Origin: Pseudomonas sp. HS6
GTDB lineage: Bacteria > Pseudomonadota > Gammaproteobacteria > Pseudomonadales > Pseudomonadaceae
Direction of reading: 5' to 3'
DNA: 64,000 nucleotides
Assembly: GCF_023375815.1 (NCBI RefSeq)
Contig: NZ_CP067412.1
Coordinates: 2,666,001 to 2,730,000 of the forward strand
Shown in pieces: positions 1 through 64,000 of this stretch; positions within the stretch are counted from its first letter, which is position 1; every line of letters begins with the position of its first letter. The notes beneath the pieces were generated by a model, which worked only from the letters and a program-made list of their open reading frames with translations, was not told where the DNA came from and ran no database searches. The translations under genes were made by a program, and so were the position numbers.

Positions 1-446
1 TGCTGATGCGCCTGACTTACGCGGCGGTCCCGGGCTTTGTCGCCCGTGGCGGTGGCACGCTTATCAACATCGCCTCGGTCGTGGCCATTGCCCCGGAGGT
101 GTTGAACGGTGTTTACGGCGGCTCCAAGGCCTTCGTGCTGGCGTTCAGCCAATCCTTGCGTCACGAACTGGCGGACAAAAATGTCCGGGTCCAGGTGGTG
201 CTGCCCGGCGCAACGGCTACCGAATTCTGGAGTGTGGCCGGAACACCGCTGGAGCATCTGCCGGAAGCGATTGTGATGCGGGCGGACGATATGGTGGACG
301 CTGCGCTGTCCGGTCTCGATCAAGGCGAGTTCGTCACCATTCCGGCACTTCCCGAGATCGCCGACCTGAACGCTTACGAGGCGGCGCGCCAGAAGCTGAT
401 GCCTGATCTGTCGCGCAGTGAGCCGGCTGCACGCTATCGCAACTGA
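1..446 (+). CDS. Short-chain dehydrogenase/reductase, C-terminal part (5' truncated by window edge)
   Basis: The frame is open from the first base, so the start and the N-terminal NAD(P)-binding glycine motif lie outside the window. The visible ~147 residues show the classical SDR core: an INIASV strand carrying the catalytic Ser, then YGGSK, which is the YxxxK catalytic pair (Tyr codon 114-116, Lys codon 126-128). The LPGATATEF segment after strand 6 follows. SDRs are cytosolic oxidoreductases of varied substrates and nothing here narrows the substrate. The first in-frame ATG, at base 6, is probably internal. The gene runs in the same direction as the regulators that follow but is separated by 147 bases and is probably a separate unit. 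Confidence 0.85.
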   Translation, partial: LMRLTYAAVPGFVARGGGTLINIASVVAIAPEVLNGVYGGSKAFVLAFSQSLRHELADKNVRVQVVLPGATATEFWSVAGTPLEHLPEAIVMRADDMVDAALSGLDQGEFVTIPALPEIADLNAYEAARQKLMPDLSRSEPAARYRN

Positions 447-522
447 TGCCTGATTCAGGCATTGAAGTAAAAAGTGTGCGGGTCGTTGGCAAGCCCGCGC
501 TCTTGAAAATTCGATCCTCAGC

Positions 523-541
523 TTTGGGACGTTTCCTATAG
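523..541 (+). promoter_or_regulatory. Candidate response-regulator binding motif upstream of receiver gene
   Basis: TTTGGGAC (523-530) is followed directly by GTTTCCTATA. TTTCCTA at 532-538 matches the BvgA-type heptamer, and TTCCTATA matches 7 of 8 bases of the published EvgA half site TTCYTACA. TTTGGGAC recurs upstream of the adhesin (11336) and ACGTTTCCTA recurs upstream of NRPS1 (17086). The site lies about 55 bases before the start at 594. Binding is inferred, not shown. Confidence 0.35.
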
Positions 542-593
542 GGCTGGATAGAACACATCAATACGCTGCTGCATCTTTATTGCACGAGTTTCG

Positions 594-1010
594 ATGATGG
601 TTTTATCCGATGTTTCCGGTAAGTCAATGAGGCCGTTGATTGCTGATGAAGATGTTGAGCAGCGTCGCTTTGTAGAGAAGTCATTCACCACATTGGGCTA
701 TTTTCGCACCGTCACGGCCGGTTGTTTTGACGAAATGATCTCGTTGACTCATTACTCTCCGGTTCTATTTGATCGCTTTGATTTGTTGGTGGTGAACTCC
801 GATATTTTTTACAGTTGTGAGTTTGATTACCTGGATTTTTGCCTGGGCAATTCTCGCTTGAAACATGTCTTGATCTACGACTTGAACAAGGGATCGAGTG
901 CGGTGGAAGTCTTGAGCGAACGCTCGGGTGAGCAGGTGTGGCGTGTGCAGAATGTCACGTCTGATGTGATCGCCAGATTGATTCCCCTGATCGACTCTCG
1001 TGCTTTTTGA
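594..1010 (+). CDS. Small degenerate receiver-like protein
   Basis: This 138-residue protein has the layout of a stand-alone response-regulator receiver domain. An acidic cluster ADED sits near residues 17-20, a strand VVNSDIF lies where the phosphorylatable Asp is expected, and a later strand HVLIYD follows. It has no DNA-binding domain and the usual Lys is not evident, so it may be a phosphate-independent or sink receiver. It sits directly before the BvgA/EvgA-like regulator in the same direction, with a 58-base gap, and probably belongs to the same phosphorelay. ATG codons at 594, 597 and 627 are all possible starts; the last has GGTAAG just upstream. The family is not recognised with certainty. 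Confidence 0.6.
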   Translation: MMVLSDVSGKSMRPLIADEDVEQRRFVEKSFTTLGYFRTVTAGCFDEMISLTHYSPVLFDRFDLLVVNSDIFYSCEFDYLDFCLGNSRLKHVLIYDLNKGSSAVEVLSERSGEQVWRVQNVTSDVIARLIPLIDSRAF

Positions 1011-1068
1011 CGGAGTGCTGAACATGAATGAACACGGTTGATGATCTTTTTGCCGAGGGCGACACAGC

Positions 1069-1692
1069 ATGAATAATCGAGTCGTCATCATTGATGATCA
1101 TCCTGCAGTCCGTATGGCTTTGCGGCTGCTGCTGGCGAGCGAAGGGTATGACGTGGTGGCGGAAGCCGGTGATGGAGCGCAGGCGTTGCGCTTGGTTGAG
1201 TTGTATTGCCCATCGATCATGATTCTGGATATTCGCGTTCCCGTGATGGACGGTCTTGCGGTCATCCGCCAGTTGGCTGAAAAAAGATGCCTGACCAAAA
1301 TAGTGGTTTTTGCCGGAGCGGCGTCAGCGGGCATGATCACTCGTTGCCGGCAGTTGGGTGCACACGGTTTTGTGGGAAAGGACAAGGAACTCTCTGAACT
1401 GGTGTATGCCGTGCGGGCGGTTCGGGCCAATGAGGAGTATTTTCCGAACTCACTCTGCTCTTTGCGCATGGACAACATGGCGCGCGAGCAAGTCTTGTTC
1501 GCTCGCTTGTCTGCGCGCGAATTCAAAGTGATGCAGTGCCTGTTGAAGGGTATGAGGAACAGTGAAATCGCGCAGAGCCTGTCACTGGATCGCAAAACCG
1601 TCAGTACTTACAAAGTGCGGATGTTTCTCAAGCTTGAGATCAAAAGAACGGCGGAGTTGTACGCGATAGCCGTGCGCAACGGTTTTTTCTAG
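1069..1692 (+). CDS. BvgA/EvgA-like response regulator (NarL/LuxR family)
   Basis: This 207-aa protein has an N-terminal receiver (residues 4-120) and a C-terminal LuxR-type helix-turn-helix (about 143-205, motif LSAREFKVMQCLLKGMRNSEIA). The acidic pair D9 D10, phosphoacceptor D54 (MILDIRVP) and Lys104 (FVGK) are present. The conserved Thr/Ser of receiver strand 4 appears to be Ala82, which is unusual. The tail KTVSTYKVRMFLKLEIKR closely resembles BvgA. It would bind promoter DNA when phosphorylated, and the natural partner is the BvgS-like hybrid sensor at 7708. It ends 4 bases from the convergent second regulator, without a visible terminator. Confidence 0.88.
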   Translation: MNNRVVIIDDHPAVRMALRLLLASEGYDVVAEAGDGAQALRLVELYCPSIMILDIRVPVMDGLAVIRQLAEKRCLTKIVVFAGAASAGMITRCRQLGAHGFVGKDKELSELVYAVRAVRANEEYFPNSLCSLRMDNMAREQVLFARLSAREFKVMQCLLKGMRNSEIAQSLSLDRKTVSTYKVRMFLKLEIKRTAELYAIAVRNGFF

Positions 1693-1696
1693 CCGC

Positions 1697-2386
1697 TCAA
1701 AGCTCCGTCAACTGGTGTTGCATCTTGAATAATTCATTGTCAGTCCGAATACCCAGTTTTCTAAAGGCAGACTGCTTTTGTCCACTGATGGTTTTTCGGC
1801 TGCGAGAGAACTTTGCTGCCACTTGGGTGACCGACAGCCCCTCAAGGCAGCAACGCAGAACCTCACGCTCCTTGGGGGAAAGTTCGGGATAGCTCGTGAG
1901 CGTTTCATCCAGATTAGTCACATGATGGTCAGCCAGGAATCGATGCGAAGGCGGTGTTTCCAGTTCTGCCGACGTCGTCGGTGCCAGGTAGAGTCTGTCC
2001 ATAGCGGCCATACGAACGGCTTTCAGAAGATCTTCGGTCTGCTGCGTTTTTCCAACAAATCCATTGACCCCCGCCCGAATGCACATATTGACGGTGGCAG
2101 GTCTTTCCGCGGCCGAGAAAATCACGATCTTCAAGTCCGGATGTTGTGTGCGTACTGACTGGATCAAGCGCAGACCGTCCAACTCGCCGTCGGCCAGTTG
2201 GTAATCGAGTATGAGCAGGTCCGGGGGCTGCAGGCGCAAACCTTCCATCAGGTCGCGGCTGGTAGTGTAGACGCCGGTTACCTTGAAGTCGGGTTCCAGA
2301 GACAGGCGAATCTTGAGTGCTTCTCGTATCAGCGCATGATCATCCAGCAATGCAATTCTCAATGGCGAAATCACTGACCATCTCAT
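1697..2386 (-). CDS. Second NarL/RcsB-type response regulator
   Basis: The protein is a receiver plus LuxR-type helix-turn-helix of about 229 aa. Residues D15 D16 and phosphoacceptor D61 (LLILDYQL), a Ser in IVIFSAA and Lys in GFVGK make a complete receiver. The C-terminal LSPKEREVLRCCLEGLSVTQVAAKF with RSRKTISGQKQSAFRKLG is the RcsB-like HTH. I chose ATG 2386 because GGGGGG lies 7-8 bases upstream; a longer frame from TTG 2407 is possible but has no better ribosome site. It is transcribed away from the secretion operon and convergent with the first regulator. With two regulators and one hybrid kinase, branching of the phosphorelay is likely but unproven. Confidence 0.88.
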   Translation of the reverse strand: MRWSVISPLRIALLDDHALIREALKIRLSLEPDFKVTGVYTTSRDLMEGLRLQPPDLLILDYQLADGELDGLRLIQSVRTQHPDLKIVIFSAAERPATVNMCIRAGVNGFVGKTQQTEDLLKAVRMAAMDRLYLAPTTSAELETPPSHRFLADHHVTNLDETLTSYPELSPKEREVLRCCLEGLSVTQVAAKFSRSRKTISGQKQSAFRKLGIRTDNELFKMQHQLTEL

Positions 2387-2417
2387 CTTTGGCCCCCCTG
2401 GGCGCAATGGATAGAAA

Positions 2418-2567
2418 ACGTCTTACATCGTTCGCAAGGGACGGGCACCACCCGGGTCCGGTTGCGCCCTCAAAGAAACTAACTGCGTTCAGTACCTTAG
2501 CTTAAACCTTGTTGATTTTGCTTATCTGCAAGTGGGCGGGTTTGCGGCCAATTTTGAGACAAGTCTC
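2418..2567. promoter_or_regulatory. Divergent control region between response regulator and secretion operon
   Basis: The region between 2387 and 2659 has no credible gene. It contains ACGTCTTACA (2418-2427), in which GTCTTACA is 7 of 8 bases of an EvgA half site, close to the minus-strand regulator. It also contains TTTGAGACAAGTCTC (2553-2567), with a perfect GAGAC-AA-GTCTC inverted repeat, about 95 bases before the ABC transporter start. The second element recurs with one mismatch before the adhesin at 11336. Both are candidate sites for the neighbouring response regulators. Confidence 0.4.
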
Positions 2568-2659
2568 GTTTTCGCGCCGGGGGGCCATCGTCAGAATTCC
2601 TTCCTGACTTTCCTCCCCATCGCGAGCCGCTGGAGAATCCGGCGCAGGAGCGTTTCATT

Positions 2660-4951
2660 TTGAGCACGACCCTGGATCAACCCATCCCTTCGTCGCCAGT
2701 AAACACCCAGGACACCCTGCTGGCGTGTGTCTCGTGGCTGTGTGATCACTACAGGGTAGGGCGCTCTCGGCAGGCACTCACTGCAGGCTTGCCAAAAGCA
2801 CGCCTGCTGACCCCTTCGCTGGCACTGGCGAGTCTTTCCAATGCAGGCCTTGGCGCCGGGCTGGTCGAGCGCCGGGCCCATGCATTACCGGTGCAGCTGG
2901 TGCCGCTGATTCTGCTGCGCAAGGATCACGGCGGCTGCATTTTGCTGGGGCGGCACACCGCTGCAGATGAAAAGGGCAAGCGCGGGTTTCTCTACAGCGT
3001 GATCCTTCCCGAGATCAGTCTTGAACCGGTCGAACTTACTCAAACTGACATCGACGAGCTGTACGCCGGCTTCGCCATTCTTGCCAGGCTCACGGCCAAG
3101 GTCGACACGCGTGCCGGTGAAGAACTGGCGCGGCCAGCCGGCCATTGGCTGTTGAGCACTTTGTGGCGCTATCGTCGTTATTACCGCAGTGCCGCCATCG
3201 GTGCGGTGTTGATCAACATCCTGGCCCTGGCCAGCATTTTCTTCACCATGAATGTGTACGACCGCGTCGTGCCCAACCAGGCGTTCGTGACCCTTTGGTC
3301 ACTGGCCATCGGTGTTGTCGTAGCCATGGTATTTGAGGCCATCGCCCGTTATGTGCGTGCCCATTTACTGGATGTGGCAGGGAAGAAGGCCGATCTGGTG
3401 TTGGGTACTTTGTTGTTCCGCCAGGCCCTGTCAATCCGGATGGAGCACAAACCAGCGTCTTCCGGATCCTTCGCCAACCAGTTGCGAGAATTCGAGTCGG
3501 TGCGCGATTTCGCAACGTCGGCAACGCTGGCGGCGATTTCGGACTTGCCCTTTGTGGTGATGTTCGTCGCCGTGATCTTCGTCATCGCCGGTCCGTTGGG
3601 CTGGATTCCGTTGTTGCTGATCCCGTTGATCGTCGGCATCAGCGTCATTATCCAGTGGCCGCTGGCCCGAACCATGAAGGAAAACCTGCGCGAGTCCTCA
3701 CTCAAGCAAGGCGTGCTGATTGAGTCGGTGGAGGGGCTGGAAACTCTCAAGGCGGTCGGTGGCGAAGCCTACATGCAGCGTCGCTGGGAAAGCTTCAGTG
3801 CCCTGGCGGCCGGAACCTCCATGAAGTCGCGGGAACTGATGAGCATGGCCACCGGTGCGGTCGCGTTCTTTCAGCAGATCCAGACTGTGGCGCTGATTGT
3901 GGTCGGCGTCTATTTGATCGATGCGGGTGACCTGACCATGGGTGCGTTGATCGCCACGGTGATGCTCGCCGGTCGTGCAACCGCACCGTTGGGACAGGTG
4001 GTGGGTTTGGCAGTGCGCTTTCAGCAAGCGAAGGCGGCCTTGCAGTCGCTCAATAGCTTGATGGCGTTGCCAGTGGATCGCGATAGCGCTCGTGAGTACC
4101 TGGCCAAACCGACGATCAAAGGCCAACTGACCTTGAAAGACGTTGGTTTTGCTTACCCGGCACCGCCCATGCAGCCCAATCCGCCGGTGCTGCAAGGCAT
4201 CAACCTGAGCATTGAAGCCGGTGAGCAGGTCGCCATTCTCGGGCGTATCGGCAGCGGTAAATCCACGCTGCTGCGGGTCATGGCGCGCCTTTATTCTCCG
4301 GTCGCCGGGCAAATGTTCAGTTCCGGACTGGACGTCAATCAGATCGACCCGGCCGACTGGCGAACGGCGGTCGGTTACGTTGGGCAGGATGCACGGCTGT
4401 TTTACGGTTCGCTGCGCGAGAACGTGATGATCGGTCGCCCTGAAGCCAGTGCCGATGAGTTCCTGCGGGTCTTGCGCTTGAGTGGGCTGGACCAGATTGT
4501 CGCGCGCCATCCGCAAGGCATCAACCTGCCGATCGGCGAGATGGGCGAAGGCCTGTCGGGTGGTCAACGGCAACTGGTGTCCCTGGCGCGTACGCTGTTG
4601 GCCTGTCCCGGGTTGCTGCTGTTGGATGAGCCTACCAGTGCCATGGACACCCAGACCGAAGCACTGTTTTTGCAGCACCTGCAGCGGGCCACGCAGGGGC
4701 AAACCCTGGTGGTGGTCACCCACCGTCCCTCGTTGCTGGCATTGGTCCAGCGCATCGTGGTGGTCGAAGACGGCAAGGTCGTGGCCGATGGTCCCAAGGA
4801 CACCATTCTCGCCGCGATGAAGGCCAACACCCGCAAACCGGACGTTACGCATCGTCCCGCCGCTGGCAACGCGATGTCCGTCAATGCTCGCAGGACCAGA
4901 CCGCCGTCTGCAAAGGCCAGCGATACACCGACCTCGCAGGTGACGCCATGA
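2660..4951 (+). CDS. Type I secretion ABC transporter (LapB/HlyB-like permease-ATPase)
   Basis: This 763-aa inner-membrane exporter would power secretion of the adhesin encoded at 11.5-16.5 kb. Residues ~1-150 form a C39-peptidase-like domain with no visible catalytic Cys motif, as in LapB and HlyB, where it only binds substrate. An exporter transmembrane domain with about five or six segments spans ~165-440. The ATPase has Walker A GRIGSGKST (528-536), signature LSGGQ (632-636), Walker B LLLLDEP (D656, E657) and switch His in VVVTHRP. About 45 Pro/Arg-rich residues extend the C-terminus beyond the usual length. The start is TTG with AGGAG about 10 bases upstream. Its stop overlaps the next start (ATGA), so the adaptor is translationally coupled. 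Confidence 0.93.
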   Translation: MSTTLDQPIPSSPVNTQDTLLACVSWLCDHYRVGRSRQALTAGLPKARLLTPSLALASLSNAGLGAGLVERRAHALPVQLVPLILLRKDHGGCILLGRHTAADEKGKRGFLYSVILPEISLEPVELTQTDIDELYAGFAILARLTAKVDTRAGEELARPAGHWLLSTLWRYRRYYRSAAIGAVLINILALASIFFTMNVYDRVVPNQAFVTLWSLAIGVVVAMVFEAIARYVRAHLLDVAGKKADLVLGTLLFRQALSIRMEHKPASSGSFANQLREFESVRDFATSATLAAISDLPFVVMFVAVIFVIAGPLGWIPLLLIPLIVGISVIIQWPLARTMKENLRESSLKQGVLIESVEGLETLKAVGGEAYMQRRWESFSALAAGTSMKSRELMSMATGAVAFFQQIQTVALIVVGVYLIDAGDLTMGALIATVMLAGRATAPLGQVVGLAVRFQQAKAALQSLNSLMALPVDRDSAREYLAKPTIKGQLTLKDVGFAYPAPPMQPNPPVLQGINLSIEAGEQVAILGRIGSGKSTLLRVMARLYSPVAGQMFSSGLDVNQIDPADWRTAVGYVGQDARLFYGSLRENVMIGRPEASADEFLRVLRLSGLDQIVARHPQGINLPIGEMGEGLSGGQRQLVSLARTLLACPGLLLLDEPTSAMDTQTEALFLQHLQRATQGQTLVVVTHRPSLLALVQRIVVVEDGKVVADGPKDTILAAMKANTRKPDVTHRPAAGNAMSVNARRTRPPSAKASDTPTSQVTP

Positions 4952-6189
4952 TCCGCAAGTTGTCTGGGAGGCACGATGGCGCGGCCTTGCAACCCGGCGA
5001 TGCCGCATACATGAACGACATACAGGAGTCACTGCTGACCCAGACCACGCCCGGCTCGCGCCTGATCCTCCACCTGATCGCCGCCGTGCTGATCGGCGGG
5101 CTGGTCTGGGCTTATTTCGCCCGTGTCGAGGAAATTACCCTGGGCGAGGCGAAGATCATTTCCAAGAGCCGTGAACAGATCATCCAGAGCCTCGAAGGCG
5201 GGATTCTTGCGGAGATGAACGTGCGCGAAGGTGACATCGTGGAGAAGGGACAAGTGCTGCTCAAGATTGATCCGACCCGCGCACAGGCGAGTTACCGCGA
5301 AGCTTTGTCAAAGGTCATCGGCCTCAAGGCCAGCATCACCCGCCTGCGGGCGGAGGCCTATCAGCAACCCCTTGAATTCGAGGAGATGGTCAAGGCCGAC
5401 CAGGCTGTCGTTCAACAGGAGACCCAAGCCTACAACGCCCGTAAACGCGCCTTGAACGAAAGTGTCAGCGCGTTGGAGCGCAGTTATGCGTTGTCTTCCC
5501 GGGAGATCCAGTTGGCGGAACCGCTCGCGGCGAAAGGCCTGATATCGGAAGTGGAGATTTTGCGTATGCGCCGTCAGGCCAATGAAATCAAGTCGCAGAT
5601 TGTCGAGCGTTACAACCGCTATCAGGCCGAGGCCAGCGCGGAGCTGGCCAAGTTTGAACTGGAGTTGTCGCAGACCAGCGAAAACCTGGTGGGCCGGGCG
5701 GACGTGGTCGAGCGCACCACGGTCACTGCGCCTGTGCGTGGCACGGTGAAAAATGTGCGAGTCAATACCCGGGGCGGAGTGATCCAGCCCGGTGAGCACA
5801 TCCTGGAAATTGTGCCGTTGGAGGATCAGTTATTGGTTGAAGGCAAAATCCGTCCGGCCGACGTCGCGTTTTTGCGCCCAGGCCTGCCGGCCACCGTCAA
5901 GATCACCGCCTACGACTACAGCATTTACGGCGGCCTGAAGGGCCAGGTCGAGCATATCAGCCCGGACACCTTGAAAGACGATCAAAAAGCGGCTGCCGGT
6001 CGCCCCGACGATACCTATTACCGGGTGTTGGTGCTCACCGAAAAAAGCGCCCTCGAAGCCGGGGGGAAAGTCTTGCCGATCATTCCGGGAATGGTTGCCT
6101 CGGTGGAAATCCGCACCGGCGAGAAAACCATTCTCAGCTATCTGCTCAAACCCGTGCTCAAAGCACGGGAAGCGTTCCGGGAGCGATAG
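4948..6189 (+). CDS. Type I secretion membrane-fusion protein (HlyD/LapC family)
   Basis: This 413-aa periplasmic adaptor would link the ABC transporter to the outer-membrane channel. It has a short cytosolic N-terminus and one transmembrane helix (~residues 28-48, LILHLIAAVLIGGLVWAYF). A lipoyl-like half follows (ILAEMNVREGDIVEKGQVLLKID), then a long alpha-helical hairpin (~105-250), the second lipoyl half (VTAPVRGTVKNVRVNTRGG) and a beta-barrel ending TILSYLLKPV, the usual HlyD-family close. The start ATG overlaps the transporter stop, and the TolC-like gene begins 2 bases after its own stop. Length and order match LapC-type adaptors. Confidence 0.93.
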   Translation: MIRKLSGRHDGAALQPGDAAYMNDIQESLLTQTTPGSRLILHLIAAVLIGGLVWAYFARVEEITLGEAKIISKSREQIIQSLEGGILAEMNVREGDIVEKGQVLLKIDPTRAQASYREALSKVIGLKASITRLRAEAYQQPLEFEEMVKADQAVVQQETQAYNARKRALNESVSALERSYALSSREIQLAEPLAAKGLISEVEILRMRRQANEIKSQIVERYNRYQAEASAELAKFELELSQTSENLVGRADVVERTTVTAPVRGTVKNVRVNTRGGVIQPGEHILEIVPLEDQLLVEGKIRPADVAFLRPGLPATVKITAYDYSIYGGLKGQVEHISPDTLKDDQKAAAGRPDDTYYRVLVLTEKSALEAGGKVLPIIPGMVASVEIRTGEKTILSYLLKPVLKAREAFRER

Positions 6190-6191
6190 GC

Positions 6192-7640
6192 ATGTGGTTC
6201 ACTCCTTGCAGTTTTCCATTGAGCTTTATGGCTCGATGGGTATCCGTAATTGTCCTGGTGGGCCTGTATGCCGGTGTCACACGGGCCGACGACGAACTGT
6301 TGAAGTTCAGCCCACCGCCTTCGAGCGCCGAACCGATCGGCAGCGTTTCGGCGCTGGCCTACTTCGGTTTGCCGAGCCGCATGGCGGAACGTGCCCGCAC
6401 CGGTCACCCAGTCATCGGGCCGTCGGAGCGTGAGTTGCAGGCGATTTTCCGTCAGGCCGTGGAGACCGCCGTGGCGCGCAGTCCCGCCGTGCTTCGTTCC
6501 AGCGGTGAGCAACAGGCAGCGGTGTCCGACGTTGCCGCAGCGCAGGGGCAGCGTTGGCCGCAGATCGATGTGGGTACGCAGACCCGGGCCGTGCAGTTTG
6601 GCAACGGCTCGGAAAATGATCAGGGGGCCGGGGGCGTCAATGTCGCTGTGACCACCATGTTGTATGACTGGGGGCGGGTCGACAGCACGATCGAGAGCCG
6701 TCAGCGGCTGCAATCGGCGGCCGATGAAAACCTGGTGGCCGAGAAGGAAAACATCGGCTTCGAGGTGGTGACGACCCTGGTCGAGTTAGGCAAGCAACGT
6801 ATCATTGGCGAGCTCAGCCAGGACTTCGCCAACCGCATGGCCGAGCTGGTGAAGATGCTGGCCGGTATTGTGGCGGTGGACGCCGGTCGTGCCAGCGAGT
6901 TGACCCAGGCCAAGGCGCGTTTACTGCAAGCCCAGGCTCTGCGCGACGCGGCGCAGGCCAAGGCGCGGGACGCCGAAATCACCCTGCATAAACTGGTGGG
7001 CGAGCGTCCTGTTGCCATTCCGGACAAGCGGGAATGGAATATTCGACTAAGTAATCTCGAGGGTTTATTGAAGGCCGCGCAGCATCATCCGACCATTCTG
7101 CAGGCCACCGCCCAGGCTGAGTCTGCAGAGCTTGAGGCGCAAGCCGTGCGAGCATCGGGATTGCCGCAATTGAACTGGGTGGTCAGCAAAAACACCGCAG
7201 AGGATTCACTGGGCCGCGAGCAACCATGGCAGACCAACCTGAACATGACCTGGGGCGCTTTTCGCGGCGGCTCGACCCGAGCGGCAGAGCGCGCGGCACT
7301 TCAGCGCGCCGACGCCAGCCGTCACGAAACCGCCCAGCAGCGTCGGGACCTGGAGTTCAAGATTCGCACCGCGGACAACGATGCGCGCACTCAACTGGAG
7401 CGGGCCGAGCTGTACCGCAACCTGTCGGTGGAGTCGGATCGTATTCGCGAAGCGTTCTACTTGCAGTGGCATCACTTGGGAAAACGCACCTTGCTTGACG
7501 TGCTCACGGCTGAAAACGACCATTACGGCAATCAGGTGAGTGAAATAACCAATCGATTTGACGGTTACCAATCTATCCTGCGCCAATACGCCAGTGCCGG
7601 AACGCTCATGCAATGGTTGCAAGGCAAGGACGGAACGTGA
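6192..7640 (+). CDS. TolC-family outer-membrane efflux protein of the type I secretion system (LapE-like)
   Basis: This 482-aa protein begins with a signal peptide (hydrophobic VSVIVLVGLYAGV, likely cleavage near TRA-DD, residue ~33). Two TolC-type repeats of long helices follow, recognisable by AVETAVARSPAV, TMLYDWGRVDSTI and WGAFRGGSTRAA, with conserved YDWG and late LLDVLTAEN elements. It would form the outer-membrane channel for the adhesin exporter. It starts 2 bases after the adaptor gene. The three genes give the export order ABC-adaptor-channel in one transcript, with the sensor kinase following after about 60 bases. Confidence 0.92.
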   Translation: MWFTPCSFPLSFMARWVSVIVLVGLYAGVTRADDELLKFSPPPSSAEPIGSVSALAYFGLPSRMAERARTGHPVIGPSERELQAIFRQAVETAVARSPAVLRSSGEQQAAVSDVAAAQGQRWPQIDVGTQTRAVQFGNGSENDQGAGGVNVAVTTMLYDWGRVDSTIESRQRLQSAADENLVAEKENIGFEVVTTLVELGKQRIIGELSQDFANRMAELVKMLAGIVAVDAGRASELTQAKARLLQAQALRDAAQAKARDAEITLHKLVGERPVAIPDKREWNIRLSNLEGLLKAAQHHPTILQATAQAESAELEAQAVRASGLPQLNWVVSKNTAEDSLGREQPWQTNLNMTWGAFRGGSTRAAERAALQRADASRHETAQQRRDLEFKIRTADNDARTQLERAELYRNLSVESDRIREAFYLQWHHLGKRTLLDVLTAENDHYGNQVSEITNRFDGYQSILRQYASAGTLMQWLQGKDGT

Positions 7641-7707
7641 GACGCCGTCGAGAGATATTCATAAGTTGTGTTTCCGCTCCTTCAGGATCTATAGCCCTTT
7701 GAAAACA

Positions 7708-10700
7708 ATGCGTGTTGTCCACTGGTGCCTTTGCGTTTGCCTGCTGTGCCTGTTTGCCACGGGGCAGCAGGCTGTCGCCGCCAGCGAAGCGCAGTTGGTC
7801 GTGCGCACGCCTGAGCTTGCACCTTCGGTCACATTCAGCCCTGAAACACGGGCCTGGCTCAGTGTCACACCGTCGATACGCATCGCATTCTGGGGACGAG
7901 CGCGCCCGCCGTTGCACATGGGGTTCGATCCCGGCGGGTTTGAAGGGGTCACGGCCGACATGCTGGGGCTGTTGCAGCAGATGTTGGGTGTACCCTTTCA
8001 GATGTTGCATTACCCAAGCCGGGAAGAAGCCTTGAAGGCGATGGCCAAAGACGAGGTGGACATGCTGGCCTTGAGCGATGTTGCCGAGAATGGCAGCCCG
8101 CTTTTCAGCGCTTCCAAACCGTATTTGCTCAACCGCGAGGTCATCGTTCGGCGCTTCAATCAAACGCACAAATCGAGCGCCAACCTGAGTGGCGAACGCC
8201 TGGCCTATATCGCCGACAGCCGTGAGCAGGCTGGTCGGCTGAAAGAGGCTTACCCCCAAAGCACGCTGGTTCCGTATACCGACTACTTGAATGCAATTGC
8301 GGGGCTGGCCTATGACCAGGCTGATGTGTTTCAGACTGATGCGGTGACCGCCGAATTCCTGATATCTCGCTTCTACCGCAATGATGTTTACATCGTCGGG
8401 GACGCTGTGAGTGGCGGTGTCGCCGACCTCGACTTTGCCGTCAGTATCCGGCAACCGCAATTGCTGGAAGCCATCAATCAGTCCCTGACTGCGATTCCCG
8501 TCGCCAGTATTCTGCGAATCACTTCACGCTGGGGGTTGAACAACAATTTTGTAGTGGCTCGTCCCTCGCTGAACCTCACTCAAGAGCAATCTGCCTGGGT
8601 GGCGGCCCATAAGACCCTCAAGGTGGCAGTGACCAATTCCTATGCGCCAGTGACCTTCTTTGACGAAAAAAATCAGCTCAAAGGCTTGGGCGCCGAAGTG
8701 CTCAAGCGCGTTGGGCAGTTGACCGGTTTGACTTTTGAGATCGTTCGTCACAACAGCGTCAACGATATGCTCGAACAGTTGCAGAGCAACAAAGTAGATC
8801 TGGTGGCGGCATTGAGCATCGGTGAGCATTCGATCAACCCCAAACAAATCACTCGTTCTTATCTGGTCAGTCCTTTCGTGGTGGTGACTCGGCGAAGCGA
8901 AGCCGGTATTCGCAGCCTGGACGAACTCAACGGCCTGCGTCTGGCGCTGTCGTGGGGTAATCCCCTGACTTCCTGGGTGCATGAGCACTATCCGAAAATC
9001 CACACGGTGACGGTGCGCAATGCGACCCAAGGGATCGAGATGCTGGCCGACAAAGAGGTCGAGGGCACGGTCAGCACCAAGTTCAGTGCCGACTATTTCA
9101 TCTCCCAGCACTTTAAGGCCGACCTGCACATTGCTTCGGTCATCGGGCCGCGCCCGGCCATGATCTCGATGGTGGTGGCTCCGGCCGACCAGGAACTCAA
9201 AGGCATCATCGATGCCGCGCTACTGACAATCGCGCCGGAAGAATTGAAAGAAATGTCCGACCGCTGGCGAAACAACGCCGCGCCGGCCGTAGCCAGTCCT
9301 TGGAACACCTATAAAGATGTCGTCGTCCAGGTGGTGGTTGGCGCGGTGTTGCTGGTGCTGGTTTTTCTGGTGTGGAACTACTACTTGCGCGTTCAGATTC
9401 AAAAACGCCAGAAAGCGGAGCGCGATCTTGAAGATCAATTGCAATTCAGTCGCACGTTGATCGATGGTGCCCCGGTGGCGCTGTATGTACGGGATACAGA
9501 AGGACGGCTGGTTCAGTGCAATCAGGCCTACCTGGATTTCTTCAACATGTCCCGGGAGAGCCTGTTCGGCAAGACACTGGTCGAGAGTCAGGTGTTCGAT
9601 GCCGAATTCAGCGCTCGCTACCACCAGACCTATCTCGACACCCTGGCACATGGGCAACCGGCCTTCACTGACATGGACGTTGAAGTCCAAGGCCAATCCT
9701 ACCGGGTCTATCACTGGATACTGCCATTTCACAACTCCAGCGGGCAGTACATCGGGGTCATCGGTGGCTGGCTGGACATCACCGAACGTGAGCACCTGAT
9801 CGAGCAACTGCGCCTGGCGAAGGAAGCGGCCATGGACGCCAACCGTTCCAAGTCCGTGTTCCTGGCCAGCATGAGCCACGAAATTCGCACGCCCGTCAGC
9901 GCCTTGGTCGGCTTGATCGAGTTGTTGCGCCTCAAGGGCGGGAGCACCGATGAGATTGAAGAGAGCCTGGAGGTGGCGCACCAGTCGGCCAAGTCCTTGC
10001 TGTCGTTAATCGGCGATATTCTCGACCTGTCGAAAATCGAAGCCGGCGAAATGACGCCGACACCGCGACCCACTCACCTGGGGGAAATGACGCAGTCGAT
10101 TTACCGGTTGTTCGAAACCAATGCACGCAAGAAAAATCTCGATTACCGACTGGTCACCGAGGTGCAGCACAACGGCATCCTGATCGATGCGTTGATGCTC
10201 AATCAGATCATCGCGAATCTGTTGAGCAATGCGATCAAGTTCACCGATCAAGGCAGCGTTCAATTGATGTTGCGCGAGCTGTCCGGGGAGTCGGCTCCCG
10301 GTCGCGCACGCTTTGCCATCCAGGTCAGCGATACCGGAAAAGGCCTGAGCGAAACCCAGCACCAAGAGATATTCGAACCCTTCGTGCAGGCTGATCCTCA
10401 AGCCAATCGGGCCGTGGGCACGGGATTGGGTCTGAGCATCTGTGCCAGTCTGGCAAAGCTGCTCAATGCCCAGCTCAACGTCGACAGCCAGTTGGGACTG
10501 GGGTCGCGTTTCACCCTGATGTTCGAAGCTGAAATGGTGGAGGTCGAAGAGCGCCTGTCATCGCCCGCGTTCGACTCGTCGAATGGCCACAAGCTTAAGA
10601 TTCTGGTGGTTGAGGACCATGCGCCAAACCGCTTGCTGTTGTGCCGTCAGCTGGAATATCTGGGCCATGAAGCGTGGCCCTGCGACGATGGCGAGACCGC

Positions 10701-11328
10701 GCTAGCCCAATGGAAAGGCGCGCAGCCGCCGTTCGACCTGACCATCACCGACTGCAACATGCCCCGTGTGGACGGCTACCAGCTCACTCGATGGATGCGT
10801 GAGGATGAACAACAGCGCGCGGTGCGACTGCACCCTATTTTCGGTCTGACGGCCAATGCCCAGTCCGAAATTATCGACCGCTGTCTGGCAGCAGGGATGA
10901 CCCGCTGCCTGTTCAAACCGGTGGGTATGGAAACCCTGGCATTGCTGGTTGCCGAAGTGGAGCAGACCAGCAAGCGGCGCGTGCAAGCTGCGATCGGCGC
11001 CGATAGTGAACTCGACAAAATCAGGTTGCTGAGCCCGGAGTCCTATGCGCCGCTGGTGAACGAAATAGTGCTCACGCACCGAGCGGACGGCCATGAGCTG
11101 CAGCGTCTGGCAAAGGAAGAAAAACGCGATGATCTGGCCAGGGTTGCCCATAAAATCAGGGGCGGTGCCCACCTGGCGGGTGATCGTTCACTGAACGATG
11201 CCTGCGTTGCTCTGGAGCAGCTGTTGGCTGAAGACGGCGAGCCGTTGCTCTTTCGCCAGCAGACCGAAGTCGTACTCAAGTGCCTTCATGAGCTAGAGGT
11301 GCGGCTGCTGCAAGGGCTGGCATCTTAG
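7708..11328 (+). CDS. BvgS/EvgS-like hybrid sensor histidine kinase
   Basis: This 1206-aa phosphorelay kinase has a signal/anchor segment (residues ~3-20) and two periplasmic solute-binding (Venus-flytrap, SBP_bac_3) domains at about 45-275 and 290-525. A transmembrane helix (~540-562) is followed by a PAS domain (~580-690). HisKA has H724 in SMSHEIRTP, and HATPase has NLLSNAIKF and DTGKGLSE. A receiver has phosphoacceptor D1015 (TDCNMPRVDG), and an HPt domain has H1148 in AHKIRGGAH. This is the full BvgS/EvgS architecture, so phosphate should pass His-Asp-His to the regulators upstream. The frame stays open back to 7558, but that overlaps the TolC gene; ATG 7708 or in-frame TTG 7699 (AGGA upstream) are better starts. 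It lies between the exporter and the adhesin. Confidence 0.93.
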   Translation: MRVVHWCLCVCLLCLFATGQQAVAASEAQLVVRTPELAPSVTFSPETRAWLSVTPSIRIAFWGRARPPLHMGFDPGGFEGVTADMLGLLQQMLGVPFQMLHYPSREEALKAMAKDEVDMLALSDVAENGSPLFSASKPYLLNREVIVRRFNQTHKSSANLSGERLAYIADSREQAGRLKEAYPQSTLVPYTDYLNAIAGLAYDQADVFQTDAVTAEFLISRFYRNDVYIVGDAVSGGVADLDFAVSIRQPQLLEAINQSLTAIPVASILRITSRWGLNNNFVVARPSLNLTQEQSAWVAAHKTLKVAVTNSYAPVTFFDEKNQLKGLGAEVLKRVGQLTGLTFEIVRHNSVNDMLEQLQSNKVDLVAALSIGEHSINPKQITRSYLVSPFVVVTRRSEAGIRSLDELNGLRLALSWGNPLTSWVHEHYPKIHTVTVRNATQGIEMLADKEVEGTVSTKFSADYFISQHFKADLHIASVIGPRPAMISMVVAPADQELKGIIDAALLTIAPEELKEMSDRWRNNAAPAVASPWNTYKDVVVQVVVGAVLLVLVFLVWNYYLRVQIQKRQKAERDLEDQLQFSRTLIDGAPVALYVRDTEGRLVQCNQAYLDFFNMSRESLFGKTLVESQVFDAEFSARYHQTYLDTLAHGQPAFTDMDVEVQGQSYRVYHWILPFHNSSGQYIGVIGGWLDITEREHLIEQLRLAKEAAMDANRSKSVFLASMSHEIRTPVSALVGLIELLRLKGGSTDEIEESLEVAHQSAKSLLSLIGDILDLSKIEAGEMTPTPRPTHLGEMTQSIYRLFETNARKKNLDYRLVTEVQHNGILIDALMLNQIIANLLSNAIKFTDQGSVQLMLRELSGESAPGRARFAIQVSDTGKGLSETQHQEIFEPFVQADPQANRAVGTGLGLSICASLAKLLNAQLNVDSQLGLGSRFTLMFEAEMVEVEERLSSPAFDSSNGHKLKILVVEDHAPNRLLLCRQLEYLGHEAWPCDDGETALAQWKGAQPPFDLTITDCNMPRVDGYQLTRWMREDEQQRAVRLHPIFGLTANAQSEIIDRCLAAGMTRCLFKPVGMETLALLVAEVEQTSKRRVQAAIGADSELDKIRLLSPESYAPLVNEIVLTHRADGHELQRLAKEEKRDDLARVAHKIRGGAHLAGDRSLNDACVALEQLLAEDGEPLLFRQQTEVVLKCLHELEVRLLQGLAS

Positions 11329-11335
11329 CGGGCGC

Positions 11336-11358
11336 TTTGGGACAAGTCTCATATCTGT
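11336..11358 (+). promoter_or_regulatory. Candidate regulator site upstream of adhesin gene
   Basis: TTTGGGACAAGTCTC (11336-11350) differs by one base from the element before the secretion operon (2553-2567). It is followed by ATATCTGTAAG, in which TGTAAG resembles the second half of an EvgA-type box. The site begins 7 bases after the sensor gene stop and about 130 bases before the chosen adhesin start, which suggests the adhesin has its own promoter. Function is inferred from repetition and position only. Confidence 0.4.
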
Positions 11359-11480
11359 AAGCCTCTCTCGAATCGAAAATTGAACCATCTCAGGTACGTA
11401 TCTCTGGCGGTACGCACCGGTTGATCTTCAGCCCAATGTCCATCCAGGCGTTGGCCAATTTTTCGAGTGAGGCGTGTCAG

Positions 11481-14400
11481 TTGAATACAAACGCAGTGAA
11501 CGTCGCCATCGTGGATGGCAAGACCATTACCCAGACCACTGAATTGCCGAACGATGGTTCCGGCAAGCCCGTTCGCATCAAGGCCATCGCTGATGGCAAG
11601 TACATTCTCGCCGAGGGCGACAAGGGTGTCGCACCGCAAAACATCACCATCAAGCGCGTGGGCAAGGACCTGCATGTTGCCCTGGAAGGCACGGACCTGA
11701 ACCAGCCGCAGCTGATCATCGAAGGCTTCTTCGATGCTCAAGGCCAACTGATCGGTGTGGGCGAAGACGGCGCTTACTACGAGTACATTTCCTCCGACGC
11801 GGAGCAGGATCATTCCGCACCGTTTTTGATCGATGGTATGTCGTCGCCGCAGGTGCTGGGTTCGGAGCAGATGGTGGGCTTTGGCAATGGCCTGGTCACT
11901 GGCGTCGGTATCGGTTGGTTCTGGCCGGCGCTGCTGGGTCTGGCGGGTGTCGGTTTGTTGGGCGCGGGGTATGCGGCCAGTCGTGATGACGACAGTCATA
12001 AGGATGAGGTTGCGGCGGCGCTTCCGGTCACCCCAAATCTTGGCAGTTCCGGCGACAACGTTGGCGACCAGACCGGCCCGTTAGTGAGCGGCGAGGCGAC
12101 TGATGACACCACCCCGACGTTCAATGGGGTGGGTACGCCTGGCAATACCATCATTGTCTACGACGGCGACGAAATTATCGGCGAAGCGATCGTCGGAGAT
12201 GACGGTGCATGGACGTTCACTCCAGACCCGGCATTGGGTGGCGGTGCGCACGAAATCATCTTCGTTGAAGAGGATCCGCAGGGTCATCAGAGCGCTCCCT
12301 CCGAAGGCTTCGAGTTCATTGTGGATATCACGGCACCTGGCAAATCAATGATTGTCGATGTGCTCGACAATGCCGGTGATCAGCAAGATCCCGTGGCACA
12401 AAACGGTTTCACGGATGACAACACTCCTACCCTTCGGGGGCGTGCTGAACCCGGTGCGACGGTCGAGATTTTTGCCAATGGGGTAAAAATTGGCGAAGCG
12501 CCGGTCGATGCCGCCGGTAACTGGTCGTTCAGCCCGACGCAAGCGCTCTCTGATGGAACTTACGAGTTCTCGGCAGTCGCTGTGGATGCAGCCGGTAATC
12601 GTGGGTTGGCTTCAGACCCCTATGTGCTGACTATCGATGCGACCGCCCCGGGCAAGCCGGGTGAGGGTGGCAATGGTGGCATCGACAGCGTGGTCGATGA
12701 TGTCGAGCCTGGCGCCGGTCAGATCGCCAACGGCGGCTATACCAACGACACTACTCCGACCCTGGGTGGGGGCAATCAACAACCGGGCGACACGGTGATC
12801 ATCAGCGACAACGGTGTGATCATCGGCAGCGCAGTTGTCGATGCCAATGGCAACTGGACGTTTACGCCCGAAACGCCGCTCATCGATGGCACTCATAACC
12901 TGACCATTGTTGTCACCGATTCTGCCGGAAACAGCAGCGAGGCTTCCGATCCGTATTGGGTGAACGTTAAAACCGAGGCCCCTGGCAAACCGGGCGAAGG
13001 TGGCAACGGCGGCATTGACAGCGTGATTGATGACGTTGATTCGGGCCTTGGTCAGATCGCCAATGGCGGCCTGACCAACGACACCACCCCGACCCTGAGT
13101 GGCGGCAATCAACGGCCAGGTGACACGGTGACCATCAGCGACAACGGCACCGTCATCGGCAGCGCTATTGTTGACGCCGATGGCAACTGGTCGTTAACAC
13201 CTGAAGCACCGCTCAGCGACGGTACTCACAGCCTTACCATGGTCGTCAGCGATCCTGCGGGCAATGTCAGTGAGGCGTCCGATCCTTACGTCGTGATCGT
13301 TGAAACCGTCGCGCCGGGCAAGCCGGGCGAAGACGGCAATGGTGGCATCGACAGCGTGGTCGATGATGTTGATACCGGCATCGGCCAGATCGCCAACGGC
13401 GGCCTGACCAACGACAATACTCCGACCCTGAGTGGCGGCAACCAACAGCCGGGCGACACGGTGATCATCAGTGACAATGGCACCGTCATTGGCAGCGCTG
13501 TTGTCGATGCCGACGGTAACTGGACGTTTACGCCAGTTACCCCTCTCTCTGAGGGCAGCCATGAACTCACCATTGCTGTCAGCGACCCCGCGGGCAACGT
13601 CAGTGAGGCGTCCGATCCTTACAGGGTGATCGTTGAAAGCGTTGCTCCGGGCAAACCGGGTGAGGGCGGTAATGGTGGCATCGACAGCGTTGTCGATGAT
13701 GTTGACTCGGGCGTCGGCCAGATCGCCAACGGTGGCCTGACCAACGACACCACCCCGACCCTGAGTGGCGGCAACCAACAGCCGGGCGACACGGTCATCA
13801 TCAGCGACAACGGCACTGTCATCGGTAGCGCTGTTGTTGATGCCGATGGCAACTGGTCGTTTACACCTGACACGGCGCTCACCGACGGTTCTCATAACCT
13901 CACCATGACGGTCAGCGATCCTGCGGGCAATGTCAGTGAGGCTTCCGATCCTTACGTCGTGATCGTTGAAACCGTCGCGCCGGGCAAGCCAGGCGAAGAC
14001 GGCAATGGTGGCATCGACAGCGTGGTCGATGATGTTAATACCGGCATCGGTCAGATCGCCAATGGCGGTTTGACCAACGATGCCACTCCGACCCTGAGTG
14101 GCGGCAACCAACAGCCGGGCGACACGGTGATCATCAGCGACAACGGCACCGTCATCGGCAGCGCTGTTGTCGATGCCAGTGGCAACTGGACGTTTACGCC
14201 TGACACCGCGCTCATCGACGGTACTCATAATTTCACCATGACCGTCAGCGATCCGGCAGGCAATGTCAGCGAAGCGTCCGATCCCTATGTGGTGTTCCTT
14301 GAAACCGTGGCCCCCGGCAAGCCGGGCCAGGACGGCAATGGTGGCATCGACAGTGTGGTCGATGATGTTGACTCGGGCGTCGGCCAGATCGCCAACGGCG

Positions 14401-16520
14401 GCCTGACCAACGACAACACTCCGACCCTGAGTGGCGGCAACCAACAGCCGGGCGACACGGTGATCATCAGTGACAACGGCAACGTCATTGGCAGCGCTGT
14501 TGTCGATGCCGATGGCAACTGGACGTTTACACCTGACACGGCGCTCACCGACGGTTCTCATAACCTCACCATGACGGTCAGCGATCCTGCGGGCAATGTC
14601 AGTGAGGCTTCCGATCCTTACGTCGTGATCGTTGAAACCGTCGCGCCGGGCAAGCCGGGTGAGGGCGGTAATGGTGGCATCGACAGCGTGGTCGATGATG
14701 TTGATACCGGCATCGGTCAGATCGCCAATGGCGGTTTGACCAACGACAACACTCCGACCCTGAGTGGCAGCAACCAACAGCCGGGCGACACGGTGATCAT
14801 CAGTGACAACGGCACCGTTATTGGCAGCGCTGTTGTCGATGCTGACGGCAATTGGACGTTTACCCCTGAAGACGCGCTGACTGACGGTACTCACAACCTC
14901 ACGATGGCTGTCAGCGATCCTGCGGGCAACATGAGTGAGGCCTCCGAACCTTACGTGGTGATTGTTGAAACCGTTGCCCCTGAAGTTCAAACGACTGTCG
15001 AGAGCATGGGTAAGGATGGTGGCAGCAGTAGCACTGACTTCATAACCAATGACGGCACGGCGGGTCGCTTGATTGAGGGCTCCCTGACAGCTGCACTGGT
15101 CGCAGGCGAAAAAGTTCAAGTATCTACAGATGAAGGGGCCACATGGGGCGATGCGCTACTGAATGCTGATGGCACCTGGAGCTATGTTGACCTGACTGCA
15201 CATAATGGCGACTGGGTTATCCAGACGCGAGTGGTAGATCTGGCAGGCAACGTCAATGCCATCAGTAGTCAGAATGTCGATCTGGATACCGTTGCACCGA
15301 GTGCGCCGACATCCCTGGAGTTCAATGGCGCTGTTGTAACTGTTAACTTTGATGGTAATGGCATCAATCCGGGTGACACCGTTCAGCTCGTCGTTGGTGA
15401 AGATCGTTTCGAAGTGCAACTGACACAGGCGCAGATCGACGACGGCAAGGTAGACATCACCACGAATGCCAGCGCAGCAATGACCAATTCCCACGCTGTG
15501 CTCATTGACGTCGCCGGCAATGTATCTCAGCAGCTGATGCCCGTTCTGGAGACGGTTGATTTTGAGAGTGAGACGACGGGGGAAGGAATTCCGGCAGGAG
15601 GCGTAAAGGATTTTGGCGCCTTTACTTTCAATTGGGGTGGCTGGACTACCAGTAACAGCCCCTTGGGAGTCATTGAAGGAGGTCTGATCGACGGCTTCAA
15701 TGCACCGTCCGTTGGCCTCAGTTTTGTAACGACGAACACCCGCGCCAACCCCTCGATCTCCCTTAACGGTGGAGTTGAAGCAGGTTCGATGTCATTTCTG
15801 GTTGGAGACGCCTCTCGCCCTATTACGTTGAACTTTTTGAGCGCCAGTGGTGAGTTGGTACATACAGTGATGTTGCCTTCAGTACCAACAGGTGTTCAGG
15901 AAGTCAATTTTCAGCTCCCTGATGGCAAGACATTCACCACCGTTGAGTTTGCTGGAACAGATGGTGACTGGACATGGGTCGACAATTTCAAATTCTCCAA
16001 TGGCAGTTTCGATCATGTAGATCCTCCAGCTCTCCAACAAATCGAAGGTACGGGTGCCTACTACGGCGATGATGCCGACAACGTATTTGCGTTAAACAAT
16101 ACGGCGCATTTGAATGACGCCAGCAGTATCGTCAATGGCGGTGAGGGCAGGGATACTTTGAGTCTTGTAGGAACAAACCAAGTTCTTAATCTGGACAATA
16201 TTGCCGGAAAGCTCGAGTCAATTGAAATTGTTGACATAACCGGAACAGGTAACAATGCGTTAACACTCTCGCTGAACGATGTTCTGGCGTTGGGTCAGAC
16301 TTCTTTGTTTGTCGACGATGATCATGTGCAGTTAATGATCAATGGCAATGCTGGCGATGTCGTCAATTTGAATGATCAGCTATCGGGAAACAATACGCCC
16401 GGTGACTGGTCGGCCCAAGGCGACGTGACTGTGGGCGGCGTGATCTACAACGTTTATGGCCATTCTGCGGTGGATGCTGAGTTGCTCGTTCAACAGGGGG
16501 TTACCACTAACCTGGTGTAA
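11481..16520 (+). CDS. Large Bap/Lap-type repetitive surface adhesin, type I secreted
   Basis: This ~1679-aa exported adhesin has a Bap-type prefix domain (~residues 1-150) and a hydrophobic stretch GVGIGWFWPALLGLAGVGLLGAGYAA. Two divergent Ig-like domains come next, then seven near-identical 111-residue Ig-like modules (12651-14981). Further Ig-like domains and a lectin/sugar-binding-like segment follow (~15540-16010). The C-terminal region has one RTX-like GGEGRDTL and hydrophobic strands typical of type I secretion signals. I prefer TTG 11481 (GAGG 8 bases upstream); TTG 11421 and ATG 11436 are in frame but lack a good ribosome site. Its transporter lies just upstream. No clear TAAG-type LapG cleavage site and no lapD/lapG genes are visible, so surface-release control is unknown. 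Confidence 0.88.
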   Translation: MNTNAVNVAIVDGKTITQTTELPNDGSGKPVRIKAIADGKYILAEGDKGVAPQNITIKRVGKDLHVALEGTDLNQPQLIIEGFFDAQGQLIGVGEDGAYYEYISSDAEQDHSAPFLIDGMSSPQVLGSEQMVGFGNGLVTGVGIGWFWPALLGLAGVGLLGAGYAASRDDDSHKDEVAAALPVTPNLGSSGDNVGDQTGPLVSGEATDDTTPTFNGVGTPGNTIIVYDGDEIIGEAIVGDDGAWTFTPDPALGGGAHEIIFVEEDPQGHQSAPSEGFEFIVDITAPGKSMIVDVLDNAGDQQDPVAQNGFTDDNTPTLRGRAEPGATVEIFANGVKIGEAPVDAAGNWSFSPTQALSDGTYEFSAVAVDAAGNRGLASDPYVLTIDATAPGKPGEGGNGGIDSVVDDVEPGAGQIANGGYTNDTTPTLGGGNQQPGDTVIISDNGVIIGSAVVDANGNWTFTPETPLIDGTHNLTIVVTDSAGNSSEASDPYWVNVKTEAPGKPGEGGNGGIDSVIDDVDSGLGQIANGGLTNDTTPTLSGGNQRPGDTVTISDNGTVIGSAIVDADGNWSLTPEAPLSDGTHSLTMVVSDPAGNVSEASDPYVVIVETVAPGKPGEDGNGGIDSVVDDVDTGIGQIANGGLTNDNTPTLSGGNQQPGDTVIISDNGTVIGSAVVDADGNWTFTPVTPLSEGSHELTIAVSDPAGNVSEASDPYRVIVESVAPGKPGEGGNGGIDSVVDDVDSGVGQIANGGLTNDTTPTLSGGNQQPGDTVIISDNGTVIGSAVVDADGNWSFTPDTALTDGSHNLTMTVSDPAGNVSEASDPYVVIVETVAPGKPGEDGNGGIDSVVDDVNTGIGQIANGGLTNDATPTLSGGNQQPGDTVIISDNGTVIGSAVVDASGNWTFTPDTALIDGTHNFTMTVSDPAGNVSEASDPYVVFLETVAPGKPGQDGNGGIDSVVDDVDSGVGQIANGGLTNDNTPTLSGGNQQPGDTVIISDNGNVIGSAVVDADGNWTFTPDTALTDGSHNLTMTVSDPAGNVSEASDPYVVIVETVAPGKPGEGGNGGIDSVVDDVDTGIGQIANGGLTNDNTPTLSGSNQQPGDTVIISDNGTVIGSAVVDADGNWTFTPEDALTDGTHNLTMAVSDPAGNMSEASEPYVVIVETVAPEVQTTVESMGKDGGSSSTDFITNDGTAGRLIEGSLTAALVAGEKVQVSTDEGATWGDALLNADGTWSYVDLTAHNGDWVIQTRVVDLAGNVNAISSQNVDLDTVAPSAPTSLEFNGAVVTVNFDGNGINPGDTVQLVVGEDRFEVQLTQAQIDDGKVDITTNASAAMTNSHAVLIDVAGNVSQQLMPVLETVDFESETTGEGIPAGGVKDFGAFTFNWGGWTTSNSPLGVIEGGLIDGFNAPSVGLSFVTTNTRANPSISLNGGVEAGSMSFLVGDASRPITLNFLSASGELVHTVMLPSVPTGVQEVNFQLPDGKTFTTVEFAGTDGDWTWVDNFKFSNGSFDHVDPPALQQIEGTGAYYGDDADNVFALNNTAHLNDASSIVNGGEGRDTLSLVGTNQVLNLDNIAGKLESIEIVDITGTGNNALTLSLNDVLALGQTSLFVDDDHVQLMINGNAGDVVNLNDQLSGNNTPGDWSAQGDVTVGGVIYNVYGHSAVDAELLVQQGVTTNLV
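12651..14981 (+). repeat. Seven in-frame 333-bp tandem repeats inside the adhesin gene
   Basis: The GKPGE-type junction codons recur at 12651, 12984, 13317, 13650, 13983, 14316 and 14649, a strict 333-base (111-codon) period. Each unit reads GKPG(E/Q)xGNGGIDSV, then NDxTPTLSGGNQ, DTVIISDNG, DxxGNWxFTP and DPAGNVSEASDPY. Nucleotide identity between units is very high, with long identical runs. Units 3 and 5 share the EDGNGG form and units 4 and 7 the EGGNGG form, which suggests unit exchange. Unit boundaries are arbitrary. Confidence 0.95.
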
Positions 16521-16549
16521 GCTCGGTAAACTTCGACTTTTTATAGCTC

Positions 16550-16566
16550 GGGCACTCAGAGTGCCC
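16550..16566 (+). terminator. Hairpin just after the adhesin gene
   Basis: GGGCACT-CAG-AGTGCCC forms a perfect 7-bp stem with a 3-base loop, 30 bases after the adhesin stop. No T-run follows, so intrinsic termination would be weak. It could be a 3'-end stabilising hairpin. Confidence 0.4.
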
Positions 16567-16837
16567 GCAGCGGAGTCGCAGGCATCTCACAACGGTATAT
16601 TAGCCTGGGCAGCTAGCGTACAGACTTGCAACTATCATCAGGTGGCGGTCCCTTCATAAAGCAGAATCATCCCGGGAACAATCTAACAATGAGGGTGTGT
16701 CGGAGCGCACTGGGTAGGTGGTTGAATTTATTTCCGGTCAGTATTGCCGGCTTTGATAATAATAGTGCCTCGGGCTGACTTGTTTTTTTGCTTTGCGTAT
16801 TGCGGAGCTTCGCTTGCGCATGGGATATAAAATTGGC

Positions 16838-16853
16838 TTCGAAAATTTTCGAA
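16838..16853. promoter_or_regulatory. Perfect 16-bp palindrome, possible operator
   Basis: TTCGAAAATTTTCGAA is perfectly self-complementary and lies in the AT-rich stretch between the adhesin and the NRPS operon, about 730 bases before the NRPS1 start. A perfect 16-bp palindrome is rare by chance in high-GC DNA and is a typical size for a dimeric repressor or activator site. The binding protein is unknown. Confidence 0.4.
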
Positions 16854-17059
16854 TTTATTTAGCCGGCAAAATGGCAGGCCTTTGTGCTGGCATTACTTTC
16901 GCATTATACGGGGACGAGCAGTGGCCCATTGGGCCTGAAACCTGGCACATCGATGCCGTGCTGAACGCGCTTGGCTACCGATTGCGCCAGTTCCATCGGG
17001 ACTGAGCGTCCTACTTCTGATATCCAGCGGTGTATTGGCCGGATATCGTCTGAGCAGCG

Positions 17060-17097
17060 TAAGAAACGTCCGATATTTATTTCGCACGTTTCCTACA
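17060..17097. promoter_or_regulatory. Inverted pair of ACGTTTCYTA motif upstream of NRPS1
   Basis: TAAGAAACGTCC (17060-17071) and ACGTTTCCTACA (17086-17097) are inverted copies of the same core, ACGTTTCYTA, about 14 bases apart. TTCCTACA is a full match to the published EvgA half site TTCYTACA. The same ten bases, ACGTTTCCTA, occur before the receiver gene at 529-538. This suggests, but does not show, that the BvgA/EvgA-like regulator upstream also controls the biosynthetic operon. Confidence 0.4.
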
Positions 17098-17581
17098 TTT
17101 TGTTTGCCTCTCCAGCAAAAAACGTGGTTATTATCCGGCGGCGCTTCGGGTCACAAACCCGGCGTCAGAAGATTGCCGTTTGTCTACAGACCCCGGCAGT
17201 CGCAGCCGATCGGGACCACCCTGGCGCTGTCATCCCCCGCGCAGGTTGTTCCTCGTCGTTGACCCTCAAATGGAAGTCGAGGTTTCAATTGATCACGCGG
17301 TTTGCAATCAACGATGCAATGAGCAGGGCGACGGACGTCGTCAACGATTCTGTCATCTCCCCAGCTGCCTGCGCGGACCGCGCCGCGGTGTTCTTCGCCA
17401 GCCTTTCTCCTCCCGGTTTCCTGTGTGTGCCTGCGTGCGACGCGAGTCTGCATGCGCGTGCCGCGCCATCTTCCTGAATTCGAATGACCGAACCGGTATC
17501 TGATGCCGGAGCCTGACTGGCGGGGCGCGTGCTGTCTCTGCCTGATCACAAAAATAATGCAGTCATGGACGGTAGCCTCCG

Positions 17582-20500
17582 ATGCTAGACAACACTTCCT
17601 TGCGTGGGATGAATCCCGTGCAGCCCGACGTTTCATCCTCGATTCCGTTCGACACCGATCTGTGCGTGCACGGCCTGTTTGAAGCGCACGTGCTGCGCAA
17701 CCCCGAGGCCATTGCCGTACGTTGGCAGGAAGAGGCGCTCAGTTACCGCGATCTCAATATCCGGGCCAATCGACTGGCCCATCACCTGCGCAGCCTTGGG
17801 GTCGGGCCGGATGTGCGGGTGGGGATTTGTCTCGAGCGTTCGCTGGAGATGCTGGTGGGCGTGCTCGCAGTGCTCAAGGCCGGAGGCGCTTATGTGCCAC
17901 TGGACCCGGCATATCCGCAAGCGCGGCTGGCGCACATGCTGGCCGACAGCGCGCCGCCGGTGGTGTTGACCCACGGTCAGGCGCGGCATGTCTTGTTGGC
18001 CGCGCTCGAACAATCGGCCACTGCACCGACAGTACTCGATCTGGGTGATTCAACACATTGGGCTTCACAGTCACCGGACAATCCCGATCCTTACGCGACA
18101 GGCCTGACACCCCGACACCTGGCCTACGTTATCTATACATCCGGTTCGACAGGCACCCCGAAAGGCGTGATGGTCGAGCATCGCGGGCTGATTGCCGTGA
18201 GCGCTGCCTGGGCACAACTCTATGCCTTGGGTGAGCCGATCAATCACCTGCAAATGGCCGGTTTTTCCTTCGACGTGTTCAGCGCCGATCTGATCCGTGC
18301 GTTGGGGTTTGGCGGCACGCTGGTGCTGTGCCCTCGGGACACTTTGATGGACCCGCCGGCCCTGTATCGCTTGATGCAGGAAGCGAAGATCGGCTTTGCC
18401 GACTTCGTCCCGGCGCTGCTCAATCCCTTGCTGGCCTGGGTCGAAGAGACCGGCCATGACTTGTCATTTCTGCGCACCGTGGTCTGCGGCTCGGACATCT
18501 GGACTGCCCACAGTGCGCGGCAATTGCGCAGGCTCTGTGGTGAGCGGGTGCAGATCGTCCAGGCTTATGGCGTGACCGAAGCGAGCATCGACAGCACCTG
18601 TTTCGAGTTCACCGAAGGCAGTCAGGTCGACGCGGTGTTGCCCATTGGCCAGGCACTGCCCAATACCCGGATTTACCTGCTGGACGAGCAAGGATTGCCC
18701 GTTGCCGAGGGTGTCGCCGGCGAGCTGTACATCGGTGGCGTCGGCGTGGCGCGGGGTTATCTGAACCTGCCGCAACTCACTGCCGAGCGTTTCATCGACA
18801 ACCCGTTCGTGGCGGGCGAACGCTTTTACCGAACCGGGGATCTGGCGCGTTACCGCACGGACGGTCAAGTGGAGTTCCTCGGCCGCAACGACTCCCAGGC
18901 CAAGTTGCGCGGTCTGCGTCTGGAACTGGGGGAAATCGAAACCCGGCTGGCGGACATTGCAGGCGTGCGTGAAAGCGTGGTGCTGCTGCGTCAGGACGGC
19001 CTCGGTGAACCTCGACTGGTCGCTTATTACTGCGAAAAACCGGGCACAACGCTGAGCCCGCGTTCATTGCGCGAACAGCTGCAAATCAGCCTGCCGGATT
19101 ACATGGTTCCGACTGCATTCGTGCGTCTGGATGCGTTTCCGCTGACCGCCAACGGCAAGGTCGATCGGCCCGGTTTGCCGGCGCCGGACGTCGAGGCATT
19201 CGATCAGCAGGAATACCAGGCGCCACAGGGCTCTTTGGAAACTGCGCTCGCCGCGATCTGGGCCGAGGTGCTCGGCGTTGAGCGAGTGGGGCGTGAAGAT
19301 CAGTTCTTTGCCCTCGGCGGTCACTCGCTGCTGGTGATGCGTGTGCTGGCGCAGGTTCGTCATACGCTAGGGCTGGAAGCCGCGCCTTCGACCCTGTTTG
19401 CCGCCCCCGTTCTGAAGCAGTTCGCCGAACGGCTGCAAGCCAGTCAGGTCGCGGCTCGTCCAGCCATTGCGGCCCTTGAACGGTCTGGCGCGCAAACGTT
19501 GTCGTCTGCTCAGCAGCGCCTGTGGTTTCTGGCACAGATGGAGGGTGGCAACGCGGCGTATCACATGCCCCTGAACCTGCGTTTGCGTGGATCACTGGAT
19601 GTGCCGGCACTTGAGCGCAGCTTCAATCAACTGGTGGCGCGCCACGCTGCACTGCGCACGACGTTCATCGCCGTCGAAGGGGAAGGACGGCAGCAGGTTT
19701 CACCACCTGCGCACAGCATTCGACTGACCGTAACCGATCTGCATGGTCCCGATACTCAAGAACTTCTCACACGGTTGATCGACGAGGAGGGCGACCGGCC
19801 GTTCGACCTGAGCCGTGGCCCGCTGATGCGCGTAAGTCTGGTGCGACTGGCGGCGGACGATCATGTACTGCTGCTGATCCAGCACCACATCATCTCCGAT
19901 GGCTGGTCGATGGGCGTGCTCACTCGTGAGCTGGGGCAACTATACGAAGCGGCGTTGCAGGATCGCGACGATCCGCTGCCGCCATTGCCCGTGCAGTACG
20001 TGGATTACGCCGTGTGGCAAAAGCATTGGCTGTCCGGCAACGTGTTGGAGCAGCAAAGCTGTTACTGGCGCGAAACCCTCACAGGCGCACCGGTGCTGCT
20101 CGAGTTGCCGACCGATCACAAGCGTCCGCCCGTGCAGGATTACCTCGGCGGCTTTGTCCCACTGATCGTTGACGAAGCTTTGACCACGCGCCTGAAAGCC
20201 TTGGGCATGCAGCAAGGCACCACGCTGTTCATGAATTTGCTGGCCGGTTTTTCGCTGCTGTTGTTGCGCCTGTCGGGGCAGAGCGATGTGGTGATCGGCG
20301 TGCCGTCGGCCAACCGTCCGCAACAGGAACTGGAAGGGTTGATCGGTTTCTTCGTCAACACCCTGGCCCTGCGCATGACCCAATCGGGTACGCCGTCAGT
20401 AGCGCAATGGCTGCAACAGGCGCGGCGGGTTGCGCTGGAGGCTCAGGAGCATCAGGACCTGCCGTTCGAGCAAGTGGTGGAATTGCTCAACCCGCCACGC

Positions 20501-23500
20501 AGTCTGGCCCACAGTCCGTTGTTCCAGGTGCTGTTTGCCTGGGAGCAGGATCAGGATTCCGACCTGCTGCTGACCGGGCTTGAAGTCACGCCGGTCGAGA
20601 GCAGTCATCACGTAGCCAAGTTCGATCTGCAACTGGCGCTCAGTGAACGGGACGGGCAGATTGTCGGTGGGCTGGAGTTCGCCTCAGGCCTGTTCGAACG
20701 CGGCACCGTCGAGCAGTTCGGCGAGTACCTGCGTCGGGTGCTGACGCAAATGGTCGAGGACAGCCAACAGTCGCTGGTGAGGATCAAGCTGCTGAGCGCC
20801 GAGCAACACCAGCAGATCGTTTATGACTGGAACCGTACCGCACAGGATACCGCGTCGCTGCCCGATTGCGTGGCGCGTTTCGAAACTCTGGCCCGGCAAA
20901 CGCCCGATGCCGTGGCGCTGCTCGCCGACCGCGAGCAACTGAGTTATGGCGAACTGAACCGCGCGGTCAACCGTCTCGCGCATTACCTGATCGAACAAGG
21001 CGTCAGCCCCGAGCATCGCGTCGGCCTGTGTCTTGAGCGTTCGCCGCAGATGGTTATCGGCCTGTTGGCGATCCTCAAGGCTGGCGCCGCGTACGTGCCA
21101 TTCGATCCGGCTTACCCGAGCGAACGTCTGGCGTTCATGTTCAGCGATGCCGCGCCGACCTTGCTGTTGACTCAGTCCAGTCTTTTGGCCGGACTGCCGG
21201 CTCACGAGGCGAAAGTCTGCTGCCTGGACACTGACGCATCGCAATGGGCACAACACTCAACTGATGAACCGCAGGTCTCGGTGAGCCCGGAAAACCTCGG
21301 CTATGTGCTCTACACCTCCGGCTCCACCGGCCGCCCGAAAGGCGTGGCCCACAGCCGTCGTGCGCTGAATAACCTGATCGCCTGGCAACTCGATCAAACC
21401 ACGGCACCACGGCGTGTGCTGCAATTCGCCTCGCTGAATTTCGACGTCTCTTTCCAGGAAGTCTGCAGCACGCTCTCCCAGGGCGGCAGCCTGTTGCTGA
21501 TGACCGAAGACGGCCGCAAGGACCTCGCCGCGTTGCGCCCGACGCTCGTGGCCGAAGGTGTGCAGCGGGCGTTCCTGCCGTTTGCCGTGTTGCAGCAACT
21601 CGCCGGTCTGAGCGAGGCCGATGCACCCATGCCGGCCGGTGGCTGCGAAATCATCACCGCCGGTGAAGCCCTGCAAATCAATGACGAGCTGCGCGGTTTT
21701 GTCCGTGGGCTCGGTGGGGCGCAGTTGCACAACCAGTACGGGCCGACCGAAACCCATGTGGTCAGCCAGTTCAGTCTTGCCTGTAGCGAGGCCGAATCCT
21801 GGCCGGACGCGCCGCCCATTGGCCGGCCCATCGCCAACGTGCGGCTGTACGTGCTGGACGAACACCTGAATCCCGTCCCGGTCGGCGTGGCGGGCGAGTT
21901 GTACATCGCCGGCGCGTGTCTGGCCCGGGGTTACTTGAACCGCCCGGACCTGACCGCCGAACGCTTCCTGCCGGACCCGTTCAGCGAAGAACCGGGCGCG
22001 CGGATGTACCGCAGCGGCGACCTTGCGAAATTCCAGGCCGACGGCAACGTGAAATACCTGGGACGTATAGACCAACAGGTGAAACTGCGCGGCTTTCGCA
22101 TCGAACTCGGCGAGATCGACAGCCTGCTGCATCAACAGCCCGGCGTGCAGGAAGCCGCCGTGCTGTTGCGTGAAGACGTGGCCGGGGACAAGCGTCTGGT
22201 GGCGTATGTGGTCGGCTCCGCGACCAGTGAATTTCTGCGTGCCGAACTGCAACGCCAGTTGCCCGAACACATGATCCCGAGTGCCTGGGTTCGGCTTTCG
22301 CAATTGCCACTGACCCGCAACGGCAAGCTCGATAGACAAGCGCTGCCGGCACCGGAGCGCAGTGCCGGGGCAATCTACGAGGCGCCGCGCAATGACACCG
22401 AACGGCAAATGGCCGAGATCTGGGCCGAAGTGCTCAAGTGCGAGCGGGTCGGCATCTACGACAACTTCTTCGACCTCGGCGGCCACTCGCTGCTGGCGAC
22501 CCGGATGATCTACGCGATCAACCAGCGCATGGGTGCCCAGCTGTCCCTGAGCAGCCTGTTCCAGACGCCGGTTTTGATGGATCTGGCTGCACAGGCCTCG
22601 CGTGATGATCAAAGTATCGAGCCGGCGTTCATCCAGATCGAGCCGGATCGTGGCGCCCGACATGAACCATTCCCTCTGACCGATATCCAGCAGGCCTACT
22701 GGTTCGGTCGCGAGGCTACGGTCAGCCTCGGTGGCGTCAGCGCCCACGGCTACGAAGAACTGCGGATTCCCGACTTCGACGCCGAGCGTTTCGAACGAGC
22801 CCTGAATCGCATGATCCTGCGTCACGACATGCTGCGCGTGGTGTTCCTCAGCGACGGCACGCAACAGGTGCTGGCGCAGGTGCCGACCTACTGCATGCCC
22901 CGCAGCGATCTGCGCGGTTTGCCTGTCGACGTGGCGCAACACACGCTGGAAACGACCCGCGAACGCCAGTCCCATCAAGTGCTGGACGCCAGTCGCTGGC
23001 CGCTGTTCGAGTTCAGCCTGTCGCTGCTCGATGACGGCATCACCCATCTTCACATCAGCCTCGATGCGCTGATCGTCGACGCCGCGAGCACGCAGATTCT
23101 CGCCCGCGAATTGATGGCGTTCTACGTCGATCCGACGCTGGAACGGGCGGAACCTGGCCTGACCTTCCGCGACTACGTGCTGGCCGAACAGCAACTGCGC
23201 AGCGGCCGCCGCTACGAACAGGCGCTGAGTTACTGGCGCGAACGGGTGACCACTCTGGCCCCGGCGCCAGACCTGCCGCTGGTGTGCCAACCCGAAAGCG
23301 TTACCAACCCGCACTTCACCCGCCGCGACCGCGACATGTCGGCCGCGCAATGGACGAAACTCAAGGCGGTGGCCAAACAGTTTGCGGTGACGCCGTCGGT
23401 GATGCTCCTGACAGCCTTCAGCGAAGTGCTGGCGCTGTGGAGCCGCACCCCGCGTTTTACCCTGAGCCTGCCGCTGTTCAACCGTATGCCGCTGCACCCG

Positions 23501-26500
23501 GATATCGACGAAATCATCGGCGACTTCACCTCGCTGGTACTGCTGGAAGTCGGCATCGACGGAACTCAAACCTTCACCGACAAGGCCCGCGCCGTGCAGG
23601 CGCAGCTCTGGCGCGACATCGATCATTCGGTGGTCAGCGGCGTGCGGGTGCTGCGCGAATTGTCCCAGGCCCGGGGCGTGCAGCAGACGGCAATGCCGAT
23701 CGTGTTCAACAGCACGCTGTCGGAAGCAGCGCCGGAACTGGCCGAGTTCAACCTGGCCGACGCGTTGAACGCCAAACACATGCACAGCATCACCCAGACC
23801 CCGCAGGTATGGCTCGACCACACCTTGCTGGAGCTGGAAGGACGGCTGTTGTTCAACTGGGACAGCATCGACGAACTGTTCCCGCAAGGCATGATCGAGC
23901 AGATGTTCGTCGCCTATAACACGCTGCTGGATCGCCTGTGCGAGCCGCAAGCATGGAACGCAAACACGCCACAACTGCTGCCGCAAGCGCGCTTGCCGGC
24001 GCCGGTCAACAAACAGCAAACGTTGCCGTTGATGCACGAACTGTTCGAGCGTCAGGCCCTTGTCACGCCGGATGCACTGGCGGTGATCGGCGCGCGACAG
24101 TTGACTTACGCCCAGGTGCGCAGCGAAGCCCGGCAACTCGGCGCCCGACTGCAAGCGCAGGGTGTGATGCCGAACCGCTTGGTCGCGGTGGTGATGGAGC
24201 GCGGCTGGGAGCAAGTAGTCGCAACCCTGGCAATTCTGTATGCCGGCGGCGCCTACCTGCCCATCGAACCCAGTCAGCCAGCGGAACGGTTGCGGCATAT
24301 TCTGGAGCGGGCCGAGGCAAGCCAGGCCCTGACCCAACCGGAGTTGCTCGACAAAATCGAATGGCCGGCGCAGGTCACGGCCATTGCCGTGACCGATGAA
24401 GTCTCAAACGATGGACTGCCACTGCAACCAGTTCAAGTGAACGAAAGCGACCTCGCCTACGTAATCTACACCTCCGGCTCCACCGGCCAGCCCAAAGGCG
24501 TGGTGATCGATCATCGCGGTGCGGTCAACACCTTGCTCGACATCAACCGGCGCTTTGCCGTCGGCCCGAACGACCGCGTATTGGCGATCTCTTCGCTGAG
24601 TTTCGACCTGTCGGTCTATGACTTCTTCGGCACGCTGGCGGTAGGCGCGGCGGTGGTCATCCTCGACCCGCAACTGACCCTTGATCCGGCGCACTGGCTC
24701 GAATTGATCAAGCGTCATAAGGTCAGCCTGTGGAACTCAGTGCCGGCGCTGCTTGGCATGCTGGTCGAGTACGTGGAGGGCGAGGGCGGCGCGTTGCCTG
24801 CCAGCCTGCGGGTGGCGATGCTGTCCGGCGACTGGATTCCGTTGACCCTGCCCGAGCGGGCCTGGGCCTTGCAGCCAGATTTGCAACTGATCAGCCTGGG
24901 CGGCGCCACCGAAGCATCGATCTGGTCGATCTATTATCCGGTGAAGCACGTCGACCCGGCCTGGCGCAGCATTCCCTACGGCAAGGCCCTCGATCATCAG
25001 CGTTTCTACGTGCTGGATGAAGCGCTGCAAGTGCGCCCGACCTGGGTTGCGGGTCAGCTGTACATCGGTGGTATAGGTCTGGCGAAAGGTTACTGGCGCG
25101 ATGAAAAACTCAGCGCAGGCAGTTTCTTCGCTCATCCACTGACCGGCGAACGGCTGTATCGCACCGGCGACCTGGGCCGTTTGCTGTCGGACGGGAACAT
25201 CGAGTTCCTCGGTCGCGAAGACAATCAGGTCAAGGTCCAGGGCTATCGCATCGAGCTGGGCGAGATCGAAGCCGCGCTCAATCGTCATCCCGGCGTGCAG
25301 AGCGCGGTGGTGCGAATTCTTGGCAGCACGCTGGGTGAGAAACGTCTGGCAGGCTATGTGCTCAAGGCTGATCCAGCGTTGCAGGCGAGTGATTTCACCG
25401 ACTACCTGACGGACAAGCTGCCGGCTTACATGATTCCGACGTCGTTTACCTTCGTCGAAGCCTGGCCGTTGTCCTCCAACGGCAAGGTCGACAAGAAACG
25501 CCTGCCGGAACCGGCACAAATCGAAGAACAAGGGCCGGCGCTGGACGTCGAGGGCCCGCAGGAACAGCGGCTGGTGGAAATCGTGCAGGACGTGCTCAAG
25601 CGCGAATCCATTGCCGCCAACGCCAACCTGCTGAACCTCGGTGCAACATCGATCGATATCGTCCGGATCAGCAACGCTTTGTCCGGCGCCTTGCAGTTCC
25701 GCCCGCATGTGGCGCAGCTGCTGGCCCAGCCGACGTTGCTGCATCTGCTCGGCATGTACCGCCAGAACCTTTCCCGCCAGGAGCTGCTCGGCAACGTTCA
25801 GCAGACACCGGAAACAACGCAGGATGTCATCGAAGATCCGCAACAGCGGGCGCAGTTCAAGGCTGAACAACGTGGCCGTCGTAACTTTGCTCAAGCCCTG
25901 CCGGCAGTGGCATTGGAACTGCCACAAGACCCGGCCTTCACCCGACGTTTGAGCGATTACCGCTCAGTGCGTCAATACGATCTGCAACCGATCGCCACCC
26001 AAGCCTTCGCGCATTTGTTGGCCGCACTGGCCCAGGGGCAACTCGACGGCGAGGTGAAATACCAGTTCCCGTCGGCGGGCGGCCTGTACCCGATTCAGGC
26101 GTACCTCTACATCAAACCGGATCGCGTGCTCGGCGTGCCCGGTGGCGCGTATTACTACGATCCCCGCCAGCATCGTTTGCTGGCGCTCCAGAGCGGATTG
26201 CTCGACCCGGACACCTACGACTATTTCGTCAATCGGCCGGTGTATGAGGACGCCGCGTTCTCGCTGTTCTTCATCGCCGACATGGCGGCGATTCGTCCGC
26301 TGTATGGCGAGCGCAGCCGTGATTTTTGCCATATCGAAAGCGGGGCTATGGCCCAGTTACTGAGCATGACTGCCGTCGAGCACGGGTTGGGCCTGTGTGG
26401 AATAGGCTCGGTCGAGGAGCAGCAACTGACGGCGCTGTTCGACCTCGGGCCAAGTCATGAGTTGATCTACTCGATGATCGGCGGGTTACGTACGGCCGAT

Positions 26501-26590
26501 GAACAACACCGCGTGCCGGTCGAGGCGTTTGCCATCGAGTCTGTGACCGCAAGACTGGACGACGAAGACATGGAGGAGTTCGAAGTATGA
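17582..26590 (+). CDS. NRPS1: A-T-C-A-T-Cy-A(Cys)-T-Ox thiazole-forming synthetase
   Basis: This 3002-aa synthetase has A1 (~30-520), T1 (Ser582), C (HHIISDG at 768), A2 (~1095-1590) and T2 (Ser1636). Next come a heterocyclization domain (D1828, D1833, S1836 of DxxxxDxxS), A3 (~2150-2640), T3 (Ser2690) and an FMN nitroreductase-like Ox domain (~2785-2995, SVRQY, SAGGLYP). Specificity residues aligned by eye: A1 DVADVGAIDK, resembling arginine codes; A2 DVQAIAQVVK, a proline-like pocket with two changes; A3 DLYNMSLIWK, cysteine. Cy plus Ox predict Cys cyclised and oxidised to a thiazole. There is no starter C domain, so A1 opens the chain. ATG 17582 is used; ATG 17609 is possible. Its stop overlaps the NRPS2 start. 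Confidence 0.93.
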   Translation: MLDNTSLRGMNPVQPDVSSSIPFDTDLCVHGLFEAHVLRNPEAIAVRWQEEALSYRDLNIRANRLAHHLRSLGVGPDVRVGICLERSLEMLVGVLAVLKAGGAYVPLDPAYPQARLAHMLADSAPPVVLTHGQARHVLLAALEQSATAPTVLDLGDSTHWASQSPDNPDPYATGLTPRHLAYVIYTSGSTGTPKGVMVEHRGLIAVSAAWAQLYALGEPINHLQMAGFSFDVFSADLIRALGFGGTLVLCPRDTLMDPPALYRLMQEAKIGFADFVPALLNPLLAWVEETGHDLSFLRTVVCGSDIWTAHSARQLRRLCGERVQIVQAYGVTEASIDSTCFEFTEGSQVDAVLPIGQALPNTRIYLLDEQGLPVAEGVAGELYIGGVGVARGYLNLPQLTAERFIDNPFVAGERFYRTGDLARYRTDGQVEFLGRNDSQAKLRGLRLELGEIETRLADIAGVRESVVLLRQDGLGEPRLVAYYCEKPGTTLSPRSLREQLQISLPDYMVPTAFVRLDAFPLTANGKVDRPGLPAPDVEAFDQQEYQAPQGSLETALAAIWAEVLGVERVGREDQFFALGGHSLLVMRVLAQVRHTLGLEAAPSTLFAAPVLKQFAERLQASQVAARPAIAALERSGAQTLSSAQQRLWFLAQMEGGNAAYHMPLNLRLRGSLDVPALERSFNQLVARHAALRTTFIAVEGEGRQQVSPPAHSIRLTVTDLHGPDTQELLTRLIDEEGDRPFDLSRGPLMRVSLVRLAADDHVLLLIQHHIISDGWSMGVLTRELGQLYEAALQDRDDPLPPLPVQYVDYAVWQKHWLSGNVLEQQSCYWRETLTGAPVLLELPTDHKRPPVQDYLGGFVPLIVDEALTTRLKALGMQQGTTLFMNLLAGFSLLLLRLSGQSDVVIGVPSANRPQQELEGLIGFFVNTLALRMTQSGTPSVAQWLQQARRVALEAQEHQDLPFEQVVELLNPPRSLAHSPLFQVLFAWEQDQDSDLLLTGLEVTPVESSHHVAKFDLQLALSERDGQIVGGLEFASGLFERGTVEQFGEYLRRVLTQMVEDSQQSLVRIKLLSAEQHQQIVYDWNRTAQDTASLPDCVARFETLARQTPDAVALLADREQLSYGELNRAVNRLAHYLIEQGVSPEHRVGLCLERSPQMVIGLLAILKAGAAYVPFDPAYPSERLAFMFSDAAPTLLLTQSSLLAGLPAHEAKVCCLDTDASQWAQHSTDEPQVSVSPENLGYVLYTSGSTGRPKGVAHSRRALNNLIAWQLDQTTAPRRVLQFASLNFDVSFQEVCSTLSQGGSLLLMTEDGRKDLAALRPTLVAEGVQRAFLPFAVLQQLAGLSEADAPMPAGGCEIITAGEALQINDELRGFVRGLGGAQLHNQYGPTETHVVSQFSLACSEAESWPDAPPIGRPIANVRLYVLDEHLNPVPVGVAGELYIAGACLARGYLNRPDLTAERFLPDPFSEEPGARMYRSGDLAKFQADGNVKYLGRIDQQVKLRGFRIELGEIDSLLHQQPGVQEAAVLLREDVAGDKRLVAYVVGSATSEFLRAELQRQLPEHMIPSAWVRLSQLPLTRNGKLDRQALPAPERSAGAIYEAPRNDTERQMAEIWAEVLKCERVGIYDNFFDLGGHSLLATRMIYAINQRMGAQLSLSSLFQTPVLMDLAAQASRDDQSIEPAFIQIEPDRGARHEPFPLTDIQQAYWFGREATVSLGGVSAHGYEELRIPDFDAERFERALNRMILRHDMLRVVFLSDGTQQVLAQVPTYCMPRSDLRGLPVDVAQHTLETTRERQSHQVLDASRWPLFEFSLSLLDDGITHLHISLDALIVDAASTQILARELMAFYVDPTLERAEPGLTFRDYVLAEQQLRSGRRYEQALSYWRERVTTLAPAPDLPLVCQPESVTNPHFTRRDRDMSAAQWTKLKAVAKQFAVTPSVMLLTAFSEVLALWSRTPRFTLSLPLFNRMPLHPDIDEIIGDFTSLVLLEVGIDGTQTFTDKARAVQAQLWRDIDHSVVSGVRVLRELSQARGVQQTAMPIVFNSTLSEAAPELAEFNLADALNAKHMHSITQTPQVWLDHTLLELEGRLLFNWDSIDELFPQGMIEQMFVAYNTLLDRLCEPQAWNANTPQLLPQARLPAPVNKQQTLPLMHELFERQALVTPDALAVIGARQLTYAQVRSEARQLGARLQAQGVMPNRLVAVVMERGWEQVVATLAILYAGGAYLPIEPSQPAERLRHILERAEASQALTQPELLDKIEWPAQVTAIAVTDEVSNDGLPLQPVQVNESDLAYVIYTSGSTGQPKGVVIDHRGAVNTLLDINRRFAVGPNDRVLAISSLSFDLSVYDFFGTLAVGAAVVILDPQLTLDPAHWLELIKRHKVSLWNSVPALLGMLVEYVEGEGGALPASLRVAMLSGDWIPLTLPERAWALQPDLQLISLGGATEASIWSIYYPVKHVDPAWRSIPYGKALDHQRFYVLDEALQVRPTWVAGQLYIGGIGLAKGYWRDEKLSAGSFFAHPLTGERLYRTGDLGRLLSDGNIEFLGREDNQVKVQGYRIELGEIEAALNRHPGVQSAVVRILGSTLGEKRLAGYVLKADPALQASDFTDYLTDKLPAYMIPTSFTFVEAWPLSSNGKVDKKRLPEPAQIEEQGPALDVEGPQEQRLVEIVQDVLKRESIAANANLLNLGATSIDIVRISNALSGALQFRPHVAQLLAQPTLLHLLGMYRQNLSRQELLGNVQQTPETTQDVIEDPQQRAQFKAEQRGRRNFAQALPAVALELPQDPAFTRRLSDYRSVRQYDLQPIATQAFAHLLAALAQGQLDGEVKYQFPSAGGLYPIQAYLYIKPDRVLGVPGGAYYYDPRQHRLLALQSGLLDPDTYDYFVNRPVYEDAAFSLFFIADMAAIRPLYGERSRDFCHIESGAMAQLLSMTAVEHGLGLCGIGSVEEQQLTALFDLGPSHELIYSMIGGLRTADEQHRVPVEAFAIESVTARLDDEDMEEFEV

Positions 26591-29500
26591 ATGCCGATCA
26601 ATTGCTGGCGCTGTTCGTTCGCCATGGCGTGGTGCTCGAGGTGGACGGTGACAAGCTGCGTTGCAAGGCGCCTCGCGGGTTTCTCACAGAAGAGCTGACC
26701 CAGGCGCTCAAGCGTCACAAACAGGAATTGATTGCCTTGCTCAGCGGGCACGATGACGCATTGATTTCCCGTCGTGTTGGCGAGCAAGCGGCGTGGCCGT
26801 TGTCGTTCTCGCAGCGGCAATTGTGGTTTCTCGATCAACTGGAACCCGGCAATCCGTTCTACAACGTGCCCACGGCGGTGACGCTAAAAGGGCAACTGAA
26901 CGTTGCGTTGCTGGAGCGGGCGCTGAACGAACTGGTTGCCCGTCACGAAGTCCTGCGCACGACGTTTTGCAGCGTGGACGGCGAACCGCGTCAGGTGGTG
27001 CATTCGTCGATGCCGCTGTCGTTGTCGGTAACGGATCTGCGCCAGTTGCCTACCGCCGAACGTGAGCAACAAGTTCGATTCGCCGTCGAGCAGGACGCTC
27101 GGGCGCCATTCGATTTGGCCACTGGCCCGTTGCTGCGGGCGTCGTTAGTGCGTGTGGACGACGACGAATACCTGTGGCTGTACAGCGTGCACCACATCAT
27201 CGCCGACGGCTGGTCGATGGGTGTGATCCTGCAGGAAGTCGCCACGCTGTACGGCGATTATCTGCGTGGCGAAACACCGAGCCTGGCGCCGCTGCCAGTG
27301 CAATACGCCGACTACGCCTGCTGGCAACAACAGAGAGTGGGCGGTGCCGTGCTGGACGCCCAACTCGATTACTGGCGTCGCACCCTGGACGACGCGCCAC
27401 TGTTGTCGACTTTGCCCAGCGACCGGCCGCGGCCGTTGGTGCAGCGCTATGTCGGCGCCACTTTCAGCTCCTCCGTCGATGGCGACACCTTGCGCGAACT
27501 CACGGCGCTGGCCCGCCAGACCCAGGGCACGCTGTTCAACGTGCTGCTGGGCGCATTGGCGGTGTTGTTGTGGCGCCACAGCGGCCAACAGGATCTGTGC
27601 ATCGGCACGCCGTTCGCCAACCGTAATCGCCCGGAAATCGAGCCGCTGATCGGTCACTTCGTCAACACGCTGGTGCTGCGTCAGCGCCTGAATCCGCAGC
27701 AGACGTTCGCCGAACTGCTGCGCGAGGTGCGTGGCCAGATGCTCGACGTCCACGCCCATCAGGATGTGCCGTTCGACCGCGTGGTCGAAGCCGTCAACCC
27801 GCAGCGCGATCCCGCTCATTCGCCGCTGTTCCAGGTGATGCTGGTGCTGCAGAACACCCCCGGCAGCGGCGTACAGATGTCCGGTCTGGAACTGGCGCCG
27901 TACAGCACGAGCAGCGCCACGGCCAAGTTTGACCTGGCGTTCGAATGGGTCGAACGGGAAGGGCGGCTGGACTTGCTGGTGGAATACAACACCGACCTCT
28001 ACGACGTCGCGACCATCGAACGCCTGAGCGGGCACTACCGTCATTTGCTCGAACAGATCGCCGCCGATGCCAAGCAACCGATCAATGCCTTGCCGTTGAT
28101 GAACGAGGCTGAGCGTCAGCGGGTGCTGGTCGACTTCAACTGCACCGCGCCGCTGACGCAAGCGGCGTCATGTGTACATCAGCTGGTCGAAGCGCAGGTC
28201 GCGTGCAACCCTCAGGCCTTTGCGGTGGTCTTTGAAGGCGAGTCGCTGAGCTACGCCGAACTCAATGCCCGGTCCAACCGACTGGCGCAGCATTTGCGCA
28301 CACTAGGCGTCGGCCCGGACGTGCGCGTGGCGGTGTGCATCGAGCGCTCGTTGGAGTTGCCGGTGGCACTGTTGGCAGTACTCAAGGCCGGCGGCGCCTA
28401 TGTGCCACTGGATCCGGATTACCCGCTGGGGCGCCTCAGCCATATGCTCGGCGACAGCACGCCGGCGGTGCTGCTGACCCTCGGCTCGGCGCACGGGATT
28501 TTGCGTCAGGCTGTGCAAGGTTCGACCTGGGAAGCACCGATTCTCGATCTCGAAAAAGATGCCGCGAACTGGGCGTCGTTGCCGGCGGACAATCTCGATC
28601 CGCGCCATGTCGGCGTCACCCCTGATCATCTCGCCTACGTGATCTACACCTCCGGCACCACCGGGTTGCCCAAGGGCGCGATGGTCGCTCATCGTGGCTT
28701 GAGCAATCTGCTGCTGTGGTGCTTGCAGGTCTGCGGTGAAGCGGGGGCGATGCTGCACAAGATCCCGTTCGGTTTCGATGCCTCGGCGTGGGAGACGTTC
28801 TGGCCATTGGCAACTGGCGGGCGTCTGATCATTGCGCGACCCGGCGGGCATTACGAACCGGCGTATCTGGCGCGTGAGGTGCGCGAGCAGCAGGTCACGG
28901 CGCTGGTGTTTGTGCCGGCGATGTTGCAGCTGTTTTTGGAAGTCGAGGAAGTCAGCCGGTGTACTTCTCTGACCGATGTGTTCAGCGGCGGCGGTGAGTT
29001 GCCGCCAGCCCTGGCCCGGCGTTTTCAGGAGCGCTTGCCCCTGGCGCGGTTGCACAACGTCTACGGCCCTACCGAAACCACGGTGATCAACAGCATCTGG
29101 ACCCTGGAGCCCGGCGCCGAAGTACCGGCCTGGCAACTGTCGATCGGTCGGCCGATTTCCAACAACCGTTTTTACGTACTCGATGACCGCGATGAGCCGG
29201 TGCCGGTGGGTGTCTCCGGGCAGTTGCACATCGGTGGCGTGGGCGTTGCCCGGGGTTACCTGGGGCTGGCGCAGCTCAGTGCCGAGCGTTTTATCGACAA
29301 TCCGTTCGTGGCAGGCGATCGCCTCTATCGCAGCGGCGATCTGGCGCGCTATCGCCCGGACGGCCAGCTGGAGTTTCTCGGTCGAAACGACTTCCAGGTC
29401 AAGTTGCGCGGTGTGCGTCTGGAACTCGGCGAGATCGAAGCCCGGCTCGAAGCGTTTCCCGGCATTCGCAGCGCCGTGGTGCTGATGGTCGGCGAAGCGG

Positions 29501-30699
29501 CACAGGATCAGCGACTGGTGGCTTGTTGTGTGGTCGCCGAGTCGATGGATGAGGCGGCGGTGCAGGCCCATTTGGCGACGACGCTGCCCCGAGCCGTCGT
29601 CCCCGGCAGTTATCTGTGGCTCGACGCCCTGCCGCTGACCGCCAATGGCAAGGTCGACCGTGCTGCGCTGACAGCGTTGGCGGACGAGGAAATGGTCAAT
29701 CGCCAGGTCAACCTGAGCAGCCCGCGCGATCACATCGAGCTGACGCTGTACCAGATCTGGAAACGCCTGCTGCTGGTGCCGCAGATCGGCATTCGCGACA
29801 ACTTCTTCAACGTCGGCGGCACCTCCATCGCCGCGATCAAGATGGCCCATGAAATCAGCCAGGTGTTCGCCGTTGAAATGCCGGTGCGCGTGGTGCTCAG
29901 CTACCCGACCATTGAGGCGCTGGGCGGCTGGCTGCGGGTCGGGGCCAACCCGGCGCTGGCCCAGAGCAATCTGATTGAGTTTCGTCGCGGCACGGGTCAG
30001 AGCAATGTGGTGTGCATTCATCCGGCGGGCGGTACGGCGTTCTGTTACCTGTCGCTGGCCAAAGTCCTGCCAGATGAGGCCGGCGTCTACGGCGTGCAAT
30101 CACCGGGGCTGAATCCGGGAGAGCGCACCGAGCCGACAGTCGAAGCGATGGCCGAAGCGTATCTGCGATTGATCGAACCGCTGACGACGCACCCGCTGAT
30201 CCTCACCGGACTGTCATTCGGTGGGCTGGTGGCCTATGAAATGGCGCGGCGTTTGACGGCGGCGGGGCATCGTCGGGTGACGGTGGTGCTGCTCGATACT
30301 CAGGGCAGCGACGAACCGGGTTTCCGCGAGCAGATCGGCACCGTGGACATGGCCGAGTTCCGCGACAAACTGGTGCGCTTCAACGGCATGTACCCCGGTA
30401 TCGAAGACGCGCAAGTCGAGCGCTATTTCCACATTTACAACCACAACCGTCTGGCGATGGCGGCCTATGAATGTGCGCCGCAAGCCCGGCGTGTGGTGCT
30501 GATTCAGGCCCGGGAAGATTTCAGCAGCCATCAGTTGCATGAACTGCGCGGATTCTGGCGTCACCGCGCGGGTAGCGGCTATCTGGCGAAACTGGTCAGC
30601 GGCGGGCACTGGGACATGCTCGAAAGCGCGGAAATCCATCGGGTCTCGCAGATCATCCGTCAGGAGCTGCAACGCTTCGACGCGCAGGAGGCGAAATGA
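26587..30699 (+). CDS. NRPS2: docking-C-A-T-TE terminal module
   Basis: This 1370-aa protein starts with a TubC-like docking domain (residues 1-55, LLALFVRHGVVLEVDGDKL), which should pair with the end of NRPS1. Then come C (HHIIADG at 202-208), A (~530-1035), T (Ser1080 in GGTSI) and a type I thioesterase (nucleophile Ser1210 in GLSFGG, His in GGHWDML). The A-domain residues read DAWVVSVVIK by eye. This pocket is hydrophobic but matches no code I can name, so the fourth residue is uncalled. The module would add one amino acid after the thiazole and release the chain. ATGA overlaps join it to both neighbours. Confidence 0.93.
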   Translation: MNADQLLALFVRHGVVLEVDGDKLRCKAPRGFLTEELTQALKRHKQELIALLSGHDDALISRRVGEQAAWPLSFSQRQLWFLDQLEPGNPFYNVPTAVTLKGQLNVALLERALNELVARHEVLRTTFCSVDGEPRQVVHSSMPLSLSVTDLRQLPTAEREQQVRFAVEQDARAPFDLATGPLLRASLVRVDDDEYLWLYSVHHIIADGWSMGVILQEVATLYGDYLRGETPSLAPLPVQYADYACWQQQRVGGAVLDAQLDYWRRTLDDAPLLSTLPSDRPRPLVQRYVGATFSSSVDGDTLRELTALARQTQGTLFNVLLGALAVLLWRHSGQQDLCIGTPFANRNRPEIEPLIGHFVNTLVLRQRLNPQQTFAELLREVRGQMLDVHAHQDVPFDRVVEAVNPQRDPAHSPLFQVMLVLQNTPGSGVQMSGLELAPYSTSSATAKFDLAFEWVEREGRLDLLVEYNTDLYDVATIERLSGHYRHLLEQIAADAKQPINALPLMNEAERQRVLVDFNCTAPLTQAASCVHQLVEAQVACNPQAFAVVFEGESLSYAELNARSNRLAQHLRTLGVGPDVRVAVCIERSLELPVALLAVLKAGGAYVPLDPDYPLGRLSHMLGDSTPAVLLTLGSAHGILRQAVQGSTWEAPILDLEKDAANWASLPADNLDPRHVGVTPDHLAYVIYTSGTTGLPKGAMVAHRGLSNLLLWCLQVCGEAGAMLHKIPFGFDASAWETFWPLATGGRLIIARPGGHYEPAYLAREVREQQVTALVFVPAMLQLFLEVEEVSRCTSLTDVFSGGGELPPALARRFQERLPLARLHNVYGPTETTVINSIWTLEPGAEVPAWQLSIGRPISNNRFYVLDDRDEPVPVGVSGQLHIGGVGVARGYLGLAQLSAERFIDNPFVAGDRLYRSGDLARYRPDGQLEFLGRNDFQVKLRGVRLELGEIEARLEAFPGIRSAVVLMVGEAAQDQRLVACCVVAESMDEAAVQAHLATTLPRAVVPGSYLWLDALPLTANGKVDRAALTALADEEMVNRQVNLSSPRDHIELTLYQIWKRLLLVPQIGIRDNFFNVGGTSIAAIKMAHEISQVFAVEMPVRVVLSYPTIEALGGWLRVGANPALAQSNLIEFRRGTGQSNVVCIHPAGGTAFCYLSLAKVLPDEAGVYGVQSPGLNPGERTEPTVEAMAEAYLRLIEPLTTHPLILTGLSFGGLVAYEMARRLTAAGHRRVTVVLLDTQGSDEPGFREQIGTVDMAEFRDKLVRFNGMYPGIEDAQVERYFHIYNHNRLAMAAYECAPQARRVVLIQAREDFSSHQLHELRGFWRHRAGSGYLAKLVSGGHWDMLESAEIHRVSQIIRQELQRFDAQEAK

Positions 30700-33600
30700 T
30701 GAGTGCGTCCAAAGACATGACGTTGCTTGCGCGTTTCGCCGAGCAAGTGAAGCGTAATCCGCAAGCTCCGGCCGTCATCGACGGAGCGGTAACCCTGACT
30801 TACGCGGAACTGGCCAGCGCCAGCGAGCGCATCGCCCGAGGGTTGCTGGCGCGTGGCGTCGAGCCCGGGCAATCGCTGGCGTTGTGCATGCCGCGTTGCT
30901 GGCAGTGGCTGGCGGCTATTCTTGGCGCGCTGAAAGTTGGCGCGGTGGTGGTGCCGCTGGACCGTGCCAGTCCGCTCAAACGCCGTGAGTTGATGCTGGC
31001 GGATGCGGCGTGTGTCGGCCTGATTACCCAGGATGAGGAATCGCTGTGGTCGCCTTCACTGTGGCAAACCAGCGTCGAGGCCTTGCTCGATCAACCGGAC
31101 GTCCCACCGCAAGCGCTGGCTGAAGACTTTGCCGAGGTGATGTTCCTGTTCTACACCTCGGGCACCACCGGCACGCCGAAAGCGGTCGAGGTCGGCGAGC
31201 GCGGCTTGCTGCGCCTGGTGCACACCGACGGCTATATCGAAATTCGTCCGACGGACCGCTTCGCCTGTCTGTCCAACCCGGCGTTCGATGCGTGCAGTTT
31301 CGAGCTGTGGGCACCGCTGCTCAACGGTGGCTGCTGCGTGATGATCGCCGACGAGGACGTGCTGGATGCGCGGCGGCTCGCCGAACTGCTGGAGCGGACG
31401 CAGGTCGACAACCTGTTCATGACGGTGTCGCTGTTCAACACCTTGATTGCCGAATGGCCGTCGTGCTTTTCCAGCGTGCGGCAGGTGCTGATTGGCGGTG
31501 AGCAGATCAGCGCTGCGGCGGTTCGTGCATGGTATCGGGCCAATCCAGAGAGCCAGTGCCGGATTCATAACGTCTATGGCCCCACCGAATGCACCACGTT
31601 TGCCCTGTGCTGGCCGATCAGCCGTGACTTTACCGGCGACTCGGTGCCCATTGGCCGCCCGTTGCCGGACACCCGCGTGCACGTGCTGGATGAGCAGCAA
31701 CGACCGGTGCGGGCGGGAGAAGTGGGCGAGCTGTATTTGAGTGGCAGCGGTGTTGCCCGTGGCTATCGCAACCGGTCCGAAGAAACGGCCCGTCAGTTCG
31801 TCCGACTGCCCGACCTCGATGGTGGCGCATACGTCCATTACCGCACCGGCGATCTGGTGCGGCGCAATGCCGAAGGTTTGATGGAGTGTCTGGGACGGGT
31901 CGACCGTCAGGTGAAGATTCGCGGCTTCCGCATCGAGCCGGGGGAGGTGGAGCAACGGATGCTGGAGCACCCGGGCGTGGCGCAGGTGTATGTTTGCACC
32001 CGGCGTCAGGCGGCAGAAGATCATCAGATGCTGGCGTTTATTGTGCCGCGCGGGGATCTGGACTATCACGCCTTCGAAACCCATCTGCGGGCACAACTGG
32101 CGCCGTATATGCGACCGCATCAATTGTTTCTGCTGGAGCGCTTGCCGCTGACGGCTAATGGCAAGATTGATCGTGAGGGGTTGCTGGCGCAGGGGCTGAG
32201 TCCGTGGCATCCAGTTTTGGCGGCGATGGAAGACGACAACGCTTCACCGGAGCTGGACTGGTTGCTGAGTCAGGTCCGTTCACTGCTCGGTCAACGGAGT
32301 CTGAGTGCACAGGATGACTGGCTGGGCAGTGGCGGCGATTCGCTCAAGGCCATGCGTTTGCGTTCGGCGATTCGTAACCGTTGGCAGCGCGAGATCCCCC
32401 TCGACACTCTGCTCAACCAGTCTTTCTCATCATTGGCCGGACAACTGATGAGTGAGCGTGGCGATTCGATCTATCCACCTGCGCCTGCGATCAGTCGTGC
32501 CATACGCTTGCCGGCCACCGCTGAACAGCGCCGTTTGTGGCTGTTGCAACAACGTTCGCCGACCTCGACCGCTTACAGCGTGCCGCTGATTCTGCATCTG
32601 GCGGCGAGTATCGACGTCGCGGCTCTGTCCGAGGCCGTGGGACGTCTGGTGATGCGTCATCCCGGATTGCGCACGGCGTTCGTGCCCGGTGCCGATGGCC
32701 TCGATCAGGTGATCGCCGACCAAGGCTCGGCGTGCCGTACCTTCGCGGTCGGGCATATCACCGAGGACAATTGGCAGGCTTTCGCGGAGCTGGTCTTTGC
32801 CGCGCCGTTCGACCTGACCACGCCGAACCTGTTTCAGGCGTGGCTGTTGCCGTTCGCCGATGGTAGCTGTCGGCTGCTGCTGAATCTGCATCACATCATC
32901 GTCGATGGCTGGTCGGTGAACCTACTGTTCGACGACCTGACGCAGCTCTACACCGACGCAGTGCAAGGTCGCGAAAGCCCGGAATCGCGAGCAAATCTGA
33001 CGACGCTGGAATTTGGCCAGTGGCAGCGCCAGTGGGGCGTCGATCCGTATTATCGCGACCAGCGTCGCGCCCTGGCCGAGTTGCATCGTCGGCAGGAGGA
33101 ACCGTCACCTGCATTGATGCCAATGCGCGAAATCAGCCCGGACGCTCGGTTACACCGGGAACCGTTAGGCGCCGCACGCAGCACCGCCCTCGAACGCTTT
33201 TGCACGCAACAGCGACTGACCCGTTTCGAAGTGCTGTTCAGTGTTTTCGTCTGGAGCCTGTACGCGTTGACCGGGTGCGAGCGGCCCCGGATCGCCAGCC
33301 CGGTGGCCAACCGGCCGCTGGCGGAATTCGAGGACAGCGTCGGCATGTTTGCCAACACTGTGCTGATCCCCACCGCCTCTGATCACGCACTGACCCTCGG
33401 CGAGCAGTTGCGCAAGCAGACCGCCGCCGTGCGCGAGGTGCTGGCGTTGCAGGACGTGGCGCTGGCGGATCTGGTGGAAGACCTGCGGCTGTCGTCAAAT
33501 ACCGCGCTGTTCGATTTCATGTTCGTGCTGGAAAACACGGATTACGCGGCGCTGGCCGATTCAAATCTGCGCGCCACGCTGGAGTTCAACGAGCATCTGC

Positions 33601-36600
33601 AAGCGAAGTGCCCGCTGACCTTGTTGATGGTGGGTAGCGGTTCGCAGCTGGAATGCTGGTGGGAATATCAGTGCAGCTACTTCGATGCTGAACAGATGCA
33701 TACGGTGAACGCGCTGTTTCGCCGTGGTCTGGACCTGTTGCTGGAAACCCCGGCGACTACACTCGACAGTCTGCTCGGTCCTTATCGACACGGTTTGGCC
33801 CCGGCCAGTGAAGGGCCGAAGGGCGAACTGCCGTTCATTACGCTCGCGGACTGGTTCGAGCATCAGGTGCATTGCACGCCGGATGCGGTTGCGCTGGTTC
33901 AAGGTCAGCGCCGCCTCACCTATGGCGAGCTGAATGGACTGGCCGACGCTCTGGCTGCTGACTTGGTCGAGCGTCATCCGTTGCCGGCCGGAAATGTTCC
34001 GCTGCATGTCGTGCTGTTTCTCGACGCGTCGGTGGAACACATCATCGCCTTGCTGACCCTGGCCAAACTCAACCTGACGGCCGTGCCGCTGGATCCCGCT
34101 TACCCGATGGCGATCCAGCGTCAGGTGATGGAGCAGGCGCAGCCGCATTGTGTGCTGTTCAGCGACACGACGGCGGCCGCGCTCGATGATCTGAATGCCG
34201 GCCGGTTCGCCGTGCATCGGGTCGATCTGCGCGCCGATGCCGGATCGTTCGAGCGTCCACGCCACACTGGTGAGCGACCGCTGTACACGCTGTTCACCTC
34301 CGGCTCGACTGGCACGCCCAAAGGTGTGCAAGTGCCGGAACGCACCCTGTGCAACCTGCTGCAATGGCAGCGCAGCGAAGGGCAGTTGCCGGCGAAAGCG
34401 GTGACCTTGCAATTCTCCATGCTGTCGTTCGATGTGTCGTTTCAGGAGATTTTCAGCACCCTGTGCGGGGGCGGCAGCTATCACCTCATTACGCCGCGCT
34501 GGCGTCAGGATGCCGAGGCGTTGCTGGATTACATGGTCGAGGCGCGGATCGAACGGTTGTTCCTGCCGTACGTGGCTTTGCAGCATCTGGCGCAAACCGC
34601 TGTAGCCCGGGGTTTTTACCCGTCGGCATTGCGCGAAGTGATCACCGCCGGGGAGCAATTGCTCTGTACCGACGCGCTGCGCAACTGGTTCGGCGGCATG
34701 CCCCAAGCTTCATTGTTCAATCACTATGGCCCGACCGAAACCCATGTGGTCAGCGCCTTGCGTTTGCCAGCCGTGGCGCGTGACTGGCCGTTGCGGGCGC
34801 CGATTGGCCATGCTGTTGGGAATGCCCGGTTGATGTTGGTCGATGAGCACGACCGCCCGGTGCCGAACGGCTGCCGTGGTTACCTGCTGGTGGCGGGGCC
34901 GATGGTTGAGCGTTGTTATCTGGCAGATCCTGCGTTGAATGCGGCGCGGTTCGTCGAGTTGGCAGAGGGCCGCTTGTTCTATCGCACCGGCGATCTGGCG
35001 TGGGCCGACGCCCAAGGCTGTCTGCATTACCTGGGACGTGATGATCAGCAGGTCAAACTCAGCGGCCATCGTCTGGAGCTGGGGCAGATCGAGGCGGCGC
35101 TGATGCAGGTGCCGGACGTGGTCAACGCGGTGGTGGCGGTTCAGGTCGATCCACCGCGACTGACCGCGTGGCTGCAACTCGATGGCGAACCTGCGACGTC
35201 GCAACAACTGGATCGGCAGGTCGCACAACGACTTCCGGCCCATGTGCGCATCGATGAGTATCGACGAATCGACGTCTGGCCACGGACTCCCAGCGGCAAG
35301 ATCGACCGCAAGGCCTTGCCGGCTCTGGGCGAAGCGCTTGAGCGTCGCAGCACGCCACAACCGGGTGTTCAATTGACCGCACTGGAACGGCAGCTGAGCG
35401 AGCTGTTCCAGGCAGTGATCGGGCGGGGCATCGAACCGGAGCAAACCTTCTTCGAGGCCGGCGCCACGAGCCTCGGCCTGATGCGCCTGCACGCGCGCTA
35501 CGCCCAGGAACTGCCGCACAAGGTGACGATGGCCGACCTCTTCGAGCACGTCACAGTACGGCGTCTGGCGGCGCATCTGTCGACCGCCCCGGTGGCAGCC
35601 GTGGAGCGCGTACGGCAAGCCGATGCAGGCCATCAACCGATGGCGATCATCGGTATGTCGGTCAATGTGGCCGGGGCGCAGAACCTGTCCGAGTTCTGGG
35701 CGATGGTGCAAGGCAACGAGTTGGGCATCGAGCACTTTGCCGCCGAAGACGGCCTGATCGGCGCCCGCAGCCAACTGGCCGGCATGCTCGATTTCGATCC
35801 CGAGTACTTCGGCATCAGCCGTCAGGAAGCGCGGCTGATGGACCCGCAACAGCGGCATCTGCTGATGGGCTGTGTGCAGGCATTGCAACATGCGGCCATT
35901 GTCCCGTCGGCGGACGGACCGCGCATCGGCCTGATCGCCAGTTGCGGCGAAACCACGTATTTCCAGCAGATGTTGCGTGACACGGCCGAAGGCGATCTGC
36001 CGGACGGCTTCCAGATGGCGCTGCATCACGACAAGGACTTTCTGGCGACCAAAGCCGCGTTTCACCTGGACCTCAACGGCCCGGCGCTGAGCGTGCAGGC
36101 GGCGTGCGGCAGCTCGCTGATCGCCGTGCACCTGGCCAGTTCGATGCTGCGCCAGGGTGACAGTGACGTGATGCTCGCGGCCGGTGTGCTGATCGATCCG
36201 ACCCTGACAGATGGCTATCGCCACCGTTCGCAGCACATCTTTTCCGCCGACGGTCTATGCCGCCCGTTCAGCGACGACGCCAGCGGGACCATCGGCGCCA
36301 GTGGTTATGGCGTGGTGGTGCTCAAGCCATTGGCCAAGGCGCGTGCGGATGGCGACCGGATCTACGCGTTGCTCGAAGGTTCGGCGCTGAACAACGATGG
36401 CCGGGCCAAGATGAGTTACACCGCGCCGTCGGTGGCCGGGCAGAGCGCGGTCATCAGTGACGCCTTGAGTCGCGCCGGGTTGACCGGCGCGGACATCGGC
36501 TACATCGAGGCCCACGGCACCGGCACCTTGCTGGGGGACCCGATCGAGGTCGCGGCGTTGACCAAGGCGTTCGGCGAGGTGCCGGCCGGCAGTTGCGCGC

Positions 36601-39600
36601 TGGCCTCGGTGAAGAGCCAGATCGGACATCTGGGCGCGGCGGCGGGGGTGGTCGGGCTGATTCGCGCGAGCCTGGCGGTGTTCCATGGCGTGCTGCCACC
36701 GAACCTCGGGTTTGGCCGGATCAATCCGCAGATCGATCTGGAGCATTCGCCGTTCTACGTGCCCACCACATCGCGGCCATGGCCGGAGGGGCGGCGGCGT
36801 CTGGCCGGTGTCAGCAGTTTCGGGATTGGCGGTACCAACGCTCATGTGATTGTCGGCGCTGCACCCAAGGTGCAGGAGGTGGTCGGGGAAACGCTGCCAC
36901 TGTTGATGATCTCGGCTCACAGTCGAACGGAATTGCTGCGCGATATCGCGGCGATCCGCGACTATCAGCAAACGTTCCCGGAGCAGCACACCGCGTTGCT
37001 GCGGCACTTGCAGTCAGGTCGCAGGCAACTGCGCTGGCGCTTCGGGATGGTCTGCCAGCCGGGTGATGAAATTCCTTTGCAGCCGACATCGATCAAGGAA
37101 GTCACTGCCTCGGGGACACAGCTGATAGCCCGGGACCATTCACCACAAACGGTGCTGGAGGCGTGGTACGAAGGCGCAAATATCCTGTGGTCGCAGCGCT
37201 CGGCACCGCCGCCGTGGGATTTGCAGCCATCGTCGTTCGATCTTCAGACTTATCGGTTTCAACCCGCTGGCGAAATCGTTGCCCCCGTTTCGGCAGGCAT
37301 TGAGCGGCAACCGCTGGCGCAGTGGTTCCATCAGCGGCAGTGGGTGCGTGTCCAACGCCTGAGCGTGAAGGCATCGGATGCCAAACGAGAAACGCTGATC
37401 CTTTGCAGTCATGAAGCGCCCAGCTCGACGTTGCTGGAGCACCTGCGAGCGGTATATCGACGCGTAGTCCAAGTGCGCGCCGGCAATGGCTTCAAGCAAC
37501 TCGGTGCGGATCGTTTCGAGCTGGATCCGCTGGACATCGAAGACTTGAGCCGGTTGCTCACCGAGGTCGTAGAACCTGAACTCGGCGAACTCGACTGGTT
37601 GCACACCTTGCCACTGGCGGTGTCAGGCGCAGTCAACGAGCAATCTCTGGATCTGGCGCAATGGGCCTGTCTGGACACGGTCAGCGCGCTGATGCAGGCC
37701 TGGGGGCAAACCGCGCGCACGACGCGACTGCGGCTGTGGTTGATGTCGTGGCAGGCGTGTCCGGTGGATGGTGAGGTTCGGCGTCCCGAACTGGCGGCAC
37801 TGGCCGGGATCAGCGAAGTGGTGCCGCAGGAATACCCGGTGCGTTGCCACTGGCTGGACTGGCCGTCGCCGCACCTTGATACACAGGCCGGGGAGCTGGC
37901 GGCGTTGCTCGGAGACCCGGCGGTGTTGCCTCGGCGGATGGCGGTGCGTGACGGTTACCTGTGGCAGCCACGGTTGATCGCTCACCCATTGCCGGGGCCG
38001 ACCACGACTTCCAGCCTGCTGCCGGAAGACGGCACGTTTCTGGTCCTGGGTGGAACCGGTGGGATCGGTCGGACCCTGTGTGAACACCTGCTGCAAGCGC
38101 CCGCGCGGCGTGTGGTGTTGCTCTCGCGTCAGGGGCGATTGCCTGCAAATCTGACGGCTTATGCGTCGCGGATCGATTGCATTCAGGCGGACATCGCTGA
38201 CCTGTCGCGTTGGCCGCAAGTACTCGATCAACTGGCCCGACGCTACGGTCAACTGACCGGGGTCATTCATGCGGCAGGTGTCGGCGCGGGCAGTCTGATT
38301 CGTCACCGCGCCCCCCGGCAGATGGCCGAGGCGATGGCCGCCAAGACCCGCGGCATGCTGGCGGTCGAAGCCGTGATCGAACAGCTTTCGCCGGGTTTTG
38401 TCCTGTACTGCTCGTCGATGTCGGCGCTGTTCGGCGGCGCGGGGCATCTGGATTATTCAGCTGCCAGCGGTGTGCTCGACGGCTTCACTCATTACCGTGC
38501 GGATTCGACCAATACTTGCCTGCGTCTGGGGATCAACTGGGATATCTGGCGCGACATCGGCATGGCCACGACCAGCAATGGCGGGGACGCTGCGCACCTG
38601 GAGCATCTGACGGTCGGCTTGTCGGCGGAAGAGGGTTGTCGGGTATTCGATCTGGCGATGGCAGCGCAGTTGCCGCAGCTGTTGGTTTCCACCACCGGCA
38701 TCGACACGGCGCGGTGCTTCTATCCGGTTCGCCATGGCGCTGTGGGTGCGCAGGCCGAGGCGCCGAAGGGCGTGGATCTTTCCGTGCGCCTGCGTAAATG
38801 CCTGTGCAAATGGCTCGGCGTCGCTGAGCTTGAGGACGACGATTCGCTGTACGACCTGGGCGCGGATTCGCTGACGTTGCTCGATCTTATCGACGAACTG
38901 CAAGCGGCTACCGGCGAGGTGTTCCAGTTATCGCAGTTCAGCCACAAGGTTAGCCTGAGCGAAGTGTTGGGGCTGGTGGCAGATTCCACGGAAGAGGCTT
39001 CAGCGGACGCGCCGCACAACTGGAACGACGCGGTGCGGATCGATCAGTGGCATGCCGGCGCCGGTCGCGAGTGGCTGTACCTGATCCATCCGGTGGGCGG
39101 CGATGTTCAGGCCTACCGGGAACTGGTTTCGGCGTTGCCGGCGGATCTGGGGGTGTGCGTGATTTCGGACCCCGCGTTGCGTCTGCCGGCGCTACCGAAC
39201 ATCAGCATTGTCGAGCGCGCCCGGTTGTATCTGGAGGCAATCAAGGCTCACATTCCGGACGTTTGCGCCTGGCGTCTGGCGGGTTGGTCGTTCGGTGCCT
39301 GGGTGGCGCAGGCGCTGTGTCAGCAAGCCCAGGCGGACGGTTTCAGGCAACCGCTGCTGTACCTGATCGATCCACCCGCGCCGGATGCCGGTGCGGAACT
39401 GGCCGGCATCGACGAGCGGACCATCGAGCAGGTGTTCCAGCGTGAGTTCGCCCAGCGCTGGCCCGGCGTCGAAGGGCAGGCGATGTCCGAGGAACGTAAG
39501 GCTTATCTGCAACGGCTGACGGTGTGCTGTCGCAACAACATGACCAGCATGGTCGATTTTCAGCCGCCCGCGCTGACCACCACCCCGGTGCGGATGTTCA

Positions 39601-39791
39601 TCGCCGGACACGCCAATCCTTATGGGCTGGGTAACAACTGGAACATGGAAAAGCTGCAACGCAACTGGCAAGCCTTGCTGCCGCAGTTGCAGAGCTGGCA
39701 GCGACTGGACACCGATCACTACGGCATCGTGGCGGGTCGCTGGGCGCGCATGCTGGCCGAGGTCATTGGCACGGATGGGCTGTCGATATGA
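30696..39791 (+). CDS. NRPS-PKS hybrid: A-T-C-A(Pro)-T-KS-KR-ACP-TE, acyltransferase missing
   Basis: This 3031-aa protein starts directly with an A domain (~5-505; code near DAFFLGVTFK, Ile/Val-like), then T (Ser549) and C (HHIIVDG at 732). A second A domain follows (~1046-1545; DVQLIAHVVK, proline), then T (Ser1592) and KS (~1645-2060, Cys1804 in QAACGSS, EAHGTGT, KSQIGH). After KS the pre-AT linker (SGRRQLRWRF, ~2107) leads within ~45 residues to a post-AT-like segment (WYEGANILW, TYRFQP). No GHSxG acyltransferase exists. KR (GGTGGIG at 2452), ACP (Ser2725) and TE (Ser2865 in GWSFGAW) finish it. Predicted output is branched amino acid-proline extended by a malonyl unit and reduced to a beta-hydroxy acid, with malonyl supplied in trans. 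Confidence 0.92.
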   Translation: MMSASKDMTLLARFAEQVKRNPQAPAVIDGAVTLTYAELASASERIARGLLARGVEPGQSLALCMPRCWQWLAAILGALKVGAVVVPLDRASPLKRRELMLADAACVGLITQDEESLWSPSLWQTSVEALLDQPDVPPQALAEDFAEVMFLFYTSGTTGTPKAVEVGERGLLRLVHTDGYIEIRPTDRFACLSNPAFDACSFELWAPLLNGGCCVMIADEDVLDARRLAELLERTQVDNLFMTVSLFNTLIAEWPSCFSSVRQVLIGGEQISAAAVRAWYRANPESQCRIHNVYGPTECTTFALCWPISRDFTGDSVPIGRPLPDTRVHVLDEQQRPVRAGEVGELYLSGSGVARGYRNRSEETARQFVRLPDLDGGAYVHYRTGDLVRRNAEGLMECLGRVDRQVKIRGFRIEPGEVEQRMLEHPGVAQVYVCTRRQAAEDHQMLAFIVPRGDLDYHAFETHLRAQLAPYMRPHQLFLLERLPLTANGKIDREGLLAQGLSPWHPVLAAMEDDNASPELDWLLSQVRSLLGQRSLSAQDDWLGSGGDSLKAMRLRSAIRNRWQREIPLDTLLNQSFSSLAGQLMSERGDSIYPPAPAISRAIRLPATAEQRRLWLLQQRSPTSTAYSVPLILHLAASIDVAALSEAVGRLVMRHPGLRTAFVPGADGLDQVIADQGSACRTFAVGHITEDNWQAFAELVFAAPFDLTTPNLFQAWLLPFADGSCRLLLNLHHIIVDGWSVNLLFDDLTQLYTDAVQGRESPESRANLTTLEFGQWQRQWGVDPYYRDQRRALAELHRRQEEPSPALMPMREISPDARLHREPLGAARSTALERFCTQQRLTRFEVLFSVFVWSLYALTGCERPRIASPVANRPLAEFEDSVGMFANTVLIPTASDHALTLGEQLRKQTAAVREVLALQDVALADLVEDLRLSSNTALFDFMFVLENTDYAALADSNLRATLEFNEHLQAKCPLTLLMVGSGSQLECWWEYQCSYFDAEQMHTVNALFRRGLDLLLETPATTLDSLLGPYRHGLAPASEGPKGELPFITLADWFEHQVHCTPDAVALVQGQRRLTYGELNGLADALAADLVERHPLPAGNVPLHVVLFLDASVEHIIALLTLAKLNLTAVPLDPAYPMAIQRQVMEQAQPHCVLFSDTTAAALDDLNAGRFAVHRVDLRADAGSFERPRHTGERPLYTLFTSGSTGTPKGVQVPERTLCNLLQWQRSEGQLPAKAVTLQFSMLSFDVSFQEIFSTLCGGGSYHLITPRWRQDAEALLDYMVEARIERLFLPYVALQHLAQTAVARGFYPSALREVITAGEQLLCTDALRNWFGGMPQASLFNHYGPTETHVVSALRLPAVARDWPLRAPIGHAVGNARLMLVDEHDRPVPNGCRGYLLVAGPMVERCYLADPALNAARFVELAEGRLFYRTGDLAWADAQGCLHYLGRDDQQVKLSGHRLELGQIEAALMQVPDVVNAVVAVQVDPPRLTAWLQLDGEPATSQQLDRQVAQRLPAHVRIDEYRRIDVWPRTPSGKIDRKALPALGEALERRSTPQPGVQLTALERQLSELFQAVIGRGIEPEQTFFEAGATSLGLMRLHARYAQELPHKVTMADLFEHVTVRRLAAHLSTAPVAAVERVRQADAGHQPMAIIGMSVNVAGAQNLSEFWAMVQGNELGIEHFAAEDGLIGARSQLAGMLDFDPEYFGISRQEARLMDPQQRHLLMGCVQALQHAAIVPSADGPRIGLIASCGETTYFQQMLRDTAEGDLPDGFQMALHHDKDFLATKAAFHLDLNGPALSVQAACGSSLIAVHLASSMLRQGDSDVMLAAGVLIDPTLTDGYRHRSQHIFSADGLCRPFSDDASGTIGASGYGVVVLKPLAKARADGDRIYALLEGSALNNDGRAKMSYTAPSVAGQSAVISDALSRAGLTGADIGYIEAHGTGTLLGDPIEVAALTKAFGEVPAGSCALASVKSQIGHLGAAAGVVGLIRASLAVFHGVLPPNLGFGRINPQIDLEHSPFYVPTTSRPWPEGRRRLAGVSSFGIGGTNAHVIVGAAPKVQEVVGETLPLLMISAHSRTELLRDIAAIRDYQQTFPEQHTALLRHLQSGRRQLRWRFGMVCQPGDEIPLQPTSIKEVTASGTQLIARDHSPQTVLEAWYEGANILWSQRSAPPPWDLQPSSFDLQTYRFQPAGEIVAPVSAGIERQPLAQWFHQRQWVRVQRLSVKASDAKRETLILCSHEAPSSTLLEHLRAVYRRVVQVRAGNGFKQLGADRFELDPLDIEDLSRLLTEVVEPELGELDWLHTLPLAVSGAVNEQSLDLAQWACLDTVSALMQAWGQTARTTRLRLWLMSWQACPVDGEVRRPELAALAGISEVVPQEYPVRCHWLDWPSPHLDTQAGELAALLGDPAVLPRRMAVRDGYLWQPRLIAHPLPGPTTTSSLLPEDGTFLVLGGTGGIGRTLCEHLLQAPARRVVLLSRQGRLPANLTAYASRIDCIQADIADLSRWPQVLDQLARRYGQLTGVIHAAGVGAGSLIRHRAPRQMAEAMAAKTRGMLAVEAVIEQLSPGFVLYCSSMSALFGGAGHLDYSAASGVLDGFTHYRADSTNTCLRLGINWDIWRDIGMATTSNGGDAAHLEHLTVGLSAEEGCRVFDLAMAAQLPQLLVSTTGIDTARCFYPVRHGAVGAQAEAPKGVDLSVRLRKCLCKWLGVAELEDDDSLYDLGADSLTLLDLIDELQAATGEVFQLSQFSHKVSLSEVLGLVADSTEEASADAPHNWNDAVRIDQWHAGAGREWLYLIHPVGGDVQAYRELVSALPADLGVCVISDPALRLPALPNISIVERARLYLEAIKAHIPDVCAWRLAGWSFGAWVAQALCQQAQADGFRQPLLYLIDPPAPDAGAELAGIDERTIEQVFQREFAQRWPGVEGQAMSEERKAYLQRLTVCCRNNMTSMVDFQPPALTTTPVRMFIAGHANPYGLGNNWNMEKLQRNWQALLPQLQSWQRLDTDHYGIVAGRWARMLAEVIGTDGLSI

Positions 39792-40474
39792 ATGAGTCGA
39801 TTTCAATGCCTCGCTGGTTGTTCACATTGATGCAGGTGCTGGGCGAAGGGCAGCCCGAAGTCTTGCATCAGCGGATGTACAGGTTCGATGAACCGCAGTC
39901 GCTGCGGCGGGTTCATCGCTGGCATGCCGACGTGGTGCTGCCGATGCTGTGCGAGGCATTGCCGGAACATCGGCCAGCGCTGCTCGCATTACAAAGCCTG
40001 CATCAACGGGCGGCGCTCGGCTTGTCCGGGCGTCAGGGTGAATGGCGGGCCACGCTCAAACCGGTGTTGCTCGCGCTGTATCGACGGGCCTATGCCTACG
40101 AGACGGCGTACGCCCAGGCCCATGCGAGTGCGATGACTTACGGCCTCGCGCCGACCAACACCGTGATGATCGCCGAGCACTTTGGCGATGCCGAAGCGTT
40201 TGCGGTGTATTACGCGCAATTGAATACCGAGGCCAGTGCCACGGCGTTTGCTCAGGCTCATGCCGCCGCCAATGCTGAAATCTCGTCTCGGGCCTTTGCG
40301 ACTGACGATGCTGACGCGTACGCGCAAGTGTGCGCGGCGTCGGCGCGGGTCTGCGTCTGGGCCTGTGCGCAGACCGACGAGCAACGGAATGTGCTGTTCA
40401 ACAGGCTTGCCGAAGGGCTGATCCAGCACCTGCCGGCGCTGCAATCCCATTCAACAGGAGAACGACATGAATGA
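39788..40474 (+). CDS. Ala-rich protein of unknown function in the biosynthetic operon
   Basis: This 228-aa protein matches no family I recognise. The N-terminal half has the pattern MPRWLFTLMQVLGEG and a His/Trp-containing RRVHRWHADVVLPML. The C-terminal half is strongly Ala/Tyr/Phe-rich and helical in character (YAYETAYAQAHASAM, AFAVYYAQLNTEASA). It has no signal peptide or membrane span. Its start overlaps the hybrid synthetase stop (ATGA) and its end overlaps the MbtH gene by 8 bases. It is therefore translationally embedded in the pathway and probably acts in tailoring, chain transfer or assembly. No function is assigned. Confidence 0.75.
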   Translation: MNESISMPRWLFTLMQVLGEGQPEVLHQRMYRFDEPQSLRRVHRWHADVVLPMLCEALPEHRPALLALQSLHQRAALGLSGRQGEWRATLKPVLLALYRRAYAYETAYAQAHASAMTYGLAPTNTVMIAEHFGDAEAFAVYYAQLNTEASATAFAQAHAAANAEISSRAFATDDADAYAQVCAASARVCVWACAQTDEQRNVLFNRLAEGLIQHLPALQSHSTGERHE

Positions 40475-40682
40475 CGCACAGCTGCAATTCGTTGTGGTGA
40501 TCAACGCCCAAGGTCAGTATTCCCTGTGGCCGGCGGGCAAGCCGATGGCTAGCGGCTGGAGCGCGGCCGGGATGCGTGGCGAACGTCAGGTCTGTTTGGA
40601 CTACATCAACCAACACTGGGTCGACATGCGCCCACGTTCGCTGCGCGAAAACCTGTCGCCGTCGTCGGCGTCGTTCCAATAA
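40467..40682 (+). CDS. MbtH-like protein
   Basis: The 71-aa protein has the MbtH signature: QGQYSLWP near residue 14-21, SGWSAAG, CLDYINQHW and a closing DMRPRSLR. These proteins bind and stabilise or activate adenylation domains of NRPSs, so it likely serves some of the six A domains here. It overlaps the preceding gene by 8 bases. It lies 16 bases before the dioxygenase, whose ribosome site AGGA falls in the gap. Confidence 0.95.
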   Translation: MNDAQLQFVVVINAQGQYSLWPAGKPMASGWSAAGMRGERQVCLDYINQHWVDMRPRSLRENLSPSSASFQ

Positions 40683-40698
40683 AAAAGGGTGAGGAAAC

Positions 40699-41568
40699 AT
40701 GGATCAGTTGGCACTCAAGGCAATCGAGCGCATCGCCGCAGAAAAGCGTGCGCCCTATCAGCGCATCACGGTCGACCGGATCACACCGATCATCGGCGCC
40801 GAAATCGGCGGCGTCGATCTTTCACAACCGCTGAATGACGATCAGCTCGCGGAAATCCGCCGGGCCTTTCTGGAGAACCACGTGCTGGTGTTTCGCGATC
40901 AGCATCTGACGGTAGAGGAACACAAGGCGTTTGGCCGGCTGTTCGGTGAACTGCGGGCGTTGCCGGTGGAAGACATCGACGGCGATGACCCGGAACTGGT
41001 GGTGATCCGCGCCAATGCGCAATCGCGCTACGTGGCCGGCGAAACCTGGCACACCGACGGCACGGCTGACCTGGCGCCGTCCATGGGGTCGATGCTGTAC
41101 GTCAAGGAAACCCCGGCCATTGGCACCGGTGGCGATACGTTGTTCGCCAACATGCACCTGGCGATCGAAATGCTCTCGCCGACGATGCAGCAGTTTCTCG
41201 GCGAATTGACCGCGATTCACGACGGCGCAATTCCGTGGAAGGGCTATGAAGCGCCGGCCAACCTGCCCAAGACCGAACACCCGGTGGTGGTTCGTCACCC
41301 GGAAACCGGGCGCAAGTCACTGTTCGTCAATTCCGGGTTTACGTCGCACATCGTGCAATTGTCCGGTGGCGAAAGTCAGGTGCTGTTGAACATGCTGTTC
41401 GACCTGGTCGCCCGGGAGCCGTCCCTCAGTTGCCGCGTTCGCTGGGCGCCGAACACGTTGGTGTTCTGGGACAACCGCTGCACCCAGCACCACGCGATTT
41501 GGGATTACTTCCCGCATTCACGTTATGGCGAGCGGGTGACGATCCTCGGGACGCAGCCCAAGGCTTGA
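40699..41568 (+). CDS. TauD/TfdA-family Fe(II)/2-oxoglutarate dioxygenase
   Basis: The 289-aa protein carries the iron triad H118-x-D120 (TWHTDGT) and H264 (CTQHHAIWDY), plus the 2-oxoglutarate-binding Arg in RYGERVTILG. The family hydroxylates or desaturates unactivated carbons. As the last gene of the NRPS-PKS operon, it most likely hydroxylates the peptide or a precursor; the proline unit is the attractive candidate by analogy with detoxin-type clusters. GAGG lies upstream of ATG 40699. A strong terminator follows 16 bases after the stop. Confidence 0.93.
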   Translation: MDQLALKAIERIAAEKRAPYQRITVDRITPIIGAEIGGVDLSQPLNDDQLAEIRRAFLENHVLVFRDQHLTVEEHKAFGRLFGELRALPVEDIDGDDPELVVIRANAQSRYVAGETWHTDGTADLAPSMGSMLYVKETPAIGTGGDTLFANMHLAIEMLSPTMQQFLGELTAIHDGAIPWKGYEAPANLPKTEHPVVVRHPETGRKSLFVNSGFTSHIVQLSGGESQVLLNMLFDLVAREPSLSCRVRWAPNTLVFWDNRCTQHHAIWDYFPHSRYGERVTILGTQPKA

Positions 41569-41584
41569 TGGCATTGGAAACATC

Positions 41585-41613
41585 AGAGGGAGCAACGTGC
41601 TCCCTCTTTTTTT
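41585..41613 (+). terminator. Strong intrinsic terminator ending the biosynthetic operon
   Basis: AGAGGGAGCA-ACG-TGCTCCCTCT forms a perfect 10-bp stem with a 3-base loop, followed by six further T residues (41608-41613). It lies 16 bases after the dioxygenase stop. The convergent minus-strand gene ends within its T-tract, so the hairpin may also stop that transcript. Confidence 0.92.
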
Positions 41614-42301
41614 AAATGCCGTGACGGATCAGTTGCTCGACGATCAACTCACCGAACGCCAGATTGCCGTGCAGCGGGTCATCCACTTCGCAGTACGCCT
41701 GACGCTGAAAACCCTGCTCATCGTTCGCCGCCTCTCGCACGTCGATCAGCTCGACGCCCAGGCCTTGCAGGCGCTCGATCAACAATGACTGCGCGGCCAT
41801 GAACACGCGCGGGTCGGACAGCTCCGGCACCCGTTGCGGCGGCAGCACAGCGAACACCTTGAGGTTCAGCGCCAGGGCCTGCTCATAGAAGGCCAGCGCG
41901 GGGCGGGACAGGGTGTCGATGACCGCCTCGAACAATGGCCCGGCGAGAAAACCGTCGTCGAACTCGCCGTGCGCATTCTGGTAGCAGGTCCAGTTCGGCG
42001 CGGTGGCGAGGTAGTGCAGGCTCAGGCCGATAGTGCTCACCAGCGGCACGCTGACCTTCGCCAGTTGCGGCACTTCGAGCGTGTCGAGGGCCTGACGATA
42101 CAGCCGATCCATTTCCCCATCCCGAAAGACCACGTCATTGCGCGCCAGGCTGAAGAAATCGACGGCGAAGTCCCGACCGGTTCCCAGCGGACCGCCGCCG
42201 AAAGGCAGCTCACGAGCCTGCGCCGCCTTGCCGATGACGCCGGCATGGGAGTCGCCCAGCAGCAGAAACCTAGGCGTAGTAATCGAGTACGGCGTCTTCA
42301 C
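41612..42301 (-). CDS. SGNH-hydrolase-like protein of unknown substrate
   Basis: This ~229-aa protein opens with FLLLGDSHAGVIG, a GDSH block typical of SGNH/GDSL-like folds, where the Ser is the usual nucleophile. A late D-P-L-H-G-N element (EVDDPLHGNLAFG) could supply the Asp/His pair. It has no signal peptide. I chose GTG 42301 because GAGGA lies about 8 bases upstream; this overlaps the preceding GSCFA gene by 32 bases, so the two are coupled. It is convergent with the NRPS operon. It could tailor the product or act on cell-surface glycans; neither is shown. Confidence 0.7.
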   Translation of the reverse strand: MKTPYSITTPRFLLLGDSHAGVIGKAAQARELPFGGGPLGTGRDFAVDFFSLARNDVVFRDGEMDRLYRQALDTLEVPQLAKVSVPLVSTIGLSLHYLATAPNWTCYQNAHGEFDDGFLAGPLFEAVIDTLSRPALAFYEQALALNLKVFAVLPPQRVPELSDPRVFMAAQSLLIERLQGLGVELIDVREAANDEQGFQRQAYCEVDDPLHGNLAFGELIVEQLIRHGI

Positions 42302-43304
42302 AGACAAGATCCTCGCTGGACACACGGGTGGAGGTGCTCGGCGCCTGCACCGACTGGACGGCTTCAAGTCCGGCAAAGAATTGCTGCATCACGAACGCCA
42401 CGCCTTCTGGTGTGACTTCCCGCTGGTTGGGCTGATAGAACGCGCCCTTGAACGGCGTACCGGTGATGATTTCGTAGGACGGGAAATAGTCGACGTCGGG
42501 CAGGTCTTCGCACAACTGCCCGGCCACGGCGCGCAGGACCGATTTGGAATAGGTCGTCGAGCTCAGCACATGCTGGCCCGTGGCGGTTGCGGTCAAAGGC
42601 ACCGGTGAAACGGTGAGCAGCAGGCGCAGTTGCGGGTTGATCGAACGCATCAACTCCAGCGCCCTGACCATGTCGCCATAAGTGTCCATGAAGCCGAAAT
42701 TGCAGAACCGGTGGAGCTGTGGATCGAAGGTGCCGCGCACGGTGCCGGGGCACACGGGATACACCAGACCGGTTTGTCGATGTTGCCAGGCTTCGGTCAG
42801 ACCGAGGGTGAACACAAACACCTTGGCCCGGCGCAGCGCTTCGCGGATGGCGTCCAGGGTAGCTTCGCGCGACTCCCACAGCGCCTGCTCGCTGGCAAAT
42901 CCGTCCGGTTCCACGGCGGGGCGGTACGGATCGAAGAAACGCCCGTCATGAACCCAGGTCTCATCCGGCGGAGCGCTCACGCCCAGCGCCCATTCGAGCC
43001 ATTGGCACAACATCGCCGGGGTATAAAGATTGCCGGTGCGGAACGAAAACACTCCGTAGTTGTGGGCCTTCCAGTCGGCCTCGGGCAACGCATCCGGGGC
43101 GGGCTCCGCATCCAGCCAGTTCATGCCGCGCGCAACCAGCGCCCGGCCGATGTGCTGGGCGAAACAGGAGCCGGCGGTGACGATGGCGTCCTTGTTGTCG
43201 ATCTCGAACTGCGGTGTCCACAGCTCACCGATGTCCAGCGCGGGCTGGTCAGCCACGGCTGTACGCCAGAAGGAACGGGGTGGCAGGCATTGATAGGGAT
43301 TCAC
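42270..43304 (-). CDS. GSCFA-domain protein
   Basis: The ~344-aa protein contains the name-giving GSCFA block (VTAGSCFAQHIGRAL, residue ~50), FVFTLGLTEAW, and the late LLLTVSPVPLTATATG and SSTTYSKSVLRAV segments seen in this SGNH-related family. GSCFA proteins are often near polysaccharide or surface-modification genes; the biochemical role is poorly defined. GTG 43304 is chosen because AGGAGG lies 9 bases upstream; the longer frame to 43382 has no ribosome site. It overlaps the following SGNH-like gene. Whether it belongs to the neighbouring biosynthetic cluster is open. Confidence 0.8.
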   Translation of the reverse strand: MNPYQCLPPRSFWRTAVADQPALDIGELWTPQFEIDNKDAIVTAGSCFAQHIGRALVARGMNWLDAEPAPDALPEADWKAHNYGVFSFRTGNLYTPAMLCQWLEWALGVSAPPDETWVHDGRFFDPYRPAVEPDGFASEQALWESREATLDAIREALRRAKVFVFTLGLTEAWQHRQTGLVYPVCPGTVRGTFDPQLHRFCNFGFMDTYGDMVRALELMRSINPQLRLLLTVSPVPLTATATGQHVLSSTTYSKSVLRAVAGQLCEDLPDVDYFPSYEIITGTPFKGAFYQPNQREVTPEGVAFVMQQFFAGLEAVQSVQAPSTSTRVSSEDLVCEDAVLDYYA

Positions 43305-43342
43305 GACGAGAGGCCTCCTTGGCGAGTCGTTGAGCGCAAGGC

Positions 43343-43858
43343 TCAGCGGATTTGATAGTGATAGATCAGATCGTCGAACCACCGATCACCGATCTGATAG
43401 GCCTGCGGCACACGATGTGCGAACACAAAGCCGCATTTCTCCAACACCTTGCAGGACGCGATATTACCGTCGGTCACGGTCGACTCCAACGAGTCCAGCC
43501 CGATGTCGGCGGCGTAGTCGATGATCGCTTTTCGCGACTCGGTACCAAAGCCTTTGCCCTGATGTTCCGGCAACAGCAGGCATCCCACTTCGGCATGCCC
43601 CGGCGACAGAATGCGAAAACCGGTCACACCCAGCTCTTGCCCACTGGCCCTGTCGCTCACCACCAGGCACAACCAGTGCTCCGACTGAGGCCCCCACGAC
43701 GGGAGCCGATGTTCGAAACCCTGGCGAACCTGCTCCTCGGCAATTTCGCCGAAAACGTACTGCATGGTCTGCGGCTCGGAATGCAGCCTGAGGAACAGCG
43801 GCCAGTCGGACTCGACCATCGTGCGCAGGTCCAGTCGATCCGTGGATAGCTCGAGCAT
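43343..43858 (-). CDS. GNAT-family N-acetyltransferase (RimJ/RimL type)
   Basis: The 171-aa protein begins LSTDRLDLRTM as in RimJ/RimL-like acetyltransferases. It has the acetyl-CoA pyrophosphate loop LLPEHQGKGFGTE (~residues 95-107), followed by NIASCKVLEKCGF, the conserved helix-strand near the C-terminus. Substrate is unknown; the group acetylates protein N-termini, antibiotics or small amines. AAGGAG lies before ATG 43858. It is the first gene of a minus-strand run leading into the GSCFA pair, about 40 bases from it. Confidence 0.9.
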   Translation of the reverse strand: MLELSTDRLDLRTMVESDWPLFLRLHSEPQTMQYVFGEIAEEQVRQGFEHRLPSWGPQSEHWLCLVVSDRASGQELGVTGFRILSPGHAEVGCLLLPEHQGKGFGTESRKAIIDYAADIGLDSLESTVTDGNIASCKVLEKCGFVFAHRVPQAYQIGDRWFDDLIYHYQIR

Positions 43859-43952
43859 CCGCTGCTCCTTGCAAGGGTGGAAAAGGGAGAGGGTTTTTTA
43901 CTGGGTGTGGGGGGAAAGATCAATGAGTAAAGGCTCGACTAAAAGCACACAG

Positions 43953-44750
43953 TCAGTCGATAGCACTGGTGTCTTCCGTGTACTCCTTGCAAATGAGCTT
44001 GGTAGCTCTCTCGTTGTGAATTATGCGCAGAACTGTAAGCGGTTCGGAATCTGCGATTTCTATGATGTCACCCACTACGGCTTGATGATGGAGAGTTACA
44101 ACTCCAATCAGCTCTTTTTTCTGGTTGCAAATGGAATAATCATATTTGTTTATTTTGAGCTCTTCTGCTGAGGGTTTTTGTTTGAATTCGTGTTTTTTTA
44201 AAGTGAAATAGTCTTCGTCGCGTCCAGCGTAAAGCAGGGATAACCGATACTCACTTAGTAATGAATCTCGCAAGGATATTTGGTTTTTTGCCAAGAGGAA
44301 GGTTGCAAAACCAACGACAGCAATAAAGGCTGAAAAAATGAAGGCGAGCGTTGAGTAGTGAAAAATCAAGGAGAACGTGCCAATTATTGGTGCAAACAAA
44401 GCGATCGTTTTAAATATCTCTGCATAGCTCGTTTGCTCAAAGTCCCAGATGTACTCGAGATCTTTTTTTCCGGAAACTGTTTTGTAAAAAAAGAAAAGTA
44501 GTATGTTTGAAACCAGGCTGGCCGAAAAAGAGATCTCCGAGACTATAAGGGCTGGTTTGGAAAACGCATCCGGCCCTGCGCTAAATAGCGCAAGAAAAAA
44601 TGCAAAAGATATCGCTCCAAGCACAGAGTTCATGTGTTGTTGCTGGGCAATGATTGTTCCGTCTTCGTAGCCGGATTTGAATTGGATCAGTTCGAGCTCT
44701 CTGGCTGTTTTCCTGTTTATTGTCGGCTCGGTTTTTTGGTTGCCGTTCAA
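43953..44750 (-). CDS. AT-rich four-helix membrane protein of unknown function
   Basis: This ~265-aa protein has an N-terminal soluble helix (RKTARELELIQFKSG) and four hydrophobic segments: NSVLGAISFAFFLALF, ALIVSEISFSASLV, IFKTIALFAPIIGTF and TLAFIFSAFIAVVGF. A ~100-residue charged cytosolic tail completes it. TTG 44750 is chosen (AAGGA 7 bases upstream); ATG 44633 is an alternative. Its base composition is much richer in A and T than the surrounding genes, suggesting acquisition from elsewhere. No enzyme motif is seen. Neighbouring debris at 45.0-45.6 kb supports a small foreign or decaying patch. Confidence 0.65.
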   Translation of the reverse strand: MNGNQKTEPTINRKTARELELIQFKSGYEDGTIIAQQQHMNSVLGAISFAFFLALFSAGPDAFSKPALIVSEISFSASLVSNILLFFFYKTVSGKKDLEYIWDFEQTSYAEIFKTIALFAPIIGTFSLIFHYSTLAFIFSAFIAVVGFATFLLAKNQISLRDSLLSEYRLSLLYAGRDEDYFTLKKHEFKQKPSAEELKINKYDYSICNQKKELIGVVTLHHQAVVGDIIEIADSEPLTVLRIIHNERATKLICKEYTEDTSAID

Positions 44751-45063
44751 TTTCAGTTCCTTTTGAGTGAAGTCTTTTCGACAGGTCGAAGCCTGCGGCG
44801 ACCTGTGTGCCTGTGGCAGGACGATAACGTTAATGCCCATTGCCAGGAATAGTCGATACCGATTTTTCTGTAGCCGCAGACCGACAGTTGAAAGGCTGTT
44901 CTCAGGCCATCGAAGCAAGGTTTGTCGAGAAGGGTTGCACATCACGCATGATGACGATCACCGCCATCAATCGAGCAGGGAGCTTTGAACACCCTGTTCC
45001 CAGGGCAGAAAGAACACAAGGGCCAACGCCATCTGTCGATGGCACGCCGCAAAGTAGTAGTAC
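44751..45063. other. Gene-free stretch with an inverted repeat
   Basis: No convincing gene is seen here. ACAGGTCG (44781-44788) and CGACCTGT (44799-44806) form an 8-bp inverted repeat with a 10-base spacer, close to the start of the AT-rich membrane protein, and could be an operator or a REP-like hairpin. The rest shows no recognisable coding or RNA signal. Confidence 0.45.
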
Positions 45064-45548
45064 TCATGGGCCTGTTTGGTAGCGGTTGAACAGATCGACA
45101 AGGCTGTGTGGCGCGTTTTCATCGAAAAACAGTTTCACATTCTTGTCCGTTTCCTCAGTCGTTTGCTTACTGCGGGGGAAGAGTTCCTTTTCATACGCAA
45201 TCAGTGCAGCTTCGATATCGCCGGGGTAGGCTGTGATCGCTTCTGCGAGCGGGCTCCGTCGTACAGTGCGAGATTGGCACCTTCACCCGCAAACGGAGAC
45301 ATCAGGTGTGCCGCGTCCCCCAGCAGTGTAACGCCCGCTACACGGTTCCATTGAAGGTCGACGGGGAGGGCACGGATCGGGCGAAGTATGGGAGGGGTAT
45401 CCGATTCGGTGATGATTGCGGTCAGTGCTGGTGCCCAATCCTTGAACTTTGCGGCGAGGGTGGACATGGCTTTGGCAGGATCGGAGAAATCCAGCCGAGC
45501 GAACCAGTCTTCAGGCCCTGCTCCGACGATCGCAATGGGAGTATTCAT
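45064..45548 (-). pseudogene. Decayed FAD-dependent monooxygenase (TetX/PHBH-like)
   Basis: Reading from ATG 45548, the sequence starts like an FAD enzyme ([11 protein letters not shown]) but jumps straight to the late part of the family (EDWFARLDF, then [35 protein letters not shown]). Roughly 200-250 residues, including most of the FAD and substrate regions, are missing. Near 45240 the frame breaks: after LYDGA the matching continuation ([27 protein letters not shown]) is in another frame and runs to a stop at 45064-45066. An internal deletion plus a frameshift make a functional enzyme unlikely. Heptamer repeats sit right at its 5' end. Confidence 0.85.
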
Positions 45549-45549
45549 C

Positions 45550-45591
45550 TTTGAGCTTTGAGCTTTGAGCTTTGAGCTTTGTGATTTGAGG
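45550..45591. repeat. Heptanucleotide tandem repeat
   Basis: TTTGAGC is repeated four times exactly (45550-45577), followed by two altered copies, TTTGTGA and TTTGAGG (to 45591). On the minus strand the run reads GCTCAAA and ends directly before the ATG of the decayed monooxygenase. Such short repeats can change copy number by slippage and alter translation or spacing. Confidence 0.9.
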
Positions 45592-45810
45592 TGATGGTGA
45601 TGGTGAGTATCCAACAATCACGGATCGATGAGCCACTGCTGTCAACGCACACAAGAGTCTTGAGCCAACGGCACGAACGGAATGCATCCTGCCTCGCCGA
45701 TGGCGGCGAGGCAGTCGATTCAATAGATCGAGTAGGGAGGGAGTTGGAAAACTGACTGGTGGCACTGCTCTGCTTAGCCTGACAGCCCGCGTAAGGGTGG
45801 GGAAAATCGC

Positions 45811-46857
45811 TCAACCCAACGTCGCGTTATCAATCACAAACCGATACTTCACATCCCCCTTGAGCATCCGCTCATAAGACTCGTTGATCTGATCCGCGCG
45901 AATCAGTTCGATGTCGGACACGATGCCGTGCTCGGCGCAGAAATCCAGCATCTCCTGGGTCTCGGGAATGCCGCCGATCATCGAGCCGGCGATGGTTCGG
46001 CGTTTCATGATCAGGTTGAACACGTTCGGCGATGGATGCGGTGAGGCGGGCGCGCCGACCAGTGTCAGGGCGCCGTCGCGCTTGAGCAGCACCAGGAACG
46101 CATCGAGATCATGAGGGGCGGCGACGGTGTTGAGGATGAAGTCGAAGCTCTTGGTGTGCGCGGCCATTTCTTCGGGATTTTTCGACACCACAACTTCATC
46201 GGCGCCCAGTGCTTTCGCCGCTTCGCGCTTGGACTCGGACGTGGTGAACGCCACCACGTGCGCGCCCATCGCGTGGGCCAGTTTGATGCCCATGTGGCCC
46301 AGGCCGCCGATCCCGACCACGCCGATTTTCTTGCCCGGTCCGGCGTTCCACTGACGCAACGGCGAGTAAGTGGTGATGCCCGCACACAGCAGCGGTGCGA
46401 CGGCAGCCAGTTGTGCTTCGGGGTGGCGGATGCGCAGCACGTAACGTTCATGCACCACGATGTTTTGCGAGTAGCCGCCGAGCGTCCAGCCGGGGGCGTC
46501 CGGGGTCGGGAAGTTGTAGGTGCCGATCATGCTGTCGCAGTAGTTTTCCAGGCCGGTTTCGCAGTCTTCACAGTGTTTGCAGCTGTCGACGATGCAACCG
46601 ACGCCGACCAGATCGCCGACCTTGTATTCGGAAACATGAGCGCCGACCGCCGAAACGCGGCCGACGATTTCGTGTCCCGGAACGCAAGGAAATTGGGTGC
46701 CGGCCCACTCGGAACGTACCTGGTGCAGGTCGGAATGGCAGATGCCGCAGAAGGCAATGTCGATCTGGACGTCATGGGCCGCAGGGGCGCGGCGATTGAT
46801 CTGGATCGGCTCAAGGGGTTTGTCGCCCGCGTGGGCACCGTAGGCTTGAACTAGCAT
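45811..46857 (-). CDS. Zinc-dependent NAD(P)-linked alcohol dehydrogenase (YahK/AdhC type)
   Basis: The 348-aa medium-chain dehydrogenase has the catalytic zinc ligands in CGICHSD and GHE, four structural-zinc cysteines in CIVDSCKHCEDCETGLENYC, and the nucleotide-binding GIGGLGHMG. The sequence resembles the CAD/YahK group that reduces aldehydes with NADPH. ATG 46857 has GAGGA 7 bases upstream; longer upstream extension of the frame into the LysR region is not credible. It is transcribed on the same strand as the LysR gene and about 100 bases after it, so it may be a target or a separate unit. Confidence 0.93.
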   Translation of the reverse strand: MLVQAYGAHAGDKPLEPIQINRRAPAAHDVQIDIAFCGICHSDLHQVRSEWAGTQFPCVPGHEIVGRVSAVGAHVSEYKVGDLVGVGCIVDSCKHCEDCETGLENYCDSMIGTYNFPTPDAPGWTLGGYSQNIVVHERYVLRIRHPEAQLAAVAPLLCAGITTYSPLRQWNAGPGKKIGVVGIGGLGHMGIKLAHAMGAHVVAFTTSESKREAAKALGADEVVVSKNPEEMAAHTKSFDFILNTVAAPHDLDAFLVLLKRDGALTLVGAPASPHPSPNVFNLIMKRRTIAGSMIGGIPETQEMLDFCAEHGIVSDIELIRADQINESYERMLKGDVKYRFVIDNATLG

Positions 46858-46955
46858 GGGAACGTCCTCGATGGATCTGTCGGACAGCCATCCTCCCGCT
46901 CCGAACCCGCATTCCGTTAGTGCATTTCTACTGAATTCTTGCCTGATCCTGTGCG

Positions 46956-47873
46956 TCAGCGCCGTGCAGAAAGTTGCTGCGGGGCCAGAAACGCATCGTG
47001 GAAGTAATTGCGCAAGGCCTGCATCGCCGGACTGAATTCGCGCTCGCGGTGCCAGGCCAGGCCGACGCTCATCGGGGTCACCTTGTCGGTGATGGTCAGG
47101 GTCTCGATGCGCTTGCCTTCCAGCGACCAGGGGCGGTGCACCAGGTCCGAGAGAATCGCCACGCCGCTGCCATTGGCGACCATGCTGCGCACAGCCTCTA
47201 CAGAACTGGTACGCACCCGCACGTTGGGTTGTTGGCGGGCGTTTTCCCAATAGCGCATGGCACTTTGTTCAGCTTCATCCACGGTCAGCAGGATGTAGGG
47301 TTCCAGCGCGACATCCGCAAGGCTGACGGCCGAGCGCTCACAGAGCGGATGGTGGCTGGGCAGCCACAGACGGCGTTCGGAGTTGAACAGGGTTTCCGAA
47401 ACGATGTCGGGGTGCGTGAGATTCGCGGTAAGCACCACCGCCATATCGAATTTTCCTTCCAGCAATCCTTGTTCGATGGCCTGCCGTTCCTGCTCGTGGA
47501 CTTCGATGGCGACGTCCGGGTGCCAGTGTTCCAGCCGTTGCAGATGATGCGGCAGAAAATAGCCGATCACCGTGTAGCTCGCGGCCAGGCGAATCAGGCC
47601 ACTGGCGCGAATGTCGGGTAGCGGGCTGTTCAGCGCGTCGTCGACGCTGCGCAAGATCACGTAGGCGCGGTTCAGGAAGTGCCGACCGGCATCCGTCAGG
47701 CTCATGCCTTGAGCCGAACGCTGGAACAGCAATGTGCCGAGCATGCCTTCCAGTTCCTTGATCGCCGTGGTCACCGCCGACTGGGAAATATTCAGATGAA
47801 TCGCTGCCTGGGATATCTGCCCGATCTCCGCGGTGGCAACGAAGTAGCGAATCTGACGCAAGGTCAACGACAT
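46956..47873 (-). CDS. LysR-family regulator, divergent to the pxp operon
   Basis: The 305-aa protein has the LysR winged HTH at residues 3-62 (LRQIRYFVATAEIGQISQAAIHLNISQSAVTTAIKELE) and a periplasmic-binding-protein-like effector domain after ~90. It is divergent from pxpA, with a 125-base intergenic region carrying inverted repeats, the standard layout for a LysR regulator of the adjacent operon. The inducer is likely the substrate of that operon, for example 5-oxoproline or a related lactam, which is inference. Confidence 0.92.
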   Translation of the reverse strand: MSLTLRQIRYFVATAEIGQISQAAIHLNISQSAVTTAIKELEGMLGTLLFQRSAQGMSLTDAGRHFLNRAYVILRSVDDALNSPLPDIRASGLIRLAASYTVIGYFLPHHLQRLEHWHPDVAIEVHEQERQAIEQGLLEGKFDMAVVLTANLTHPDIVSETLFNSERRLWLPSHHPLCERSAVSLADVALEPYILLTVDEAEQSAMRYWENARQQPNVRVRTSSVEAVRSMVANGSGVAILSDLVHRPWSLEGKRIETLTITDKVTPMSVGLAWHREREFSPAMQALRNYFHDAFLAPQQLSARR

Positions 47874-47891
47874 GGGTGTTCCTGTTTTTCA

Positions 47892-47931
47892 GGTATCTGT
47901 TTTTCAGAAGATACCCTATCTGTTAATAGAT
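47892..47931. promoter_or_regulatory. Probable LysR operator and promoter between regulator and pxpA
   Basis: GGTATCT (47892-47898) and AGATACC (47909-47915) form a 7-bp inverted repeat with a 10-base spacer. A second dyad, ATCT-N6-AGAT (47918-47931), follows at once. Two adjacent dyads in an AT-rich patch fit the recognition and activation sites of a LysR regulator. The LysR start is 19 bases to the left and pxpA is 68 bases to the right. Confidence 0.6.
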
Positions 47932-47998
47932 CTTCCCAAGGGGTTGGCGGGAATTTAACGTGGCCTGCATGAAGTCACAAGTGTCAGGAGCAAGGGTT

Positions 47999-48757
47999 AT
48001 GCAGGCAGTAGATTTCAACTCGGACATGGGCGAAGGATTCGGCCCGTGGACCATCGGCGATGGTGTCGACAACGAACTGATGGCGTTCATCAGTTCCGCC
48101 AACATTGCCACCGGTTTCCATGCCGGCGATCCCGGCACCATGCGTCGCACCGTCGAGCTCGCCAAGCGTCTGAAGGTCGGCATCGGTGCTCATCCGGGGT
48201 TTCGCGACCTGGTGGGGTTCGGCCGCCGACACATCAATGCACCGGCTCAGGAACTGGTCGACGACATCCTTTATCAACTGGGCGCACTGCGCGAACTGGC
48301 ACGGGTGCAGGGCGTGGCGCTGCAACACATCAAGCCTCACGGCGCGCTGTACATGCACCTGGCCCGGGACGAAGAAGCAGCGCGTCTGCTGGTGGAAAAC
48401 CTGCAACGGCTGGAACCGGATCTGTTGCTGTATTGCATGCCGGATTCGGTTATCTGGCGTGTCGCCAAAGAGCTCGGCCAACCGGTTGTTCGCGAATTCT
48501 ATGCAGACCGCGAATACGACTTGAGTGGCTCCATCGTCTTCACCCGCAATGTTCGCGCCTACGATCCGGGATTTGTCGCCGCCCGTGTGCTGCGCGCTTG
48601 CCAGGAGGGCGTGGTGCGCACCGTCGAGGGGGAGGATCTGGCGATCGAGTTCGACTCCATCTGTCTGCACAGCGATACGCCGGGGGCGCTGGCTCTGGTC
48701 GAAGCCACCCGCAATGCGCTCGATGCCGCCGGGATCGAGGTGCGCCGCCCCCGCTGA
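47999..48757 (+). CDS. pxpA: 5-oxoprolinase subunit A (LamB/YcsF family)
   Basis: The 252-aa protein starts [14 protein letters not shown] and includes [22 protein letters not shown] and HIKPHGALY, the invariant LamB/YcsF blocks of a metal-site hydrolase-like fold. With PxpB and PxpC it cleaves 5-oxoproline to glutamate using ATP. ATG 47999 is preceded by CAGGAG; an upstream in-frame ATG (47969) lacks this. Unusually, a biotin carrier and a biotin carboxylase gene separate it from pxpB and pxpC. Confidence 0.93.
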
Positions 48758-48768
48758 ATAAAAACGAA

Positions 48769-48793
48769 ACACCCGGCACACAGACGCCGGTGT
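48769..48793 (+). other. Hairpin between pxpA and the biotin carrier gene
   Basis: ACACCCGGC and GCCGGTGT pair with one bulged C around a short loop, and a T6 tract appears about 10 bases later. It may cause partial termination or mark an RNA processing site and so lower expression of the downstream genes. The structure is imperfect. Confidence 0.35.
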
Positions 48794-48846
48794 TCAAACA
48801 TCGATTTTTTGCCTGCCTTTCTACAACTATTCCAAGAGGAACAGAC

Positions 48847-49092
48847 ATGGCCGAACACACTGTCATCACCCCGTTACCCGGGACTTTCTACCGAAAGGCC
48901 ACGCCTGATTCGGCGAATTACGTCGAGGTCGGCGATCTTGTCAGCGCCGACACGGTGATTGGCCTGATCGAAGTCATGAAGCAGTTTTCCGAACTGACCG
49001 CCGGGACGGCGGGGCGCCTCAGTGCCTTTCAGGTTGAAGACGGTGATCCGGTGGAGCCGGGTCAGGTCGTCGCTACGCTTGATAGCGAGTGA
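48847..49092 (+). CDS. Biotin carboxyl carrier-like protein
   Basis: The 81-aa protein is a stand-alone biotinyl domain. LPGTFYRK and VGDLVSADTVIGLIEVMKQF carry the biotinylation motif VMK (here EVMKQF), and DGDPVEPGQVVATL closes the hammerhead. It lacks the N-terminal region of the housekeeping AccB. AGAGGA precedes ATG 48847. With the biotin carboxylase next to it, it would carry carboxybiotin to a carboxyltransferase, for which the PxpB/PxpC pair downstream is the obvious candidate. Confidence 0.9.
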   Translation: MAEHTVITPLPGTFYRKATPDSANYVEVGDLVSADTVIGLIEVMKQFSELTAGTAGRLSAFQVEDGDPVEPGQVVATLDSE

Positions 49093-49102
49093 GGGCGTGA
49101 AC

Positions 49103-50476
49103 ATGACTCAACCTATTCGTAAATTGCTGGTCGCCAACCGTGGCGAAATCGCCGTGCGGATTATCCGTGCGGCCAAGGCCCTGGGTATTCCCACCGTTGC
49201 CGCGTGCAGCGAGGCAGATATCGACTCTCAGGCAGCGCGCCTGGCCGATGAGGTGCATCTTCTGGGGCCGGCCCGCGCCGATAAAAGCTACTTGAACATC
49301 GAGGCTCTGCTGGGTGCCCTGCAAGCGACGGGCGCCAATGCGGTTCACCCTGGATATGGTTTTCTGTCCGAGAACGCGGGGTTTGCCGAAGCCGTGATTG
49401 CCAGCGGCGCGATTTTCGTCGGGCCGGACCCGGACACGATCCGGCGCATGGGCGACAAGGCCGAGGCTCGGCGTACTGCCCAGGCGGCAGGGGTTCCAGT
49501 GGTGCCGGGTTCGCCGGGCGAGCTGTTTGATGTCGAGTCGGCGCTTCGGGCGGCCGAATCGGTCGGTTACCCGTTGCTGATCAAAGCCTCGGCCGGGGGC
49601 GGCGGGCGGGGTATTCGTCTGGCAGAAAGTGCCGCGCAATTGAGTGAAGAGTTTCCCCGCTCGCAGCGCGAGGCGCAGGCCGCTTTCGGTAATGGTGCGG
49701 TGTATCTGGAGCGTTTTATCGGCAAGGCCCGGCACATCGAAGTACAGGTTCTGGGCGACGGGAAAAACGCCGTGCACCTGTTCGAGCGCGAGTGTTCGCT
49801 ACAGCGTCGGCGTCAGAAAATCTTTGAAGAAGCACCGTCGCCGGTACTCGACGCGCAGCAGCGGGAGACACTCTGCGCCAGCGCCGTACGCCTGACCGAA
49901 TCCCTCGGCTACAAGGGGGCGGGCACGCTGGAGTACCTGTATGACGACGTCACCGGCGAGTTCTTCTTTATCGAGATGAATACCCGAATCCAGGTGGAAC
50001 ACCCGGTCACCGAACTGGTCACCGGCATCGATCTGGTGCAGGCGATGCTGCGAATTGCCGGTGGCGAACCACTGGGCCTGAAGCAGAGTGACATCCGTCT
50101 GAAGGGCGCGGCCCTGCAAATGCGCTTGAATGCCGAAGACCCGGCCCGGGACTTTTTCCCCAGCCCCGGTCTGGTCGAATCGTTGGTCTGGCCGCAAGGC
50201 GAAGGCGTTCGTGTGGACACCCACCTGTATGAAGGCTATCGGGTGCCACCGTATTATGACTCGCTGTTGGCCAAGCTCATTGTGCATGGGCCGGATCGCT
50301 CCACAGCCCTGGCGCGTGCCCGGACCGCGGTGGCGCAAACCCTGCTGACCGGCATGGCCAGCACCTTGTCGCTGCACGCTGAACTGCTGCAACAACCGTG
50401 GTTGCAAACCGCCGACTTTCATACCGGGACGCTGGAAAACTGGCTGTCCGCACGCCGCAGCGGAGGTGAAGCATGA
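49103..50476 (+). CDS. Biotin carboxylase (AccC-like paralogue)
   Basis: The 457-aa ATP-grasp enzyme opens KLLVANRGEIAVRIIRAA. It has the Gly-rich loop KASAGGGGRGI, ECSLQRRRQKIFEEAPSP, FIEMNTRIQVEHPVTE with its catalytic Arg/Glu residues, and NAEDPARDFFPSPG. It carboxylates biotin on the carrier protein using ATP and bicarbonate. Length matches AccC. It begins 10 bases after the carrier gene, and its stop overlaps pxpB (ATGA). Its location points to a dedicated, not fatty-acid, role. Confidence 0.93.
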   Translation: MTQPIRKLLVANRGEIAVRIIRAAKALGIPTVAACSEADIDSQAARLADEVHLLGPARADKSYLNIEALLGALQATGANAVHPGYGFLSENAGFAEAVIASGAIFVGPDPDTIRRMGDKAEARRTAQAAGVPVVPGSPGELFDVESALRAAESVGYPLLIKASAGGGGRGIRLAESAAQLSEEFPRSQREAQAAFGNGAVYLERFIGKARHIEVQVLGDGKNAVHLFERECSLQRRRQKIFEEAPSPVLDAQQRETLCASAVRLTESLGYKGAGTLEYLYDDVTGEFFFIEMNTRIQVEHPVTELVTGIDLVQAMLRIAGGEPLGLKQSDIRLKGAALQMRLNAEDPARDFFPSPGLVESLVWPQGEGVRVDTHLYEGYRVPPYYDSLLAKLIVHGPDRSTALARARTAVAQTLLTGMASTLSLHAELLQQPWLQTADFHTGTLENWLSARRSGGEA

Positions 50477-51345
50477 GTCGTCCGATCCGCTACAGCTTTG
50501 GTGCCGATGAGCATCTGTTTGCCGAGGTTAGTGAAAGCATGTCCCTTGAGGCGTTTTTCAAGGGCATGGCGGTCACCCGCGCCGTGGAACGGTTGAAACT
50601 CGATGGCGTACTCGATGTGTGTCTGGCCAACGCATCCTTCCAGATCCGCTTCGATCCCGATCGAATTGCGCCGAAGGCCTTGCTTGAGGCGGTGCAGGGC
50701 GCCGAGGCAGAAGCCGTTGCCGAACGCACGTTGCAGACCCGGATCATCGAAATTCCGGTGCTGTACAACGATCCCTGGACCCACGAAACGCTCATGCGTT
50801 TTCGCGACCGGCATCAGGACCCGAGCGCCACGGATCTGGAATACGCCGCGCGCATCAATGGCCTGGCGGATGTCGATGCGTTCATTGCTGCACATAGCGG
50901 GGCGCCATGGTTTGTCTCGATGGTGGGGTTCGTCGCCGGTTTGCCCTTCATGTTCCAGATGGTCGAACGCGAACGTCAGTTGCAGGTGCCCAAGTATCTG
51001 CGTCCACGTACCGACACGCCGAAACTGACGCTGGGGCACGGTGGTTGTTTCGGTTGTATCTACTCGGTGCGCGGTGCCGGGGGGTATCAGATGTTTGGTG
51101 TCACTCCGGCTCCCATTTACGACCCGCAGCAATCACTGGCGTACCTGAAGGACCACATGGTGTTTTTCCGCCCGGGTGACATTGTGCAGTTCAAGCCGAT
51201 GGATCGCGCCGCGTATGACCAGGCCGTTGCAGACGTGGAGGCCGGGCATTTCGATTTACGGATCCGGCCAGTGGAGTTTTCACTGGATGCGTTTCTCGCC
51301 GACCCGGTCGGTTATCCCGTGTCGCTGCAGGAGGTGTTGGCATGA
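50473..51345 (+). CDS. pxpB: 5-oxoprolinase subunit B / KipI-like carboxyltransferase half
   Basis: The 290-aa protein contains the KipI/allophanate-hydrolase-subunit-1 hallmarks: RFRDRHQDPS, VGFVAGLPFMF, PKYLRPRTDTP and VRGAGGYQMFGVTP. This family forms one half of the PxpB-PxpC complex and is homologous to part of the urea carboxylase carboxyltransferase domain. It is coupled by ATGA overlaps to both the biotin carboxylase and pxpC. It is longer at the N-terminus than minimal KipI. Confidence 0.9.
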   Translation: MSRPIRYSFGADEHLFAEVSESMSLEAFFKGMAVTRAVERLKLDGVLDVCLANASFQIRFDPDRIAPKALLEAVQGAEAEAVAERTLQTRIIEIPVLYNDPWTHETLMRFRDRHQDPSATDLEYAARINGLADVDAFIAAHSGAPWFVSMVGFVAGLPFMFQMVERERQLQVPKYLRPRTDTPKLTLGHGGCFGCIYSVRGAGGYQMFGVTPAPIYDPQQSLAYLKDHMVFFRPGDIVQFKPMDRAAYDQAVADVEAGHFDLRIRPVEFSLDAFLADPVGYPVSLQEVLA

Positions 51346-52316
51346 TCAAGGTACTCAAACCCGGTCTCGCCACGTCGGTTCAGGATCTGGGCCGCGAAGG
51401 TTACTACCACCTCGGCATCCCGCCTTCCGGTGCGCTCGATCAATATGCGCTGAGTGCGGCCAATCATCTGGTCGGCAACGCGGCGGATTGCGCCGCGCTG
51501 GAATGTACGTTGCTGGGCCCTGAGCTGGCATTTCAGCAAGACGCACTGGTCGCGGTGTGCGGCGCGCACATGGCACCTCGACTCGATGGTGTGGAAATGC
51601 ATCACGCCACCGCGTTCGCGGTGAAGGCCGGCCAGGTTCTGCGTTTCGATTTTCCCAAGGCGGGTGCCCGGGCTTATCTGGCGGTGGCCGGCGGAATCGA
51701 CGTGCCGCTGGTGCTGGGCAGTCGATCGACTTATGCGCTCGGGGCGTTGGGTGGTTTTGCCGGACGACGCTTGATCGCCGGAGACGAATTGCCGGTGGGC
51801 AAATCCAGCGGCAAGGGGCGTGCCGGGGCCAGTCTGCCGATGGCGCTGCGCCAGTCACTGGGCGGGGAGATCACTCTGCGCGTGGTGCCGGGACTTTATT
51901 ACGATCGCCTAACCGACACGGCAGCGAAGAGCTTTTTCGCCGAACCCTGGACAGTCGGATCGGAAGCAGACCGCATCGGCTATCGCTTCAAGGGCGGCAG
52001 CGCGCTGGACTTCCAGCCGCGAGAACAACCATTTGGTGCAGGCTCCGATCCGTCGAACATCGTTGACAGCTGCTACCCGATCGGCTCGATTCAGGTGCCC
52101 GCCGGCCTCGAACCCATCGTGCTGCATCGCGATGCCGTATCGGGGGGTGGTTACGCCATGATCGGCACCGTCATCAGTGCCGACCTGGATCTGATCGGGC
52201 AGATGCAGCCCAACCAGAAGGCTCGCTTTGTGGCGGTCAGCCTCGAAGAAGCCCTGGATGCACGGCGCTCCTACAAGAAAAAACTCAGCTGCCTGAGCAA
52301 GCTTTTCCCTTCCTGA
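51342..52316 (+). CDS. pxpC: 5-oxoprolinase subunit C / biotin-dependent carboxyltransferase-like protein
   Basis: The 324-aa protein begins IKVLKPGLATSVQDLGREG and has YYHLGIPPSGALD and RAYLAVAGGIDVP. Its late block MIGTVISADLDLIGQ is also typical of the KipA/PxpC family, which is homologous to the other half of the urea carboxylase carboxyltransferase. It pairs with PxpB. The start overlaps the pxpB stop. A UUCG-capped hairpin and about 110 bases separate it from the transporter gene. Confidence 0.92.
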   Translation: MIKVLKPGLATSVQDLGREGYYHLGIPPSGALDQYALSAANHLVGNAADCAALECTLLGPELAFQQDALVAVCGAHMAPRLDGVEMHHATAFAVKAGQVLRFDFPKAGARAYLAVAGGIDVPLVLGSRSTYALGALGGFAGRRLIAGDELPVGKSSGKGRAGASLPMALRQSLGGEITLRVVPGLYYDRLTDTAAKSFFAEPWTVGSEADRIGYRFKGGSALDFQPREQPFGAGSDPSNIVDSCYPIGSIQVPAGLEPIVLHRDAVSGGGYAMIGTVISADLDLIGQMQPNQKARFVAVSLEEALDARRSYKKKLSCLSKLFPS

Positions 52317-52362
52317 CTCTGCCCGCCGCACCGCGCGGGCCCTGCCACACGCCAGGCCAACG

Positions 52363-52378
52363 CCGCACTTCGGTGCGG
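52363..52378 (+). other. UUCG-tetraloop hairpin between pxpC and the transporter gene
   Basis: CCGCAC-TTCG-GTGCGG is a perfect 6-bp stem with the extra-stable UUCG loop. No T-run follows, so it is more likely a stability or processing element than an intrinsic terminator. Confidence 0.5.
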
Positions 52379-52427
52379 TGAAGGCTGCCCGCGCTTCAAC
52401 CTTTGACTGGTTCTGGAGTACACGCAT

Positions 52428-53750
52428 ATGGCTGCTTTATCGCAATCGAGTCAAACCGGGCAAGACCCGGCCCATCATCCCGTTTCAGCCGAAGCCCGCA
52501 TGGGCCGACTGTCTCTGACCATGGCCTGGTGGGCCGTGTGCAGCGCCATGTTCTACATCGTGGTCGGCGCTTCGCTGGCCTTGTCTTTCGGCGCACGCAA
52601 TGCGCTGATCGGGATGGTGCTGTCGGTGATCAGTTATGGACTGGTCAACAGCGTTCTCAGCCGTTTCGCCATGCGCAGCGGATGGTCGGTCGCGTTGTTT
52701 TCAAGCGTGCTGTTCGGCCGGACGGGGGCATGCCTGGCCACGTTGATTTTCTTTTCGACGGCGATTTACTACGCCGTGTTCGAAGGGTCGGTGATCGCCG
52801 TGGCGCTCAATCACCTGTACCCGGAACTGGTCTATCCACTGGCGGCCCTGCTGGTGGTGCTGTACAGCGTGCCGATGATTCTGGGTAGCGTGCAACACTG
52901 GCTGGACAAGCTCAACGGCGTGTTGTTGCCGGTGTACCTGGGCGGTTTGCTGGTGGCGGTCGGGCTGTCGATCAGCCGTTATGGCTACCAGCCGCAATGG
53001 CTCGATTTCGGCCCGGCAACCCCCGCGACCTTCGGCTGGTGGGATTGCTTTGTGGCGTACATGGGCGTCTGGATCCTGATGCTGTTTACCTTCGACTACG
53101 CCCGTTTCGGCAAGCCGCAGGATGCTGAGTATCACGGTCGCTGGAACTTCGGCATGCCGTTCTATGCCGTGACTTTTCTGCTCAACGGCGCGGCAGGCAT
53201 CTATCTGGTCAGCAGTATTCCTCATGAAGGCACGCTGAACGAAGTCTCTGTGGTGATGGCAATTCTGCAGTTGATGGGGTTGTGGGGCCTGCTGTTCGTC
53301 TGGGCCACACAAACCCGGATCAACACCGCCAACTACTACCTGGCGACCCTCAACATGCAGGCATTCTTCGGCCGTTTCGGCGTACGCGGTTCCTATCTGC
53401 TGTGGGCATTGGTGGTCGGGGTGATCGTCTACGGCTTGATGCTCGCCGACGTGTTTTCCTACCTGCTCAAGGCATTGGCTTATCAGGGCATTTTTGTGGT
53501 CGCCTGGGTCGGTGTGGCATTGGCGCAGATTGTCTATGGCAGCAATGACGAAGGCGCACTCCAACGCAGCCCGGCGTTCAACCCGGTCGGCCTGATGGCG
53601 TGGTTCGCCGCCACGGCGCTGGGGTTGTTGCTGATGTGGGTGGGCGGTGTTCCCGGCAGTTTTTCTGCGCCGGCGACGGTGGTGCTCGCGTTCGGCTTGC
53701 AGGCGGGGCTGGCTTATCGGCACCGGTGGGTAGGGCAGAGGGCAGTTTAA
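52428..53750 (+). CDS. NCS1-family (purine-cytosine permease-like) transporter
   Basis: This 440-aa integral membrane protein has about 12 hydrophobic segments. The order and motifs suggest the NCS1/CodB family: MAWWAVCSAMFYIVVGASLALSFG at the first helix, FDYARFG, and TQTRINTANYYLATLNMQAF in the middle. NCS1 carriers import nucleobases, hydantoins and related ring amides. As last gene of the pxp operon it likely imports the operon's substrate, perhaps 5-oxoproline or another lactam. GGAG lies 9 bases before ATG 52428. A long hairpin follows the stop. Confidence 0.88.
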   Translation: MAALSQSSQTGQDPAHHPVSAEARMGRLSLTMAWWAVCSAMFYIVVGASLALSFGARNALIGMVLSVISYGLVNSVLSRFAMRSGWSVALFSSVLFGRTGACLATLIFFSTAIYYAVFEGSVIAVALNHLYPELVYPLAALLVVLYSVPMILGSVQHWLDKLNGVLLPVYLGGLLVAVGLSISRYGYQPQWLDFGPATPATFGWWDCFVAYMGVWILMLFTFDYARFGKPQDAEYHGRWNFGMPFYAVTFLLNGAAGIYLVSSIPHEGTLNEVSVVMAILQLMGLWGLLFVWATQTRINTANYYLATLNMQAFFGRFGVRGSYLLWALVVGVIVYGLMLADVFSYLLKALAYQGIFVVAWVGVALAQIVYGSNDEGALQRSPAFNPVGLMAWFAATALGLLLMWVGGVPGSFSAPATVVLAFGLQAGLAYRHRWVGQRAV

Positions 53751-53760
53751 GAGGATCGGT

Positions 53761-53786
53761 GTTGGCCCGCTCGACTGCGGGCCAAC
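53761..53786 (+). terminator. Long hairpin after the pxp/NCS1 operon
   Basis: GTTGGCCCGC-TCGACT-GCGGGCCAAC is a perfect 10-bp GC-rich stem 10 bases after the transporter stop. A T-run is absent, so termination may need Rho or the hairpin may protect the 3' end. Confidence 0.6.
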
Positions 53787-53927
53787 GTCGCGAGTCCACA
53801 GTTACGAAGTCGAGCGCTAGACTTATGTGATTCTGGTATCAGTGCTATCCAATTAGTGCCGTTTATCAATCAATCGCCGAAGGGTAGTTTGCATCTCCAT
53901 ACCGTATTGATGGAATGGAGAATGCAA

Positions 53928-54983
53928 ATGACGCGAACCACGATGAAGGCTGCGGTGCTGGCCGCGATGATCGGAATGTCCGGCGCTGAAGTCGAAGCGG
54001 CCGATTACCGGCAGAACCCGTTCACCTTGACCTACGGTGGCGCGATCACCCGAAACGAGCCGGGCAAGGTCAACATTCACCCGGTGACCTACACGCTCAA
54101 TGGCCTGGCCATTTCCGCCAACGTTTACACCCCCGCGAACTACGATCCGGCCCGGCACTATCCTGCCGTTGTCGTCGCGCATCCCAATGGCGGTGTGAAA
54201 GAGCAGGTCGCCGGTTTGTACGCTCAGCGTCTGGCCGATCAGGGCTACATCACGATCACGGCGGACGCGGCCTATCAAGGCGCGAGCGGTGGCGAACCAC
54301 GCAACATCGACAAACCGGCCAACCGTGTCGAAGACATTCATGGCATGGCCGACTTCATCGCCAGCTACCCCGGCGTCGACAGTGCGCATCTCGGTTTGCT
54401 CGGCATCTGTGGCGGTGGCGGTTATTCGTTGAAGGCCGCGCAGACCGACAAACGCTTCCGCTCGATTGCCACGGTGAGCATGTTCAATTCCGGGCTGGTG
54501 CGCCGCAACGGTTATCAGGACTCGCAACGCGACACCATCCAGCAGCGCTTGCAGCAAGCCTCGGCCGCCCGCGCCCAGGAAGCCGCCGGCGGCGAAGTCC
54601 TCTACGTCGGCGATGCCAAATTGACCGACGAGCAGATCGCCAAATTGCCGTTCGACCTGTACCGGCAGGGCTTCGAGTATTACGGCAAGACCCACGCACA
54701 TCCCAACTCGACCTTTCGTTACACCCTCAGCAGCCTGCTGGACCTGATGAGTTTCGACGCCACCGACCAGATCGAACTGATCGACAAGCCGTTGCTGATG
54801 ATCGCCGGCAGCAAGGCCGACAGCCTGTACATGTCGGAGCAGGCCTTTGCCAAGGCCAGCGGGACTCAGGACAAAACCCTGTTCAAGATCGAAGGTGCCA
54901 CGCACATCGAAACCTATTGGGTGCCGGCCTACGTCGACGTCGCCATGGAACAGCTGACGGCGTTTTACGCCCGAACCCTCTGA
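53928..54983 (+). CDS. Exported dienelactone-hydrolase-like alpha/beta hydrolase
   Basis: This ~351-aa protein has an N-terminal signal peptide (MKAAVLAAMIGMSGAEVEA before ADYRQ). The nucleophile elbow is LLGICGGGGYS, with Cys in place of the usual Ser as in dienelactone hydrolases. Candidate Asp (AGSKADS) and His (EGATHIETY) follow in order. It probably hydrolyses an ester or lactone in the periplasm; the substrate is unknown. ATG 53928 is preceded by GGAGA; ATG 53922 and 53910 are alternatives. It lies 20 bases before the exported cupin/CMD gene, so the two likely form one transcript. Confidence 0.85.
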   Translation: MTRTTMKAAVLAAMIGMSGAEVEAADYRQNPFTLTYGGAITRNEPGKVNIHPVTYTLNGLAISANVYTPANYDPARHYPAVVVAHPNGGVKEQVAGLYAQRLADQGYITITADAAYQGASGGEPRNIDKPANRVEDIHGMADFIASYPGVDSAHLGLLGICGGGGYSLKAAQTDKRFRSIATVSMFNSGLVRRNGYQDSQRDTIQQRLQQASAARAQEAAGGEVLYVGDAKLTDEQIAKLPFDLYRQGFEYYGKTHAHPNSTFRYTLSSLLDLMSFDATDQIELIDKPLLMIAGSKADSLYMSEQAFAKASGTQDKTLFKIEGATHIETYWVPAYVDVAMEQLTAFYARTL

Positions 54984-55002
54984 CTCGAAGGAAACCATCA
55001 CC

Positions 55003-56145
55003 GTGAACAAAACCTTGTTGGGCCTCGCCATGTGCGCGGCCACACCTTTCGCCAGCGCTGCTGAAGTCGCGGGCGGCGGCAGTGAGACGTCGAGCGCGCA
55101 GCAGATCCGTCGTGCGGGTTCTCAGGCTTCATTCGTGGGGCCTGAAGATTATTTCTCCGGTCGTGTGCGCGTCGATCCATTGTTCAATGAAACGGGCGAA
55201 ATCAATGCGTCCGGCGCTTACGTGACGTTCGAGTCGGGCGCCCGTTCTGCCTGGCACACCCATCCTGCCGGTCAACGATTGGTGGTGATTTCCGGCGTCG
55301 GGCAGACCCAGGAATGGGGCAAGCCCGTGCAGGATATTCACCCCGGCGATGTGATCGTTTGCCCGCCGGGCGTCAAGCATTGGCACGGCGCCGCGCCCAA
55401 CAGCACCATGACCCATCTGGCCGTGACCGGCTCGGTGAACGGCAAGAATGTGGAGTGGCTGGAGAAAGTCGCCGAAGACCGGCCGGTGCCGCCGGCAGAA
55501 GTCGTCGTCTCCGACGTGCTGTCCGCGAGGCAGCAGGCAATTGTGCCGATCGGCGCGGCCATGGCCAGCAGCAACATGCCGCGTCTCAACAGCGCTTTAA
55601 ACGAAGGGCTGGATGCCGGGCTGACCGTCAGCGAAGCAAAAGAAATCCTGGTGCAGTTGTATGCCTACGCCGGTTTTCCACGCAGCCTCAATGCGCTCGG
55701 CGAATTGATGAAAGTGGTCGAGGCGCGCAAACAACGCGGCCTCCACGATGAAGCAGGGCGCGAACCCGGTCACGCCGTGGCGACAGGGGACGCCTTGTTG
55801 GCAGCGGGCAAGGCCAATCAGACCCGTATCGCCGGGGCGCCGGTTCAGGGGCCGTTGTTCGACTTCGCGCCGGTCATCAACCAGTTTCTGCAAACGCACC
55901 TGTTCGGCGACATCTTCGAACGCGACAACCTGGACTGGCAAAGTCGCGAACTGGCCACGGTTTCAGCCCTGGCCGCTACGCCCGGCGCCGAATCGCAACT
56001 GCGTTCGCATATTGCGGCCAGCCTGCGGGTGGGCTTGAGCAACGCGCAATTGCGTCAGTTGACGCAGGTGCTGACCCAGCACGGAGAAGTCGAAGCGGCG
56101 GGGCGTGCCGGCGAAGCACTGGAAAAACACCTGGCCCAACCTTGA
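55003..56145 (+). CDS. Exported cupin - carboxymuconolactone decarboxylase fusion
   Basis: The 380-aa protein starts at GTG with AAGGA 9 bases upstream and has a signal peptide ending near FASAAE. A cupin domain (~50-150) shows WHTHPAGQ and HPGDVIVCPPGVKHWHG metal-ligand blocks. A CMD/AhpD-like domain follows in two halves (AKEILVQLYAYAGFPRSLNAL and RELATVSALAATPGAESQLRSHI). CMD proteins act as decarboxylases or peroxide/disulfide enzymes; the usual CxxC of AhpD is absent, favouring a lactone-type or redox-silent role. It is convergent with, and 6 bases from, the LysR gene. Confidence 0.85.
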   Translation: MNKTLLGLAMCAATPFASAAEVAGGGSETSSAQQIRRAGSQASFVGPEDYFSGRVRVDPLFNETGEINASGAYVTFESGARSAWHTHPAGQRLVVISGVGQTQEWGKPVQDIHPGDVIVCPPGVKHWHGAAPNSTMTHLAVTGSVNGKNVEWLEKVAEDRPVPPAEVVVSDVLSARQQAIVPIGAAMASSNMPRLNSALNEGLDAGLTVSEAKEILVQLYAYAGFPRSLNALGELMKVVEARKQRGLHDEAGREPGHAVATGDALLAAGKANQTRIAGAPVQGPLFDFAPVINQFLQTHLFGDIFERDNLDWQSRELATVSALAATPGAESQLRSHIAASLRVGLSNAQLRQLTQVLTQHGEVEAAGRAGEALEKHLAQP

Positions 56146-56151
56146 GCAGCG

Positions 56152-57045
56152 TCAGCCACCGTACCGCAGTGCATCGCGTAGCAAAGTGAAGGCGGGTGAA
56201 CTCTGACGCCGGCTGGGGTAGTAGAGGTGATAGCCGGAAAACGGCTCGCACCAGTCGGCAAGTACCCGAATCAACCGGCCCTGCGCGACATGCTCCTGCA
56301 CCAGATCTTCCGGCATGTAGGCCAGCCCCAGTCCCTGGAGTGCGGATTGCAGGCGCATGGCAATGTTGTTGAACACCAGTTGCCCTTCGACTCGCACATT
56401 CAGGGTTTGCCCGTCCTTCTCGAACTCCCACAGCAGCAGGCTGCCATGGGTCGGCATGCGCAGGGTGATGCAGTTGTGTTCCATGAGATCGGGTGGAATC
56501 AGCGGTTTACGGTGGCGGGCGAAGTACGCCGGGGAGCCGACTACCGCCATGCGCATGTCCGGCCCGATGCGCATCGCGATCATGTCCTTGGCCACCTGTT
56601 CGCCCAGTCGCACACCGGCGTCAAAGCCTTCTGCGACGATATCGGTCAGGCCGTAGTCGACGATGATCTCGACATTCAGGTCGGGGTTGTCGGGCAGCAG
56701 TTGGGCGAGGGCGGGTTGCAGGATCGTGATTGCGGAATGTTCGCCAGCAGTGATGCGCAACTTGCCGGCCGGTTTGTCGCGAAACTCGCTGAGCAAGGCG
56801 AGCTCGTGATCGATTTCTTCGAACCGGGGGGCGATCACTCGCAACAGGTGTTCGCCGGCCTGGGTCGGGGAAACACTGCGCGTGGTGCGCGCGAGCAGCC
56901 GCACGCCCAGACGTTCCTCCAGTTGACGCATCGCCCGGCTCAAGGCCGGTTGCGACATGCCCAGTTTCGCCGCCGCACGGGTGAAGCTGCGCTCTTGCGC
57001 CACCGCCGAAAAGATCGCGAGCAGATCGTAGCTTTCAACGGACAT
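56152..57045 (-). CDS. LysR-family transcriptional regulator
   Basis: The 297-aa protein has a LysR winged HTH at residues 5-63 (LLAIFSAVAQERSFTRAAAKLGMSQPALSRAMRQLEERLG) and a type-2 periplasmic-binding effector domain after ~90. The group with SVSPTQAGEHLL and DFDAGVRLGE-like blocks (here GFDAGVRLGE) often regulates small oxidoreductase or hydrolase genes. It is likely the regulator of the convergent hydrolase and cupin-CMD pair, though it sits at their 3' side. It is divergent from kup, with a 215-base gap. Confidence 0.92.
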   Translation of the reverse strand: MSVESYDLLAIFSAVAQERSFTRAAAKLGMSQPALSRAMRQLEERLGVRLLARTTRSVSPTQAGEHLLRVIAPRFEEIDHELALLSEFRDKPAGKLRITAGEHSAITILQPALAQLLPDNPDLNVEIIVDYGLTDIVAEGFDAGVRLGEQVAKDMIAMRIGPDMRMAVVGSPAYFARHRKPLIPPDLMEHNCITLRMPTHGSLLLWEFEKDGQTLNVRVEGQLVFNNIAMRLQSALQGLGLAYMPEDLVQEHVAQGRLIRVLADWCEPFSGYHLYYPSRRQSSPAFTLLRDALRYGG

Positions 57046-57260
57046 TGATGCGCCCCTGTCATGAACTGCTGGCGATTATGCCATCAGCCATAACAATCAG
57101 CCGACCTTAAAAACGTGCGCGACGGCTCGGGTCAGTTCGATTTTTTACGCATTCTTTACGGTGGAGGATTGGGTTCACATCGATACTGGCCGCGTTTTTT
57201 TGACCGCACCTGAGCCTTGTATTGCTGAAGGCCCCGGTCCGCGTATTGCCCAAGGATGGC

Positions 57261-59186
57261 ATGCCACTTCTTTCCGCCGTTCGAGAGCCGCGACCCTTGA
57301 GTAAAACCAACGAAAATTCCCCAACCAAATCCTCGGGCGCAGCCATGCTGGTGGCCGCTGTCGGTGTGGTTTACGGGGATATCGGCACCAGCCCCCTCTA
57401 CACCCTCAAAGAAGTCTTTTCCGGCCACTACGGCGTCCAACTCAACCACGACGGCGTGCTGGGCATTCTGTCGCTGATTTTCTGGTCGCTGATCTGGGTG
57501 GTGTCGATCAAGTACGTGCTGTTCATCCTGCGGGCCAACAACCAGGGTGAGGGCGGCATCATGGCGCTGACGGCATTGGCCCGTCGCGCGTCGGCGCCTT
57601 ACCCGCACATGAGCAAAGTGCTGGTGTTGCTCGGACTGTTCGGTGCGGCGCTGTTCTACGGCGACAGCATGATTACTCCGGCGATTTCGGTGCTCTCGGC
57701 GGTAGAAGGCCTGGAGCTGGCGTTCGACGGCATCGAGCACTGGGTGGTGCCGCTGTCGGTGGTGGTGCTGGTGGCGCTGTTTCTGATCCAGAAACATGGC
57801 ACGGCGCGGATCGGCATCCTGTTCGGCCCGGTCATGGTGCTGTGGTTCGTGGTGTTGGGGGCGCTCGGGGTTTATGGCATTTTGCAGCGCCCCGAGGTGT
57901 TGCAGGCGCTGAACCCGATCTGGGCGGTGCGCTTCTTTACGGTCCATCCGGGCATGGGCGTGGCGATTCTGGGCGCGGTCGTCCTGTCGTTGACCGGTGC
58001 GGAAGCCTTGTACGCCGACATGGGCCACTTCGGGCGCAAGCCGATTGCCCGTGCCTGGTTCATGCTGGTTCTGCCGGGTCTGGTCCTGAATTATTTTGGT
58101 CAGGGCGCGTTGATCCTCGGCAACCCGGAAGCGGTGCGTAACCCGTTCTATCTGCTGGCTCCCGAATGGGCGCTGCTGCCGATGGTCGCGCTTTCCACAC
58201 TGGCGACGATCATTGCTTCGCAAGCAGTGATTTCCGGTGCGTTCTCCCTGACGCGTCAGGCCATCCAGTTGGGCTACGTCCCACGCATGTTCATCCAGCA
58301 CACCTCAACTCAGGAGCAGGGCCAGATCTACATCGGCACGGTCAACTGGGCGTTGATGGTTGGCGTTGTGCTGCTGGTGATTGGTTTTGAATCTTCCAGC
58401 GCACTGGCTGCCGCGTATGGCGTGGCGGTGACGGGCACCATGTTGATCACCACCATCCTGTCCGCCGCCGTTGTCCTGTTGCTGTGGAAGACGCCGCGCT
58501 GGCTGGCGATCCCGATGTTGTGCGGTTTTCTGTTGGTGGACGGCCTGTACTTCGCAGCCAATGCGCCGAAGATTCTGCAGGGCGGTGCGTTCCCGGTGAT
58601 CGCCGGTATCGGTCTGTTCATCCTGATGACCACCTGGAAGCGTGGTCGCAAAATCATGGTCGAGCGGCTGGATGAAACCGCGTTGCCGCTGCCGTTGTTC
58701 ATCAGCAGCATTCGTGCGCAGCCGCCTCATCGCGTACAGGGCACGGCGGTGTTCCTGACGGCGCGGGCCGACGCGGTTCCTCACGCGCTGCTGCACAACT
58801 TGCTGCATAACCAGGTGCTGCACGAGCAGGTTGTGTTGCTGACCGTTGTCTCTGAAGACAGCCCGCGAGTGCCGGTGGATCGTCGTTTCGCCGTCGAGTC
58901 CTACGGCGACGGCTTCTTCCGGGTGAACCTGCATTTCGGCTTTACCGAAGAGCCGGATGTGCCGTTGGCGCTGAGCCTGTGTCACCTGGCCGAGCTGGAT
59001 TTCAGCCCGATGCGCACCACGTATTTCCTCAGTCGTGAAACGGTCATCCCGACCCACCGCATCGGCATGGCCAAGTGGCGCGAGTACCTGTTCGCGTTCC
59101 TGCTCAAGAATGCCAACAGCAACCTGAAGTACTTCAAGTTGCCGCTGAACAGGGTCATCGAGCTGGGGACGCAGGTCGAAATGTGA
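57261..59186 (+). CDS. kup: Low-affinity potassium uptake protein (Kup/TrkD)
   Basis: The ~641-aa membrane protein has the Kup signature [18 protein letters not shown] at the first helix, DNQ-like [32 protein letters not shown] and about 12 transmembrane segments, followed by a ~200-residue cytosolic tail. It imports K+ with protons. ATG 57261 (AAGG 5 bases upstream) is chosen; TTG 57297 is closer to the usual Kup length and remains possible. It is convergent with kdpE, 15 bases apart, placing two K+ uptake systems side by side. Confidence 0.96.
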
Positions 59187-59201
59187 TGATCGCTCCGGCG
59201 C

Positions 59202-59891
59202 TCAAGGTATAAACCGATAACCAACGCCGGTCTCGGTGATCAGGTGGCGTGGCTGGGAGGGGTCGACTTCGACTTTCTTGCGCAGGCCACCCATGAACAC
59301 GCGCAGGTAAGGCGTGTCGGTGGTGTGCGAAGGCCCCCAGACCGATTTGAGCAACTGCTGATGTGTCAGAACCCGGTTCGGGTGCGAGCACAGGTGAATC
59401 AGCAGCCGATACTCCAGCGGCGTCAGGTGCAGCGGGGCGCCGGAGCGCTCCACGACACGCCGCTCCATGTCGATCCGCACCTCGCCGAACGCCAGCACCG
59501 CATGGTGCTCGGTGTCCTTAACATGTCGGCGCAGCAAGGCGCGGACCCGGGCCAGCAGTTCACCGGTGCCGAACGGTTTCACCAGATAGTCGTCCGCGCC
59601 GGTGTCCAGGGCGAGAATCTTGTCCGACTCCGCACCTCGGGCAGACAACACGATGATCGGCACCGCTGACCAGCTGCGGACATCGCGGATAAGGTCGACG
59701 CCGTCGCCATCGGGCAGGCCGAGGTCGAGCACGATCAGGTCCGGGTGGCGGGTTCCGGCATCGATCAAGCCACGGTGAAACGTATCGGCTTCATGCACCT
59801 CCAGGCCTTCGGCTTGCAGGGCCATGCGCACGAAACGTCGTATTTCCTTCTCGTCTTCAATGATCAGGACGTGTAGCACCGATTCGGTCAT
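59202..59891 (-). CDS. kdpE: KdpE response regulator
   Basis: This 229-aa OmpR-family regulator has a receiver with E12 D13, phosphoacceptor D56 (LIVLDLGLPDGDG) and K in YLVKPFG, then a winged helix (LTPLEYRLLIHLCSHPNRVLTHQQLL, YLRVFMGGLRKK). Phosphorylated KdpE activates kdpFABC at low K+. Its start overlaps the kdpD stop (ATGA), so the pair is coupled at the end of the kdp operon. Confidence 0.96.
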   Translation of the reverse strand: MTESVLHVLIIEDEKEIRRFVRMALQAEGLEVHEADTFHRGLIDAGTRHPDLIVLDLGLPDGDGVDLIRDVRSWSAVPIIVLSARGAESDKILALDTGADDYLVKPFGTGELLARVRALLRRHVKDTEHHAVLAFGEVRIDMERRVVERSGAPLHLTPLEYRLLIHLCSHPNRVLTHQQLLKSVWGPSHTTDTPYLRVFMGGLRKKVEVDPSQPRHLITETGVGYRFIP

Positions 59892-62587
59892 GGCTGCTCC
59901 TCGTCTGTTTGTTGGGCAAAGGGGTCGATGTCTGGCGGGTCCTCACGGGGCAGGCGCAGCGTGAAACGTGCACCGCCCGCGGACTGTGTGACACCCGAAA
60001 GGGAACCGCCGTGGATGTGGGCGATGGCGCGACAGATGGCCAGGCCAAGCCCGACGCCGGGGATCGTGCTTTCTTTCTTGCCGCGCATGAACTTGTTGAA
60101 AATCTCGGCTTCGTGGCCGTGGGGCAACCCCGGGCCCTGGTCAGCGACCCAAAGCTCGAAATGGTCAGGTGTCACCCCGGCGCCCAGGCTGATCGGGGTG
60201 CCGGGTGGGGTGTATTTGATGGCGTTCTCGATCAGGTTGATGAGGATCCGTTCGATCAGCACCGCATCGATGTTGACCGGGGGCAGATCCTCCTCCAGAG
60301 CGACCTGCACCGAACGCGTACCGAGAATCGGCTGAATGGCCCGCAGCGCACTGCCCACCACATCCTCGATGGGTTGCCACTGCAGGTTCGGTACCACTTT
60401 GCCGGATTCGAGCCGGGCCATGTCCAGCAGGTTATTGACCAGCGTATTCATGCGCAGCGCCGATTCCCCCACGGCCGTGGCGATGTCGGCGGCTTCGTCG
60501 GTCAGGGGCGGCGTCGTCAGTTTGAGTGCCTCGGCGAGACCCACCAGCACCGACAACGGCGTGCGCAGGTCATGGGAAATGGCCGACAGCAACGAGTTGC
60601 GCAGACGCTCGGACTCCATTTGCACCGTGGTGTCCTGGGCAATGTGGATGTAATGAATTCGCTCAAGCGAGATGGCCAGCAAGGATGCGCAGGTATCGAG
60701 CAGACGTCGTTGTTCTGGCACCACCAGCCGACTGGTGTCACGGGGTTGAACGGCCAGCACGCCGCGCACCCGCATCGGTGCGGACAACGGCAGATAAAGC
60801 GTTGTACTGGAGGGCAGGGTGTCGGTGCCGTAACCGGCCGGCTCGGTCTTGTCGAAGGACAACTGGGCGATGGCCATGTCTACCTGCGGCGCATCGCCGG
60901 TGAACATCGGCGCCAGCAGTTTGTTGTGGTCATCGGCCACCAGCAGCGCCGACCGTGCACTGAGCTCGGTTGAGAGAAAACGTGCGCTGATGTCGGCGAC
61001 TTGCTCGGTCATCAGCGCGGCGGACAGTAGTCGCGACATGTCGTACAGCGCCCGGATACGGTCTTCACGCCGTTGCGCCACGCGCGCCTGATAAGTCAGG
61101 CCGGCGGTCATCTGGCCGATCACCAGGGCGACCACCAGCATTACGCTGAAGGTCACCAGGTATTGGGCATCGGTGAAGGCAAACGAAAAACGCGGCGAGA
61201 CAAAAAAGAAGTCGAACGACGCCACCGACAGAAATGCCGCCAGAATCGCCGGCCCGCGACCCAGACGAACAGCGACCACAAGCACCGCCAACAGAAAAAT
61301 CATGACGATGTTGGCCTGTTCCAGCACATGCTCCAGCGGCATGACCAGCACCGTCGTCAACCCGCACAACACGGTGCTCCACAGGTAGGCGCGCCACTCC
61401 AGCGGACTCTCGGTTTTGTCGGCATGGGTTTCGGCGGGTGTTCGCGGGTGGGTCGGCTGGGAGACCTGAATCACATCCAGATCGGCCCCCAGCTCACCCA
61501 TTCGATCCGCCAGCGGTCGATGCCAGAAGCGGCGGCGCGGACGTTCGTCGCGGCCCAGCACGACTTTCGAAAGATTGTGCTGGCGGGCGTACTTGACCAG
61601 CGTTTCGGCAATGTCCTGACCGGCCAGGGTCGAAATCTGCGCGCCCAGCTCCTGAGCCAGTTTCAGGGTCGCCAGAACGCGCCGTCGCCGGGTTTCGTTC
61701 AGGCGCTGCAATGCGGGTGTTTCCACGTACACGGCATGCCACGGCACGTTGAGTTGCGCGGCGAGGCGTGCGGTCGAGCGAACGGTTTTTTCGCCCGGCT
61801 CATGGGGACCGACGCAGGCGAGCAGCGAGTCGCGGGTGCCCCACACCGGTTTCACCGCGCTGCTGGTGCGGTATTGCAGCATCTCGCTGTCGACCCGGTC
61901 GGCGGTGCGACGCAGCGCCAGTTCGCGCAAGGCGATCAGGTTGCCCTTGCGGAAGAAGTTCTGCACCGCACGTTCGGCCTGGTGAGCCAGATAGACTTTG
62001 CCTTCCTTGAGCCGTTGCAGCAGATCGTCGGGCGGCAAATCGACGATGACCACCTCATCGGCCGTGTCGAACACATGATCCGGCACGGTTTCCCAGACAC
62101 GAATGCCGGTGATGCCGCCGACAATGTCGTTCAGGCTTTCAAGGTGCTGGACGTTCATGGTCGACCAGACATCGATGCCGGCACCCAGCAGTTCTTCGAC
62201 GTCCTGCCAGCGTTTCGGGTGGCGTGAGCCGACGATGTTGGAGTGCGCCAGTTCGTCGATGAGAATCAGCGAGGGTTTACGGGTGAGCGCCGCGTCCAGA
62301 TCGAATTCGGTCAAGGTGCGGTTCTTGTCGATGACTTGCTTGAGGGGCAATTGCTCGAGGCCGGCGGTCAGGGCCTGGGTTTCGGCGCGGCCATGGGTTT
62401 CGATCACGCCGCTCACGACGTCGATGTGCTGTTGCTGCGCGGTCTGGGCTGCGCTCAGCATCGCGTAGGTCTTGCCGACCCCGGCACTGGCACCGAAGAA
62501 GATTTTCAGCCGGCCGCGAGCGGCCTGCGCTTCGTCTTCGCGAATCTGCGCCAGGAGCTGATCGGGATCGGGACGTTGGTCGGTCAT
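59888..62587 (-). CDS. kdpD: KdpD sensor histidine kinase
   Basis: This 899-aa sensor has an N-terminal KdpD domain with Walker A GASAGVGKTYAM and a USP-like domain. Four close transmembrane helices (~residues 390-490), a GAF-like region and HisKA with H672 (ISHDLRTPLS) follow, then HATPase (NLIENAIKYTPPG, DQGPGLP). It senses low K+ and osmotic signals and phosphorylates KdpE. ATG 62587 is preferred over an upstream frame that overlaps kdpC. It follows kdpC by 26 bases. Confidence 0.96.
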   Translation of the reverse strand: MTDQRPDPDQLLAQIREDEAQAARGRLKIFFGASAGVGKTYAMLSAAQTAQQQHIDVVSGVIETHGRAETQALTAGLEQLPLKQVIDKNRTLTEFDLDAALTRKPSLILIDELAHSNIVGSRHPKRWQDVEELLGAGIDVWSTMNVQHLESLNDIVGGITGIRVWETVPDHVFDTADEVVIVDLPPDDLLQRLKEGKVYLAHQAERAVQNFFRKGNLIALRELALRRTADRVDSEMLQYRTSSAVKPVWGTRDSLLACVGPHEPGEKTVRSTARLAAQLNVPWHAVYVETPALQRLNETRRRRVLATLKLAQELGAQISTLAGQDIAETLVKYARQHNLSKVVLGRDERPRRRFWHRPLADRMGELGADLDVIQVSQPTHPRTPAETHADKTESPLEWRAYLWSTVLCGLTTVLVMPLEHVLEQANIVMIFLLAVLVVAVRLGRGPAILAAFLSVASFDFFFVSPRFSFAFTDAQYLVTFSVMLVVALVIGQMTAGLTYQARVAQRREDRIRALYDMSRLLSAALMTEQVADISARFLSTELSARSALLVADDHNKLLAPMFTGDAPQVDMAIAQLSFDKTEPAGYGTDTLPSSTTLYLPLSAPMRVRGVLAVQPRDTSRLVVPEQRRLLDTCASLLAISLERIHYIHIAQDTTVQMESERLRNSLLSAISHDLRTPLSVLVGLAEALKLTTPPLTDEAADIATAVGESALRMNTLVNNLLDMARLESGKVVPNLQWQPIEDVVGSALRAIQPILGTRSVQVALEEDLPPVNIDAVLIERILINLIENAIKYTPPGTPISLGAGVTPDHFELWVADQGPGLPHGHEAEIFNKFMRGKKESTIPGVGLGLAICRAIAHIHGGSLSGVTQSAGGARFTLRLPREDPPDIDPFAQQTDEEQP

Positions 62588-62613
62588 CAAACCCACCCTA
62601 TGTGGATTGCTGC

Positions 62614-63186
62614 TCAATGTGTGGCATCGAGTGCCAGGTTCAGTGCCAGGACATTGACCCGTGGCTCGCCAAGAAACCCGAGCAGCGTGCCTTCGGCGTG
62701 TTCGTCGATGAGCTGGCGAACACGCGCCACGGGCAGGTTGCGTACCCGGGCGATCCGGTCTGCCTGATACAGGGCGGCAGCGACGCTGATATGCGGGTCA
62801 AGACCACTAGCCGAACTGTAGACCAGGTCGGCGGGCACCGTGGCGGTGTTCCCGGGGTCGGCAGCATGCAGCGCATCGACGCGCCCCTTGATCGCATCGG
62901 CCAGCGCCGGGTTCAGCGGGCCCAGGTTTGACCCGGAAGACGAGGCGCCGTTGTAAGGCATCGGGCTGGTGGCGGACGGGCGACTCCAGAAGTGCCGGGG
63001 ATCGCTGAAACCTTGGCCGATCAACGACGAACCGACGACCTTGCCATCGCGTTCGATCAGGCTGCCGGCGGCCTGTGAGGGAAAGACCAGCCGGGCGATG
63101 CCGGTGGTCAGCAGCGGATACGCCAGGCCGGTGATCAGCGACAGGGCGATCAACAGCGTCGAGGCGGGGCGAAGTAGGGAAATCAT
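62614..63186 (-). CDS. kdpC: KdpC subunit of the K+-transporting ATPase
   Basis: The 190-aa protein has one N-terminal membrane anchor ([28 protein letters not shown]) and the KdpC blocks [40 protein letters not shown] and the ending [15 protein letters not shown]. KdpC stabilises the KdpA-KdpB complex and aids ATP binding. It lies 12 bases after kdpB. Confidence 0.96.
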
Positions 63187-63198
63187 GTCAGTGCTCCT

Positions 63199-64000
63199 TC
63201 AAGCCAGACCGATGGCAAGCAGCGCCATGTCGATCACTTTGATGCCGATGAAGGGCACGATCACGCCCCCCAGCCCGTAGATCAGCAAGTTGCGGCGCAA
63301 CAGCGAAGCGGCGCCGACCGGGCGGTACTTCACGCCTTTGAGTGCCAGCGGAATCAGGAAAATGATGATCAACGCATTGAAGATCACCGCCGAAAGCACC
63401 GCCGAATTCGGGCTGGTCAGGCCCATGATGTTGAGTGCCGCCAGTTGCGGGTAGGTGCTGACGAACGCGGCCGGCACGATGGCGAAGTACTTGGCGATGT
63501 CGTTGGCGATGGAGAACGTGGTCAGCGAGCCGCGTGTCATCAGCATCTGTTTGCCGGTTTCCACTACCTCGATCAGTTTGGTCGGGTTGCTGTCCAGATC
63601 GACCATGTTCCCGGCTTCCTTGGCGGCCTGCGTCCCGGAGTTCATCGCCACCGCCACATCGGCCTGGGCCAGCGCCGGGGCGTCGTTGGTGCCGTCACCG
63701 GTCATCGCCACCAGCCGGCCTTCGGCCTGATAGTCGCGGATCAGTTGCAGTTTCTGTTCAGGGGTCGCTTCGGCCAGAAAGTCATCGACCCCGGCCTCCG
63801 CCGCGATGGCCGCAGCGGTGACCCGGTTGTCACCGGTGACCATCACCGTTTTGATGCCCATGCGCCGCAGCTCGACGAAGCGCTCCTTGATGCCGCCCTT
63901 GACGATGTCTTTCAGTTCAATGACGCCGAGCACTTTGGCCCCGTCGGAGACCACCAGCGGCGTGCTGCCACGGCGTGCCACTTCTTCGATAACGGTCTGC
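63199..64000 (-). CDS. kdpB: KdpB K+-transporting P-type ATPase, C-terminal part (truncated by window edge)
   Basis: About 267 residues of the C-terminal end are present; the frame stays open to the right edge, so the start and the DKTGT phosphorylation site lie outside. Visible blocks are [33 protein letters not shown], the hinge [33 protein letters not shown], and the terminal transmembrane helices with [20 protein letters not shown]. KdpB hydrolyses ATP to drive high-affinity K+ import through KdpA. It heads the visible kdpB-C-D-E operon. Confidence 0.97.

What the first reader, a model, noticed from the sequence alone, without database searches (positions are those of the whole stretch)
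17582..41568. Biosynthetic cluster with two separately primed assembly lines
NRPS1 and the hybrid both start with an A domain and no C domain, and NRPS2 and the hybrid both end in thioesterases. NRPS1-NRPS2 should build (Arg-like)-(Pro-like)-thiazole-X, and the hybrid should build (Ile/Val)-Pro-beta-hydroxy acid. ATGA overlaps tie both into one operon, so the products may be joined, for example as an ester or amide by one TE. I know no described Pseudomonas metabolite with this arrangement.
Basis: partly seen in the sequence, partly recalled or inferred. Interest (0 to 1): 0.85.

Follow-up and report, generated by a model that had tools for sequence, protein, structure and literature searches.

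The report
Pseudotetraivprolide (detoxin-like) biosynthesis gene cluster
This is a Pseudomonas copy of an already described gene cluster for pseudotetraivprolide, a small molecule that protects some bacteria from the antibiotic blasticidin S; the two-assembly-line design is real, but it was worked out in print in 2025.

Summary
Two NRPS genes and one NRPS/PKS hybrid, joined by three ATGA overlaps, form two assembly lines. Each line starts with an A domain and ends in a thioesterase. The codes fit the predicted Arg-Pro-thiazole-X and (Ile/Val)-Pro-beta-hydroxy acid. The claim that no such Pseudomonas metabolite is described fails. The locus matches the published pipA-H cluster of Pseudomonas entomophila for pseudotetraivprolide, a detoxin/rimosamide-like anti-antibiotic (PMC12828459). 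All eight genes are collinear with P. entomophila COR5 at 53-87% identity. A-domain codes agree with COR5 at 51 of 54 read positions. PipF and PipG carry the residues named in the paper at the same numbers. The paper assigns the ester between the lines to the PipB thioesterase. Of 298 sampled Pseudomonas genomes, 22 hold PipC, the same 22 hold PipE, and 12 of those hold PipD. Verdict: real, read correctly in the main, already known.

The parts
17582..26590 (+). pipA orthologue: NRPS A(Arg)-T-C-A(Pro-like)-T-Cy-A(Cys)-T-Ox; no starter C domain
   Evidence: Pfam; codes; 74% identical over 3010 aligned columns to P. entomophila COR5 PipA, 93% to G202
26587..30699 (+). pipB orthologue: TubC_N docking-C-A(probably Met, from the published product)-T-TE; this TE is the ester-forming one in the published account
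   Evidence: Pfam; 78% to COR5; A code identical at 9 of 9 read positions in all 6 orthologues compared; TE role read
30696..39791 (+). pipC orthologue: hybrid A(Ile/Val)-T-C-A(Pro)-T-KS-[no AT]-KR-T-TE
   Evidence: Pfam (no PF00698 match); 69% to COR5; the PDB sequence matches include entries named AT-less polyketide synthase
39788..40474 (+). pipD orthologue; in the published account part of the PipDFG O-acetylation complex
   Evidence: 53% over 195 columns to COR5 PipD; found in 12 of 298 Pseudomonas genomes, all 12 also holding PipC
40699..41568 (+). pipE orthologue: TauD-family dioxygenase, proline-ring hydroxylase in the published system
   Evidence: PF02668 E 1.1e-58; 87% to COR5; same 22 of 298 genomes as PipC
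41612..42301 (-). pipF orthologue (hypothetical protein, predicted hydrolase-like in the paper) with Ser18, Asp208, His211, taking the GTG at 42301 as start
   Evidence: against residues named; 74% to COR5; no Pfam match up to E 0.1 on the longer ORF
42270..43304 (-). pipG orthologue (GSCFA) with Ser46, Cys47, His51, Thr238, Glu296, taking the GTG at 43304 as start
   Evidence: PF08885 E 4.3e-54 on the longer ORF; residues; 78% to COR5
43343..43858 (-). pipH orthologue: GNAT N-acetyltransferase
   Evidence: PF13302 E 4.6e-25; 66% to COR5

Best explanation
The locus is the pip cluster for a pseudotetraivprolide-type depsipeptide. PipA and PipB assemble Arg-Pro-thiazole-Met. PipC assembles Ile/Val-Pro extended by one malonate and reduced to a beta-hydroxy acid, with malonate loaded in trans because the PKS module has no AT. 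The PipB thioesterase joins the tetrapeptide to the beta-hydroxyl of the PipC-bound chain as an ester, and the PipC thioesterase releases the product. PipH then N-acetylates the Arg end, PipE hydroxylates the proline ring and PipDFG O-acetylates it. Gene content, domain order, specificity codes and active-site residues are shown here. The chemical steps are taken from published work on P. entomophila and inferred for this strain.
For: Domain order. All eight genes collinear with P. entomophila COR5. 51 of 54 A-domain code positions identical to COR5. PipF S18/D208/H211 and PipG C47/H51 at the published numbers. No AT domain in PipC and a free-standing FabD next to fabG and acpP in the genome. 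Published deletions, TE mutants, synthesis and FabD kinetics as read. PipC and PipE orthologues in the same 22 of 298 genomes.
Against: PipC is 69% and PipD 53% identical to COR5, so small product differences are possible; PipC A2 differs from COR5 at two read positions and PipA A2 at one. The L48 sequence itself was not compared. Met at the fourth place rests on the paper's mention of methionine sulfoxide derivatives; I could not assign the PipB code from a call. The paper gives the mutated PipB TE residue as Ser-2856, which cannot lie in a PipB of the length seen here (1370 aa, TE Ser1210) and is closer to the PipC TE serine (2865 here; about 2849 in COR5, counted from its likely start); its supplement was not open to me. 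The genome has a third, FabD-like AT, so which AT loads PipC here is not settled. No expression or metabolite data.
Confidence: 0.95

Rival explanations
1. The same pathway making a congener that differs in one residue or acyl group, for example another amino acid at the PipB or second PipA position.
For: PipA A2 reads DVQFIAQVVK, with Q where PipC A2 has H in the Pro code; identity to COR5 is 53-87%.
Against: The Q is present in all seven PipA orthologues compared, COR5 included, and the PipB code is identical in all six compared. The published synthesis builds the thiazole fragment from proline.
Confidence: 0.08
2. Two independent products, the two lines never being joined, or one linear chain in which the hybrid extends the NRPS chain.
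For: Each line has its own A-first start and its own TE; free tetrapeptide and free ivprolide are seen in the published system.
Against: PipC begins with an A domain and no C domain, so it has no domain to accept the PipB chain in line. In the published system PipB TE mutants lose all full-length products and accumulate both halves (see the residue-number caution).
Confidence: 0.03
3. PipC is loaded by the third, FabD-like AT of this genome, encoded in another AT-less PKS cluster near 5.885 Mb, rather than by FabD.
For: A free-standing AT (305 aa) follows a KS-DH PKS ORF, beside further PKS ORFs without an AT match.
Against: Published kinetics show transfer by FabD, and E. coli makes 1a from pipC without an added AT.
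Confidence: 0.1

Closest known systems
pseudotetraivprolide (pip) cluster of Pseudomonas entomophila L48, PMC12828459 (parts 1-3 of 5 of the text read)
   Same: pipA-H gene content and domain order; no starter C in PipA; AT-less PipC; pipH present; catalytic residues of PipF and PipG at the same positions
   Different: Another Pseudomonas; 53-87% protein identity to a P. entomophila strain (COR5)
chitinimide (chm) cluster, Chitinimonas koreensis, PMC8302735 (passages)
   Same: hybrid NRPS/PKS plus TauD core, ester-linked halves, blasticidin S antagonism
   Different: three further NRPS genes with eight modules and a ureido linkage, against PipA/PipB with four modules here
pseudovibriamide (ppp) cluster, Pseudovibrio, PMC11796379 (passages) and PMC12911931 (outline and introduction)
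   Same: hybrid PppD, hydroxylase PppK, two TE domains, blasticidin S antidote activity of the full-length product
   Different: three NRPS genes (pppABC); PppHIJ proposed for propionylation and/or as a trans-AT; whether PppHIJ correspond to PipDFG was not tested here
detoxin and rimosamide clusters, Streptomyces (as described in passages)
   Same: hybrid NRPS/PKS without AT domain and a TauD-like gene
   Different: shorter peptide half (up to three A domains)

Membership tests
detoxin/rimosamide-like (DRL) cluster | signature NRPS/PKS hybrid A-T-C-A-T-KS-KR-T-TE without AT | tested here: met
   69% identical to the COR5 PipC
detoxin/rimosamide-like (DRL) cluster | TauD-family dioxygenase beside the hybrid | tested here: met
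   PipE found in 22 of 22 sampled genomes holding PipC
detoxin/rimosamide-like (DRL) cluster | product protects Bacillus cereus from blasticidin S | not testable with these tools
   needs extracts
pip (pseudotetraivprolide) cluster | two NRPS (PipAB) plus one hybrid (PipC) | tested here: met
pip (pseudotetraivprolide) cluster | PipA without a starter C domain, pipH present | tested here: met
   A domain starts at residue 33; GNAT at 43343-43858
pip (pseudotetraivprolide) cluster | pipD, pipF and pipG present with PipF S18/H211 and PipG C47 | tested here: met
pip (pseudotetraivprolide) cluster | A-domain codes as in P. entomophila | tested here: met
   51 of 54 read positions identical to strain COR5; L48 itself not compared
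pip (pseudotetraivprolide) cluster | product is the Arg-Pro-Thz-Met / Ile-Pro-beta-hydroxy acid ester | not testable with these tools
   needs LC-MS

The most novel reading that the evidence does not exclude
This strain feeds its pip hybrid from the free-standing AT of a second, unrelated AT-less PKS cluster in the same genome, so that two pathways share one loading enzyme.
Probability: 0.06. Interest if true: 0.4.

Novelty: already known. Interest (0 to 1): 0.18.

Why it matters
It adds one more genome to a widespread anti-antibiotic family whose ecological role, according to PMC12828459, remains to be solved. The patchy presence of pipDFG and pipH across Pseudomonas makes O- and N-acetylation variants testable by comparing strains.

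Tried and rejected
Considered an unknown cluster with two products: rejected once PMC12828459 was found by searching for detoxin and rimosamide. Considered a hidden AT domain between KS and KR of the hybrid: no PF00698 match in the protein, and the genome search found three matches, all in short free-standing ORFs. PipD against plasmids found nothing. Rfam on the window found nothing at gathering scores. The scan upstream of pipA found no promoter-like site (shuffles 0.7 on average) and one terminator-like site (shuffles 1.2). In one search one column of the A-domain code was set one residue too far; one search repeats the reading with the column moved by one. In some searches the P. cerasi A_A3 row is a wrong match (its first A domain found again) and is dropped. 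In one search, 25 of 298 genomes matched; three (G018, G036, G133) match only over the KS at 45-48% and are not counted as PipC, leaving 22; a second, partial KS match in G093 is not counted either. For the presence counts, 32 of the 37 loci were used: L058 and L064 (pieces of one assembly) and the three non-Pseudomonas loci were left out. L064 has pipD-pipG and no pipH; the non-Pseudomonas loci (L062, L063, L065) match PipC at 29-40% and none of PipD to PipH at E 1e-25. 'Absent' in those counts means not found in the fetched stretch, which for L037 ends about 2.6 kb after PipC.

Full report
Observation. Pfam, which places only the best stretch of each family, together with motif positions (motifs recalled) and the translations, gives A-T-C-A-T-Cy-A-T-Ox for 17582-26590, TubC_N-C-A-T-TE for 26587-30699 and A-T-C-A-T-KS-KR-T-TE for 30696-39791. 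The first and third genes open with an A domain, and the second and third close with a TE. The junctions at 26587, 30696 and 39788 all read ATGA. The C, Cy, KS, T and TE motifs looked for are present. The A-domain codes, read on an alignment with anchors and numbering recalled from GrsA (the last K is assumed), are DVADVGAIDK, DVQFIAQVVK, DLYNMSLIWK, DAWVFGVVIK, DAFFLGVTFK and DVQFIAHVVK. From recall these fit Arg, Pro, Cys, an unassigned hydrophobic residue, Ile and Pro.

The hybrid has no AT domain. The cluster continues past 41568 on the minus strand: pipF (41612-42301), pipG (42270-43304, GSCFA) and pipH (43343-43858, GNAT). The gene at 40699-41568 is a TauD-family dioxygenase.

Identity of the cluster. 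A literature search for detoxin and rimosamide led to PMC12828459; I read parts 1-3 of 5 of its text and searched it for terms. It describes pipA-H of P. entomophila L48: two NRPS, one hybrid, dioxygenase PipE, hypothetical PipD and PipF, GSCFA protein PipG and N-acetyltransferase PipH. The product, pseudotetraivprolide, joins an Arg-Pro-thiazole tetrapeptide (ending in methionine, to judge from its methionine sulfoxide derivatives) to an Ile/Val-Pro unit extended by malonate. According to the paper, PipB-TE forms the ester, PipC-TE releases the product, FabD loads the AT-less module, PipH N-acetylates, PipE hydroxylates the proline ring and PipDFG O-acetylates. [quoted passage not shown] One caution: the paper numbers the mutated PipB TE serine 2856, which cannot fit a PipB of the length seen here (1370 aa, TE Ser1210) and is closer to the PipC TE serine (2865 here). 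The paper also reports deletion of the PipB TE and cites in vivo and in vitro work on chitinimide for the same role, so I keep the assignment.

Test of membership. In P. entomophila COR5 (not L48 itself) all eight genes are collinear with the window, at 74, 78, 69, 53, 87, 74, 78 and 66% identity for PipA to PipH. 51 of 54 A-domain code positions agree. With GTG starts at 42301 and 43304, PipF has Ser18, Asp208 and His211, and PipG has Ser46, Cys47, His51, Thr238 and Glu296, the residues and numbers given in the paper.

Distribution. Of 298 sampled Pseudomonas genomes, 22 hold a PipC orthologue (25 match; three match only the KS and are not counted), the same 22 hold a PipE orthologue, and 12 of these hold PipD, with no PipD match in the other 286. 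In 32 named Pseudomonas loci (of 37; two pieces of one assembly and three other genera left out), pipD, pipF and pipG are all found in 13 and all not found in 19, never mixed; pipH is found in 29 of 32 and not in two P. gingeri and one P. fuscovaginae loci. PipB is whole in 30 of 32; in L057 the contig starts inside it, and in P. cerasi (L054) only residues 947-1370 are found. In a P. gingeri cluster without pipH, PipA has a whole extra N-terminal Condensation-family domain; in two clusters with pipH and without pipDFG (G099, G145) it has only the latter half of one. This agrees with the paper's statements on the starter domain and pipH. Pseudomonas sp. N40 (L048) has no pipDFG in its stretch although its PipC is 84% identical to the window's.

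AT supply. The genome has three Acyl_transf_1 matches, all in free-standing ORFs: FabD beside fabG and acpP, malonate decarboxylase epsilon beside its gamma subunit, and a third FabD-like protein, just below the FabD cut-off, behind a KS-DH PKS ORF in another cluster. FabD is the published loader; the third AT is an untested alternative here.

Verdict. What remains open here (exact congener, AT used, ecological role) needs bench work.

Noticed in passing
L083:10196-15879 and L084:18-15293 (genome 5.874-5.899 Mb, outside the window): A second PKS/NRPS cluster with several KS domains and no AT match in the PKS ORFs scanned, with a free-standing AT, an amine oxidase, an isochorismatase-family protein and a 4'-phosphopantetheinyl transferase; product not identified.
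   Followed up: partly
L054 (P. cerasi) and L074/L075: The cluster lacks a middle part: PipA matches only to residue 1721 and PipB only from residue 947, side by side, so the Cys module, the Ox domain and most of the PipB module are missing and the line looks broken.
   Followed up: partly
PMC12828459, text read: The mutated PipB TE residue is given as Ser-2856, a number that does not fit PipB's length and lies nearer the PipC TE serine; possibly a numbering slip.
   Followed up: partly
L048: Pseudomonas sp. N40 has PipC at 84% but no pipD, pipF or pipG in its stretch, suggesting a loss within the window's own group.
   Followed up: partly
window 2660-7640 and 11421-16520 (+): ABC transporter, HlyD and outer-membrane efflux genes and, further on, an Ig-like repeat adhesin; a likely type I secretion set.
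   Followed up: no
window 48046-52316 (+): Biotin carrier, biotin carboxylase and two carboxyltransferase-domain proteins in a row, a likely carboxylase operon.
   Followed up: no
genome 2.583-2.620 Mb, about 60 kb upstream of pipA: Very large NRPS open frames (2146, 5606 and 4929 aa), perhaps a lipopeptide cluster, close to the pip cluster.
   Followed up: no
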